Positions 1 to 64,000 of a stretch of 64,000 bases of DNA are shown piece by piece (position 1 is the stretch's first letter; every line of letters begins with the position of its first letter). Both the position numbers and the translations under genes were made by a program. The stretch is taken from positions 1-64,000 of the forward strand of contig JAJTUP010000055.1 in the NCBI GenBank assembly GCA_021399435.1, read 5' to 3'. The notes beneath the pieces were generated by a model. That model was not told where the DNA came from and ran no database searches. It saw only the letters and a list, made by a program, of their open reading frames with translations. Origin of the DNA: Diaporthe sp. PMI_573. Lineage: Eukaryota; Ascomycota; Sordariomycetes; Diaporthales; Diaporthaceae.

Positions 1-414
1 TAATTACAAGCTAAGGAAAGCTATTTAGGGTGAATACTTAGATTGATTGCTGAAAAGCTATCTATGCTATCTAGCTATCTGGTAACGAGTATGTCTTTAT
101 ATGTCTATCTCTTTAGTAAGGCTTGCTAGAAGTGCTGGTTGCTTCTAGTGATCTAGTATGGAAGAGCATCTAAAGTGCTAGTTACTTCTGGTGCTCTATG
201 GTATTAGATTACTAGGATTGATTGTTACTTTAATCAATCCGCCTTATCTAATTAGTGATTATGTGATCTATATCTTGGTCCCTTGTACTGTTTGTTTAGC
301 TAGTGTGCTGGCCTAGTAGGGTTGTTTCTTCGTAGAACCAACCGTTGGTCCTATTTCTGTCAGGGTCGTGATAATTATAAAGGCGCGAGGTTTGATCCCC
401 CTGAGCATCAAATT

Positions 415-516
415 TGTAGGAACCACTATGTAGCTATATCTGGATTACGGGGGGCTGTAAGATTGTCCTTATAAGTCGCTCTAATCTAGACCTAGTGAGC
501 ATTTTTGGTTCCTACA
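415..516. repeat. 102-bp element with 11-bp perfect inverted ends
   Basis: TGTAGGAACCA at 415-425 is the exact reverse complement of TGGTTCCTACA at 506-516. The unit begins TG and ends CA, like an LTR, but also has the size of a very short MITE. No clear target-site duplication is visible. It is too short to assign to a family. Confidence 0.45.
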
Positions 517-795
517 TTAGCAACTCTAAAGCTAATTATAAACTAATTAGATATCTTAAAAATATCTCTAATAATCTATATAGATTCCTACTTACTCTAT
601 AAGTATCTAGTAAAGCTAGAAACTACTAAAGAAAAGAGGCTTATAATAGATATTATATTCTTTTACTAGGTATATAAGTAATAAGAAATCAACAAGGTAT
701 AATAGATAAATAATAGCAATAACTCTATAGATACTATAATAAAAATATCGCCAAACAAGGCTTTAAAATACCTTATTAATACCAACAAAATTACT

Positions 796-906
796 TGTTG
801 AAACAAAATAGCCGCTACACTAGAAATAACCACTAAAAGCAACATGCTGCTCTTGGCAGCTACTCCAGAGAGCTTATATTTAGGTGTCAACGTCACCTGT
901 TCTATA
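796..906. repeat. 111-bp direct repeat, copy 1
   Basis: Identical by eye over 111 bp to 1187-1297. It begins TGTTGAAACAAAATAGCCGC, which resembles the terminal sequence of a fungal LTR element, and ends CACCTGTTCTATA. A third, diverged match to its beginning lies near 1797. It is probably the end of a dispersed retroelement, but no coding part was found. Confidence 0.7.
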
Positions 907-1186
907 CCCCTTCTCAAGCGTTATTCCAGTGAGCCCAGATGCTGGAAATAAGCTTGTTAACCCAAGTGCACTGAAAAGTGCTGTGAGTTGCTAGCTAACT
1001 CACTGTGAGACTAAGCTCACGAACAGATGGTTGTTTCTGTTCATTCTGATATTGTTCAGAAGCTAGGTTCTCTCGCCCGACTGGTAGCTGCGGGGTCTCG
1101 GATACTGCTGCAAGAAACAAAGGTATGGGCGGGGGTCGAACTCAGGGGCTTTGCGTGTAACACGCAAGGAGCAAGGACTCATAACC

Positions 1187-1297
1187 TGTTGAAACAAAAT
1201 AGCCGCTACACTAGAAATAACCACTAAAAGCAACATGCTGCTCTTGGCAGCTACTCCAGAGAGCTTATATTTAGGTGTCAACGTCACCTGTTCTATA
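1187..1297. repeat. 111-bp direct repeat, copy 2
   Basis: Second identical copy of 796-906, offset by 391 bp. Identity inside a block that otherwise looks heavily mutated suggests a recent duplication or gene conversion between the two copies. Confidence 0.7.
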
Positions 1298-3749
1298 TTA
1301 CTATTTAGATAAAAGGCTATATAGATAAAAGTATGTAACAAGGCACGGGACTAAATATATATAATATAGAGGAAAACACAATTCTTAGAGGAATTAGAAG
1401 TACTGGTATAAAAGTAGAAACAGTTAGTATAGATTTAATAGTATAGAATTTAGAGGTATAGGGTCTATAGATTATCTAGCGCTAACCCCGCTATAGGGCA
1501 GTAATAAGATAACAGTCGGTCTATAGCAAACCGATACTAGCTGGCATAGCCTAGTCAATTAGTTGCCTACTAGGTTGCCCCAGCAGCTGCCCTAATTGGC
1601 CAAAAGGTCTATACACAGCAGATTAGTTAGCTAGATTAGTCAGCGCTTCTGGCCAATACTTAGGTAGGGGCTTCGGTACCCACCAAGGGTAGCCAGAAGC
1701 AACACACAACACCACCACCAAATTGAGGCTATTTACAGCCACTTCGGTACCCTTCGAGTAATTACTCGTTTATATACCCAACCAACATCGACACTATTAA
1801 ACAAAATAGCCGCTACTCTAAAAGTTAGTGCCTTCAGCAGTGTGTGTGTAGCAGAGTCGCAGCAGGGTGCCTGGAGGTAAGTTGGGACAATTAAGAGTAG
1901 TTCGGACAACTTTACATTAAATTTAAGTAGGCTTCTGTCAGCCCTCCTCACAGTCCCTCCGACATCGTCTCATCCGCGAGCACGCGTGGGTTGGCTCTGG
2001 TACGCAGATAAAGAGGCCGGAAAATTCGGCCCTCGGACCCACTATCTTTGGCTTTAAATAACTAGCCAACCCTAACCCTGACAGTAACTAAACTAAATAA
2101 AGACAAACTTTAGAAATTAAGCTATCTAATAAACTAAGTTATATACTTTTTGGGTAAGAAATAAGGATAATGTAGAGATTTAAAGTTAGGATCTTAAAAT
2201 AGCCTAAAAAATTAACTTACGGCCACCAAACTCATCTTTCGGCGCGTACGCCACTAGCACCAAGTCTAGGGTAACTCCTTACATGCAGCGCCCTAATAAG
2301 CGTTTCCGTTTAACAAATACTATTTACAATAATAATGCTAGCCAGTTTAATATTAAGTATATATTATTTAGTTTATAACTCCTCTATACTACTATAGTAG
2401 TGTTGCCAACATTAATGCTTGTTTGCTATAGGCTTAGCCTAAAGCCTTAGACACTTTCTATTCTAGTCACGAGTATAATAGGCTTCTTACTATAAATTTC
2501 CTAGACTTCTAATTATTACTTATTAGTATTAGCGCCAAGAAATCATTCTTTTATTAAAGTATTATATATCCTTACTACCTATTCCCTTATAGCCTTTAGA
2601 GACTAAAGCAGTATATATATTAATAATATCCTGTCTGTAGACCCTAGGGTTACAGGCCTATATACATTAATAGACAAGCTTTAATTATAAGTAAAAAAAA
2701 AAGTTCTATTAATGTCTTTAAACCTGTACTAGAGGGAGAGAGACCAGATGTAGTTTAAGGCTAGCACGAACTAGTAGGTTACAAAGGTTATAATTTGCGT
2801 TGTTTTCTAGGGTTTTTCGAGACCAACGTGTAGCTGTCTAGCTTAAAACGCGGTATACTATCTATACTTAGGTCTTGACCTTGCTTAAGCCTAAAGTTAT
2901 ACTTGTTAAGAGAGAGTCATTGTTGTATATAAATAAATTAGTTACTTAGATTTTAATTTCTAGGTAGTAGTTAGTATTAATTAGTATAAAGAAATAATTA
3001 ATAATGGCAAGAAAGTTATATGTTAAGAAATAAGATTATAGTTATATTAGGTTACTAGCTTATTTAAGATACTTTGGTTTTAGAGTATTTTGTACTAAAA
3101 TGCAGGTACTGGGTAGGCGGAAAGTAAAATGCTGGGTGGGCAGACACTGGCTGCTACTCATCGGCCAATCTTTAATATTGTCACGAGCTCAGGGCTCCAC
3201 TGTTATAGCACTGTATTTCTATAGTCAGAAAACCAGTCAACTTGCTCTAATCGATATGCCCTGCTTGGATTTGTGATAAATATCAAGATAGTTGTGCTGA
3301 TCTTGGCCCTTTTCCCGCAAAGATATTTGCGGGAGGAAAGGAGAGTAACGATTCTACATATGATATTTACGTATGATTCCAGCGTTTCGTTGATGTAATC
3401 TACAACAAGGTATCCCACTGCGGTCAAATGGTGCGTTCCGCCTCTTTGGGGAAATGCCGTCATGCTGCACAGTCAAAACGATGTGGTTGTACAGTGCGTT
3501 TTCTCATTGCATGAGATGAGTGGAGTATCACCCGCTTTATTGTAGTGTTGGTCGTTGCAGTACGACGCCCGGGCCAATGCAAGTTCGAAAACTCACACTC
3601 GTGGAGCGGGGAACTCGGAGAGGGGAACTCGAAGAGGAGACCTCGGTAGGAAAAGTAAAGGGACATCGCCCCCAGAGCTCTGAACATGACAGTCCAGTCA
3701 AGACGCACTCGTCACTGATTCATCGGTCGTCCGCTCTTGATCCTCAATC

Positions 3750-5828
3750 ATGGCGGCTTATGAAGAGCTTCGTGCGCTCTCGTGGGCGGGAATGCCCCGA
3801 CGGCTCCTGAACATCGTTGCACTCCTGCTACTTGTTCGTTTTGGCCTCTTTCTGTGCAATGGTTGGCGCGTGCGGGCGAGGTTTCGAAAGCTTCAAGATG
3901 AAGGCATTGTAAGGGCACGCACCGATTTCAGCGGAAGGCAAGAAGACTGACCTGCCGTAGGCCGTCACACCCGAGCACTCGCTCATGTTCGGCCACCTCA
4001 TGCTTCTTAAACGCATCCGCGACCTCTATCCAAAGGACTCCGCGAGCACCTATGCGACTCGGCACATAGTCATGAACTGGCAGCAGTACTTCCCCAAATC
4101 AACTAGTTGCCCATCTGTCATCTATCTTGATTTCTGGCCGTTTAGCAGCGAGCCGATCGCAATTATTGTTGACCCGGCAATGTGCCAGACCGTTACGGCA
4201 GACCGGTTCCCCATTCGACGTAAGCAGCTTCTGTATACAATCTTGACCCCTTCCAGAAGAAACTTCTCCCCTCTGTGGCATATGCCTCAAAGAACTTGTC
4301 ACACTGCTGCCTCTGAAACAGGCCATGGCCACATCGTGACCATTTTCTGCCCTAAATCGTATGAAACTACTCGATTGGCCCTTTGACAGCTGACTCCGAA
4401 TGCTGCAGATGACCAAGGCAAGTACCTCGCATGGACTATGTCAGGGCCTCGAAACCTTTTCGCTTTCGACGGAGATGAGCACAAAAGGTGGCGTGCCAGA
4501 CTCAATCCGGGGTTCAGTGCCCGGAATCTTCAGTCACATATTGCCAAAGGCAAAATCATCGATGAAGTGTTGATCTTTGCAGAACGGATGAAGAAACATG
4601 CCGGCGCAGACGGGCAGTTTGGCGATGTGTTTCAACTGTTTCCACTGGCAATTGATCTGACATTCGACATTATCTGCAGGATCGTCTTGTGAGTTTGCTG
4701 TTGTGAATCAAAAAGTTGTCTGAGCGGGAGCTGATATACAGTTATAGAGATTTCAGCCCAGGCGAGCAAGTCAATGGGCCGACCGAGATGCAGAAGGCCT
4801 TTCGCATAATAAGCCAACATCTCGTATTCAAGAGCTGGGCGAGTCTTCACCAGCGCCTTAACCCTTTCTGGCAGCTTTCCTTGTGGAAGTGTCACCGGAC
4901 ATTGCGACGCGTGGTGCTGCCACATATAGAGAAGCACATGAGAGGGCATTCCCTCGATAAGAACTCGGGAGCTCAGAGGACAGTCCTCGATCTGGCCCTT
5001 AAAGAGGTTGAACTAGAAAGTCCGGGAGCTGAGCCCAGCGGACGGTTCATTGAGGATGTAGTAGGGCTAAGCAAGCAATTCTTGTTTGCGGGCCACGACA
5101 CTACAGCCATTAATATGTCTTTTGCTTATCACTTCCTTCACAAAAACGCTGGTGCACTCACTCGGCTAAGGGATGAGCATGACCGTGTCTTTGGGACCGA
5201 TCCGAGCCAGGCAACAGCATCCGAAATACTACGGCAGTCACCACACCTCCTTAACTCCCTACCCTTCACTACTGCGGTGGTAAAGGAAACCCTGCGCCTG
5301 TGCCCTGTTGCCGCGAGCATTCGGAAAGGACATCCAGGGTACACCCTCCGGAGCAATGACGGCATAGAGTACCCGATGGATGGCTTTATCGTTACTACCG
5401 GAGTTGCCTGCCTGGCATACAGCTCAGAAATGTTTGCAAGGCCGACAGAGTTTCTCCCCGAGCGATGGACAGCCCTCTCAGGGGACCCGCTGCATATCAA
5501 GGATGAAGCCAAATATGCCTGGCGTCCCTTTGAGTGGGGGCCAATGTCTTGTATAGGGATGGAGCTCGCTATGGTAGAGCTGAAGATGGCTCTTGTGCTC
5601 ACCGTTAGGGAGGTGGAGGTCGTGACCGCCTTGGAGGATTGGGACAGACTGCGGTAAGTTATTGTCCCTAGCCACTTGAGCTTCCAGAGCTAATCTCTTG
5701 TAATCAGGGGTATGGATAGTGGAACGAGACCGACTCTATTCGGAGACAAGATCTTCCAGGGTGCCGTGGGTCTTGGTCCGCCGACAGAGGGTTTACCAGT
5801 TCGCATCAGGATCTTGCGACAACAATGA
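3750..5828 (+). CDS. Cytochrome P450 monooxygenase, membrane-anchored
   Basis: Five exons: join(3750..3908, 3961..4219, 4409..4688, 4742..5653, 5708..5828), 576 aa, a normal P450 length. The N-terminus has a hydrophobic anchor (about residues 18-37) for the ER membrane. P450 motifs are in order: I-helix AGHDTT at 349-354, ExxR (E415, R418 in KETLR), PERW, and the haem loop FEWGPMSCIG with the thiolate ligand at Cys503. The usual Arg of FxxGxRxC is Met501 here, which is odd because that Arg contacts a haem propionate. Intron 2 (4220..4408) is a family A introner-like element; removing it joins C|AT in frame and restores the conserved stretch before FAFDGDEHKRWR. The substrate is unknown. Neighbouring accessory oxidoreductases would fit secondary metabolism, but no core synthase is in view. 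Confidence 0.88.
4220..4408 (+). mobile_element. Introner-like element, family A (copy in P450 intron 2)
   Basis: 189-bp intron beginning GTAAGCAGCTTCTG and ending CTGACTCCGAATGCTGCAG. It shares ordered blocks with 26906..27093 and with the reverse strand of 14427..15808: GTAAGCAGCTT, CCCCTTCCAGAA, ATGGCCAC, CTTTGACAGCTGACTC, GAATGCTG. Both splice sites lie in the conserved termini, so the element is exactly the intron. It interrupts a codon after base 1. The middle third is more diverged than in the other two copies, suggesting an older insertion. Confidence 0.88.
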
Positions 5829-6082
5829 GATGCCTTCTGGAGTAGGGGACTTGAGGAACGGGCTCTAATAAATTCTGTCGTACTCACGCAATGTTGCCAA
5901 AGGGCATTCAGGAACGAGTCACGTTCGGCTGCAAAGAAAATCAAAGTCTGTGGCCTCTATGCTAAGTTGCAGGCCTAGGGCGCGTACATGCTTGCAAGCC
6001 GTCAAGTCTATTCCCCATGTGCGACATTTCACACTCTGCAACCTGCTCCATGCCCCCTTATGGCAGTCATGCTTTCTCAGCA

Positions 6083-6602
6083 CTAACACTTCAATTGACC
6101 TTTGTCATCAATGCCCACGCAGTCATCTACCCGCAGAAAATACATGCATTAGTTTCGGATCAGACCGCTGAACGGAGGCGAATGAGCCACAGACAGCATC
6201 TTACTGAGGCTCTTCGGCACTCTCGTGTGAATGCCGTCGTTTGTATCACAGGAGCACTCCAGCCATGCGGGCTCATGCACAGCGCTTTGGGTGAAGTCGC
6301 AGTCCCAACAGGTATTGAGGAAATCTCCATACGAGCACTGCCAGCCCTATCAGTCAGGACCATATTTAGGCGTCGAACACGGAGCACCGAGTGCCTACCA
6401 CGAGCTGACCCTGAACGTTTCCAATGCACGCATTTAGATCCAGGTGTGAGACGACTGCCTGTCGAGTGCAGACAGCGCTGATGTTTCTGTGCTCTTCACC
6501 ATAGGAGTAGACGCTTTCGCAGTCAGAAGTAAAGTTATGGTACGAGCCCAAGCCCGCTGCCGCAATGTTGAAGAACAGGGGCAACGAGAGTAGAGTCAAC
6601 AT
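6083..6602 (-). CDS. Secreted cyanovirin-N homology (CVNH) domain protein
   Basis: Three exons: complement(join(6083..6126, 6205..6337, 6399..6602)), 126 aa, introns of 78 and 61 bp. Residues 1-16 form a signal peptide. The rest is one CVNH domain made of two sequence repeats. Each repeat keeps the Cys pattern and the ending typical of the fold: HLDLNACIGNVQGQLV in the first and LNDCVGIDDKGQLKC at the C-terminus. The LECSC motif precedes the second. CVNH proteins bind mannose-rich glycans; in fungi they are seen as secreted lectins, but the target here is unknown. The start at 6602 was chosen because it begins the signal peptide; an upstream in-frame ATG at 6710 would bury it. A TATA box lies 114 bp upstream. 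The gene is missed if read without splicing. Confidence 0.85.
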
Positions 6603-6715
6603 CTTGCATAGAAGATCGTATGAAGATTCGAGGAAAGTTAGTTCGTTTCGTCGGGAAGAGCGTGTAAGTTGAGGAAGGGTGCAGATGGTGCAGCCAGTGG
6701 AAGGACACATGATAT

Positions 6716-6723
6716 CTTATATA
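6716..6723 (-). promoter_or_regulatory. TATA box of the CVNH gene
   Basis: TATATAAG on the minus strand, 114 bp upstream of the CVNH start codon, a sensible distance for a fungal TATA box with a short leader. Confidence 0.5.
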
Positions 6724-7651
6724 GCCTTGTGAAACTTCTTTGTCACAAAGGGCTGTGACACAATTTGGTGAACGTGTAGCCTTCACGCAAATTCACCACA
6801 CAAGAGTGACACATGACCCAATTCGCCATCGTTCGCCTACGTACCAAGAGTTCCAATGGCCCTTGCAACATAGCCAGTGCGCTCTTGTAATTCTTTGAGC
6901 CGCAAGTTCCCAGACCCCTTTCAAAAAGCTACAGCCAAAAGTAATATCAGCTTGGCTATCTCGCCCTCTCTCTCTTCCCACCTTGGAAGAGACAACTCAA
7001 GTGCCGACTGCGTCACATGGCATTTCCGTAGACAAGCCGCACAAGAACTGAGCAACGCACTTAGGAACGGCATGAGAAGGTATTCGCAATTGTTACATAC
7101 CTAGGTAGTTAGTTATATGGAGAAGATGAGCATTGGCTTCCGTTTAGATTGATGCTGGCAGTGTTGGACGCTTGGGCAGGACCAGCAGTCCATCCGCCAA
7201 GCAATTATGATCTCAGCGCTCACTGGAAAGCAACTGTTCCAGCACCAGAGCCCCCTGATCTGGACCGTTAGCACACGGGCGGAAGAAGTCGCACCCACAA
7301 GGGTGTTTAAAGGCCAGGGTCGTTTCAACTTATCTTGCAAATCTGCTGACTGTTCAGACATCTGGTCGGCAGAATTGCAAGGCAGGCAGGCATCAAAGGT
7401 GCTACTCGCAGCTTTTGCGGGGTGCACCGCTTTAGCTTCCGAGGTCCTGTTGACACGCTCGCAACAAGGTAGTGAATTTCAAGTCGTGTTTTCGAGTGGT
7501 TGGAAATGCTTGCAGCTTGGCCAGGTCGATGACAAAGCTTGCCGTACATGTCCTGTAACAGAGCACTTCCAATTACAAAAACTCCATCTTTTGAAAATAG
7601 CACGTCATCCAAACCACCTCTCCACCATTCTCAATCAGGAGATAATCAAAA
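6724..7651. other. Intergenic region between divergent genes
   Basis: Holds the promoters of the CVNH gene (leftward) and the ToxD-like reductase (rightward). No further gene or repeat was recognised. Confidence 0.5.
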
Positions 7652-8695
7652 ATGGCAAGGATGCAAGCTCTCGTTACCCAAGAGGACCACGAGGTCGCCG
7701 TCCAAGAGATCGATGTCCCGACACCAGCCGAGGGAGAGATCCTCGTCCAAATCTCCTACTGCGCCCAGAATCCTACTGATTGGAAGGCCGCCGCCGCCGC
7801 CCCTCCAGGCCGCGTCGTCGGCTGCGACTTTGCCGGCACTATCGCCAATGCCAACGGCTCCACGTGGCGGGAGGGCCAACGCGTCGCAGGCTTCGTCCAA
7901 GGCACATCCACCAACGGCATCCCGCCAAACCCGACTCGTGGTGTCTTTGCCGAGTACTGCGTTGTTGAGAAGAGTCTTGTCTTTGCAATCCCGGACGCCG
8001 TCACAGACCAACAGGCTGCCGTCATCCCGCTGGCCTTTGCAACCGCCGTGCAGGCCATGATCCAGCGCCTACAACTGCCCGAGCCATCGAAGCCGGCCAG
8101 GACCGCCTTCTCCTTCCTTATAAACGGGGCCACCAGCTCAGTAGGAAAGTACGCGGTCCAGCTCGGCAGGCTTGCCGGCCTCTTCGTCGTGGCCACGGGT
8201 TCCAAGAGGAACCACGAGCTGCTCAAGTCCCTCGGCGCCGACGCCGTGGTCGACTACAGTGACGTAGACTGGCCCGAGCAAGTGCGCAAGGTGACCCACG
8301 ACGGGCTGCAGCATGCCTTTGATTGCATCGCTGAGGGGGGAACGCAAGAGGCTATCGCCAAGGCAATGGACCCAGTAAAGGGCGGCCACATCGTCGGCCT
8401 GCTCCCACACAAGCTGGAGCACCCGAAGGTCAAGTATGAGAGCACCATCGTCTACACAGTCTTCGAGAGGGCCCTGAAGTATGGCGCGTTCGACAACTGT
8501 GGGAGTGAACCGACCCCCGCAGACAAGGCTGTCTGGGAGAAGTATCTTAGCATGCTGCCCGAGCTGCTCAGCAGCGGCAAGATCAAGCCCAACCGGATTC
8601 GTGAGATGGGTGGCTTGAAGGACATCATGGCCGGTTTCAAGGAGCAGCAGGAGGGAAGAGTCAGCGCCGAGAAGCTTGTATACAAGATCGCGTAG
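7652..8695 (+). CDS. ToxD/LovC-like zinc-independent MDR oxidoreductase
   Basis: Intronless, 347 aa, a complete medium-chain dehydrogenase/reductase. The N-terminal GroES-like part contains YCAQNPTDWK (36-45) and VVGCDFAGT (55-63). The Rossmann nucleotide-binding segment is NGATSSVGKYA (158-168), followed by GADAVVDYSD. The Cys/His pattern for structural zinc is absent, as in the ToxD/trans-enoyl-reductase branch, so zinc binding is unlikely despite the common 'zinc-binding oxidoreductase' label. Relatives act as trans-acting enoyl reductases for polyketide synthases or as stand-alone NADPH reductases. No polyketide synthase is in the window, so a stand-alone role is as likely. Confidence 0.9.
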   Translation: MARMQALVTQEDHEVAVQEIDVPTPAEGEILVQISYCAQNPTDWKAAAAAPPGRVVGCDFAGTIANANGSTWREGQRVAGFVQGTSTNGIPPNPTRGVFAEYCVVEKSLVFAIPDAVTDQQAAVIPLAFATAVQAMIQRLQLPEPSKPARTAFSFLINGATSSVGKYAVQLGRLAGLFVVATGSKRNHELLKSLGADAVVDYSDVDWPEQVRKVTHDGLQHAFDCIAEGGTQEAIAKAMDPVKGGHIVGLLPHKLEHPKVKYESTIVYTVFERALKYGAFDNCGSEPTPADKAVWEKYLSMLPELLSSGKIKPNRIREMGGLKDIMAGFKEQQEGRVSAEKLVYKIA

Positions 8696-8834
8696 CTGGG
8701 GACATGGTACTAGACGGCGGGTGTGAGAGCATTGACGACCTCCACATGCAACGGTTGTCATGGTATTGGGAGCCAAAAATGAACAAATTTTTATTCCACA
8801 TCTATCCACCGCCCATGCTTTTATCCTCTATGAG

Positions 8835-9659
8835 CTAGACCCTTTCCGCCTTTACAAACGAGACTCCAGACTGTGGAAGCATAATTCCGGCCTGCATCAC
8901 CACCCAGAGAATCACGAACAACCCAGCCCAGTGAAGTAGACCTCTGCCTATTATGAAGCGTTTGACCATCTTCATGGTCTTCTGGTCATTGATCCTTGGG
9001 TATGCTGTCGGCGGAGTCTTCTTGCCCAGTAACCGACAGATGGGCTGCCAGCCATCCTCCGCCTTGAACTCTAAAACCTTCCTCCCCCTCTTCTTCGCCT
9101 CGTCTCTCACCCATTGATTGTGCTTATCGTAGATTAGCTGGTCTCGAAACGTCATACCCCATCTCTCCATATATAGGTTATCGACCGCCTTCATCATCCC
9201 CATCATCGCCCTGTCAGACTTGACGAGGAAGGTCGCGGCCCAGAAGAGCCAAGAGTCGAAGAAGCGCAGCCCTTCCGAGAAGCTGGTGTGCCACGAGGCA
9301 GCGCCGCCGGAGCGTACGTTCAGTATGATCTGTGCGTCCGGGTACATGTCTATCAAGTCGTCGGCGAAGGTTATGGAGGGGAAGTCGGCCGTGGCGGCAA
9401 AGCCTGCGAACAGCTGGCTGAGAATCTTGCGGCGCTTGAGTGTGTCCTTCTCCTGGGCGGCGGCTGTGACAAGGCGTTGCCGCTCGGCGCTGGGCTGCAC
9501 GTGCGCCATGTGCATACAAGGGGCGGACCCCAGAGTCTCGAGGGCGGCTTGCAGGGAGGACGTCGCGCACCGTGGGAGCCCCAGGGCTAGCACTTGGGGG
9601 TGGGTAGAGGAGCGATCGAGCTCGTGGGCGGAGACTGTCTCGTGAACGAAACGGACCAT
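8835..9659 (-). CDS. Sulfotransferase-fold protein (Sulfotransfer_4 type) with C-terminal membrane segment
   Basis: Intronless, 274 aa. The N-terminus has the phosphosulfate-binding-type loop LGLPRCATSSLQAAL (about 26-40). Further family motifs are the ADFPS segment and YPDAQIILNVRS. Fungal members are often misnamed NAD-dependent epimerases. A hydrophobic C-terminal helix (about 245-263) suggests membrane attachment. The substrate is unknown and activity cannot be judged from sequence. It ends 140 bp from the end of the ToxD-like gene, so the two are convergent. Confidence 0.85.
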   Translation of the reverse strand: MVRFVHETVSAHELDRSSTHPQVLALGLPRCATSSLQAALETLGSAPCMHMAHVQPSAERQRLVTAAAQEKDTLKRRKILSQLFAGFAATADFPSITFADDLIDMYPDAQIILNVRSGGAASWHTSFSEGLRFFDSWLFWAATFLVKSDRAMMGMMKAVDNLYMERWGMTFRDQLIYDKHNQWVRDEAKKRGRKVLEFKAEDGWQPICRLLGKKTPPTAYPRINDQKTMKMVKRFIIGRGLLHWAGLFVILWVVMQAGIMLPQSGVSFVKAERV

Positions 9660-12600
9660 GATGGTGGCTTGGCTGGAAATTCAAAGTGCCGGAGGTAAAA
9701 CTGCTGCACTATTCTATAAGTTTCTAGTGCTTTGTAGAATCTATTATGGTTTTGTTTTCTTGATCATGACTACCTGACTCTGCTTGAAAAAGACAATCAC
9801 GAGCCGTCCGTATTATAACCTCAAAAGATTGTATATTCTGTTCTATCCGTCCGGAACTTCCCCCTCGGTGATCCATTAGCCTAAGTCTGACTGATCGTCA
9901 AAATCGGCGGGAAGGAGGTGGCAGGAAAATGCTTCTTCTGCCGCAAGTTTCTCGGCTACCAAGATTTCTACTAAGATCAAAGGCTGTCTCACGGCGCGCC
10001 CAGAAATTGAAGTCCGAAGGATGTGGGAGGCAGAGCGGCAGCTAGTCTTAGCATCAATGTCTCTAACTGGTCTTCATCATCATTGGCTCTTAAAAGAAGG
10101 TTGGATTAAGTACACTCGGGCCCGAGGACAACGAGCTCAGGGACGGCACGGGAAGCTAGAAGATCAGTTCGTATAGTTGAGTGGCAGACCCTGTCCTACC
10201 TCTCGCTTAGAGCTGGCGCCGCAGGAACGATAATAGGAAAATGATCGGACGAACCAGTCACGCAGCATGTGCCGATCTGGGAGCCACAATTGGATACAGA
10301 GGCCCGTTCTACGGGGAGGAAGCCTATAGGACGGGCAAGATTAATTCACCGCCCTCCCTCGCGGACAAAACAAGCGCGGGGACATCCGACTGAAGCCCTA
10401 TTATAATGTGTGTGTGTCATTAATACGGCGATCCTTGGCCCGAAGCATCATCTCCCGCTGGTGTGAACACCTGACTAGAACCCGTCAAGTCTCTGTAGGG
10501 GCTGGGGATGATGTCGAGAGACACCGACAACCGCTCCCAAGGCTATATTACACAGTAGATCCGGTTATAGTAGTCAGCCGACTTCCGAGCCGATACTGAT
10601 CGGCCAAAAAGGGCTGACGGGACCCAATCAGGTGTTACTTCTTCGGCGTGCCGAGATGCGGCTGTAATGCAAGGTGTCTGCGGTGTAACGGTGGCTGCCA
10701 ACTGGGTGGCATTTTGTTCGGCCCGGAGGATAAGAATATGCGAGGTGACCTATACCTCGATGCGCCGATGAGACTGAGAGACGCAGAGTAATGAATATTG
10801 CATTCAAACATTGAGTTGAAGGGGCCGCTCTCGAGACTTTGCATTCGGGCGAAAGCATGACAATCCCATCATCGAATGTGCTTGTCTCACGAGATCCGGA
10901 ATTTGCCCAGAGTGTCGGTGGGCTCGAACAACTTCGCGCTAGCTAGACATAGACGATGAGCTTATGCTGAGTAGAGGCCTTGGCCTGCATTGCAAGTGAA
11001 CCACTCGGACGGGATAGGCGCACACATATTGGGGTCACCCGGTCTAGGCATGACATCTATGGCTCGGTGATCAGGGACGTTTTCGTCTCACCGACAAGTC
11101 TTCTCTTCCAGTTGGGCAACTCTGCTGCGAACCAGTAGATCGGAAACCGTGCTACATCCGGTGAACCTAGGAAGATCAGTTCGGGCCCATTCAACTAGCT
11201 ACAATACCATTCCTGGAGGATGCCGTTACTACTTGATCCCATACCTAGGGTACGCACTACAAGTATGGTTTTCCCTAAATCTGACCATGTACCTAATGCT
11301 CTTTCCTCCGACATTTGACTTTTGAGCTTGGCGTCCGGCGGAGATGTTGGCGATTCCGGCTCCTTCTCGCCTCACCAAAGGTAGGGCAAGGCTCACGTTT
11401 GCCGAGGTCACCATGATTTCGTTTCCTGGGCAGCGACGCTAGATTTCTGAAGGCGCGCTTGGGGTTTTCCTCGCGCACTAGAACAATAGCTGATGTGGCT
11501 TACCCGAATCTGATGTCAAATTCTTGCACAGTGGGATCTGGGGCACTTGACCCGTCGCGCAAAGGTTTTAACCCTGCGGTTGATTTCCTATTTCTCCGTT
11601 GGTAATTCACAGTGTACGCGACGGCTGGCCCAACCAGCGTTACCAGGATGGTGCTCAACTAGGTTCCCACATCTCCACTTGAGTTGAGGGCATCGTCTTT
11701 TCCATGCGCGTCAGGATTTCCACGATCGTACCTTCTCATGACCAGGCCTGTGCGAATCACCATGCTCAGTCCTGATGTAAGTGAGTACAGATTCGTCGCG
11801 ATTGGCTTCAGAGTATTTGTGATTTACTTTGTCTAAATAACGGGGCTTGAACTCTTGTATTGCGCAGGAGTCCTGCCCAAGTGTGTAATATCTGGTCGAG
11901 TCTGTTGAGTTTTACACCGAGAATACACAGAAAGGCTCGCCATGGGTGTTGTTGAGATGTAGGTCATGAGTTCCCTGAGCTATGATCATTGTCCGAAGAC
12001 GCATGTTGATCTGAGGTCCATTTGCACAATTCAAGCAATACGTGAACGTACTTAAGTACTGTTGATTCCGCTGATACGCATGGGACAGCAGGGCAGCCGC
12101 GTGGCCCCAAATACATAGCTCCAGCTTCTGAGCATATTGCTTCTGCGATATGCTGGGGAAACGTTGAGAACTCTACACTCAGCTCAAGAAGACGGGGAAA
12201 AGGACAGTCATTTCGACTCACCAATGTCTTGTCACCAGTCTGACTGGATGCCTTGACATAAGATAGCGATATGGTAAGTTTTTAGGCCGGAGACTACGTG
12301 AGGACCAGATTATCGGTTGATCTGGTCAAGTGCCCTAAGAAGAAGACTTCCACTGTCTGCCTGCTCCCAATGTTCCAGTCCTCGAAAGGTGAGAAGTCTG
12401 ACCAAAATGTGTGTCCTTTCCATTAAGACAAAATTTGAACCATACACTCAAGGCCGCAGTCGCGTTGAGACCTTGATTCACAGAAGCAGTGAGAAATTTC
12501 GCGTCCGCAGGCTCAGAAACCCCGGACAAATGTTGGACCACGAAACTAACGCTATTAACATGTTGGCGGTAGAGACTCCCCTCAAGCTCAACTTCGTCGT

Positions 12601-13946
12601 GAAAAATGTAGTCAGCACCATCAGAACCGGTCTTGCTGTTAGTGTCCCACGAGCTTTGCTCGGGTGTCCGCTTCGCGGCCACAGCATCTATAGTACTCGC
12701 TACCCAACCTCCTATGGGAAGACCTCTAGTCGGAAAGTCTTCTGTGGAACGACTTCCTATAGAATAACCAGACTAGACATAGGTAAGCTAAAGAGACTCT
12801 GTAAGCCACAGGGGCTCAATAATGAAGTTTTCGATTTTCTTCTTTGAATGTGGCTGTGTTACCGTAATAATGTATGTGATAGCACCCGTAAAATTGAAAG
12901 TCGTTGACAGACTTGGGCCAACTAGCTAAAGGGCGGCTTTCGTAAACTTGTAAATGCCGTCCAAACCATAACATGACAGACTGACAGCCGCTCCGTGCAC
13001 AGTTGCATAATGCATCACATGAGGAATTGAGGGATGGGACTAATATAGTCGTCCCTGCGTCTTCCCTCGGCCGCAGGTTTACTGCCAGCCCAGGGACTCC
13101 CAGACGGTCAGAGGAGCTCTATAATCAGGGTGGGGCCCCTGAGAATCGACTTTATTTCCTCGTCGACCCATTGGATTGAAGACTTCGCTGACATTTAAAG
13201 GACGCTAAAGGGCGGGCCAACATGACCAGAGACGACATATTGTGTAGTCAGAGGCACTTCCGGCTGATTTAACTCGAAAGAGTTACAGGCATTGCGCGTA
13301 GATGGTGGAGACCTCAAGGCGCTGTCATACCAACAAGGTAGGATCTATTGTACTTGATATTTTTGCCAATTGAGGAGAACCCTGTCAGCTTCACTGCAGT
13401 GATACATATCATCATCTGGTGAAGCGAGGCATCTGTGTGAGTCGTATTTCTCTTTTAAGAAAGCAAGGTGGAGATGTAAGCATTCCTGGTCAAAAGTCCG
13501 TAGGGGACCTGGTCGTGATCATGGCCATCAGTGCCACAAAATAAGGGGATAGTCCCTGACTCTTTGGAAAGTCGAGGAGCGGCACAGCAAACAGGGAACA
13601 CAGTGGGGACGGAGAGAGGCCCACCTCGAAAAGGACCCAATACCACCTGCCAGATCTAGATAGTAGCCAGATCTAGATGGTACCCTGTTGGATTTGCCAC
13701 CCCCCAGGTATGCGATTGATGGCCAACACACTGCCTTGAAGTCGTCCAGAATGTTGCTGACAACAGTAAGACATTGCTTGTTGGCGCGGTCGCTGCCCGT
13801 TGTCTTGCTGACTACTTTCTACCACGTCAAGTTCATAGAAGAGGTTCTACAACAAAACCTAGGCGCGGGGGGGTTACTTTATATACTTTCATTAAATATC
13901 TGCATTGAATACTAGACAACGCTATATCATCCGCATATGTTCATCT
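9660..13946. other. 4.3-kb stretch with no supported gene
   Basis: All open frames are short, and none shows a recognisable domain or splice structure. Two minus-strand frames (12335-12682 and 11964-12224) look somewhat protein-like in composition but match nothing I know. They could be remnants of a decayed gene. A short direct repeat of CCAGATCTAGAT occurs near 13650-13680. No transposon ends were found. Confidence 0.5.
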
Positions 13947-16900
13947 TTATGCGCGGCACATCCTGCCGTCAGCGGCAACAGTCCAGGCATCACTGCCCAC
14001 CGTCTTGAGCGCGTAGAACACGCCTGTAGGGTCCCACTTGCGTTTGATCTGGAGGAGGCGGTCGTAGTTACCACCAAAGAACTTCTCCTTCCAGCCGGCA
14101 ATGTTGAAGTCGACCTCGTTGATGTAGTTGCCGCCTCCCGGCGTAGCCGTCTCAATAGGCGGAATGATTTCGTCAGTCATGCGTTTTTGGTCCGCGAGCA
14201 TCTTCTCCCAGTCCGCTGGGTCGTTGCTCCAGGCCGTCGAGTACTGCACGTGGAGCGTGGCTTTGCGGAAGTATGGGTTCACCGCGTTGGAGACGCCAGC
14301 AGGGGCGCTTCCGTTGAAGGCCGTTCCCGCAGCCAGAACACCAGCGTTATCGGCACCATAGCGGATTGCAGAGATGTACTTAGCGCGGGAGTCTGAGTTG
14401 GCGAGGATATTGCGCGGGACAATTCGCTACAGCATTCAGAGTCAGTTATGAAAGAACCAAAGAAGTAGCTTTATGCCAATACGGTGAGGGGTAAGCAGTG
14501 ATGTTATTGGATTGGAGGCAATTTGGATTGGACTGGATTTGTCGGAAAATGGCTGGACTGGATTTGGGTTTCTCGAAGATTTGGACTGGATTGGATTGAT
14601 TGGCAACCAGCTCCTGGAGCTCCAATGGTCTAACCTGATAAGGCAAGAGCTAAGCCTAATTGAGTGGTCATGAGGAGTCTCCCGTCGCAGCTGCCGTCGC
14701 AGACCACGACACGACGCGCGAACTATCGTTCCGCTATTGGGTTAACATCCAACGCGTGCAGATTGCTACGCTATTAAAAGCACGGAGGCAAACGCGTCGC
14801 TCGCGACTTCAGCAGTCCTTCTACTGTGGCAGACGTGTCTGAACAGTCCACTCACCAGCTACACCATGGCCACTATCTCCAGCTATTTCGGTGCTGCCAG
14901 CGGTCGCCGTCCTGATTCTGACAGAGTTATTCTTGCTCCAACATATATTAGTCCTCGCCCAAACGACCCCGACGGAACCCTGATCGAACCCGACGAATTC
15001 AAGCTGAATGGGAAGCAATATGTACGCTACTCTGTTGTGGCAAAGTCCCAAAAGCACACCAAGAAAAGGACATCAGTCGTCTGGCAGTATGGTGAAGACA
15101 TACAACTCAAGCAGGACCCGACGAAGACGTTCTGGTACTGTTATCTGTGCGAACAGCAGCAGCGCCAACAGGGACTTCCTATTTCCGGCAAGGGCAATTG
15201 TACTACCTTAAACCACCTGGAATCGAAACACCAAATCATCGCTCACGGCTCCGGATGGACGTCATTGAAGCCAGCGAGTGCTTACGAGCTTGGTATGGTC
15301 GCCCGGAGCAGAAGGCATTTGATGACTCTGCCATCGGTTTGATGGAGGGTGAGGCAGGGAGTACAGTTGGGGCGGATGGGCTGGGTGAGGGAGAGGAAGG
15401 CGGCGAAGATGATGGAAGCGAGAAGAACATACTGGAGACGCAAGTTGCTAGAGAACATGAGCTCCGTAGTTAGGTGGTGTCATAACCCAAGGACAAGAAC
15501 AGTTCTACTCCAAGTCTGCTTATTCAGCGGCTCATTGATTGTCCCAAAAGGGTAAAAATATGAACTGGATCGGTTCTGGATATCCTGGAGGCTGCCTGTC
15601 CCCACGTCTGGACTGGATTGGATCGAGGCTCGGATCCAGCTCCAATCCAATCCAATAACATCACTGGGGGTAAGCCACAAGGTGGCCACCGCGTTTTTTT
15701 TTTAAAAAAAAAAAAAAACCTGCAGCCCGTAAGGTCTTTGTTGTATGGGCTAAAGATGGGGAGTGTTTTTTCTGGAAGGGGTAAAGATTGTATCCAAAAG
15801 CTGCTTACAGAGCCGAAGTTGTAAGACTCAACCTCAACGTGACCATAGGGAAGAGGACCCATCCACTGGTTGTAGTGATCACGGTAGCTGGTGAAGTTGG
15901 TGGCAGACAGGGAGTACGGGATGGACAGGTTGGCAAGAACGTCAAGGAATGGGCTGAGAATAGCTTGTGCCTGCTCGGCGGTCTTGTTGTAGGCCGTCAG
16001 AGGGTTGATAGCAAAGACGGAGCTTCCGTACACAAAAACAACCATTGCGCCTTGATCGGTCATGCCTGGAAGAAGTCCGTGGAAGGCGTCCAGCATTTGC
16101 CACCACTTTTCCTGGGTAGTGTAAGAGGCCGCAGTCTGCAGGCCGACACCCCCGATGACGGGTGCCTCGGGGTGGGCTCGAACGGTGACTGAAGTGACGA
16201 CGCCGAACGTGCCAGGACCGCCGCCACTAAGAGCCCAGAAGAGGTCGGCGTTCATAGTACGAGAGGCAGTAACAATCGACCCGTTGGCAGTAACAACCTC
16301 GTACTCAAGAGCTTGATCAGCGGCCATACCGAAGTTAGTTGTCAGGGCCGAGTGCCCACCCCCTTGGATATATCCACCGGCAGGGCCGACAGTAGGACAC
16401 TCGCCGCCAACGACGACAAGACCTGCGGTCTTCCCAGCTTCCGTGACTTCGTAACCGAGCACACCGGCACCCATTTTAATGGCGGGTCCATTCCAGAGGT
16501 TGTCGGACCATTGGGTCACGGTGATCTCCTTGAGCTTGTGCGTCCAAGCTGCCAGTGCTCCTGCACCGGTTGACCGGCCAAGGTGACTAGATTCACGCCA
16601 TTCAGCTGCGTGTTGCCGCAGGTGAGGCGTGAGGGAGATTATAGCTTACTCGTGACCAGTGTTCCGGACAAGGAACCGAATATTGTTATCCCGCGCAAAT
16701 CTGATAGTCGCCGCGACATCCTGAGCAGAGGTGACCTCAACGGCGTAGCTGACATAGTTTTCCCAGTCTACAGGGGGTGGTGCGATCTGTGAACGGGTCG
16801 CAAGACTGGTTTGCGAAGTAAGACTGCATGACCGAGGAAGATGACGGGAAGCTGGAGGTGTGATTAGATGTTGGCTCATGTAACTGTGAGGGCGTGGTCC

Positions 16901-17182
16901 ATGAACTGACTGTGTCTGCGGAAGGACCCAGGAGTCGCGCAAAGCCGTACAAGCGGCCTCGTCGTACGTTGGGTCGTGACATACAGAGCCGATGGGAACG
17001 GTGGCGATCAGCTTGCCGCCAACGGTGCTGTTGAGACTATCCCATGAGGAGGTCGCCGGCCAACAGGCATCCCCGGGCAGACAACGACAAGTGGCGCCAG
17101 GAGCACGGGTTGTGATGAGCCCTGCAGCGGCGAATGGCGTGGCAGCCAGGGCAGCCGCCGTGGCGAAGGTTGCGGACTTCAT
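13947..17182 (-). CDS. Secreted FAD-linked (BBE-like/PCMH) oxidoreductase with introner intron and apparent frameshift
   Basis: Four exons: complement(join(13947..14426, 15809..16586, 16650..16851, 16911..17182)). With one base corrected it is 576 aa. It has a signal peptide (1-20), the FAD-binding PCMH domain with VRNTGHDHLGRSTGAG and GGECPTVGPAGGYIQGGGHS, and a BBE-type C-terminus (NPYFRKA...FYALKTVGSDAW). Such enzymes oxidise alcohols, sugars or alkaloid-like compounds with bicovalent or covalent FAD. Exon 2 contains a run of four T on the plus strand (16758-16761); the family sequence reads in frame only if one is removed. This is a real frameshift or an assembly error. Intron 3 (14427..15808) is a family A introner carrying a hAT transposon; after splicing, GGC TCT joins CGA ATT in frame. 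A TATA box lies about 120 bp upstream. Confidence 0.82.
14488..14495. repeat. 8-bp target-site duplication, left copy
   Basis: GGGGTAAG directly before the left end of the hAT element; the same octamer follows its right end at 15667-15674. Eight-base duplications are diagnostic of hAT transposases. Confidence 0.9.
14496..15666 (+). mobile_element. Non-autonomous hAT transposon (1171 bp) nested in an introner
   Basis: The ends are 21-bp perfect inverted repeats starting CAGTGATGTTATTGGATT (14496-14516 and 15646-15666), flanked by the 8-bp duplication GGGGTAAG. Subterminal regions are full of short TGGATTGGA / TGGACTGGA motifs on both sides, as expected for hAT transposase binding. The inside encodes only the two extremities of a hAT transposase, so it is an internally deleted, Ds-like derivative that depends on another copy. 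Confidence 0.92.
14866..15473 (+). pseudogene. Internally deleted hAT transposase (BED zinc finger fused to C-terminal tail)
   Basis: The first frame starts MATISSYFGAASG at 14866. It encodes a BED-type zinc finger: Cys-x2-Cys (FWYCYLC) followed by His-x4-His (NHLESKH). Near 15235-15255 the reading changes frame to the typical C-terminal end of hAT transposases (DVIEASECLRAWYGR, followed by an acidic tail, stop at 15473). The catalytic RNase H-like domain and most of the dimerisation domain are missing. The junction therefore marks an internal deletion, and no active transposase can be made. Confidence 0.75.
15667..15674. repeat. 8-bp target-site duplication, right copy
   Basis: GGGGTAAG directly after the right inverted repeat, identical to 14488-14495. 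Confidence 0.9.
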
Positions 17183-17300
17183 ATTTGGGATTAAAAGAAT
17201 GTGTGAGCCGTATGGTAGGGGCAGGGAAAGAGAGAAGTGCTGGGCTGCAGAGACAACGGCTCCTCACAGCTCAATGACACGGGAGGCCATGGTATGGATG

Positions 17301-17308
17301 TCTTTATA
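17301..17308 (-). promoter_or_regulatory. TATA box of the FAD oxidase gene
   Basis: TATAAAGA on the minus strand, about 120 bp upstream of the start codon at 17182. Confidence 0.45.
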
Positions 17309-19699
17309 TCGAGGAGCAGCAACTAGGATACGAGGACCCCGGTGGCGATGGCGAGGATTCGGACGTCCAGACTTGGCCGTGAGCCGCGGATGGGGAGCAA
17401 AAGTGTCGTTAATCTCCCTACTAGTGACATCGTCTCCTGTATGGTTTAGGAGCGTCGCGGTCTTATAGATCCGCTTTAGGCTTCTGGTCCGGGCAGTGTG
17501 CCAGAGCGGGACCATGTAGCCGAAGATGATCTCCCGCTGTCCCTCGCCTACCAGGGACCAGGGGTGCAAAAGTTGGCATCCACCGGCGCTGCTTAATTCT
17601 CCGCCCTGGGCGGAGATTGCCACGAGCTTGAACCATGCGGAAGCACATGGCATGATAGTTGATGGGCGACAACGGGATCTATACACAAAGGGGGATGAGA
17701 CGAGGGTATGTGGTCCACAGTCAGGGTCGAGGGACCGAGGCTGTTGGTCGACAAGACCTTTCCTGTCATGGCATACGCCGCATAGGGAGGGCCTCGAAGG
17801 ATCGTAGACCTGACAGCGGCTCCGTTCCGGGGAATCCGAGTCGACTGTATCCGGTCCGTCCTCATTGCTCCGGCCCTGGAGGTACGCCGAAGTAACCCAG
17901 TACTTCGAAATAGGCCACGATAGTCCAGTCGTCGGGCAAGTCTGTATTGCGTATTCGCATCGTGACCAAAAACAAGGTGCGTCCGCTCTATCAACCTCGG
18001 CCCGGCAGCCTGGGAGGTTTCCTGCCCCCCCCCCCCCTCGTCGTCCTAGTCCCATGGAACCCCTCTTCGACCTGCACAGCCCCAGATATGAAGCCCCTCG
18101 GCAGTCCTGACTCCTATGATAGGAACATCTTGGACAGGCCCTGAAACTCATCATGTCCTTGAAATCTTGGTGGTATCCACAGGTTGCAGGATTCGCATTT
18201 GGTTCCAAGAGGATAAGAGAGTGCTATTCTCCCCCAGCAAGTGTTGTGTGCGACAGAGATAGGCGAGGAGCATGCATGCAGTGTGCACGTAGTCGAAGAG
18301 GAGAGGCATGAGACCGATGAGAGGGTGCCAAAGCTGTGGGACAATCTGAGTGCCGAGAGTTTGGGTCGCCGGTGGAGTGCACGGTCTCACGGCTGGTTAT
18401 TGCAAGGTTTGGAGCTAAAAGGCGCTATGGCGCACTGCGACGCAGCCACGGGGTCCATCTTGGCTGCCTGGGGAGGGGGATGTTGAGGAGAGAGAGGGTC
18501 TGAGAGGGCAGGGGTGTGTATCTCAGCCCAACCTATGTATTAGCACAGTACCTATCTCGAGGGTGTAGAGACTGCTAAAGGGTATAGGTGGTAGGTTGTT
18601 GATTAAAGGGGTCTAATCTGATGGGTGACAAGAAAATGCAAAGTGTTTCGAAGCCCGCCAGGGTGTTGCCTCGCGGCTTACGTAAGCCGGTCTACGGATC
18701 CACAGAGGTGGCTCCCAGTTCCCTAACCCTATCTCCCTGTGAACATCAGGGGTGACCCCAAATTCGCTGCCTAGCACTTTAGAGTGCACAAGCGCAGCAT
18801 GATTGATAGCCGCTCCCAGGCACACGGCGGATTTGAAACAGGGTTTGTGTGTGTGTGTGTGTGGGCGGCTACGGAGAGACGGTCGTACGTCCAATGTGCT
18901 GGCTTGCGGGCCACACGACCTGTGACCTGCCCGACAAAGGCGACAGACGGACGACCTTCAACTCCGCACCTGGAATTCTCTCAATCCATCACCACCTCCA
19001 TACCCATCATCGAACCCGTGCAACCTATCGTCGTAATCAGGGAAATTGAGGCAGGATCCTCTCTCGACCTCAACGCCCACGTCGACGTCGTCCCATACTC
19101 GGGAAATCGAGCGACCGCCGTTGCGCCTGCGACCGGCGGCTCTGCTAGGCGGAAACCCAGCACACAGCAGATCGTCCAGGCAGTCCTCCGTAGGGACGTC
19201 ATCTGTTGCGGCTTACTGTGGTCCTCCCAGAACGCACTTGTTCCGAGGTGCCAAAGCCCAACCCGCCCCCGAGAGATCCACCGGCAAACACAACGCCGTC
19301 GTCATAGCCAATTCCTTGTTGGATCGCTTTCGTTTTTTAATTCTCCTATCTCAGCCCGGCCACCTAGTTCTCCTTTCAAGATGACTTGGGAACTCACACG
19401 CCGACGCTTCACCCGCGCCATCAACAGCAAATACCTCTTTGACCGTGTCGTATGTCTTACCTGGCCTCGTCTCTCCTTTCTCGGTGCACTTGTCGTTTCT
19501 GACTCGCTGTCGTCATCTTGACCACAACCGCCTTGCGCTCACCCTGCTGCTATCCTGCCGTCCTGCTTCAATTTCCCATTTCTTCATCAACACAATCCTC
19601 CAAAAAAAAGAAAATACTCCGAGATTGGACCCCAAAACTGACAGTATATCTCGCCCTCATTTATAGCCTCTCCTACATGCCATCATCTTCCTCATCGAG
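17309..19699. other. Intergenic region, no supported gene
   Basis: A long minus-strand frame (17264-18208) is open but has no recognisable domain, and two other frames over the same bases look equally protein-like. I do not call a gene. The region also has a C run (about 18025-18038), a (TG)9 run at 18846-18863 and the CT-rich leader of the Mpv17-family gene. Confidence 0.45.
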
Positions 19700-20697
19700 A
19701 TGACCCTCGTCGCCCGCCTCGTCGCAAGGTACAATGCCTTCTATGCTGAACGACCGGGTATGTGCCAGCCATGCCCATCATCGCCGCAAGCCCCGTCCAT
19801 CAGCCTACAGCCTCTGACTTGCCCAATTACAATATCGGCTTCAATGCGAAAATCATACTGACAATACCCAGTCCTCACCATGATGGTGACCAACGCCGTC
19901 TTGGGAGGCATCGCCGACACCGTCGCACAGTCAATCACTGCTGTCCGCCAGCGCGCCCTTAGGAAGGCTCCCGCTTCCCCGGGAGCAAGGGACACAGCCT
20001 ACGAACTCGACGTCAAAGACCCGTTCACCGAGCGAGAGCTGATCCCCGGCTCCAAGGCCCTGCCGCCGCCATTCGACTTCGAGCGCCTGACAAGGTTCAT
20101 GGCGTACGGTTTCGCCATGGCACCCCTACAGTTCAAGTGGTTCGGATTCCTTTCGAGGACCTTCCCTATCACCAAGACCAGTGCTTTTGGGCCTGCTATG
20201 AAGAGGGTTGCCTTTGACCAGATTATCTTCGCGCCATTCGGTACGTGTCTACGACGAGAACACCGGCTCCGGGACGGGGGCTGTTCCGGAATCCTGAAGA
20301 TGAGCTCCATCTTGGTTTTGCTCACGGGACTAACAACGCGATAGGTGTTGCCTGCTTCTTCACCGTCATGACTGTTGCCGAGGGTGGTGGCCGACGTGCC
20401 GTCATATCGAAGCTCCGTGATATGTACGTGCCGACCCTGAAGGCCAACTACGCAGTCTGGCCTGCGGTTCAGGTCATCAACTTCCGTCTGATGCCTGTCC
20501 AGTTCCAGCTTGTAAGCACAATACTCCTCACAGACCTTCCCAGCCCAAGTTTGCAAGTTGCTAAGTCGTTTGTATAGCCTTTTGTCTCTACTATCGGAAT
20601 CGCTTGGACTGCGTACCTCTCCCTCACCAACGCTGCCGAGGAGGCTACCCAGCCAAACCCAGCCGCGCTCAGCCCCAACAACATCCGCTTGGAATAG
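19700..20697 (+). CDS. Mpv17/PMP22-family integral membrane protein
   Basis: Four exons: join(19700..19757, 19872..20240, 20345..20511, 20578..20697), 237 aa. The protein begins with the family pattern of a short helix ending YNAFYAERP, then MMVTNAVLGGIADTVAQS. It continues with FAPFGVACFFTVM and the C-terminal signature LKANYAVWPAVQVINFRLMP, then WTAYLSL. Four hydrophobic segments are expected. Family members sit in peroxisomal or mitochondrial inner membranes and are proposed to form channels or affect mitochondrial DNA maintenance; which membrane is used here is not decided by sequence. All four splice junctions restore the family sequence in frame. Confidence 0.9.
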
Positions 20698-21484
20698 ATT
20701 AGGAACGGCTCTATATGATAAAGACGAATTCTCCTTTGCGTGTTGGTTCTGTCATTGGTGGTGTATCGTATATAGAGTTTGGCCGGGAGGTTTCTCGGGC
20801 ATTGTGTGCGGCGTTTGGTCTGTCTGGGGTTTTAGAGGACTTCAGTCCCGTACTTGTGTGTACTCTGGATCGACTCATTGGCGTTGGCAGGATTGTGCTG
20901 AAGTACTTGAAATACAAAGTATTTTTATGTCAGAATGTCGAGCATCGCCCTCGCGACGCAGAGAATGTGCATGGTCGAGATGTTGTTCAAGACCTTCATG
21001 GTCCTGATGCAAAACCCGTGTTGACATGAATGTTCAAACTGCTCTGGATCATTTCGTCAGGGGGCTCGCTCAGAGGCCGAGAACCTGGCTCTGTGTGTCG
21101 ACTGTTTATCCACTCTCGAGATCCTGTGTTAGATGAATTGCATGTCCAAAACACGAGATGCGAAGGCTAAAAATTTGCCAAGTCAAACGGTATCGGACCT
21201 CCTGAGTCTGACAAGTCAACGGCGAGAAATATCGCGCATGGAACGATCAGGAGAGCTCACGTCACCGGGAGCTCAGATACTGCCCCTCCAAAGCACCCCT
21301 CACCCCACCCAACAGCCCTTCAAAACCCAGCGTTTCCCGCCCTCTCCTCCCACCAAGCATCACCTGTACTCAAGCATACATAAACACCTACGGACCCTCC
21401 GTCTACTAACACTCGCCTTCTATTCACCCCCGGCATCAGAAGATTTCTGCTGTGTTCCATTGATACCCAATCTACAACACAACC
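20698..21484. other. Intergenic region and PGK promoter
   Basis: The last 200 bp before the PGK start are rich in C and pyrimidine tracts (CACCCCACCC, CTCTCCTCCCACC), as is usual for strongly expressed fungal glycolytic genes. No other gene was recognised. Confidence 0.5.
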
Positions 21485-23040
21485 ATGTCTCTGTCCAGCA
21501 AGCTCTCCATCACCGATGTCGACCTGAAGGGCAAGCGGGTCCTGATCCGGGTAAGCTGTGACTATTCTCCGGGCCATGGCACACGGCTCTCTGTCTCTCC
21601 TGGCCTCGTCTTTGTGATGGGACTCGCTTCAACTTGGCTTTCGATCAGTCGCCGGCCATGTTGGCCCTCCCGAGAGATGAGGAGCTTGCTCTGGAGCTCC
21701 AGAATGTCCCGGGAGGGCTTGAAATTTCGGGGGACATTCCCAAGCTCACATATCTGTGACTAGAATCTTACGCTGACATGTATCCTCACGATCTAGGTCG
21801 ACTTCAACGTCCCCCTCGACGCCGACAAGAAGGTGACCAACAACCAGCGTATTGCCGGTGCCATCCCCACCATCAAGTATGCTGTAGACAACGGCGCCAA
21901 GGCCGTGGTGCTCATGTCCCACCTTGGCCGCCCCAACGGAAGCCCCAACCCCAAGTACAGCCTGAAGCCCGTCGTTCCCGAGCTCGAGAAGCTTCTGGGC
22001 AAGTCTGTCACCTTCGCCCCCGAATGCGTCGGCCCCGAGGTTGAGGCTATCGTAAACAAGACAGAGGGCGGTGGCGTTGTGCTGCTGGAGAACCTGCGGT
22101 TCCACATTGAGGAGGAGGGATCTGCCAAGGACAAGGATGGCAACAAGACAAAGGCGGACAAGGAGAAGGTTGCCGAGTTCCGGAAGGGCCTCACGGCGCT
22201 GGGGGACGTCTACATCAGTAAGTTGAAGATCCCACCCACTTGCGTCAAACACAAGCACTGACAAAGGCTTCAGACGACGCTTTCGGTACTGCCCACCGCG
22301 CACACTCCTCCATGGTCGGTGTCGACCTGCCCCAGAAGGCCGCCGGTTTCCTGATGAAGAAGGAGCTGGACTACTTCGCACAGGCCCTCGAGTCCCCCCA
22401 GAGGCCCTTCCTGGCCATCCTGGGTGGCGCCAAGGTGTCTGACAAGATCCAACTGATCGACAACCTGCTGGACAAGGTCAACACGCTCGTGATTGCGGGC
22501 GGCATGGCCTTCACCTTCAAGAAGACCCTTGACAGCATGTCCATCGGCAACTCGCTGTTCGACGAGGCCGGCGCCAAGACCGTCCCTCAGCTGGTCGAGA
22601 AGGCCAAGAAGAACAACGTCAAGCTCGTCCTGCCGGTGGACTTCATCACGGCCGACAAGTTCGACAAGGACGCCAACACTGGCACGGCCACGGACAAGGA
22701 GGGCATCCCAGAGGGCTGGATGGGTCTGGACTGCGGCGCTGAGTCCGTCAAGCTGTACAAGGCCGCCATCGCCGAGGCCAAGACTATCCTCTGGAATGGC
22801 CCGGCCGGTGTGTTTGAGTTCGAGAAGTTCGCCAGCGGCACCAAGGCCACCCTGGACGCCGCCGTGGAGGGTGCGCAGTCCGGCAAGATCGTCATCATCG
22901 GCGGTGGTGACACGGCGACCGTGGCTGCCAAGTACGGCGTCGAGGACAAGCTCAGCCACGTCTCGACAGGCGGCGGCGCCAGCCTGGAGCTACTCGAGGG
23001 CAAGGAGCTGCCCGGTGTGACCGCCCTGTCGAGCAAATGA
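21485..23040 (+). CDS. pgk1: 3-phosphoglycerate kinase
   Basis: Three exons: join(21485..21550, 21797..22217, 22274..23040), 417 aa, the standard fungal PGK length. It catalyses 1,3-bisphosphoglycerate + ADP to 3-phosphoglycerate + ATP in cytosolic glycolysis. Signatures are VDFNVPLD (substrate-binding strand), [31 protein letters not shown], the hinge segment [15 protein letters not shown], and the C-terminal nucleotide-binding [13 protein letters not shown] followed by [16 protein letters not shown]. Intron 1 (21551..21796, 246 bp) follows codon 22 and is long for this genome. Codon use is strongly biased to C-ending codons, consistent with high expression. Confidence 0.98.
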
Positions 23041-23596
23041 AGGTCTGCTCAGGCTCCTCAGATCCATGACGGCAAAATCGCAGGCCGGACGATGGACAAG
23101 GCCAGTCTCTAGTTCGACGACTCCAGGGGTAAAAAGCTATAATAGAATGTAAAATGCGTCCCACGTTGTTCATGCCTAACGCCGAGCCTTTTGTAATTTG
23201 AGAGCGTCAATGAGCCATCCCTACAATAGTCATGTTCTTGCTCGCCATCGAATGTAGTCTATGGTGTCAACCCCTGCCCTCACTGGCAGCACACTCGGAG
23301 ATATCTCGTTATGCTCAAACGCCTGTTTAGTGCGAACGTGGCTCGTTCGATTTCTACGACTCTCCTGCCTGCGCGCCCTTGTGCCGCTCGGCCACTAAAA
23401 CGTACTCCTCATCAGCAGCGCCATCACCGCCGTTCGCTGAGGCAGTGCCGTAATCTGAGCTGATGACCTCCTAGGAACGGCTAATGCTAGCTTCATCATC
23501 ACTCTTTTCCGAGCCGTCGCCGCCGTGCTTTCCGGCAACAGGGGTTTGTGCGCCGGGTTCCTCCCGCGCCGCCGGCGGCTCCGTGGCGCGCGTCTC
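23041..23596. other. Intergenic region between convergent PGK and SEM1
   Basis: Contains the 3' ends of both genes. No additional gene or repeat was seen. Confidence 0.5.
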
Positions 23597-24116
23597 CTAT
23601 CTCCGGCGCTTCGACTCCTCGACTTTCTTGAGCTCCTCCCTGTGTGTGGGCAAAGTTTGTCAGCTAGCTGTTCTGTATAGACGAAGCGTGCACGACGAAT
23701 GCCCCAGAACGGAACGGAGCGGGGTGGTTCAGATGCGTGTGCATTGTATACATGCAATCGTGTATACGTTCTGGGTGAGGCGATAGTGGCGTGACGTACT
23801 TGAGTTGCTGGGAGAAGTCGTCGCTCGTGTCGTCATCGTCCCAGGACTCCTCCCACAGGTGCTTGGTCTCGCCGCTGTTGGCCGCCTCGGTCTCCTCTAC
23901 GGGCCAGTCTGTCGGGGACGTCAGCCATAAGTATGGTCTCAGGGTGCAGCAGTAGGTGGATGACGCGTGGTGAAGGGGCTGGCGCAAACCTTCTACCGGG
24001 AAGTCCTCGAACTCGTCGTCCTCCTCAAGGGCTGCGGCCGACTTCTGCTGAGCCTCCTCGGGCTTGGCCTCGCTGGACGTGGGCTTCTCGTCCTTCTTGG
24101 GTTGTGATGATGCCAT
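23597..24116 (-). CDS. sem1: 26S proteasome lid subunit Sem1/DSS1
   Basis: Three exons: complement(join(23597..23639, 23800..23908, 23990..24116)), 92 aa. The acidic, disordered protein shows the two conserved clusters of the family. The first is EDDEFEDFPVE followed by DWPVEE; the second is KHLWEESWDDDDTSDDFSQQ (in single letters about 60-79), before a basic tail KKVEESKRRR. Sem1/DSS1 tethers Rpn3 and Rpn7 in the proteasome lid and is also part of TREX-2 and BRCA2-type complexes. The 5' extension of about 25 residues rich in Lys/Glu/Ala is normal for filamentous fungi. Intron phases (1 and 2) restore the motif exactly. Confidence 0.95.
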
Positions 24117-25308
24117 TGTTGCTGTTGATGCTGTGTTTGTGAAGTCGCTAAAGAGCGGGAAATCCGATCGAAGTCAAGTATTAGGCGTGCGTGCAGTGTG
24201 CTGTATGAAAGGCGGAGCTGTGCTGGTGTCAGGACGTTGGGAGGGTGGAAGTCGGGTAGGTGGAATGGAGGGGAGCTGCGATCAGAAGCGAAGCTCGACC
24301 GACCGACCATTGACTACCCAACTGTCGGCAGGCTCCCAGGGTGCTGATGCCATCCAAATGTGGCGCGGCCTGTGGCTGGGAACGGGTACCTAGGTACTTA
24401 TTCCACAACCTAAGGTACGCTAAAGTACTGCAGTCAGGTACCTACAGTCGGATGTAACGCTGGGAGATACACAGTACCACCGTCAGCAACCGTCTCTCTA
24501 TCAGCCTGACGGGGACCGGAGTTACCGGGCGGCCCCAGGAGGAAACTATGCCTCGCCCTGGTAGAATGATCCAGGCTAACACACGCTTCTGGGAAGGGTT
24601 CAAGGACTGACGCTGGATAAAGGGCCCGAGACCGAGCACGGGTTACGCATTACAAAAATGGCTCGTCTCTTCTCTCATGCTGACGAGCCAGATGTTTCTA
24701 CTCCCATCCACCCTCCGCTTGGGTTCCTGTTTCGCTCTTGCACCAGGAGAGTCAGCCCAGCAACCATCCGTCTCATAAGGCTCTGTCTGTCTGTCTGCCT
24801 GTCGAAGCGGCTGAAGTCAGCATCCATTCAACTGCGGCGACTCCAGTCACCAAGATAACCAACCGTATAGAACCCGCACGCGACCCTCCCTCCTGCTTGG
24901 GGCATACGGCACGGTTCTAATCCAACTCCCCCTGGCTGTTCACCGGATCGGATACGTCATTTTGAGCTGTGAGGAGGCCAGACTCTGTTATAGACGGCGG
25001 CTGAGCATATTGGCCCGAATTCCATGTCCTCGCTCATCAGCTCGCTCATCAGGACCCTTGGCCAGCTCCGAAGCGATTACGAAAGTTTATCTTGAAGCTA
25101 GCTAGCGCTCCCGGGGGCTCAATTCCGCACCTCTGGCTGTTACATCCGGGTTCAAAACGACTCGTGGACTCTTGCACGACTGCAACCGTGCTTTCGAGAT
25201 TTCTTGTGCACGGGTCGAGCAGTTGTTTCACAACCCACGACAACTTCGCTGCTGCAGGCCGTGGGACGGAACCAGATTCATCCAAAATCGCTCGCCAGAC
25301 TGCCCGTC
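24117..25308. other. Intergenic region between divergent SEM1 and IML2
   Basis: Promoter space for both genes. Short tandem CTGT units occur near 24782-24800. No gene recognised. Confidence 0.5.
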
Positions 25309-28079
25309 ATGAGGTCGTGGTTCAAAGGCTCCGTTGCGGCCAATTCCTCAAAACTGAGTGTCTCATCCAGCAAGAATGCCAGCTCCACTCAGGTTGCAGA
25401 TCCCCGGGATGTCGAGGCATCCGACCTGCAAGATGCCATGGAAGCAGCCGCCCGCATCGTGAATGATGATATCGACGGCGCGGAATCACAGCTCAAGGCC
25501 CGGAAGGATTCGTCTAGTTTCCACCAGCTCGGGCTCGGCATCGCAGTTTTCATGAGGTCGATCTTGGGCTTTGAGAAGGAGATCATGGCCGAGGCAGGTA
25601 ACCGACTAGCTGAGTGCGAGACCCGGGCGTGGGCCGACATGAAGAAAGCGCAGAAGCAAGCCGAGGGGGGCGGCGGTTGGTTTAGGGGCGGCGGCGCTCA
25701 GAATGGCCAAGGGCCTCCAAAGAACAGCCAGATTTACCCGCCAGGAAGCGAATACCAGCTTGTCAATGCGGAAGCACAACTTAGTCAGTGTCACTTTTCT
25801 CTTGCAACGCATCCCCGACTTTCATGTTTTGGAATGTTCTAGAATGCAACACTTTAGGATCCATAGCAGGACTAACGTCACCATCAGTGGGCGCCATCAT
25901 CTCCGTCATGCACGAGAGTCTCACGGAGGGAATCAGGGGGTTCTACAAGCTGCGCAAGGCTTTCGTTGCACTCGATGCTATCATGGAGGCTGAATCGAGG
26001 ATCTTCGCTGAGCGGAAGCTCAACGGCGCGGCGCAAGAACCGTCCAGCGTGGTGGATGCTTCTAAACAGAACGTGATCGCTGAGGATCAGAAGAATCTTG
26101 AGTCTGATAGCGACCTCGAATTTGTGGACGCCCCGGAAGATGTTGAGAGGTCGCAGGCACCGGCGGCATATGCCGGCCACCTGAAAAGAGTGAACAGCAA
26201 ATCTGCCCCGAGCTCCGTGCTTGAAAATGATGTGAGCGACTTGGCTTTGGATACTGCCACGACATCTTTGCCTACGTCGAGGCAAGGCTCACCGGACTCT
26301 CAGGAAAGGAATGGGTCTCCGCAACGACGCCTAGTCCGGCAGACCCTCCTCGACCAGGCTGGCCCAGACTCGTCGATTTTCACAAATCCAGTCGATGTTT
26401 TTGTTCGTAAGCATCACTCTTCTCCTGTCACGGATCCCCGTCTTTCATGTTTTGGAATGTTCTAGAATGCAACACTTTAGGATCCGTAGCAGGACTAATG
26501 CCATACTTAGACAGCGGGGCGAATATGTGTTTCGGAATATTGTTGCTCATCATCTCCATGGTTCCGCCAGCCTTTTCGAAACTTCTGTATATTATCGGAT
26601 TCAAGGGTGATCGTGAACGCGGGGTACAGATGCTGTGGCAAAGCACCAAATTCGACAATGTCAACGGGGGAGTGGCCGGCCTAATGCTTTTGGGTTATTA
26701 TAACGGCATTCTCGCATTTGCAGACATCCTCCCTTCCGAAAAAGACGTCGAGGAGCTCGCGGACGAGGGCGAGATCATTGGGTATCCCAAGGAACAGTGC
26801 TCTGCCCTTCTGCAAAGCATGCGCTCGCAATACCCGCAATCCGGGATGTGGAAAGTCGAGGAGGCTAGGAATCTCGCCAACGCCCAGCGCGTCCCTGAGG
26901 CAGTGGTAAGCAGCTTTTGGATGCGACTTTTGCCCCTTCCAGAACAGACATACCCCATATTTAGCCTATACAACAAAGACTTTATGGGCTGCAGGTTTTA
27001 AAACAGGCTATGGCCACCTTATGGCTCAGTTCTCACCGTATCAGCATGAGGCTATTTCTTTGGTTCTTTGACAGCTGACTCTGAATGCTGTAGGCGATGC
27101 TCAAGTCGAACGGCGACTCTAAGATGCGCCAGGTCACGGCGCTCAGCAGCTTCGAGCTGTCTACCAATGCCCTTTTCATGATGGACTGGGTGACTATGCG
27201 CGACGGTTTCCTGAGGTGCATTGAGCTCAACGACTGGAGCCACAGCCTTTACTACTTTTTCATCGCGTCGGCTCAGCTCGAGATGTACCGCGATGCGGTG
27301 CAGGCGGGAGAGTCCACGGAGGCCAAGAAGCACAAGAAGGCGGCCGAGGAATACTTCCGGAAGGTCCCCGCGTCGGCAGGCAGAAAGAAATTTCTCGCTC
27401 GACAGATGCCGTTTGAGGTCTTTGCGCTCCGCAAGGTCCAGAAGTGGGAAGACCGCGCCAAGGAATATGGCATCGATTTCGCCGATGCAGTAGGCGTGTC
27501 ACCCGCCGAAGAGATGACGTATCTCTGGTCCGGGTCCAAACGCATGTCGGATGAGATGTTTGGCAAAGCGCTGGCCTACCTGAGCTGGGACAGGTGCACG
27601 GCGAGCAAGGAGCACGTGGAGAAGATGAAGGCCATCCCGGACGAGGCGGCCATCAAAGCGGTCGCAGAGTCCGCCATCTTGAGCAACATGGGCCGGTATG
27701 ACGACGCCAGGGAGAAGGTCAAGCCCTACCTGGAGCAGGACAGGTGAGACGTATTGCCGTGTTATCACTTCCAGAGACTGATGCTGACTATCTGTCCAGG
27801 ACACTGTTCAAAGGTACCACGAGAGATGACTACACCCTCCCGTGCGCGCACTACGAGATGGCCGTAGTGGCGTGGAAGGAGGCATGCGACCTCAAGTGCT
27901 GGCCAGCGGCAGCTGAAGAGTCTGACGATTTCAGGCAGAAGAAGGTCGCAGAAAGCCAGGAGTACCTGGATCACGTCAAGACGTGGGAAAGTTTTGTCCT
28001 CGACGCCAGGATTGGAATGAGGGTACAGACAGGTTCGGACAGCATCGCGTGGCTGAGAAGGAAGAAGAACTGGACATGA
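25309..28079 (+). CDS. iml2: IML2/TTC39-like tetratricopeptide protein with three introner introns
   Basis: Five exons: join(25309..25783, 25888..26406, 26511..26905, 27094..27743, 27800..28079), 772 aa. The family (inclusion body clearance protein Iml2, relative of animal TTC39) is mitochondrial or cytosolic. It carries an N-terminal helical region ([20 protein letters not shown]), a middle hydrophobic segment ([16 protein letters not shown]) before IIGFKGDR, and C-terminal TPR-like repeats. In yeast it helps clear protein aggregates via lipid droplets. Introns 1 and 2 are family B introner-like elements and intron 3 is a family A element; only intron 4 (56 bp) is ordinary. Every junction restores the family sequence. 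The start at 25309 was chosen because MRSWFKG begins the conserved part; an upstream in-frame ATG exists at 25204. Confidence 0.92.
25784..25887 (+). mobile_element. Introner-like element, family B (IML2 intron 1)
   Basis: 104-bp intron with the donor GTCAGT. It shares TTTCATGTTTTGGAATGTT, CTAGAATGCAACACTTTAGG and AGCAGGACTAA with 26407..26510 and 41512..41612. Insertion is at codon phase 1. The last 11 bases before the acceptor differ between copies. Of the three copies this has the weakest donor (GTCAGT instead of GTAAGC), so it is probably older. Confidence 0.9.
26407..26510 (+). mobile_element. Introner-like element, family B (IML2 intron 2)
   Basis: 104-bp intron, the same length as intron 1, beginning GTAAGCATCACTCTTCTCC. 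Acceptor TAG at 26510 was chosen over CAG at 26514 because only the former keeps the frame (GTT C|AC AGC). It has the best hairpin of the family: ACGGATCC at 26430-26437 can pair with GGATCCGT at 26480-26487, with the self-complementary TTCTAGAA near the loop. Confidence 0.92.
26906..27093 (+). mobile_element. Introner-like element, family A (IML2 intron 3)
   Basis: 188-bp intron beginning GTAAGCAGCTTTTGGATGC and ending CTGACTCTGAATGCTGTAG, at codon phase 0. It is the cleanest family A copy and serves as the reference for the other two. Internal inverted pairs include GCCAC/ATGGC around a CTT loop and TAGCC/GGGCTG. Both splice sites are inside conserved termini. Confidence 0.93.
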
Positions 28080-28432
28080 TCGAGTATGTCGTTCACATTG
28101 CACATGAGGGCTTAGAGTCGATTTGGGGGTGGTTTCATAGACGACGCATATGATTGGCATCTTAGAACACGGAGCATGGGTGATTTGTATGGGAGGCAAA
28201 GTTGATTGTGGAATGTGGCGTTGCGCTGATTTTTGTTAGGGGTATCTCGAGGCTCTAGAAGAAACAATCTGCCAGCAGGCGTTGAGGCAGAGACAGGAGC
28301 GCATCTGAACAATTAAACAACGTGCACGAAGACCTGATCAAACCAAAAGGAAACGAATGCCTCCCTGCGCCGTCCACGCTCGTCACGTCGGATTACGTGC
28401 CCTCCAAGTCATGAGGCGTTCGCTCTCCTTAT

Positions 28433-29494
28433 TCAATCACCCCCGCCGCCTCTCTTGCCCTTCTTCCCTCCTTTCCTAATACCATCAATTCCACTTCGGA
28501 CAATCGCAGCAGCATCATTCGCCTTTTTCTCGCCCCTCTCTCGAACATGATGCTTCTCAGCCTCGGTGCGCACATCGTCCTCGATGTCGCGGCCGCCCAT
28601 GCCCGTCCCGCAGCCCCAGTCCAACACGCCCCAGGCGCCGTAGTTCCCACTCGACGGCCCCCGGTGGCCAGCACCGTAGTGCGTCGCGTTGCGTTTTGCG
28701 ATCCCGCCCATGATGATGCCCGGGACGACCGTATATCCCGACATGGTTAGGGTTTCCTCCAAAGTCACAAGACCCACAAAGAGGAAGTATACAAGCAGAT
28801 GTGGGCGCACGGCTAGCGCCGGCAGGTATACAGGGGCGAAGCGGTGCAGAAGGAAGGGCGCGGGATGGTCGGCCGCAAGGGTCAGGCTGTAGGGCGCCGC
28901 GGAGCGCGAGTGAGCGAAGCGCGAGTGCTGTTCCGCGACCCAGCCGCGGGATGATTTCAGCGGCGCCCTGCGGGTCCAGGCGTGGGTGTGTGAGTGTAGG
29001 ACCGTCTTGTGGATGTAGTAGGTCAGGGCCTCGCGGGAGACGTAAAGCCAGCCCAGCTGCTTGAAGATGGCCCATGGCAGTGGGAGGGTGGTGGTGGTCT
29101 TGAAGGGCACACGGCCGAACAGGAGAGTCAGGCCGAGGCTGGCGCCGGCCTCGAGGGCTGTCTCCAGGACGAGGTTGAGCAGCGCGAGGAGGAAGGTCGT
29201 GGCGAGGGCGCGGGCGTTGCGCGGAGGCAGGGCGGATGAGCCGCCAAACTTGATGCTTTCTGCTAGGGACGGGAGCAGGGTGTCGAATAGCAGGAAGACG
29301 GTGGAGGGCAGTAGGAAGAAGACCAGGCGGATGGCCAGGGTGCCGAATAGCTCGACGTAGAGTGGGTTGTGGGACAGGACGAGGGTGGACCAGGTCATGT
29401 AGAAGAAGAGGAGGTTGAGCGAGGTTGACCATGAGGTCAAGCTGCCTCCGAGGAAGACGGATAAGATGGGGAGGGAAAGGAGTACGTCCATCAT
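28433..29494 (-). CDS. Sterol desaturase / fatty acid hydroxylase superfamily membrane protein
   Basis: Intronless, about 353 aa from the ATG at 29494 (an upstream in-frame ATG at 29554 adds 20 aa). Multiple hydrophobic segments precede a di-iron histidine cluster: HKTVLHSH, then EQHSRFAHS, then NATHYGAGHRGP near the C-terminus. The arrangement fits ER-membrane non-haem di-iron hydroxylases or desaturases acting on sterols or long-chain lipids. The last 50 residues are basic, glycine-rich and probably disordered. It is not close enough to ERG3 or ERG25 for me to assign the reaction. The gene is convergent with IML2, 353 bp away. Confidence 0.85.
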   Translation of the reverse strand: MMDVLLSLPILSVFLGGSLTSWSTSLNLLFFYMTWSTLVLSHNPLYVELFGTLAIRLVFFLLPSTVFLLFDTLLPSLAESIKFGGSSALPPRNARALATTFLLALLNLVLETALEAGASLGLTLLFGRVPFKTTTTLPLPWAIFKQLGWLYVSREALTYYIHKTVLHSHTHAWTRRAPLKSSRGWVAEQHSRFAHSRSAAPYSLTLAADHPAPFLLHRFAPVYLPALAVRPHLLVYFLFVGLVTLEETLTMSGYTVVPGIIMGGIAKRNATHYGAGHRGPSSGNYGAWGVLDWGCGTGMGGRDIEDDVRTEAEKHHVRERGEKKANDAAAIVRSGIDGIRKGGKKGKRGGGGD

Positions 29495-32400
29495 TCTCGC
29501 AGCTGGAGGACCTTCCAAGGGACTGCGAATCCTGCAGGCGTGGGTCGTCGCCAACCCGTGAATATTTGCGATGAGGTACTTGACTTGTATCTACTACTGA
29601 TGTGATGTCGTGAGAGTAAACCTGCGCCACGACGACCCCATCCAGATGGACGAGGCACCGGCCTAGTATACTCACCAAACATGCATGTATTCAAGTTTGC
29701 GCCTCAATCTGGGGGATGACGTGTGGCTGTCTCGTTCACCCTCAGTCAAACCCAATGCGACAGCAGAAACAGTAAGCAGGCAAGGCTGTGTGGACTGCCG
29801 GATGCTACTGTGAGATGACGTAGCACCTGAGCAGGGGCCGCCGATTCCCCGGCTTGCTCCCCCACTTGGCGAGATTGAGTACGCGGCCGGTGCCGTGGTC
29901 GGCGCAACATCTCGGAGAATGGGGCGAGCGGCACGATTGTCGAGGAGCCCACATTAATGATCCGTGGATAGCCAGCCAGGTCAGGGGTTGAAGTCAAGGT
30001 TGTCGGGGCCAGAGCTGCGTCGAGGTAGCTGTCGAAGCAGATGGAGTAGTCCCCACAGCCATCAAGCGTATTGTTTTTGTTTTTTTTACACAGCATGTAC
30101 AACCAACCCGCTGACATGCCAGAGCTTAAGTACCCACACGCACACGAGACGCATAGGAGGTCGCAGTGAGAGGTATCAGAAAACTTATACAGGCACGGCA
30201 GTTTGTCCTATGACACCCTTGCACGACATTGAGGTCCCTGCGAAATGCCAGTGTCTTGATGGTTGTGGACCCGCTCATCCGCGCGCCGAGTCATACATGG
30301 TCGGACAGCCAGACAAGTATTGCGGTCTCGACTGGTGATCTGCCGCTGCGCCGGCTGCGACCTCAGCGTGTGAAGCTCCCATGATCAATCCCTCGCTCGT
30401 GCAAGAGAGCCGTTTCAAAGAGCTGCTGGACATGGCGGGCTATTTCATTTCTGGGGTAGTAGCAGCTTCATGTTTATTGCCCGTGATGCTCCCATCCGAC
30501 ACTGGCGGCCGCCTTATCAGATGGCAGGCAAGGATGCCCGCTGAGCCTGTTAGGCCGGGAGCTCCTCTCTCGCAGGCATGATGCTGATTTCGGGCCTGCC
30601 GAGCGGGCGAGCACCTGGCAGGTACCTATTCCCTCCCTACCAGTCGTCGATGAAGCTTGCCTGACCAAGAGTATGTATATCCCATCCTCCATCGCACTTG
30701 GTCGTGGTCATTCGCGCCTGTCCCCATTCCACCACTACAGGTGTTTGAGGCTGCCGTCTGCAAACTCCCAGCTCGGGGCCTTTTTGGGGCAGACATGCTG
30801 CGATCCACGTGGCACAGGGGCGAGGTACCGGGCAGTACACGACATACACAGCGCCTTGATCCTAGCCTGGGTGGGGATCCGGATTCCACCTGTACCTGCC
30901 CGGCGCGCTTTGCGAAATTCATCATTATCGAGGGTGATTATTGATTATTGATTTGCGACCTTCGACACAGACCTTCGCCCCGAGCTTGGCGATACTCTTG
31001 TTCTTCTTCCCTCTCATTGCCTCCCTTCTTGTCCCTGGCTCTGAGCCTGTCTCTGACTCTCTGTTCCCTGCCCGCATCCCTCTTTGCCTGAGCCAGCCTC
31101 TCTCTCCCTGCCAACACCAGGGCAAGGCACAGCGCATCGCATCGCATCGCATCGCATCCCATCCCCAAAGCCCACCTCAAAACCGCGCAGGGAAGCCCGA
31201 CGTCACACAGCATTGCGGCTGCGGCTGGCTCCCCGGCCCAAGACAGTCTGCGACGCTCTTCTGAATCGCCAATCCGCGCCTTTTACTTTCGAAACACCCG
31301 CCAAAGCCTGAGCCAAACGCTTCAAGCTACTCATCATCGCCAACTTGTGCTGCACTAGAACCGCCCTAGAACCAGTCGAAGCCGTCTGTGCTGCGAGCCT
31401 CTGGCTTCTCTCCAACAACACAACGGCCCAGAGACGACGGCGCCAGGCGCCAGCGCCCGTGTCCCACAGCCGGTCAGGGCAATTGCTGCGAGTGCCAGCG
31501 ATCCGGAAGCTCGGGTTAGACTGAGACAAGACAGAACATTCCATACCACCGAACACCTCGTGCAACAATAGCCTGCGCGGTCTGCACACCGAAACTGCGA
31601 CCGAGACCACCGGCGCATCCTCCCGAAGTGAGTGCGACCTGGAAAGCCAAGACATAAATATCTTGCGCTGAACTCGGCACCCATCCGCCCTCTTCATTTG
31701 CTCGAATCCGACGTTGCAATTTAAGGCACACGCGCACAGCTGCTTTTTCGATAGTCGGTCCTTTGGCGCCACGCGGAACCTCTTCCAGGTTCCGACCCAC
31801 AACAAGCCTGTGGTAAGTTGCGCCCACTCCCCAAACCCGTTGCCTCTATTTGGCTCGATTGCGCAGGGCAGGCCCAGGGGGAAACGGGGAAAGAAAAGCC
31901 TGCAAGGCGCATTCATGCCGGCAGTAAGGCTACATCGTGTTCAGGGGAATCTGTGCACCCGTGATGTGACCCCTACTGGACCAAGATGAGGATTGGCCAA
32001 TTGCTGCAACCCTCCCCACGCATTTCCTGGCGCATCAATCCGTGTCCCGTGCCGCACCGTACCGTACGAGGACTTGCACAGGAGGGAGATCCATACAGGG
32101 TCTCAGAAAGAGTACCAAAAAGGAAGATGCACCTTCAATCCATGGAGGGGGTCTGCTTGTCATGGCTGGATAGGATCACTGACCTAGAGCTGAAAGGGCT
32201 GACAGGTATTCCGAGACCAGGTACGGACTTTGTTGTGCGCCCGGTTCTCGCAACGATAACCGTCGACTTATATACCCAGGGTTGAAATATCTGGAATTTC
32301 GCGCTTGAGACCCTATCGAGGACTGCCGAAGTTACCTGCGATATTATTAAAGAACAGCGTGCATCCCTCAGCAGAAGATTTGGTTGCGCCGGGAAACTCG

Positions 32401-32999
32401 GTCCCTTTGCATATTCACTTGCAAACGTCGACGGCCGCCCAGCGCCCCCCCCCCCGGAGCCCCTGCAGATACAGCACCCTCAGGCAGCTTGATGTACTGT
32501 ATTTCTGGACCGTTGCATCTGCCAGGCTCACAGCACCCCCAATGCTATCATCCGATCTCTCGAAGCCCCAAGTCCCAAGCCAGCCACTTGAAACCGACCT
32601 CCTCGCCCTTTTAGGTTCGATCGCATTTCAGAAGCGCACCGTCGCCAGCGGAGTTGCAGTAGACGGCATATGGTCTTGAAGGGCAGCGCATGTTACACGG
32701 GCCCCTGCCTCGCAGATCCACCTGGGGCGCATCCACCCACCCACACCTTCGGATTGGGGAGTGCACCTGTCTTGTCAGCCCAGGAACGCAGGAACTGCAT
32801 GCGCCCGAACGCACCACCCCTCTGCATGTCAGATTGACTTGGGCCTGCCTCATCGAGCCTTAGCCCTGTGGACGCAGGCACGTACGTGCCGCAACGGGAA
32901 AGGATTCTTTGACGGTCCAGCACAGTTTGATTCTCTTCCGGGCTATACGGTGGTTCCAATTTCGCAGCTCGACCTCGCCTCGGCCGCCCTGCAACAAAG
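29495..32999. other. 3.5-kb intergenic region
   Basis: No supported gene. It probably contains the long promoter and leader of the alpha/beta-hydrolase gene; a possible leader-intron donor (GTAAGTTGCG) is at about 31813. Simple repeats occur: (GCATC)5 at 31134-31158 and a C run near 32446. Frames here are short or of low complexity. Confidence 0.45.
31134..31158. repeat. Microsatellite (GCATC)5
   Basis: Five tandem pentamers in the presumed leader or promoter of the downstream hydrolase gene. Confidence 0.85.
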
Positions 33000-35953
33000 A
33001 TGGACCACACTGCTGTCCCCGCAGCGCCTCCCTCAATTTCTAGGCACGGTCGTCACTCACGCCGCCGGGCGCCTGAAGGTCCGTCCGCAATGCTTTAGCT
33101 GTCTCGCATCTGCATTCCCAGCCGTTGTGCATCTTGTCACTGACACAAATCTTATTTCCACTCAGACACCAATCACGCTAATCAATCGGCTATCCGACCA
33201 CACGGACGGGACGATTCTGTCGCGCCCGCCTCCCCCGAAGTCATCTCCTCCCTAATAACCAGCCTCTCCGTGATATCGAGGCCAGCCAACGCCCATTTCG
33301 ACCTGCCGCTCGACCTGCTCCAAGCTGCCTCACCCTCCAGCCCCAAATCGTCCAACGACCACCGGGCCGGTTCCTTTGGTGTCACATACGGCGGACACAA
33401 CCAGCCCACACTCGCAGACTTGCGAGAAGAAGACGCCGGTTACGACGACCTTGCGGCCCTTCCCCCGACCATCAAGACTGCGAAACCTCCGAGCGGATTC
33501 TCTCCGCTGACAGCGCCAAAATCGCCCGACAGACGCGAGAGCGGTGGATTGCGGAGTTTTCTCAGCGGGAGGTCCTCCTCGCGCCCGTCATCGAGAGGCT
33601 CATGCGCATCCAAGGATGCTGATGTCCGCAGCATCGGAAATCTTTCCGTCGAGCGCGGATTGTCTCCTGTCTCGTCTCCAGAAGTAAAAAGACAGCGATC
33701 ATACGATAGCTGGGGCAAGAAGTCTGCAGTGCGATCCCAGAGAGGGTTGATGTACATGAGCTCGAAAGAGCGACTGAGAGACAACGAGGACAGGAAAAGA
33801 GTAGCCTCGGGAACCGGGGCAAGTGCCAATAGTGGGCTAGACGCGAGCGCCATGGCACGAACAACGAGCCCACGAGTTGAACAATTCCTAGCGGGGACCT
33901 CTATTACAGAAGAGCCCGCATGGAACATTGACGATCCACTTTCGAAGCCGAGCCTTGGTGCGGACGGGTCGGCTCGATCAATACCCCTTAGAGACTCGAG
34001 TTTGTCCAAGACGGGCTCTAATGCGAAGCGATCATCAACGCGGAACAGCCGGTCATCGAAACGCGACAGCGACCATGGAGCGATTCCTGAAGAGGACTAC
34101 TTCGGCAGATCTGACAAAGGGAAGGGGAAAAGTCCAGAGATATCGCGAGAGAGGAACAGCTTTCGGATAGACCGCGAGACGTCAAGAGAACCAAGAACCA
34201 GGAGGAGGGGCTCTGGGCCAGAGGGCTTTCTGGACCCCTCCCGGGCGGCAAAGGCTAAGGGGAATCATCATACCGATCATTATTTTACTGACACCGAAGT
34301 CGAGCTCGATGATGGGGCTCCGTCTCCAAATATTGCGCAGGGGAAAAGGCGAGACCGGGAAGTCAGCAGCGATCGGGCCGGCCGTCGGCGATCCGGTCGA
34401 AGCACCCCGGAGCTTCGTGTCAAACGGAGCAGCTCAAGATTGAAGAGGCTGTCCGGACCTTTGTCACCACGACCGGATGACAGGCCCAGAGACTCAACTA
34501 CTGAGCCAAGGGCTGTGTCCTATGAGCGGCCCCCTTCGGCGGACAGCATCGACGACTCTGTTGAGGCGTACTTGCGCTCGCCTCGCCTGAGCCAAAAGAT
34601 CCGCCATCCGCAAACGGGCCGGGTGATCAGCTTCAGTGAGGTGGGGGATGCTGAGGGGAGCGCAGTGTTCTGCTGTGTCGGCATGGGCTTGACGAGGTAT
34701 ATCACGGCGTTCTATGATGAGCTTGCTATGACTCTGAAGCTGCGGTTGATCACCCCTGACAGACCTGGTGTGGGGGACAGTGAGGCGTATGCGGACGGCA
34801 ACGCTACGCCTCTGGGCTGGCCAGGTAAGTCATGAGTTCAACTCTTCAGCGATCGCGTTCTCGCCCTCAATCTGCGCCAAATGAGGGTGGTCATGCAAAT
34901 GTGCTAACAACAAGAACAGACGATGTGTACGCAATTTGCCAGGCGCTGCGAATCACCAAATTCTCTATCCTCGCACACTCCGCTGGTGCGATCTACGCCC
35001 TGGCGACAGCCCTTCGAATGCCGCAACATATTCGTGGCCGGATTCACCTGCTGGCACCATGGATTCCTCCGTCGCAGATGTCTGTATTTGGCGCTTCCGC
35101 CCAAGCACCTTTGCCGCCGACCAACGCCATACCTACGTCTCAGAGAATACTTCGTGCGCTGCCAACACCGATCCTTAAGGCCGCTAATTCCAGTTTCATG
35201 ACCGCTACAAGCAGTAGTATCACAAGCAGCCTTCCGAGGCAGAAGCGAGCGAAGCGGAAACCAAGCGGTAAAGATAAGGATACGTCGGCGTCGAGAGCCA
35301 GCGACCGGCCCATGCTCGACAAGGAGAACCATAACGGCGGGAAGTTATCAGGTGACCATCCTACGTTGACCAGGGAGATGTTTGCCTCCGAGGAAATGGA
35401 CCAGATTCGCCCCGAAGGAGCGAGCCCAACAGGAAATCTGTCACCTATCGGAGCTGCGATGGCACATGAAACTTATGGTGGTATCGGCGGAGGCAGTCGA
35501 GGCGGAGGCAATCGCAACAGCAAACAGGACGCCGTCATTGCCGCCGCCGAATCAGCCATGGCCGACAAAGAAAGGCAGGAGACATACGACACGCGCCTCA
35601 CCCAGGCCATCTGGGAGCTCGCAACTACGGGAGCCAACCCCGCCGTGGACCTGCTAGTGTGCCTGGAGCGTCGACATACTATCGGCTTCAGGTATGTCGA
35701 TATTACTAGGCCGGTGGTGATCCACCACGGCAGCCGGGACACGCGCGTTCCGGTCGAGAACGTGAGGTGGCTAGGCAAAATGATGAAGCGGTGCGAGGTG
35801 CGAGTCCTCGAGGGCGAAGGCCACGGGCTCATGGCTTCTCCCACATGCATGTGGGGGATACTAACGGATGTGGCCAAGGAATGGGAGGACTGGATGAGGG
35901 TTACGGGGGCGACGGCACGCAAGGAAGAGAAGAAAAAGGCATTAGTGAGATAA
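33000..35953 (+). CDS. Large alpha/beta-hydrolase-fold protein with disordered N-terminal half
   Basis: Three exons: join(33000..33078, 33166..34824, 34920..35953), 923 aa; introns of 87 and 95 bp. Residues 1 to about 470 are rich in Ser, Arg, Pro and Asp and predicted disordered (many SSR and RDR clusters). The hydrolase fold starts near KIRHPQTGRVISFSEVGD and continues through ITPDRPGVGDS. The nucleophile motif is AHSAG (Ser about 600); the likely Asp is in SRDTRVP (about 853) and His in GEGHG (about 881). About 150 charged, low-complexity residues interrupt the cap region. The first 26 residues come from exon 1, found by extending the frame upstream. Substrate is unknown; it could be an esterase or a regulatory hydrolase. 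Confidence 0.85.
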
Positions 35954-36585
35954 AGGCATGGGGACGCTCCCGGTCTGATACAGCCAAACTTGATTTCCCA
36001 TCCTCACGATGCAAGGCACCGGCGAGCGGCGTTGCAATTTCCAACGGGTCTGATTTGGTGGGGTTTCTTTTATTCGAAAAAATGATACCGATCTCAGCCT
36101 GCAGAGAAATCCGTTTTTTTTTTTTTTACCTGGTTTCCACTTGTGTGGCGCATATATATCATGTTCACGAGCGTTTGTTTTTGTGTATATCAAGCGTCGG
36201 GGGCCGCATGTAGGCGGTGGACAAATACTTGGGTAGAGTATTGTAATAATGATGAGCCAGCGGTGGGAGTGTTTGGCGCCACTCAAGTTTTAATTTTTCG
36301 AGATGGCCACAGTATTGGATTGTGTCATGTTTTACAACGCGAGCCGCAGGGGGCGTATGGTCATCTGGTCATCTTAACATCTTCGTCAGCAGAGAGCAGT
36401 TGGTGTGGGCGACAAGGACATGAATGATCAAACCCTTATTTATTGCTGTCTAGTCGCTGTCGATAGCCACGGCCTTCATCAGTTGATAATCCTACAGACC
36501 GCTGGGTAGAGTTTTCTCACGAGTATTCCCACTGCCAGCCAAGATGGTTGCAGTATCGTCCGTCTAGCCACTCTTCAGCTGCTTC
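35954..36585. other. Intergenic region
   Basis: 3' flank of the hydrolase gene. A T run of 14 lies at about 36114-36127. No gene recognised. Confidence 0.5.
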
Positions 36586-38162
36586 TCAATGCAGATTCTC
36601 GATCGAGGTCTCCCCGCCTGGCTCTGTGAATTCTCCCTCCTCCGCGTCCCGGCCTCTCAATGCCCACCAAGTCACATCATGCCGGCCGATGTACTGTCCA
36701 GTGATGTCAAGCCTGTGAATTTTTTTCCCGAGGCGAGCGGGTCGTTGTATAGTATTTTGGACGAGAACTGAAGGCAGGTGATATCCGGGAAAGCTCTGGA
36801 CCAGTGGAAGCCGAGACTCTGGTGGTGTTTTGCATAGGTGACGCGATCCCAGCCGCTGTGCCCCCATTTATCCCACATCTCGTACGTACGCATTAGCGAG
36901 ACCTTCCTTCCCGTATATAGGCTGAATGAGTTCTTTGACAGCGTCCGGGTCGAGGATATAGTCAGGGCTGACCCGCAATATCGCCGCCCTGGCCGGGTCA
37001 TCCCAGGTCTCCAGGTACGGGTGGGCGAGTGTCTCTTCGGTCGTCATTCTGGTGGCTTTGTACGCCATATTGTGTGCGGATGGCCCCCTGTATCTCACGC
37101 CAGGCTCCTAAGCTAGCATTTGGGGGTCCATGTTCAAAGGAAAATAATTGTACTGAGTCGGTCGAGCCAAGACAGTGGAGACACCCGGCACACGTTGAGA
37201 ACCAAGATTCGCGGCCCATTCCGACTGAGGTGCAGTGAATCGGATCTGAGTTGGACCAGTCGTACCTTGCCGTCAGGTTCTTGTGGGCTGAGTATCTTTT
37301 CTCACACTCCGGGCAGAGGTACGAACAATGGTATCCAACGTAGTGGTGGAAGGTGAAATGGACCCTGGGGAACTTCGGGGCCTCCTAGTTCCGCCACGCG
37401 GGCTTCGCAGAGATGCCGTCGAAGATTGTGATGAGAGATTCTTCCGCGTCAGGGATGTGGCCCATGAAGCAGACGATTCGAAAGTTCCTGAACCGGCCGA
37501 TAAACGTGAGGTAGCCAGGTCTTCGAGGGCCACGGTCCCAACGGCTGTCGACCATTTCCTTCCACAACATTCGGATCTTCCGCAAGGTATTGTGATGCTG
37601 CAGCGGGCCTTGGTATGCGTGCTTGACACCCCAACTAGCCTGGTCACCTGCCCGGGAAGCAAGTGGTGGTACCTCGGGCCCAATGCGGGACACTTGAAGA
37701 GGGAGAACTCGGTAGCGCGCGGTTTTGGATGTACTTGGTCTTCTTGAAGTAATCCCGCTGATGTTTCTTCGGACATGACTTGAGGAACGACGTGCCATTC
37801 CAGATGGACTTTTTGGGTGTCAATTCGCGAAGGACAATCTGCCGTAGTTCGGAGGGGAGGCTGGCATAAGGAAAAGTATCCGTTTTAATGAGTTTCTTGG
37901 GGATATTGAGGCTTGTTCCAACCTTGTCGTGGGCTACACCGATCGGTGTGGCCGGCATGCCTTGTCGCCAACGTGCGGCAGCTCCGACCTGCAACAAGAC
38001 TTCAAGGCTCTACTTGACTGTGGAATACTCTTTTGATGATGGTAGGCTGTTCTCGGACTCATAGATATCCTGTGTCATGCCTTTAGCAGTGTGTTGAGTG
38101 CCGAGATGACTGTCCAGCGGTGCGAAGCGGTTCGCTTGGAGCCGCTTGTCAGTTGGGGCCAT
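36586..38162 (-). pseudogene. Decayed F-box-like / zinc-finger-like gene or genes
   Basis: Minus-strand protein-like segments lie in different frames. A likely start is at 38162 (MAPTDKRLQANRF). An F-box-like segment FPYASLPSELRQIVLREL lies near 37815-37875. Then follow VSRIGPEV and FIGRFRNFRIVCFMG, and a C2H2-like segment YLCPECEKRYSAHKNLTAR near 37275-37335. After that come HPYLETWDDPARAAILR, SRAFPDITCLQFSSKILYND and RLDITGQYIGRHDVTWWALR, ending at 36586. At least three frame changes are needed, one of them inside a run of seven T at 36720-36726, and a TACGTACG duplication near 36890 is another. It may be two adjacent genes (F-box part and downstream part). I do not recognise the downstream family. 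Some breaks may be assembly indels. Confidence 0.5.
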
Positions 38163-41100
38163 TGTTGTTTGGGAGCTGTTGAATATGACTCTGTGCACTT
38201 GGCATGAAATATTTGCCGGCCTGGTTCAACTGAGGCCTAATTCTTCGGAAGAGTACCTGATGTCGCGTGCGTTTCCATCATGGGAAATTCCTGCTGAAAG
38301 AGCGTGATTCCTGTGAAGTTGCAGTGGTGTGTCGACATCCTTATTGGCACACTACAGCTCATGTTATGGACGCCCCTTCTCCTTCGACTAAGCGAACCCG
38401 CCCACTCATCCTGAGTTCTACGATTTGACTGGAAGGAACGAGAGCTACCTCGTCAGATGAGGGGCCTTAGCTCTCTACTGCGACTTTTACAACCCCAATG
38501 CCGGCGTAAGCAGAGGGAGCTCGCCTATCCTGTCACGCTACATAAATGGAACACCTGCCTCTCAAGCTGTTGAACTACAGAGGAAAATGGATGCACCCAC
38601 ACCCTGCAGTGTGCTTTGGCCCTCATATGCTGACTTCCTGGTTTCAACACAAGCTCCTCCTCTAATCACATGTGCATTCTTGCTCCCAGTTCTCCTGTGA
38701 TAAATGTCTACCTGGATTTACTCCATCCACAAGGGCTTATAGTAAACCAATTTGTCCTCCTTTTCTTTCATCATGCACTGGCTCTTCTCCTCCTCCTCGG
38801 TCTACATGCTCTGAGAACGTAGCGACCTGTTGATTTGCGCATCAAGCGGCTTAAATTATGGGGGAGAGCTCACCGGAAGAGGAGCCGTGCCTGTGCCCAC
38901 ACACAATCTCCCAGGAGCCGCCGAGGCCAGCTGTTGAAGTATGTACCGGGCCTGTGTCACCCATCACTATTCGAATCAATTGTAATGGTTCCGCCAACTG
39001 AAAGAATCTTGGTTTGTGCGAATCGCTTATTTCCAGCGAAACCAGGCGAGAAATTTGAGTTGCAAATTCTCGCATCAAGGTTCATGTCCCGGTAGAACCG
39101 TTGGGAGAAAATGGCGTTGAAAGAGCGGCTGACCAGGCAGAGCCTGGAAAGAAGTCCGCGATCGGATACCTGTATGTAAAGACTATGACTTAGAAGCCAT
39201 TCAATGTTGGCTGTCTGCTCGAGCTGATGATTTGACTCACATGATCGCGCATGATGAGGACTAGCTCATGGTGTTGGGCAAAATGGTGGGTCAGGATCGA
39301 TAGAATTGGTCATGGCGACAGTAACATCACCTGAGTTGTCCTTGGAAGCTGTGTCGTCTTTCACCAGGGGAACACAGTTTGCCTGTTTGTCATGCTGACA
39401 AGACACTTGGTTGTAGACTCATGCGAAACCACAGAAATTATTGCGAGATCGTGAACTCTCAATGTTGAGGAATTGAGCGATTAGAACTTTCTAGACAGAT
39501 CCTCCACCTGAGAGATGCGGCAGGCTCTTTGCTAGGCCGGATGGGGAAAGTCAAAGCAATTACGCAACGTCGGCTGCGGGATACTGATTCTGAGTACAGA
39601 ATTCATACAGATCTGGTTCATGGGAATGATAAACAGGCATGGTGAACTTATGTCGGCACACAAGTAGTTATCAATAAGACATAGAGCTGGACATGGGGGC
39701 AGCCTCGGAACTGCTGGAGAGCTCCTGACGGCTCTTTCAAGAACTCAACTGAACATACTCGGCAATAATTTGTAAGCAGGTAGTAAAATAACGACACCAG
39801 GGGAGTCTTTTCTCCTCGTGATGACTCGATTAATTCTCTCGGCATGTGAGGTCTGAAGACTTAGAATAGACCTGTGATCACAGCAGAAGCCGCAGGGAAA
39901 CTGGAGAAGCGAGACAAGTCCGCCGGAACCTGCTCTCGAGAACAACAAATTGGGGCGGCAACAGCGTGCCTTTCGTCCTTGGATCACAATGGCTCACCGC
40001 TTTGCTGGCAAGCCACAGGCCTAGGTTTGTCGGTTCTGGGCGTACTGTTTGTCTCGGCCGAGAAACCCCTGAGTTCAGGGGCAGCCGTGGGTCTTTTTCC
40101 GCGGTTAGTGCCATGGAAACCCGACGGCTTTCGCTTTCAAAAGGACGTGAGAATGCTAGGATGAATGGCAGATATCATATTCTACACGCTAGAGTTATCT
40201 CCAAGAGTAGTCGCCAAGCTATGGCGGATCAGCCGTTGTCAAGATATCATGACATCACACGCGTATTTGTGCTGCATGACCGCTGCTGGGATGTATGTAC
40301 ATGGAACAGAGCGTATACGAGCATCTTCGGCCATTGGTTACTTCTTGGTCCTGGATCAGCCCTTCATGCGTTACTGAGAGCTACCATTGCGTGCAATGGT
40401 CTGCCCAACTAACGGCAGTCGTTCCAAAGTTGCAGTGACGGGGACTCAAGATCTAACCGCTGAGTTCGTATTGCACTGTACTTACTCGTGCCCCAGAGGT
40501 CCGGCACGAGTGTGCCGGAAATACTTACTCGTTGTGTGTACACTGCTAGGACTGTCCACATACAGTAGTTCTCACCGCAGCTCTCTTCCACAAGGAGAAA
40601 AGGAGACTTTGGTGCAGGGTTCCGAACAATCCGAACGATGCTGGTCTCTGCTGATATGACGTGCGTTGATGGAGGCTCAGACGAGGCCTCTGCGGCCATC
40701 TCACAAGCCCAAAGGCAGCTTAGCTTAGCCAAGGGAAGATCTGCAACCAATCGATCATGGCCACGACCTTCGCCTGCAATGAACATCAGCCCTATTAACT
40801 GTCACGGGAACCTTCTCAACGCCTTCTGTTCTTCGAGAACCTGAAGGGGTCGGGCATTTTGCATTGGTTTGCGGGAATATTTAGAGTTTGGAAAGGGGCA
40901 GTCTCCTTTATTCGTCACAGGCCCATTAAAGCCAAAGTGGAGAGCCGGACAGCAGGTTCATCCCATCAGCGGCTGGGATCGGGGGCCCCACGACCCACAG
41001 GTTTCTAGAAGGCATGGAAATAGCATCATAGGGATCGGCAGTCGCTGCACCTGCCCGCCTTCTTATGCAGTTAGGGTTCTCGTGTTTGTACACGCACCCA

Positions 41101-41216
41101 GCCATCGCAGGTGGACACCTCCCTATGTGACTGCCGCCTTGGCAATTACGGTTTACTACCTTACCCCGGCTGCAGGCTTGCGGTCAAGGTTGGGGGCAAC
41201 TTACGACCAAGGTAGG
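38163..41216. other. 3-kb intergenic region, no supported gene
   Basis: Open frames are short and unrecognised on both strands. No repeat ends or RNA genes were seen. Together with decayed genes on both sides it looks like a gene-poor accessory segment. Confidence 0.45.
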
Positions 41217-41223
41217 TATATAA
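41217..41223 (+). promoter_or_regulatory. TATA box of the NIS1-like gene
   Basis: TATATAA, 141 bp upstream of the start codon at 41364, followed by a CT-rich leader. Confidence 0.5.
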
Positions 41224-41363
41224 CATCATCGGCCCAACCCCCTCGACCACCTACCCGGACCGTCACTCCTCTTGTCCAACAGCATCCAACACCTCGTCAA
41301 TACCACATTGGATCTCGTTCTCGCTGATCAGACACTCGTTCAACTCCACACAGAATACCCAAC

Positions 41364-42040
41364 ATGGTCTCCATCAAGTCCCTCGCCGTCGCCACCCTGG
41401 CTGTCGCCCATACCGCGATGGGGAAAATCGACACCATGACTGCGCCCGCCGAGGCCGCCGCCGGCAGCAACATCACGGCGACCTTTCAGACTTCCATTTA
41501 CTCCCAAAACTGTAAGCGTCACTCTTCTCCTTCTACGGATCACTGTCTTTCATGTTTTGGAATGTTCCAGAATGCAACAATTGAGGCTCCGTAGCAGGTG
41601 ACTAACAGCCAGAAGTTGTTGAATATGGTATCATCTTTGCTTTGCAGAAGCCCGCGGACACCGTCTTTCCATGGACCGTCGGAACCCAGATCGGGTACAC
41701 ACCTTTGACGTAAGTACCTAGGTATACTGTACCTGCTCTAGGCCTTTGCAGTCAACACGTTGTAAAATAGTGGACAGGCCTCAACTGACCTTGTGTGCTT
41801 TTGCAACAGCGGCAAAGAGGCTCTTGAATACCCATACACATTCGATGAGGATGTTTCCATCCCTGAGGGTTTCACGGGCGACTACGTCCTCCGTGCTGCG
41901 ATCCCCTACCTTGTCGGAGTAAGTCAACGCCTCATTGGATCACGACCCATGTTTCTTAAAAGAGCCCAAACTGACCAGAATAATAGGCATCTGGTACCCT
42001 CAACTACACCATCTTCAGCTCCAACATCACCATCTCCTAG
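41364..42040 (+). CDS. NIS1-like small secreted effector, first intron an introner; possible loss of function
   Basis: Four exons: 41364..41511, 41613..41709, 41810..41918, 41987..42040, about 136 codons. A signal peptide (1-20) precedes a beta-sandwich-like protein with family landmarks SNITATFQTSIYSQN, TVGTQIGYTPLT, GFTGDYVLRAAIPYLVG and a C-terminal TLNYTIFSSNIT. NIS1-type effectors of plant-associated fungi suppress immune receptor kinases and can cause necrosis. Introns 2 and 3 (100 and 68 bp) are ordinary. Intron 1 (41512..41612) is a family B introner. Using its canonical GTAAGC donor and the only in-frame acceptor, the junction codon 50 is T|AA, a stop. A weaker internal donor (GTCACT at 41518) would keep the frame open with two extra codons. 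Either the gene is disabled or splicing shifted. Confidence 0.72.
41512..41612 (+). mobile_element. Introner-like element, family B (NIS1-like intron 1)
   Basis: 101-bp intron beginning GTAAGCGTCACTCTTCTCC, then TTTCATGTTTTGGAATGTT and AGAATGCAACA, then GCTCCGTAGCAGG. Inserted at codon phase 1, like both IML2 copies. The outer hairpin stem is shorter here (ACGGA with TCCGT). Confidence 0.9.
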
Positions 42041-42983
42041 ATGCGATCTTGGACGTAATGCTGCTGTCGTTCTTTGGACTGGAAAATGGACTGGCATCGA
42101 CATCCGGGACGATGGTAGATAATTGCCGGAGACAGATCCTATTATCTACCGCGTGCTCTTGGGGGTTCTGTTCGCAACTAGCTTGAATTCGATGAGGGTA
42201 GTGGGTCATATTACGCCAGAAATGAGTACATATATGACAACCTGAACCGGTTCCTGGCGTTTGCGTCTGTGGTTATTCCAAGACTACCAAATAATAGCTA
42301 GTAATCCACTTCAGTACCACAAAGGTTTTTGCGTGTCTTGTTTTGCTTCGCCGGGGTGATTAGTTTGAAAAAGTAGAGAACTAACTTTATCAGTTGGTGA
42401 GGCTTCCGGAGTTTATGCTGCCCAACATGCCACGTACTGATTGCAACCAAATGAGCTCTTGCGACGCGTGGAGGTGAAGAATGGACAAATGTTCCTAGAA
42501 TTTATGTCTGTCTGGTGGAAGAAATTCTTATAGGAATGAGAGTACTGAGTTTTTGTGGGAGACCACCTCATTCTCAGCGCCAACGAGGTGGCACCGCGGA
42601 GTCAGGCGCACTGTTATCGCGGGCGCTGTTCCGCGTTGCTACCTTTTCTAATGACGATTGAAGTTGCAAATAATGGTTAATTATGTCGGGTTGTCGCTAG
42701 ATACGCTCACGGCCAAACCCTGTTCGACAGGGCATTGTAATAGTAGTTATTGCATGTTCACGTCTAGTTTCATAACATAGCGGCATTATTGGTGAAATGG
42801 ATCAGTATTCCCTGGTCTGCCCTCATATCGTAACGTAGCCATAAGATTTATACATATACACGAGTCTTCCTTTTGTTCTGACAGCATCTGTTAGGTAGTC
42901 ATAGAAAGGGCTGCTGTAACACACAGACTTCTCCTTTGGAGCTCTACCCCATAATGGGCCCTATGAGTGAATCTTTCCTCCGC
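42041..42983. other. Intergenic region
   Basis: Nothing recognised. It separates the NIS1-like gene from the truncated end of the GH55 pseudogene, where the missing two-thirds of the enzyme would have been. Confidence 0.45.
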
Positions 42984-45074
42984 CTAGGCTGCACTTCTCG
43001 CTAGCGATGTACAGGTTGACCACCATGGCGCCTTGGGTAATCCGTGATGATTGGAACCGACAAGCATCTTATCCCGTGGAGTGTCGTAAGGTGCACCAAG
43101 TGCCTTGTTCCGAGAATTTCGAGAGTACACTCGGCCTTGGACCCAGGTCAACTGGTGTCAATGGTTTTGGAAGCGCCCAGGTAAGACTCGGACCCGTCCC
43201 ACACGCCATTTGTGACACCGTCAAACTTGAAATCGTCAAGTGTGATTCCTGTCGTCGCATCGCCAGTCTTGTTTGTGAACGGGAAGGTCTGAATGGCCGT
43301 GGCAGTCGACCTGAAAACGGACTTGACCACGGCGAGAGAACCGGTATTGTGTGTTTGATCCTCTCCCATGAGTTTGAAGCCGATGCCGCAGTTTTCTATG
43401 AGAATGCTTTTCCATACCTAGACAAATATACTACAGATCGATCAGTGGATGACTCACCGAGCAATGTTTTGAGACAGTTCCAAAAAAACGACGTACCCAG
43501 CCCCAGTCCCAAATTGGGCAGTTGGACTGCCGTCAGTATAGTCTTGAATGTCAGCCTTTGGCTGATGAATTGTTGGTTCCCTCCATCTACGAATGATTGG
43601 TATCCATCCGTGTGATCAGAAGCCCATGCACAAGGTGCACGTTCGAATAAGCCAAATAGTAATTGTGGGCTTGACTTACACATACCGAAAGCGCCACCAT
43701 TGAAGATAAGGTCGCTCATGAAACCTCCGCTACCATTCTCAGCATAAATGGTCTGCTGGGTAGTGGTTGCCGACTGAGTGCATCGGACTTCGACAAACTG
43801 CAAACTAGTCGCCTGAGCAACCTGATAATGAAGTGCGGCGACACAGGCTCTGATCAGTAGCAGTGATGTCTATAAAAGAGTTTCTGATCTGACGATAGAA
43901 GTTTGCCAGGCCAAAAGGAACATTAGTTGCCGAATGACGGGAGCTGTCAGAATATTTGGTCCAAGTTCCACCGTTACTTGAGGTAACCGTAAGGAAAGCA
44001 AGACGCTTGAGATGTCATGAGTTCTTCAATGAACCAGACATACAGTGTTGATAAACCACTGCTTCGCATTGCCGTCCGAACCTATGATAAGGGGGGCGGT
44101 TTGTGGCCTAGAGACCATGCCAATGCAGGTTCGACTTCTCTTTTAGCAGCCAAGAGTTTGCCATACATCACCGATGAATTGCGTTCCGTAATAGGTCTCA
44201 ATCGTGCTGCAGACAAGGTAGGTGCCGGCAGGGAAATAGATAATGACGCCTTTGGTTGTTGAGCTGTAGCAAGCTCGTCCGCAGGCGTGGAAAGCCTTGA
44301 CGGCATTTATGATGGCTTGGGTATCATCCTAGCATCGAATTAGATTTTGAATGAACCGCCGAGATCAAATTACCGAAGAATTTCAGAAACAGAACTGCTT
44401 GCAGTCTTGCCACCTCCCTTGGCACCATAGTCCTTGACATTCCGATACACCTATTGGAATGATCATTAGCATAAATCTCACACCAAGACACGAGCGAATG
44501 TTGACGAACTTTGAATCCAGAGGGCTTGCTGCCCCAAGGCCATCCGCCACCTGTACCAAATTACCCATCCACCAAGACCAAGATTGGCGCTTATCAACAA
44601 CTGAAAGGTTTCTAGTTGTTGCTCCATCGTAAGCGTTTAGTTCGGCAATCAATACGGCAGCCGCACGAATATCATCCGTGATATCCAGTGTTCGGTGGCG
44701 CATCACCAGAACCCTCGACCTATCGTTTAGTGAGTTTCGTGTTAGGATCGAGCTTGTACTGGTTCCTCGAGGGATTGGTCACTCTATCTAGCCTTGTTGA
44801 GCTCCGAAGACTTCTTAGCGGCAGCTATCAGTGCCTTTGCCTCCTCGATATCAGCAATAAATGCGTTAGCCAGTCTTGGGGGGGGGGGAGGGGGTTCGTC
44901 ATTGTCACTCGTCTACCGAAGATTTAGTTGCGGTGCGCCTTCGATATCAGCATGAGTGGAGAGCTTATTTCTGTGCTGGAATTTGTGGAGGGACTGGTGC
45001 GAATATCCATGACCTGCCTTATCGGCAACACATACCACCGTCAGGAGAGCGAAGACATCGATATTGTACAACAT
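42984..45074 (-). pseudogene. Truncated and frameshifted GH55 beta-1,3-glucanase
   Basis: Minus-strand segments follow the N-terminal part of family GH55 in order. They are LANAFIADIEEAKALIAAA, a linker with SWWMGN, VYRNVKDYGAKG, DDTQAIINAV, GVIIYFPAGTYLV, YYGTQFIGDV, FGLANFYRQIRNSFIDIT, VRCTQSATTTQQTIYAENG, GGFMSDLIFNGGAFGM, GNQQFISQRLTF, WDWGWV and ENCGIGFKLMG. Breaks: the expected WDWGW reads in frame only if one base of AAA at 43511-43513 (plus strand) is removed. An eight-base excess lies at about 43145-43160, before WVQGRVYSRN. Similarity ends at 42984 with roughly two-thirds of the enzyme missing. The start at 45074 and first exon are tentative. Intact relatives hydrolyse beta-1,3-glucan outside the cell. 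Confidence 0.75.
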
Positions 45075-45695
45075 GATGAAAAGAATGGATAAGACCTAGG
45101 GGGGCAAGAAAATCAGAAAGTAGACACTGACTTAGAGAGTTAGTAATTGACAAACAAAGCAGGAAGGCGACTGCGGTAGGAGCTGCAAAATTTCATCTCT
45201 CAGAAGAGAGGAGAAGAGGAGACAAGTTCACGAGTTGGCCATATCATGCCTTTCTACGTCTCCTACAAGCTCAACTTTCCAGCACGCGAGTGTGAGCCCG
45301 ACCAACCCGCCATGCGGAAAATTTTCTTACCGAATCCAGATTTGTTTGAACCAGACGTCGGAAAGGACTTAGTTTCAGGGTCCGTTGGAGTGTCACGGGA
45401 ATGCAAGATTTTGCCGAGATTACTGTTCGAACAAGAATTTCCGTCAGCAATGTAGCTTTTCATTATTGCAAATAGATTGACCGTCCCTGTCTTTTCAGGT
45501 CACGGCCAGAAGATAGAAGAGGAGCGCCATGAACCTATATACATGGATATAATTTTGATCTGGCCGCTCTCTGTCTAGTAACCTTCTCTCGAAAAAGAGA
45601 CTGCTCAATGTACCCATAGCTTCGTAACATTTCGCGTGGCTCTATTTGCTGAGACCCCCTTGCATCACCAGATCATTCCTCTACTACTCGCTGAC

Positions 45696-46583
45696 CTACG
45701 GAAGAAGCGAGAAGTCATGATCATGAGCGCCCTGAAGATAATCGTATCCCTCGTCCATCCACTCAACGCAAGGCACCAGGTCTCCCCACTCAACCTTGCC
45801 TTGCACAGCCCTCGGCAACTTCATCTTCAAATCGCTCCTGTACCAAGAAGGAAACTGCACCGTCACCAACATCACCCTCGGGTTGTCGGTCCGGTTCGGC
45901 ATGCCAGCATGCCAGAGGCGCAAGTCCCTGATGATAAGTGACCCCTTGGGCAGGCTCGGCTGGATGGGCGGCCGCGTCTTCCTTCGCTGCCTCTGGAGGC
46001 TCGGGAGGATCTGATAATCCTCCGGGTCTAGCACGTTGACGTCCGTGTCGACGTGCGACCCCAGCCAGACCTCGGTGGAGCCGTTCTCGGGGGTGACGTC
46101 GACGAGGTTGACGTTGACGCAGTACCCAAACGGGATCTTGGGGAAGTCAAAGTCGACGTCGATGTGTGGCGGCTGCCGGCCCGTGGCCTTGAACGCCGTG
46201 TTGGCGCTGTAGAATCGCAGTGTCGGGCGGGGACCGAGCATACATTGTATCACGTCGGTAGCCCACGGGTTGGCGATTATATCCTGAAAGATGTAGCCAT
46301 CTTCGAGGACAGGTTCTTGTTGGATATTACCCGTGGCCTGCCCGAAGTTGCGGTGCGTGCTAGGCCTCGAGTACAAGTCCTTGGCTTCTGGCACCATTCG
46401 TGCGTTTAGCTTGTCCAGGTGACCAACATGGACGGCGTTCTTGAGCACAACAAGACCGTCCTGGTGGAGCGCCTCGACGGCGGCTTGGAGGTTGTGTGAG
46501 CCGATCTTCTTGGTCCGAAGCTCTTCAGGAGTTAGCTCGATGAGCTTGGCTTCGGGTATCCGGTCGGTCGCCATGTTGCGCAT
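45696..46583 (-). CDS. Phytanoyl-CoA dioxygenase (PhyH) family Fe(II)/2-oxoglutarate enzyme
   Basis: Intronless, 295 aa. The iron-binding triad is visible: His140 and Asp142 in PPHIDVDFDF and His225 in LWHAG; Arg236 (NPRVML) probably binds 2-oxoglutarate. The double-stranded beta-helix core spans about residues 95-255 (PVLEDGYIFQDIIANP, NGSTEVWLGSHVDTD, KGSLIIRDLRLWHAGMPNR). Such enzymes hydroxylate small molecules, including secondary metabolites, and the name says nothing about phytanic acid as substrate. There is no signal peptide. It is divergently transcribed from the cupin gene at 47404, with 820 bp between, so the two may share a promoter. A second in-frame ATG at 46574 is an alternative start. 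Confidence 0.9.
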   Translation of the reverse strand: MRNMATDRIPEAKLIELTPEELRTKKIGSHNLQAAVEALHQDGLVVLKNAVHVGHLDKLNARMVPEAKDLYSRPSTHRNFGQATGNIQQEPVLEDGYIFQDIIANPWATDVIQCMLGPRPTLRFYSANTAFKATGRQPPHIDVDFDFPKIPFGYCVNVNLVDVTPENGSTEVWLGSHVDTDVNVLDPEDYQILPSLQRQRRKTRPPIQPSLPKGSLIIRDLRLWHAGMPNRTDNPRVMLVTVQFPSWYRSDLKMKLPRAVQGKVEWGDLVPCVEWMDEGYDYLQGAHDHDFSLLP

Positions 46584-47403
46584 TTATCGGGTATTTTCTC
46601 CAGAGATGAGATGCGGTCGAAGTTGATTGCCGGCTGCTCCCCGGGTGACGCTACCGGCGGCCGCCTCGTCCACGTCGAGCGGGGACTCGGCTCCGGGACC
46701 CACTCATGGTCGGGTTTCCATTCGGGCTTGCTCTCGGGCATCGCCGGCACACCCGGCTTCCTAGTGCAATATTGATTATATTGATAACTTTGAAGGTGAA
46801 TAGCATGGTAGATTGACCGAGAAAAGAAAGCAAAAGCCTGGTTTTGCCCCCGCATCCCGGGGCATTCTGCCGCCCTCCTGTCCCGGGAGTGCAACGCCCT
46901 CTCTGTTGGGGTGCCATCTAAGCGTAGAACAAGCTCCCAGCGGATCAAAACCCCATGCCTGTCGGAGTTCCCCAAGACAGCTGGCCACGGCGCCCAGAAT
47001 GAGAGGCGGCCAGGCATGGTTGTCCTCGACCGTCTTTCCCATCAGGGCTCGCTAGCTGCGCGAACCACAGGTAATGGAAATTTCTGTGTGCCACGAAACG
47101 TGGCTACAGTCAAAGAGGGGTTAATAAACGCCAGTAGGTAGGGCGTTTCTTCTGTAACCCGGCCCGCTTCGGAGTCCGGTAAAACCAACTAGCCAACGTT
47201 CGCAGGGCCAAACCTTATTCGACCTCGACATGAACCTGCGCTCATCCGCCCATTTGTCTCCTCGCCGGCCCAGGCGTCCATACATACCCCGCCCCGGGTG
47301 CTCTCGACTGATATATCAAGGTACAACAAACTCATAGCACCCGCTGGATCAACAAATCCTTTTGACAGCATCCTATAAGGACATATCCAACATTTGTGTC
47401 ACT
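46584..47403. other. Divergent promoter region between PhyH and cupin genes
   Basis: No gene supported. Open frames on both strands here lack recognisable domains. Confidence 0.5.
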
Positions 47404-48273
47404 ATGGCATCCTCATCCGCGACGCGCCCTCCCACGGAGAACCAGCTCTCCCCCAACCCGGGTGTGCATGTGCAAGTCACAGCCCACAATGAGGAGGGCA
47501 AGGCCGTAGTCAAGTCTACCACTCCGGTCAAGGTATGTGAACAAGACTTGACATATCAATAGAATAGTTACACCTCGAGCAAATGTTAACAGCCGCCACA
47601 CCCCCATTACCCCTCCCTCATTCTCCCGGCGCTTCACACCGTCCCAACTTACTAACACAACACACAACACGCCAGTGGGTCCGGTACGACGATGACAAGC
47701 TAGTCATGTCAGTGCTGTACACCACACAATTCCCGCCCGACCTCAATGATGAGGCCGATATCAGGCTCCACGAGTCCCGCGTATCCAAAGGTCCCGAGGC
47801 GACGGGCCTGGCGCTCAAGGGCGGCACCGTGTTGAGATACGTCGAGTTCTCTCCGGGGTACACGGTACGTCTAGACAACTCCCTCCCCTGAGGCCCCAGA
47901 GCTTCCCGCCCCCCCCATTCAACCCATGTCCCCAAGAAACGAAGAATTTGGTATGACCTCATTGTTCCAAGCCACTCCCTCTCTAACACCCTCACCTTAG
48001 TGTATGATGCACCGTACCCAGAGTCTTGACTACGGCATCGTTATGGAGGGCAGCGTGGTGGCGGTTCTCGATAGCGGCGAGGAGCACCTCATGAACAAGG
48101 GCGACATCATGGTCCAACGAGCCACGATGCACGCATGGAAGAATCCGAGCGACACGGAGTGGGCGCGTATGCTGTTTTGCTTGCAAGATTGCAAGCCCTT
48201 GTTCGTCGGGGAGGAGCGGCTCAGGGAGGCTGGTGTGGGCGACGGTCTCCCGCCATCTGGCAATGATGATTAG
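47404..48273 (+). CDS. Single-domain cupin protein
   Basis: Three exons: join(47404..47532, 47676..47864, 48001..48273), 196 aa; introns of 143 and 136 bp in phase 0. The C-terminal cupin barrel has LDYGIVMEGSVVAVLDSGE (motif 1 region) and GDIMVQRATMHAWKNPSD (motif 2 region, with a His). The N-terminal part (WVRYDDDKLVMSVLYTT) is conserved in related fungal cupins. Metal binding and reaction are unknown; relatives include decarboxylases and dioxygenase-like proteins found in metabolic clusters. No signal peptide, so probably cytosolic. Divergent neighbour of the PhyH enzyme. Confidence 0.88.
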
Positions 48274-48888
48274 AAAGAACGGGATTACCTAACAGTTGAG
48301 CAAATGGAGAAATCGCAGTTCACACGCAGAATCACTTTGATTGTTCATGCTGAGGCCATCACACTTGAATAGCAGGTGGAAGATGGATGTGACCAAAATT
48401 TCACGCAAATGGTATTGCTTCGGATGCTCGAGCCAGGCATCTATCTAATCTTGCTATAAGACGAACACCCGGCCCGAGCCTGTTCGGAATAAGTAATAAG
48501 AAATTACCACCAAGAAATTAACAGCATGTCCACGACATGCCTGGATGGCTTGCTCAACTCTGTGTGATATCCATCTCCCCTCGCTGATCTTGGCTATGTA
48601 TTTTCGGCAGGTTGTAAATCTGCGAAGAAGTTGTACAAAAGGTCGTGGGGTAAAAAAAGGGGCCGGCTCTTGAAGTGTAAAAAAGGGAATAGAAGAAGAA
48701 GAAACGAATGTCGTTCAATGATTTCATCTCGTAGCGCCAGTCTTTTAGTCGTGACCAAAATCGGGGTTGGTAATGCCTATTGCCTCCGAAACTCATAAAT
48801 AACGCCAGCGCCTGGTATCTCGCCCACCAGGTGGTTCAAAGATTTCCCTTCTCGCGGGTGTGCAGTTTGTGCAGTTTGTGCAACTAGC
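48274..48888. other. Intergenic region between convergent genes
   Basis: 3' flanks of the cupin and SH3 genes. Nothing else recognised. Confidence 0.5.
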
Positions 48889-51177
48889 TCAGTAAGCCTG
48901 ACCAGGCACTGGCTTTCGTGTGACCGCACCCTGGGGGGGACCTTGAGGAGGTCCTGAAGGAGGACCTTGGGGAGGGGCCTGCGATGGACCGTCAAAGCTT
49001 GGTCGGTATTCCTGCTGCATGCCAGATGGCCCAGGAGGGCTCGGTCTCCTGCTCGCGCCGTTGGGGGATTGAGACCTGGGTGGGCCCTGTCCGCTGGGAG
49101 ATTGAGGTCGCTGCGCCGGTGACTGAGGCCGTTGCCCTGCTGGTGACCGGGGTCGTGGTCCGGGTCCCATCTGTGGTCCCATAGGGCGGGGTGGGCCCGG
49201 GCGGCCCGGTGGGCCCATCGGGCGCATTTGCCCAGGTCCCCGAGCTCCAGGTGCGAGCGGGTGTGGTTGACCGCCAGGGGGGCCCATAGGTCGGTTGCCG
49301 GGAGGTTGATTCGGACCGGGACCACGTTGGCTGCTCACAGAAGGACCTCGAGGTCGTCCTTGAGGCTTGACTGGCGGCCCTCGGGGGCCCGCTTGCTGAG
49401 GCGGTCTGGGCTTGACAGGACGGGTAGATAGACAAGTTCGGGGAACAACCCCTTGCTGAGATCGGTCAAGGCGAATGCAGAGTGCCTGTTGCTCATTAGC
49501 ATTGATCACATATTGTAAGCGCAACTTAAAACTTACCCAACCGTCGTCGTACTCGTGAAGCAGTCTCACGACCTGGCCGACGTGCAGCTCCATCTCATCA
49601 TCCATGGTGGGCTTGAAATCGAGCTGCACACGGTGGACTGACGAGTCTGCGGGTCCACCTGCGGCAGCGATCGCAGCAGCACCGGCCGATGGCTCTGAAT
49701 CCTGACCTGACTCTACCTCATGCACGCTGAACTCGGTGCCGGCCGGACTAGGGGGCACGGGTCCGAGCTTTGGGGGTACAGTCAGGTCGAGGGGCGCGGG
49801 AACATGGTCTTTCCGTACGGATTCCTTGCGTCGCAGGCCAGAAGCAGCCGTGACACCGCCAGCCGCCCCAGCCGCCCCAGCTGCTGCCGCGGCCGTCGAT
49901 GCAGCAGCAACTTCAGACGTAGCAGGGGCTGAGGCGACAGGACCAGTAGGGTTCATCTGCAAGGGCGCAGGAGCGGCACTGGCGGCAGCGCCTTGCTGTG
50001 GAGGGTGCGGAGAGAGTGGCGGGGGGTGGGTGACAATCGGAGCAAGAACCGCAGAATCGGTCGTGATAGCAGAAGCTCGGGGAGCAGGGGCGAGGCCGGG
50101 TGCCAACGCGGGCGAGGCTATCATGCTGACCTCGCTGATGGGCGTCATAGGGCTGGCAGGGTTTCTAGGCGTGGCAGGCTCTTCCGGAATAGTCTCGGCG
50201 TGGTTTCCGAACGGGTTTTGCGCATCCTGGCTGTCACTGGTCATGGGCCGTTCCCAAGGGCTGGCGCCTGGAGCCCGCTTCATGGTTGGGCTGGCGACCA
50301 TCGCAATGTTTTGCTGAGGACCCTTGCTGGCTCGCTTCTCCGCGGCGGCGGGAGCCAGGAACAACTGGGTCATCGGCCGCAGACTGAGGCGCGGGGGTTT
50401 CGCTGGAGTTGGGGGAGCACGAGCATGGTCCCCGAACGGACCATTGAGCTTCTCGTCGTCAGCCAGACGTTGCTCCTCTCGCATCTGCCTCTTCCGCTTG
50501 GCGACGACAAAGTACACCAGACCGAGGATAACAAAGATACCAGCCAGAACACCAATCGCAATGCCTGCCTTGGACGCTGCGTTGCTAGAACCTGAACCTG
50601 AACTGGACTCGACCGACTGAGTTGCTGACGCTTCCGAGGCAGCTGTGGATCCCGCAGCCGCTGGCGACCGGGAGGTGCTGGAGGTGCTTGCGGCCTCGGT
50701 GGCCAATGCTAGCGGGCCTGTGGCGCTGTCGGACGCCGCCGTGGAGGCCATGATGGCCGAGGGAAGTGACGACGATGTGTCGTCGTCGCCGTCGTCGCCA
50801 CCGCCTCGGCTGATACTGCTGCTGCTGACGATGTTGCTGCTCGTGGGAGTGCCCTTGATAGCAGGGGCGCCTATGGAAACCCTGGGGGTATTCTCAGCCG
50901 GAGTGGGAGTTGGCTCATCTCCCTCAGTCGCCGTTATTGTCTGCTGAACAACCTGGGTGACGGTCGCACGTGCAAGAGTCGTCAGGGGGCCAATGCCGTC
51001 CCAGCCGTCTGGAGTTTGCGTCTCGTAAACTGTCACTACCCGCCGCTGCTTGCGGAACGTCGGCAAGGCGCCCTCATCGTTGTCGATAACTTTGTCCTGT
51101 TTCAACTCGGAAGCAAGGTCGGCGTCCACGACATTGCCAAGTACTCGCCGGTGGACATGACTTCGTTTGACAGACAT
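48889..51177 (-). CDS. Single-pass membrane protein with C-terminal-half SH3 domain (Fus1/Sho1-like architecture)
   Basis: Two exons: complement(join(48889..49485, 49537..51177)), 745 aa. The 51-bp intron is open and a multiple of three, so an unspliced frame also reads through. Residues 1-200 are Ser/Thr-rich, as in glycosylated ectodomains; a transmembrane helix is at about 203-226 (GIAIGVLAGIFVILGLVYFV) followed by a KRKR stop-transfer cluster. The cytosolic part is Pro/Ala-rich, then an SH3 domain at about 515-570 (HRVQLDFKPTMDDEMELHVG, YDDGW, GVVPRTCLS). The tail of about 170 residues is Pro/Gly/Gln-rich. No cleavable signal peptide is evident. The layout suggests a cell-surface sensor or polarity adaptor. 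Ortholog identity is uncertain. Confidence 0.85.
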   Translation of the reverse strand: MSVKRSHVHRRVLGNVVDADLASELKQDKVIDNDEGALPTFRKQRRVVTVYETQTPDGWDGIGPLTTLARATVTQVVQQTITATEGDEPTPTPAENTPRVSIGAPAIKGTPTSSNIVSSSSISRGGGDDGDDDTSSSLPSAIMASTAASDSATGPLALATEAASTSSTSRSPAAAGSTAASEASATQSVESSSGSGSSNAASKAGIAIGVLAGIFVILGLVYFVVAKRKRQMREEQRLADDEKLNGPFGDHARAPPTPAKPPRLSLRPMTQLFLAPAAAEKRASKGPQQNIAMVASPTMKRAPGASPWERPMTSDSQDAQNPFGNHAETIPEEPATPRNPASPMTPISEVSMIASPALAPGLAPAPRASAITTDSAVLAPIVTHPPPLSPHPPQQGAAASAAPAPLQMNPTGPVASAPATSEVAAASTAAAAAGAAGAAGGVTAASGLRRKESVRKDHVPAPLDLTVPPKLGPVPPSPAGTEFSVHEVESGQDSEPSAGAAAIAAAGGPADSSVHRVQLDFKPTMDDEMELHVGQVVRLLHEYDDGWVSFKLRLQYVINANEQQALCIRLDRSQQGVVPRTCLSTRPVKPRPPQQAGPRGPPVKPQGRPRGPSVSSQRGPGPNQPPGNRPMGPPGGQPHPLAPGARGPGQMRPMGPPGRPGPPRPMGPQMGPGPRPRSPAGQRPQSPAQRPQSPSGQGPPRSQSPNGASRRPSPPGPSGMQQEYRPSFDGPSQAPPQGPPSGPPQGPPQGAVTRKPVPGQAY

Positions 51178-52171
51178 GTCGACTGGTCGTCTGTAGATCC
51201 GGACCCGTCACGAAGTTCAAACCAAGCGCAATAAGGCGGCGCAACTGAGACCTATCTCATCAATATCGCCTGATTACTCCGTCCGCCGTGGCACAATTAA
51301 ACGCCGGTTGGTAATCTGCCGTCTCTGACCTAGAAAAGTAATGACTGTTTGTTGACTTTGGGGTGTCGTGTGGGACTTGCGCAGAGGAATAGGTTGTGAA
51401 ATTATCTTGCACGGGCATGGATGGTCACAGGTGGGTGACGAGATCGGATGCCAGGCGGCAGGATTATGATTATCGGCTTGAATGGCAAACAGAAAAGAAT
51501 GACAAGCAGTCTGAGCTTGGGGTCCGCGAGTGACTGGCCAAGTTGGAACCAGTCTCTGCGTGTAATGGGAGGTATGCCAAATGAAGGAACGAAGACAGTC
51601 AAGTCTTCCTCTCGCCAGCTTGCGACGGTTGGGGGTGCAAAAGGTGAGGCGCCGCTGAGAAGGAGTGGTCGACCTGCAGAGGAGGTCTAAAAAGAGAGAC
51701 GGGAGGAAGGAAGGAGTGAAGGGCAGAGAGAGGCTGTGCGTTCTAGCGTGTGTACTTAGTATGAGTGAGTGTTGGTGAGGTGAGCATGGGGCATGGGGCA
51801 TGGGCATGTGGCATGGGCAAGGGCTAGGCGATGTACACGATGTACACCTGCAGCTGCCGCCGCACTCTGCAGGCTCTGGTTGGGCCGGCGCTGGGCTGGG
51901 CTGGGCTGGGCCGGGGTCGCCTGTTGGATGGGTGGAGGGGGGCCCTCCCTCGGGAGAGGGTGTGGGCCGGTCAAGGTTGGGGACTACACTAGGTACGGAG
52001 CACACGCGCAAGCAAGCCTGGCGAGCAAGCAAGATTCTCCGACTTCCCAGGCAACAGATAACCTACCACACGCAGTCCAGGATGCAGCTTGCTGACAGCG
52101 CACACATTGGGCTGTTGTTTCCCGGACCGAAGAGAGGATGCAGCAGCGGTGACCTAAGAAACCCCCGAGAA

Positions 52172-52194
52172 AGAGAGAGAGAGAGAGAGAGAGA
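52172..52194. repeat. Microsatellite (GA)11
   Basis: Uninterrupted AG/GA dinucleotide run in intergenic DNA. Confidence 0.9.
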
Positions 52195-52447
52195 CGCCTT
52201 GCTCTTCACTCCTTCCTTTCCTAGGTATCTCTCCCCAATCCTTGCAGGCCCTACCTAGTGTACGGTAGTTTATAGAGCTTCCCCCAACCTTCTCCCAGGA
52301 GGCGTCATCGTCAGCATTGATCGTCCCCAGGCCACGAGGGCGGGCATCTGCGGCCTCCTTTGGCGATCAGATGAACAGACCAAGATGACGAGACCTCCAG
52401 AGGGACCTCCCGAGCAGAGCCCAGCTCAAACTAAACGTGGCAGGCGT

Positions 52448-52474
52448 GGGCACTGGGCACTGGGCACTGGGCAC
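52448..52474. repeat. Tandem heptamer GGGCACT, nearly four units
   Basis: Three full units and a truncated fourth, in intergenic DNA. Confidence 0.85.
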
Positions 52475-54121
52475 AGGCAGGACAGGGCATCCGGCACAGG
52501 CCAACAGATCGACACTCAACCAGAACCCAGGTGCCCAGGGTGCCTGGGTGCCAGGACTCGGGGCCTTTACTACCGTACGCGCCAAGCTCCTTCCAATCCT
52601 CCCCATGTCCCCGCAGGCGATCCCCACTCTCCCAGGTACCCCTCGGCGCCCATTGGCTGGGCCCTCCACCCCGGTCACGCACCTGCCCGAAGCGAGATTT
52701 GTTTCCAGCAGGGGCCACATCCTGCCTCCCGCTTTGATTGGCAGGCTGGGGTAATTTTTGGATGCTGCAGGCCGGCTCCCTGTGCCCTCTTGTCGGCTCT
52801 CTCTCTTGGCCTGTTCGTCTGGTCTCTGCCGTTTCTTTGCTAGCACCTGGCTGTTTTGTCCGTTGGTGAAACTTTAACAGTGATCTCCCGAGTGGATTCC
52901 TCTTTGAGGACGACAATCACACCCTCGCAATCTTCATGCGACAAAGTGCTCAAGGACTGCCTGGATTGACTTCGGAAAATGCCTCTCTTTGCTGCCGCCG
53001 TCGTACTGCGTATCCCGAACTCTGTGCGCAATGGTAGTGTGATAATCTGCGTGACGATGAGGTCGATCCCCACGAGCAACCCCGACCAGCTTCAGCCCCA
53101 TCCAGCGTCGAGTTCCTCTTCTCTGTTCTACCAGTTCTACTCGCCATTGTCTCAGCTATCCGCCTGCCGATCCGTCCTCCTTTGTCTCAGTCCTGCCACG
53201 CTGCTGGCTGCCAGTAGATCCGAGTAGACCCCCACAGAGCAAGCAGCCTTGGCTTAGCTAGCCTTGGGGCCCGACGATCCTCATCAGCAAACAGTCTCGC
53301 CATCGCCCCCCCGGCAGCCCGGCCAGCCTACCTGGTGGTGAGTGGGCTCCGTTCCGCCCAGCTTGCGCGGAAATCTCCCTTCCCACCCCAGCTGATGACA
53401 ACGCCACCGCGCCCATGCCGATGAGCCCGTTTTGACTCCAGTCATGCGATAAGTGACGAGCCGCTTGCCCGCACCGCAAATGAAGCAATCTTTATCTCGA
53501 TTTCCATGGCCCACACGGGGATTTTTGCACCGCACTGACTGTGGGGTCCGGCGTCGGTACCCCGGTCTAGTCACAACTCGCTGCGTGACAGCGCGGGTCT
53601 CCCGGGAGAGCCGTGTCATGAACCCAGCGCGTCGAGCTACCGCGACAATGTCTTGGAGACCTCGTGGTCACAGCGTCGAAGCTATGTTTCACAATTGAGG
53701 TAACCTTTTCTAGCTGGCGGGCCTCATTTCTTTCACTTGATGTCATAATCTACCTTTTCAAGCTGCGTAATACGGCCCGGGGTGAGGGATACCATAGGAC
53801 TGACTGCTTGAACGGTATCAAGGAGGGCTCCGTGGCCTCTGCCATTACTATCCAGGTATCGGTGCTAAAAATTTCTCCAACTCTAACGCCAGGCAAATGC
53901 ATTCTGTGAACCGCGTAAACATCCGGCTGTTGGGTTCATTGTCTTCTACAGGAAGAACTTGACGATCCCGGCCTCTCCTAGGATTCTGGGTCCTTTGGAT
54001 TCGGGTCCATGTCCATGTCCATGTCCGGTTCAGGGTCAGGGCAATGGCCCTCATACTGAGCTTCTTTCAAGACATTGTACGCGGCGAGCAAGAGTCTCAT
54101 CTGCATCAACTGCTGAGCATC

Positions 54122-56194
54122 CTATCCCCAGCGCTGTTGCTGATTGTTCTGAGCCTGTCCGCCGTAGTAGTTGGGATACTGGTAATTTTGTGCCGGAGCG
54201 GGAGGGGTCGGGCCATTATTGGGCGGGTATTGCCCAGGCACATTATACCCTCCAGCTGGTGGCATGTAACCTGTTTGCTGCGCTGGCCGCTGCTGCTGCG
54301 GTGCTGACCAGTTTGGCGGAGGGGCGGGAGGGAAGGGGAATGGACTGCCCTGGGCTGGACTCCAGCTCGGCATCGGATAGCTCGGAGCCGGGGCGCCGGG
54401 AGTGGTAGAAGATCCAGGCGCTGCTCCGAACTGAGGCAGCGGTGGTACTGGGAACGGCCACTGGCCTGGCGCAGGTGGTGGAATCACCGGGAAGGGAGGC
54501 GGCGGTTGGTGAGGGTTTTGAGGTTGCGGTTGCGGTTGTGTTGAATGCTGTGGACGGCCATTGTGTCCTTGGCCGCCACCTCGGCCTCGTCCTTGGAAGC
54601 CCCTTCCTCGACCACGACCTCTCGAATCCCCACGCCGCCCGCCGTTCTGGCCACCCCTGTTGCCACCATTCATGGCCGGGAAAGCCGACACACCAGGGGG
54701 CGGCGGAGGGGGGAGCCCCATGCCGAAGTTCGAAGGACGTGGCAGCTTGTGATATGTGCCGTCGTCGTCCTCGCCGTAATTAAGATTCGAATCACCCATG
54801 GCCGAGGGTGGCTGCGAGCCACGGTCGTCGCCCTTGTTCAGTTTGCCCTTGCCGCCACGCTTGCGGTTCTTCTTCTCTCTCTTGTGAGCTTGCTCTTGCT
54901 CGTCGTCTGAGTACTCCATCTCGTCTGGTCCGACCTCCTCGTCATGCAGATTGCTGGCGTCGGATCCCTTCTCCTGTCTGAGCTGCGAGGGGAAGACAAA
55001 GTTTGCGTGCGACTTGGAATACCAGACCTGGGTGCCTCGCTCCAGACCAGCCGCCTTCGCTTCCTCCTCTGATCTAAATCTGAGGATGTACATAGGTTTG
55101 TGCACAGTCGCAATTGTGTCGTGGATGACTCCCAGAACGGTGCGATCCTCTTTGCACAGGACCGACCCGCGATCCAAAACTGTGACGGCAGCCCCCGCTT
55201 GAAGCGCCTCAATAACGGCCTGCGTTCCTTCAACAATATGCTGTACAATACCAAGAGGCCCGATGATATCTTCTGGGCTGAGGCAGATTTGGGGTGTTGG
55301 CTCAGGCTCGTCGGGGAGCTCATTCTTAGTGCGCACTCCGGCAGCCTGCTTCGCAGCCCTTGTACCGTCCATCTCATCATCGCTCCCACCGTCTGCCTCC
55401 ATAAGCAAACGTGCCGTCTCCTCGACACCCAGGAGTTTGGATTCATCCACGTCTGAGTCATCGTTGTCGTCTGAGTCGGAGCTGCTGTCGGAGCTTGAGG
55501 ATTCGTAGGGCGAGGAGTCGACTTCCCACTCGGGGTTCGCATCGCCCTCGCCCTCGCCCTCGCCTTCGCCTGGCGCCACCTCTGTCGATTCGGCTTGGCC
55601 GTTGGTGTGGACCTCGGGGGCGGGCTTCTCTTCATCTTCTTGCTGCTCGCTCTTTGATACTGGGCCGAGAAGACCGTCGAGCGCAGCTTCAAGTGCATGC
55701 GTGACACTGGGTGACTCAGGTGCCGGTTCATCTTCCTTTTTGCCCGGCTGGGCAAGAGGCTCCTCGGCGGAAGCATTCGCAGGCTCATCCTTTGTCTCTG
55801 GAACAGCTGTCGTTGCCTCTTTACTTGCTTCGGATCCCGGCTTGATGGAATCATGATCTTCCATTTCCTCATCCTGTTGCGCCGCCACGCCGGTCTCTTG
55901 CTGACCGCTGCTCAACTCGATCGTCGTTGGCTCGGATCCACCCATGACAGTGTCCGCCTTTTCAGAAGCCTGCCGCTCATCTTGTGCGACCGTTCCATCC
56001 ATTACAGGGTCTATCTTTTGGGCAACCTTGTCTTCCTCATGTGCGCCCGGCCTGGGGCCGTCCGTCGTTGCTGCATCGGTGCTTGCCTGGACATTTGTGG
56101 CAGCGCTTGGCTTGTCGGAATCGATGTTGGGCGCCGTCGAGGCCTTTTCGTTCTGTAGCTCGCCGAGGCCTGGTATATTGAATGACTGATCCAT
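54122..56194 (-). CDS. naf1: H/ACA snoRNP assembly factor NAF1
   Basis: Intronless, 690 aa. Residues 1 to about 250 are acidic and disordered. The Gar1-like beta-barrel core spans about 305-430 (IIGPLGIVQHIVEGTQAVIE, VLDRGSVLCKEDRTVLGVIH, DTIATVHKPMYILRF, GTQVWYSKSHANFVFP). It is followed by a Lys/Arg cluster (KREKKNRKRGGKGK) and a Gly/Arg- then Pro/Gln-rich tail. NAF1 binds dyskerin and loads H/ACA proteins on nascent snoRNA and telomerase RNA in the nucleoplasm before Gar1 replaces it. The domain order is standard for filamentous fungi. It is divergent from ALG9, 541 bp away. Confidence 0.93.
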   Translation of the reverse strand: MDQSFNIPGLGELQNEKASTAPNIDSDKPSAATNVQASTDAATTDGPRPGAHEEDKVAQKIDPVMDGTVAQDERQASEKADTVMGGSEPTTIELSSGQQETGVAAQQDEEMEDHDSIKPGSEASKEATTAVPETKDEPANASAEEPLAQPGKKEDEPAPESPSVTHALEAALDGLLGPVSKSEQQEDEEKPAPEVHTNGQAESTEVAPGEGEGEGEGDANPEWEVDSSPYESSSSDSSSDSDDNDDSDVDESKLLGVEETARLLMEADGGSDDEMDGTRAAKQAAGVRTKNELPDEPEPTPQICLSPEDIIGPLGIVQHIVEGTQAVIEALQAGAAVTVLDRGSVLCKEDRTVLGVIHDTIATVHKPMYILRFRSEEEAKAAGLERGTQVWYSKSHANFVFPSQLRQEKGSDASNLHDEEVGPDEMEYSDDEQEQAHKREKKNRKRGGKGKLNKGDDRGSQPPSAMGDSNLNYGEDDDGTYHKLPRPSNFGMGLPPPPPPGVSAFPAMNGGNRGGQNGGRRGDSRGRGRGRGFQGRGRGGGQGHNGRPQHSTQPQPQPQNPHQPPPPFPVIPPPAPGQWPFPVPPLPQFGAAPGSSTTPGAPAPSYPMPSWSPAQGSPFPFPPAPPPNWSAPQQQRPAQQTGYMPPAGGYNVPGQYPPNNGPTPPAPAQNYQYPNYYGGQAQNNQQQRWG

Positions 56195-56735
56195 AGCGGA
56201 GTTGACCTATCGAAGGTGGCGGTGTGGGAGTGAGTACCCTTCCCCCAGGTTTCTTGCAGGGAGGCTTTCGAGTTCCGATGCGGAATAACAGTATTCAAAA
56301 TGCTGTAGACTTCACGCTTGTGGCTCGATGACAGTGTCATAAGATGCTGTATCCAATGGGTAAGTAAGACAGGACATGAAAATGCCAAAATCGAGAATGC
56401 AAGCAGGACCAAAAGCTGAACGTGCGAAAAGTTGAAGGGAAAAAACAAAGTCCAATCTCGAACTTTTCGGTTATCTTTTTTCTGGGTCGTTATCGATAAG
56501 ACAAGGTGGGATGGGAATCAATGGATGTGAGGTGACGTCTGCAGGGCAATGAAATGAATGCATTGGCCGTTGGGTGGGTGGGTCCTTGACAGGTACTCCG
56601 TACCACAGCCAAGCCAGGCTCGTCCGTCCCGACAAAGCTCTCAACAAGCTCAGGTTCAACCTAACTCACCACCATCCACGGCCCCACGTCGTACGCCAGT
56701 CGTGATATCACTCCATTTCACACGTACAAGCCAAG
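56195..56735. other. Divergent promoter region between NAF1 and ALG9
   Basis: Housekeeping-type bidirectional spacer; nothing else recognised. Confidence 0.5.
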
Positions 56736-58750
56736 ATGCCTCCCAAGGCCGCCCAGCCAAGGGAGTTTGTCCATCCTGACGCTTCACATGCTCGAAAAAT
56801 GTAGGCTCTAATGGGTCGTGCTTCGGCCTAGGTGTCCTTAGTGTGGTGGTGTGGCGCGCAGGTGCTGACAGCTCCTCCAGAAGACCAAGTCTCTTCGCGG
56901 TAGAACCCATATATGCATTTTATGTGTTCCTGGCTGCCAACTTGGTCTCGGCCTTGTTCAATCCGATCCAGGACTGTGATGAGACCTTCAACTTTTTGGA
57001 ACCCACCCACTACCTAGCTCACGGGTATGGCCTGCAGACATGGGAATGGTCACCTGCATACGGCATCCGGGATTGGCTCTATGTCCTCCCTCACGCCGTC
57101 GTTGCAGGCGTGCGGCACTTGCTTCCACAAGCCACAAAGGTGAAACTCTTCTGTCTGGCAGATTGTGCATGTCATCCAAGCTGACGATGTCTGAATGAAT
57201 AGCTTGGGGGCTTCTACTTCATCCGCTATACCCTCGCCTTGGTTTGTGCACTATGCCAGACTTTGCTCTACCGTGTGGTCAGCCTCACCGTGCATCCACG
57301 GATCGGTGTCTTCTTCATCCTTGCTCTGGTCCTTAGTCCTGGTAATTTTCATGCAAGCACTGCATACCTGCCTTCGAGCTTCGCCATGTACACGGGCATG
57401 TTGGGAGCTGCGGCCTTCATGGACTGGACGGGAGGATTCAAAACCGCCGCAGGTATAGTCTGGTTTGCGGCTGGTGGTATCATCGGTTGGCCATTCGCCA
57501 TGGCTCTTGCTGCCCCGTTCCTTCTGGAGGAGGCTCTGCTCGCCATAGCGGCCCTCGGCAACCTGGACCAGTTCCTCTTCGCAGCACGACGGGTCACACG
57601 TGGTGTCCTTGCTGCAGTTGGTATCATTGTGAGTGTCCCTTATAGAAATTGCCCAACGTCAAACTGACAGGGCTAGGCCGTCGATTCGCTGGTCAACTCC
57701 TACTTCTACAGGGTGTGGGGCATCGTCGTCTCATGGAACATTGTCAAGTACAACGTTTTCTCCAAAGGCGGAGGCCCCGAACTGTACGGCACTGAGCCAT
57801 GGACGTTCTACTTCAAGAACCTGGCCCTCAACTTCAACCTGTGGTTTGTTCTGGCTCTGGTCGCATTGCCACTCTTCATGTTGCAGAAGATCATCGCCCC
57901 GAGTGGTCGCGCCTTTTCTTCCTCCTTGCGGGCTGTTGTCTTCCTCTCGCCATTCTACCTCTGGTTCACCATTTTCACGTTGCAGCCCCACAAGGAAGAG
58001 CGCTTCATGTACCCTGCCTATCCCTTTCTTGCCCTCAATGCCGCAGTATCAGCCCACATTGTCCTCACTGCTGTCGGCCATGTCAGCAAGAACACGGCAA
58101 TTGGCAAAATCCCGGCATCTGTCAGGCTTGTCCTCACCGTGGTCGTCCCATTCGTGCTGGTTGTTTCATTGTACCTCCTGCGAGTTATTGGTATTTACTC
58201 AGCATATGGCGCACCGTTGTCACTCTACGATCCCCTCGGTGCCGGCACTCGCGGTGGAGACGCTGAGCTGGTTGGTGGCCGGGGCGACTTTGTTTGCTTC
58301 GGAAAGGAGTGGTACCGATTTCCCTCTTCATTCTTCCTGCCCAGAGACATGCAGGCCAAGTTCGTACAATCTGAGTTTCGAGGCCTACTTCCAGGGGAGT
58401 TCCAAAGGAGCAGTCTACTGGAAGGCTTCAGCGGTACCTACGTGCTCCCCAGCGGCATGAACGACCAGAACAAGGAAGACCTGAGCAAGTACACCGACAT
58501 CGCACAATGCAAGTTCCTGGTGGACACTCACTACCCCTTGAACACGGAGAAGGGGCTGGGCTTGCCACCTAATGAACCCGACTATATCGCCGACACAGCG
58601 AATTGGGAAGTAGTAAAGTGCATCCCATTCCTGGACGCCGGAAATACTGCCCTCGTCCCCAGGATGATTTGGGTTCCTAGCTGGAGCTGGATTCCGGAAA
58701 AGTACCAAAGGAAATGGGGCGAGCATTGCTTGCTCCAGAGGCGCGCTTAG
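56736..58750 (+). CDS. alg9: ALG9-type alpha-1,2-mannosyltransferase (dolichol-linked glycan assembly)
   Basis: Four exons: join(56736..56800, 56872..57139, 57203..57628, 57677..58750), 610 aa; introns of 71, 63 and 48 bp. It belongs to the GT22 family. The luminal catalytic signature is NPIQDCDETFNFLEPTHYL with the key acidic pair DE, then GYGLQTWEWSPAYGIRDWLY. Further landmarks are HPRIGVFF, LSPGNFHASTAYLPSSFAMY and LQPHKEERFMYPAYPFL. It adds alpha-1,2-linked mannose to the dolichol-linked oligosaccharide in the ER lumen during N-glycosylation. Multiple transmembrane helices are evident. Four clean junctions restore the family sequence, so the model is firm. Confidence 0.95.
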
Positions 58751-58951
58751 ATCGGGATACAGTCAAGTCAATGAGCAGTCACTGGACACCCCGAAAAATG
58801 CAGAATTTCCAGGAAACAAGCACATCAAAACCGACCAAAGTGAGAACACAGTCAATTCTCCACCTATGGTTACTCTCAAGTGCATCAGAAAGAATCGACG
58901 CACAATAAGGCCCGATCAACATTGTATTTGTCAGCCCGCTGTCTCCTTGCC

Positions 58952-59566
58952 TCAATTATTTGCAGTTGCACCATTGTAATAATGGATCTAACCATCAGAA
59001 TAGTCAGTTGGGAAACTTCCCAAAGGGTGTCGTAGAGGCCACTCATCAAACCTACTCACCGTTTGATCTGCGCAGCCCGCCGGAGTCTGGTAAGCGTAGG
59101 CTCCGGTGTTGATGAACAATGCTTGATTCTGGCACACCAGCCAGGCAGCCAGATTCTGTCTCTGAAGGCCAGGGGCAGACCAGGTGACGGCGTCTCCCTG
59201 GAAAGCGAACGTGCCAAAGCTATTTTTGGTCGCGTTGAACGTGGTCGCCAACGTCCTCGGGGGACTTGCCAGGTCTGCTGGCTTCTCGACATGGAGATAT
59301 AGAGCTCCGGTGTAGTCAACCAGCTGACCGTCAACAATATTGTACTGCCCAGCCGTGGTGTAGTCGTTCAGGGTGGCGGTGCCGGCCTGATTTGCGGGAA
59401 CTGTCTGTAGATATTTGTGGAAATTAGGCGACGCCACTGCCCGGATCCAATATTGCCCTGGCTGTAGTGTCGTTGGCGTCGGAGCCCGGGGTTGGACTCG
59501 GTCCGGCTGAGGGGCGGCACTGGCCGTAGCCAGCAGCCCATAATAGATGAGATTCTTGACGAGCAT
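58952..59566 (-). CDS. Small secreted protein of unknown function
   Basis: Two exons: complement(join(58952..58987, 59060..59566)), 180 aa from the ATG at 59566, where the signal peptide MLVKNLIYYGLLATASA begins (an in-frame ATG at 59581 adds five residues). The mature protein has QPGQYWIRAVASPNFHKYLQ, LHVEKPADLA, TFAFQGDAVTWSAPG, and two cysteines (WLVCQNQALF and PAGCADQT) that may pair. The 72-bp intron separates the last 11 residues (HYYNGATANN end). Family pattern resembles beta-rich secreted proteins common in ascomycetes, but I cannot name it. It converges on ALG9 with about 200 bp between. Confidence 0.8.
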
Positions 59567-59581
59567 TGCTTCTGAGTGCAT

Positions 59582-60596
59582 ATCTCCAAATGACGCGAAT
59601 CGAACTACCAGGCCTGGCGTAAAATTGCCCTAAACAATTCTTGCCAGGCTCAGCTCGCGGGTATTACTCCTTATAACCAAAATGAAGACGGACCGTCCTC
59701 GGGGGGCGACGTTCCGCACAACATGTGCCTGGCCCGGAGCATGGCACTTTAATCAATGTCAGGAAATCGGCAGGCACCCGGATCTTCAATGCGGCCCGGA
59801 TCGCCCGTCAAATCAAACCTAGGTGTTGCATTCATTGAACGAATAGTGGCTGCCATGCTCAAATTACCGACATATTCGGCCCCACGTACAATTCTGTCGC
59901 ATGTCGTTAAGTACAATTTTATTCAGACAATCCATGCTTGGCATAGGGCATAGGGTGAAAAATCCTAGTAGAACAAGGCAATGAGATGAGCGACGGGTCG
60001 GTTCAATAGTCAACATAACTAGTCCGTTGTTAAAAATATTGAACTCACATGAATCTAGCTGTGCTCCTGGTCATAAGATGTTGCATGAAATCTGCAGCTT
60101 CAAACTTCAGGCAAGAAACTCACAATGACGGGTACCTAGATCGCACGAGGTCATGTTCATCTTTCTTGTGACACAATAAGGACAAGACTGGTGTAAAGCG
60201 TGTACGATGCCAAATGTTTTTCCTTTGTTGCCACAGTGACAAGCTCGCTGCCCTGAACGCCCAGGAGTTTCCGTCTTTTGAATTGAAAAGCTCGGAGATT
60301 TGTCGAGAAAGACTTTCTACCATGCTGGCTGGAAGCAGACGCACAGGTCCAGGGCTCGCCGGACACAACCTGAGCAACACAGGAAACCGAAATATCTGTG
60401 GGCTCCCTGCAGGTTGCAAACACGGTTCCAGGCAACGCTTGCGGACTTTTACTTACATTCAGATACACCTGCCAAAACTGCTTCGGCGCAGCTCCTGCTG
60501 GCGATCAGCCAAACAATCGATTTCGCATCTATCGATTCCTTCGACACGCGTCTCCACTCTCGAGCTCCAAGGTAGAACACTTCGATCTCGCCCACA
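59582..60596. other. Divergent intergenic region
   Basis: Promoters of the two small secreted-protein genes. Nothing else recognised. Confidence 0.5.
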
Positions 60597-61121
60597 ATGA
60601 TGCTTCTCATCCTCCTTGTCTCCGCAATTGTCGCAGCCGCCGCGTCCGGCCTACCTGCGACAAACACAGCAACCTCGCTCAATCCTCTACGAGCACCACT
60701 TTTCGATCAGAAAGGCACAAACGATACCAGCACCGCGTCACTCGCCACTCGTGGAGACGAAATGGAAGTCGGATCGTCTTGCCACGGGATCGAGGGTGAA
60801 TGGAATTGCATGAACACAGCCTTCCAGCGCTGCGCCTCGGGCCAGTGGAGCATGGTGCTCGACACTGCTTACGGCACCGTTTGCGAGCCCGAGGGCTTCA
60901 CTTACGAGTTTCAGCCCGCTTTTGCCAGCTGGTACCCACCGGCCGATACGACAGAGACGATCGTATGCACAGCGACAGCCACATCGCCGAGTGGCTCCAC
61001 AGACGAGACGCAACCAGGCAATTCTAATGGGGCAATGACGGGAAACGCAGCGCCACACTCTGCGCTGTGGGCGATGGTTCTTGGCTCGGGGGGTATGGCC
61101 TTGCTGTTCTTGGCCATGTGA
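60597..61121 (+). CDS. Small cysteine-rich protein with probable GPI anchor
   Basis: Intronless, 174 aa. Signal peptide 1-17 (a second ATG at 60600 removes one residue). A compact Cys module at about 60-100 reads CHGIEGEWNCMNTAFQRCAS and then GQWSMVLDTAYGTVCEPEG. This pattern (C-x7-C-x7-C ... GTxCxPxG) is found in small fungal carbohydrate-binding modules attached to secreted enzymes. A Ser/Thr-rich spacer and a hydrophobic C-terminus (ALWAMVLGSGGMALLFLAM) suggest a GPI anchor. It may be a cell-wall-attached binding protein; ligand is unknown. Confidence 0.78.
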   Translation: MMLLILLVSAIVAAAASGLPATNTATSLNPLRAPLFDQKGTNDTSTASLATRGDEMEVGSSCHGIEGEWNCMNTAFQRCASGQWSMVLDTAYGTVCEPEGFTYEFQPAFASWYPPADTTETIVCTATATSPSGSTDETQPGNSNGAMTGNAAPHSALWAMVLGSGGMALLFLAM

Positions 61122-61762
61122 CGGATCAGGGGCATTCTTTCACATTCAAGTCAGAGATTCTTAAGGGATAAGGCGGGGCCGGGGGACAAAGATGAGAAAC
61201 ATGAGCCTGGGCGCATCCAGTTACCCCGGTTGGGGACAGCATGAAGTTGTGTGGGGAGAGATTACTCGAAGTCTCAGTAGAGTACTCAGTCGCGTACTGT
61301 GACCAGGCCAGGATTGATTGGAGCATGTGAGAGCCTTCCCTAGATGTCTACGTGCAAGAAGTCCAGAGACCGAATGCGGCCATCATGCCCTCAACGTTGA
61401 AAGCCAGCTGGGAGGAAAGGGATAATGGGCAGACGAGTTGAACCAGCCACCGAGACGGATATCATTCCTGGTGGGCTAACTACTGTCGCGAAGCTGACTA
61501 AATCTTTGCGTCCATCGTGTTCGTGACGAAAACAATGTTTTTTGAGGTGTTGATGCCTTCTGTCTTCGACTGTGTTGATCAACGAACTCAACGCCGTCTT
61601 CCGTACTCGATGCCACTTGACAGTAGGATTGCTCACCGAGGGGGTCACGCATTTGCCAGGTGGTTTTTTTTTTTTGAAGATAGAAAATAATATTTATGTA
61701 CTTCACAAGTCTGTCTATGTACTTCGCCCTGCCATGGCAACGAGACTCAACATGACATGTGA
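61122..61762. other. Intergenic region between convergent genes
   Basis: Nothing recognised apart from a T run at about 61664-61673. Confidence 0.5.
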
Positions 61763-63976
61763 CTACTGACCACTGCCACTCGCCACAGCAGTCAGATCTG
61801 TGTCCAGCACGGCAACACTCAGCTGCGGGAGGCTGAACTCAAAGGCCCCATTAGCACCCGAGGTCAACTCCTGCGTTGCTGTGTTGACAATGTTGACGCC
61901 AGTCCGAGGGTCATTGTACGCAAACGGATCGCCGACGCTGTTCGTCAGAACGGTCAGCGAAGCCTTTGTACCCGCCTCGACGCCCTCGAACCGTACGGAT
62001 ACGGGAAACTCCGCGCCGTCTGTGGTGTTGTAAACGGCACCCTTCCAGACGAACGCGCCATCCCTGGCCGAGTCAGTGCCGGCGCCCCAGTACAGGGGTC
62101 CGTAGGTCGAGCTGCTCGTCGTGGGGAGCGTGTCGCTGATGGGGTGGTGGGCAAAGAGGCTCCAGCAGTACCAAGTCACGGCGCGCGTGGTCTGTTTCGG
62201 GTCGGCTGTGAACTGGATGAGCGTGATGGGCCATTGGAACCTGTTCTCGTTCTTCAACACGGGGGCATAAAAGGTGCCCGGGATCCGGTCCGAGTTCCGC
62301 TCATATCCAATGAGAGAGATGGCCTCGCCGACGGCCCCGATCCACCATGGGTACTTGTACAGCTGACCTGCCCAGCGGGGAGGCGTGGCGCCATTCACGT
62401 GAGTTGCGGCTACTTCGCCGATGATGTGGCCGATGTCATTATCAAAGCGGTCAAACTCGAACACCAGCTCATCTGGCTCACGGTATGGGTGGTAGTCGCC
62501 GATGGCACCGGGGGTCTTGGTGAAATCGAGCCCTTCAGCGAGGTTAGGTCCTGTGGTCTCGCCCTCCGGTGCTGGGTCGCTGGTGGCTCCAGAAGAGATG
62601 ACCTGGATCTCGGGGTACGCAGCCGAAATGGCATCGAAGAACATCTGGAATCGGTATTCCTTGTATGAGTTCCAACCGGAAGGGTAGCCAGCCAGCCAGT
62701 CCTCGTTGCCCACCTCAACATAATTGAGTTCAAAGGGCTCAGGGTGGCCGAGCTCGGCACGGCGGGCGCCCCAAGTCGAGTCTGCTGGTCCGCGTACAAA
62801 CTCGATCTCGTCGAGAGCGTCGTCGATAAAAGGCTGTAGGTCCTGTTGAGGCGTGACATCGCCGTTGAGTGCGAGACCGGCCCAGACGCCGAGCACTGGT
62901 AGCATCATTGTCAGCCATCTGTCCACTCTTGCAGAAAGACCGGCGCAGTCGAGACTCACCAATTTGAAGACCCATATCCTCCGCCCATTCGAGGTACTCC
63001 AGAAGACCAAGACCGTGTGTCTGTTGATATCCCCACACGCCTTGGAAACCAGGACGGTCCTTCAACGGGCCAAGAGAGTCTTTCCAGTCCCAGTAAGTCT
63101 CGTTTGTGAGGCCCTCGAGCATGTTGCCGCCGGGGAAGCGCAGGAAAGTCTACAACAATTAGAGCAGAACAAGAAGATCGGAGGTGGTAACCTACAGGGT
63201 TCAAGTCTGCGAGAGCCGTTGCGATATCAACTCTCAACCCATTCTTCCTGTCCTTGTACGTCGGCGGGAACAGACTGATGAGGTTAAAGTCCAGTGCACC
63301 GCCCTGAACAGAATCCACGTCAAAGCTGACCGAGAAGGTGTTGTTGCTGCTTGGAGCATCACTCTCGGGCACGATCTCGAAAGTGTGTTCTGTCCACTCG
63401 TCCTCGACGGATGTGGACGCAACCTCGACTGAGCCAAAAACCTCATCGGTCAGGTTGGACTGCAGCGATGCAGTGAAGGAGCCATTGTATGCGCCCTTGA
63501 CCCAGAAGGATCCCGTGTACTTTTGCTGACTGACAGCGATGCCCCAGTACCCATCGTTCTTGAAGCCGATTGTTCCGGTGCTGTTGCTTCCGGCCGAGAC
63601 TCTCAGTGACGCGGGCAACGCCTCTGAAAGAGGGGTGTCGAGGAACTCGATACTGAAGTTGGCGCCATTCACAGGGAAGTAATGTGCCGTGGAGACCGGG
63701 AACTCAGGGCTGTACTGGAACGCGCGGTTCTGGATGAGCTCGGCGTATATACCGCCATCGCCGGAGTTGTTAATATCCTTGAGTCAGGGTCAGTGTCAGG
63801 CAAAACCCAGCGGTTGGTTGTACGCTTGAGGGGCTCACCTCATGCAGGAAACCGTATCCGTATGGGTGTCCGAACTTGCCGGTCACATTGCCTCCCGAAG
63901 ATTGAACGAGGACATCGACAGCAACTGCAGAAGTGATGCAGGTAGCAGCGGCGAGCGCCTGCTTTAGGAACACCAT
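61763..63976 (-). CDS. Secreted GH51 alpha-L-arabinofuranosidase
   Basis: Four exons: complement(join(61763..62895, 62960..63149, 63196..63777, 63839..63976)), 680 aa; introns of 64, 46 and 61 bp. Signal peptide 1-19. An N-terminal carbohydrate-binding-like beta-sandwich (about 80-220: GYWGIAVSQQKYTGSFWVKG) precedes the TIM barrel (TFLRFPGGNMLEG, WAEDMG, VWAGLALNG). The acid/base Glu368 lies in NYVEVGNEDW and the likely nucleophile Glu464 in HIIGEVAATH. A C-terminal beta domain follows. The enzyme releases terminal arabinose from arabinoxylan and pectic arabinan outside the cell. All junctions restore the family sequence. The 5' end lies within 25 bp of the window edge, so its promoter is not visible. 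Confidence 0.93.
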
Positions 63977-64000
63977 TTTGCCACGCGATTCGACGGTTGA

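Follow-up and report, generated by a model that had tools for sequence, protein, structure and literature searches.

How one short sequence comes to stand as an intron in three unrelated genes is the question raised by the first 64,000 nucleotides of contig JAJTUP010000055.1 of Diaporthe sp. PMI_573, the stretch referred to here as the window. A preliminary description of the window read the repetition as the gain of introns from an element that multiplies and brings its own splice signals, and copy number, location in the sense direction of coding sequence, and absence from the orthologous positions of IML2 all support this reading. Two families, A (~189 bp, with CAG and TAG subfamilies) and B (~104 bp), are very probably introners that make new introns. 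Both would be multiplying spliceosomal introns whose insertions into coding exons are seamless and sense-oriented. Each introner would bring its own donor, branch-point-like motif, and acceptor, and the host protein would thus be unchanged after splicing.

Introners of the window

Family A: The three copies lie in a P450 gene, an FAD/BBE oxidase gene, and IML2 (Table 1). A sequence check agrees with the coordinates, strands, and termini first reported for them, and the insertion phases of 1, 0, and 0 are confirmed. The termini GTAAGCAGCTT...CTGACTCYGAATGCTGYAG are common to all three copies. The ordered internal blocks are shared less widely than was first described, as GGCCACCTT is present in the IML2 and FAD-oxidase copies, whereas the P450 copy reads GGCCACATC in its place. 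The CTGAC in the conserved 3' end is branch-point-like.

Removal of the intron was said to restore the conserved protein in each gene, which holds for IML2 and the FAD oxidase and more weakly for the P450 gene. IML2 without its introners is 100% identical to the annotated protein of the strain over the whole 680-aa query, and all three introners are excised there. A second protein of the window matches Diaporthe sp. PMI_573 at 92%, through a read-through frame that exceeds the annotated protein in length. The spliced FAD oxidase matches MtVAO615 with an E-value of 6.5e-89, and the alignment passes the junction with a one-residue gap close by. In the P450 gene, the joint frame is open after intron removal (86+94 codons). 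The joined stretch of 180 aa has no Pfam match, and its only PDB matches are eight weak ones (E 0.22-0.94), seven of them named P450 and one OxyB, which is presumably also a P450.

The FAD-oxidase copy reaches 1382 bp through a nested 1171-bp insertion, an element whose terminal inverted repeats are CAGTGATG. The nested element looks like a non-autonomous hAT.

Family B: The IML2 intron of the preliminary description does belong to family A, and two other introns of the same gene belong to this second family, which was found by masking family A and comparing the analysed loci. Family B elements are ~104 bp long and contain the core TTTTGGAATGTTCYAGAAYGCAWCAC, with ACTAAC ahead of the acceptor. 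The 26-nt core occurs at 256 places of the genome with at most 3 mismatches, compared to 0 for the control. In a frame test on 20 family B matches, 12 were resolved and 11 of these 12 have a stop-free joint frame; the evidence is weak, since ends and phase were fitted so as to minimise stops.

Table 1. Introners and associated features in the 64,000-nucleotide window.
Feature	Position	Strand	Length (bp)	Phase	Context
Family A introner, CAG subfamily	4220..4408	+	189	1	intron of P450 gene; site C|ATG
Family A introner, TAG subfamily	14427..15808	-		0	intron of FAD/BBE oxidase gene; split by nested element
Target-site duplication CTTACCCC of nested element, other side	14488..14495	-	8		
Nested element	14496..15666	-	1171		terminal inverted repeats CAGTGATGTTATTGG..CCAATAACATCACTG; longest stop-free stretch 198 codons
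Target-site duplication CTTACCCC of nested element, one side	15667..15674	-	8		
Family B introner	25784..25887	+	104	1	first introner intron of IML2; site A|TGG
Family B introner	26407..26510	+	104	1	second introner intron of IML2
Family A introner, TAG subfamily	26906..27093	+	188	0	third introner intron of IML2
Conserved 3' end GCTGACTCTGAATGCTGTAG of IML2 family A copy	27074..27093	+			branch-point-like CTGAC and TAG acceptor
Family B introner	41512..41615	+	104	1	in a further gene; phase and open joint frame from a fit favouring open frames

Spread, splicing, and insertion sites

The 83.7-Mb genome of Diaporthe sp. PMI_573 contains family A at hundreds of places, which excludes the case, raised in the preliminary description, that there are no further copies. 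The 3' motif (19 nt, at most 2 mismatches) occurs at 203 places versus 3 for a reversed-pattern control, and the 5' motif (25 nt, at most 3 mismatches) at 159 versus 0. Chance is excluded as the source of the repetition. DNA searches covered the best 40 of 121 candidates with the IML2 copy as query and the best 40 of 139 with the P450 copy; the merged family A lists comprise 134 distinct places, and the loci analysed are part of these. They contain 22 partial pieces and 84 full-length matches, of which 74 have unique flanks. The 74-copy sample, selected for resemblance to the IML2 and P450 copies, includes both members of two duplicated loci. Nearest-neighbour identity among 71 copies has a median of 93%. 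Introners in the broad sense are introns alike over their whole width, in families of at least five (PMC12403724, as excerpted). The 74 unique copies of family A show this full-length similarity, for which at least five unrelated genes are asked. Their flanks are unrelated apart from the two duplicated loci and neighbouring B elements. The duplicated loci, L062/L064 (C161/C177, 98.8% identical) and L055/L059 (C18/C46, 97.7%), each have their own family A copy, and the duplication came after the insertion.

The sense coding score exceeds the antisense score in 72 of the 74 copies, and the remaining two differ by at most 0.3. The same best frame is found on both sides in 59/74 (~25 expected), retention brings an in-frame stop in all 74, and the joint coding score is below 3 in 12. 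Training of the coding model used long open frames from the very loci that carry the copies tested. In a subset of 68 copies, which omits two duplicates, one copy whose end is unclear, and three lacking GT..AG ends, frames agree in 56 (p ~1e-16). Frames, protein conservation, and annotation agree in marking the family A copies as putative spliced introns. The counts of 72/74 in sense and 59/74 in the same frame also give family A the bias to genes and to sense orientation of ascomycete introner-like elements (ILEs).

At least 70 family A end pairs were obtained from 100 listed of the 159 5' ends; 58 of the 70 span 187-204 bp, and ten are shorter. Two are outsize, namely one of 1118 bp, perhaps made up of two different copies, and the 1382-bp FAD copy. 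Three copies of 128 bp (L080:1774-1901, L085:1501-1628, and L041:898-1025) occupy different sites and have one internal deletion in common, which indicates that a shortened form of family A also spread. The middle of the element seems dispensable for spreading.

Exact family A places are concentrated, with 71 of 97 on 11 contigs, together 9.9% of the genome, that were picked after seeing family A (C35, C101, C124, C138, C145, C146, C160, C161, C169, C173, and C177). C169 is the contig of the window. The same contigs hold 40 of the 71 exact family B places (7 expected, p ~3e-22). An A is found no more than 1 kb away from 12 of the 71 B places, versus 0.16 under a uniform distribution. In the dense contigs alone, 9 B places are near an A, compared to a mean of 0.74 after random shifts, and none of 2000 shifts gave as many. 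GC content hardly differs, being 53.1% in 53 loci of dense contigs and 52.6% in 28 loci of sparse ones. Exact copies are often close together, and the IML2 and eS17 genes each carry both families.

No target-site duplications were found for family A, as the 3-, 4-, and 5-mers common to both flanks number 28, 7, and 1 against shuffled means of 26.8, 5.4, and 0.8. Its consensus has no terminal inverted repeats beyond a 4-pair near-terminal match. One or the other of these features marks DNA-transposon introners, and the lack of both is the pattern of ascomycete ILEs, which is the pattern seen in family A.

Family A prefers A|TG or |ATG sites, at which 36 of 68 copies lie; ATG represents 1.65% of the triplets flanking family A copies. 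The CAG subfamily is found at A|TG in 21/49 copies and before ATG in 10/49, and the TAG subfamily at A|TG in 5/19 and before G in 12/19. The base after the insertion point is G in 2 of the 49 CAG copies versus 12 of the 19 TAG copies (p ~5e-7). CAG|G is a usual acceptor context, and the rarity of G after CAG-subfamily insertions despite this suggests insertion chemistry rather than selection for splicing. Frames agree in 23 of the 26 A|TG copies, with phase 0 in 5, phase 1 in 16, and phase 2 in 2. The site is thus not only the Met codon, although the Met codon is commonest.

The two families also fold differently. The family A consensus has no conserved fold, folding no better than column shuffles, and single-copy folding of 68 copies gives a mean z of -0.24 with 3 below -2. 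Pairing of the 5' with the 3' 24 nt (CAG -13.0 versus -8.3 shuffled; TAG -10.6 versus -7.4) stays below two standard deviations in each subfamily and was set aside as weak. The family B consensus, from 17 unique copies, forms a hairpin of -8.6 versus -2.1 +/- 1.7 for column shuffles (z -3.9, 0/100 as low), with 303 of 318 cells paired and one pair showing a two-sided change. Family B also has subterminal inverted repeats. Four single B copies gave z values of 0.14, -3.89, -0.33, and -1.49, only one of which is below -2. The core TTCYAGAA is common to family A (CAG subfamily, position ~32-39), family B, and the published Hypoxylon palindrome, and may reflect homology or chance. A predicted stable or symmetric secondary structure is described for fungal ILEs in the part of PMC8469720 cited here. 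Family A thus counts as an introner only in the broad sense and not as an ILE in this narrow one.

Gain in IML2 and introners within introners

IML2: The preliminary description named sharing of intron positions with orthologues as evidence against gain, and for IML2, the gene checked, the positions are not shared with relatives. All three are uninterrupted in 11/11 apparently unspliced orthologue frames, which are 70-94% identical, so the three IML2 introners were gained. Sixteen orthologues were inspected among 120 listed of 749 matches, and 11 of the 16 are such frames, from 'lgn' and 'ena' sources. They appear unspliced because they stop at ...QDR, where the conserved last intron begins and annotated relatives go on through it. 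The annotated relative P0134, without the stretch around the second position, was left out of the count. This evidence of gain comes from the one gene.

eS17: The ribosomal protein gene eS17 (L089:1-601, C144:492500-493100) has one A and two B copies. After splicing, 53 residues align gap-free to fungal eS17 (7r81, which we take to be from Neurospora) over all three junctions. In its family A copy the donor region is altered to GTAAGT, and this copy may be a founder or an old copy.

ATP synthase alpha: A 105-bp intron of this gene (L070:1797-1901) has both ends in common with family A, and its 3' half aligns with 18.8 bits, a score inflated by the locus having been picked by its 3' motif. Many contiguous frames cross the site, the best at 94% identity among 120 listed of 8000 matches. 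One of these frames (P0258, 92%) may come from a Diaporthe-like genome, in which case it would argue against great age of the intron in Diaporthe. The intron may be the founder or a distant copy of family A.

Six joined-flank sites searched across the genome match only themselves, with no empty sites among the results. A hybrid genome with empty homeologues was rejected on the same result.

Nested introners: An A donor is interrupted by a B element at two loci, between its bases 2 and 3 in L003 (C35:423937-424183, minus strand; junction C35:424109-424140) and between its bases 1 and 2 in L090:104-491 (junction C160:334263-334295). Removal of both introners and of another upstream B from L090 leaves an OPT transporter sequence, with Pfam OPT over 60/60 residues. 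L003 is open with both introners removed (262+17 codons) and also with B alone removed and A retained (262+31 codons), so the frame does not decide the case. Judged by sequence, L090 would be a [D1,2] stwintron and L003 a [D2,3] stwintron. A genome-wide pattern of one type of B end followed by A, with at most 3 mismatches, has exactly two matches, L003 and L090. An A donor preceded by AG in place of GT was not found at 1 mismatch, a pattern outside which the known nested case falls. Among the 70 end-paired A copies, none has the length of A plus an inner B, and 30 listed 5' ends are unpaired. The two cases of B nesting at an A donor are a lead and not a rule.

Routes of insertion and known systems

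The likeliest insertion mechanism, to which we give about an even chance, is reverse splicing. The spliceosome would reverse-splice excised intron RNA into transcripts (or transcribed DNA), and the insertion would then be copied into the gene. This RNA route is favoured because the copies lie in coding sequence in the sense direction, because the joins are seamless and free of duplications, and because B is inserted at the A donor while none of the 70 paired A copies has the length of A plus an inner B. Against it, the site preference of family A is not predicted by reverse splicing as such and needs an extra explanation. Selection could remove antisense copies within genes, though not intergenic ones. 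A more specific proposal, put forward tentatively, is that the spliceosome itself inserts into transcripts at a preferred exon sequence (YA|TGG for CAG and |G for TAG, the last intron bases helping to choose the target). It would also hit the donors of existing introns, and B inserted into A would give [D1,2] and [D2,3] stwintrons in one step. If this is true, introner-in-introner insertion would be a birth route of stwintrons.

Fekete et al. propose that double-strand breaks are filled with excised intron RNA, which is then made into DNA. Such capture would account for seamless joins, fits the consensus hairpin of family B, and is allowed by its authors to occur within an existing intron (PMC12403724, as excerpted). 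It is nevertheless a doubtful source of these introns, since fillers should give random sites, both orientations, and intergenic copies. Family A has instead a strong site preference, its examined copies are in sense coding sequence, and its fold is not unusual. It is also unlikely that A and B are non-autonomous DNA transposons with ends that happen to splice and a transposase acting in trans. In IML2 and eS17 the protein alignments cross the junctions gap-free, so that no base can have been duplicated or lost there, and family A is found in sense in coding sequence with neither target-site duplications nor inverted ends beyond the 4-pair match. This stands against the facts that the transposon route is the commonest among introners of other eukaryotes (PMC9860276, in the section cited), that the family B hairpin beats 100/100 column shuffles, and that an endonuclease or transposase might show the site preference of family A. 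Spread of ordinary introns by segmental duplication or gene conversion of exons, as at the two duplicated loci, is extremely improbable and is refuted for the copies compared by their unrelated flanks, since the remaining matches in the comparison of 74 joined flanks fall within a single locus or come from neighbouring B elements and the six joined-flank sites match only themselves.

Families A and B can also be set beside the known systems, for which the literature is cited from parts of the papers. The ILEs of the Dothideomycetes Fulvia, Dothistroma, and Zymoseptoria comprise hundreds of near-identical introns in unrelated genes, with several families per species (PMC4457414). Ascomycete introners are gene-biased and lack target-site duplications and inverted ends according to the section of PMC9860276 cited. 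The Diaporthe families resemble these in their hundreds of copies, unrelated genes, and several families, and family A also in its gene bias and lack of duplications and inverted ends. Compared by description, family A differs in having no stable fold and in preferring A|TG / |ATG. The preliminary comparison with Dothideomycetes concerns the wrong class, as the host Diaporthe is a Sordariomycete. The sister stwintrons and cropped sister introns of Hypoxylaceae/Xylariaceae are likewise inserted seamlessly without target-site duplication, and the family B consensus is symmetric as theirs is. Moreover, family B carries TTCTAGAA, the core of their palindrome WTTCTAGAAA (PMC8469720), which may be chance. 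In contrast, no exon bias is reported at their insertion sites in the part of PMC12403724 cited, whereas family A is site-biased. In addition, A and B are single introns, and stwintrons are found here only where B is in an A donor. Algal and protist introners (Gozashti et al. 2022 and earlier) share the mass creation of introns by a multiplying element. Target-site duplications or inverted ends occur in 78.5% of scorable non-ascomycete introner families (PMC9860276), and family A, with neither, is unlike most of them. A limited literature search found no earlier report of introners in Diaporthe, and the genus does not appear in the main text of PMC9860276 as covered. The kind of element is already known, and the lineage, site preference, and nesting look new within that search.

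The origin of spliceosomal introns is a long-open question, and families A and B are numerous enough to reveal insertion rules. Related fungal introns are reported to have no site bias, from which family A departs, and the base after the insertion point differs between its two subfamilies. A route from two introners to one stwintron is illustrated by the two nested cases. With hundreds of copies in place of introns, new introns are being made by copying in this Diaporthe genome.
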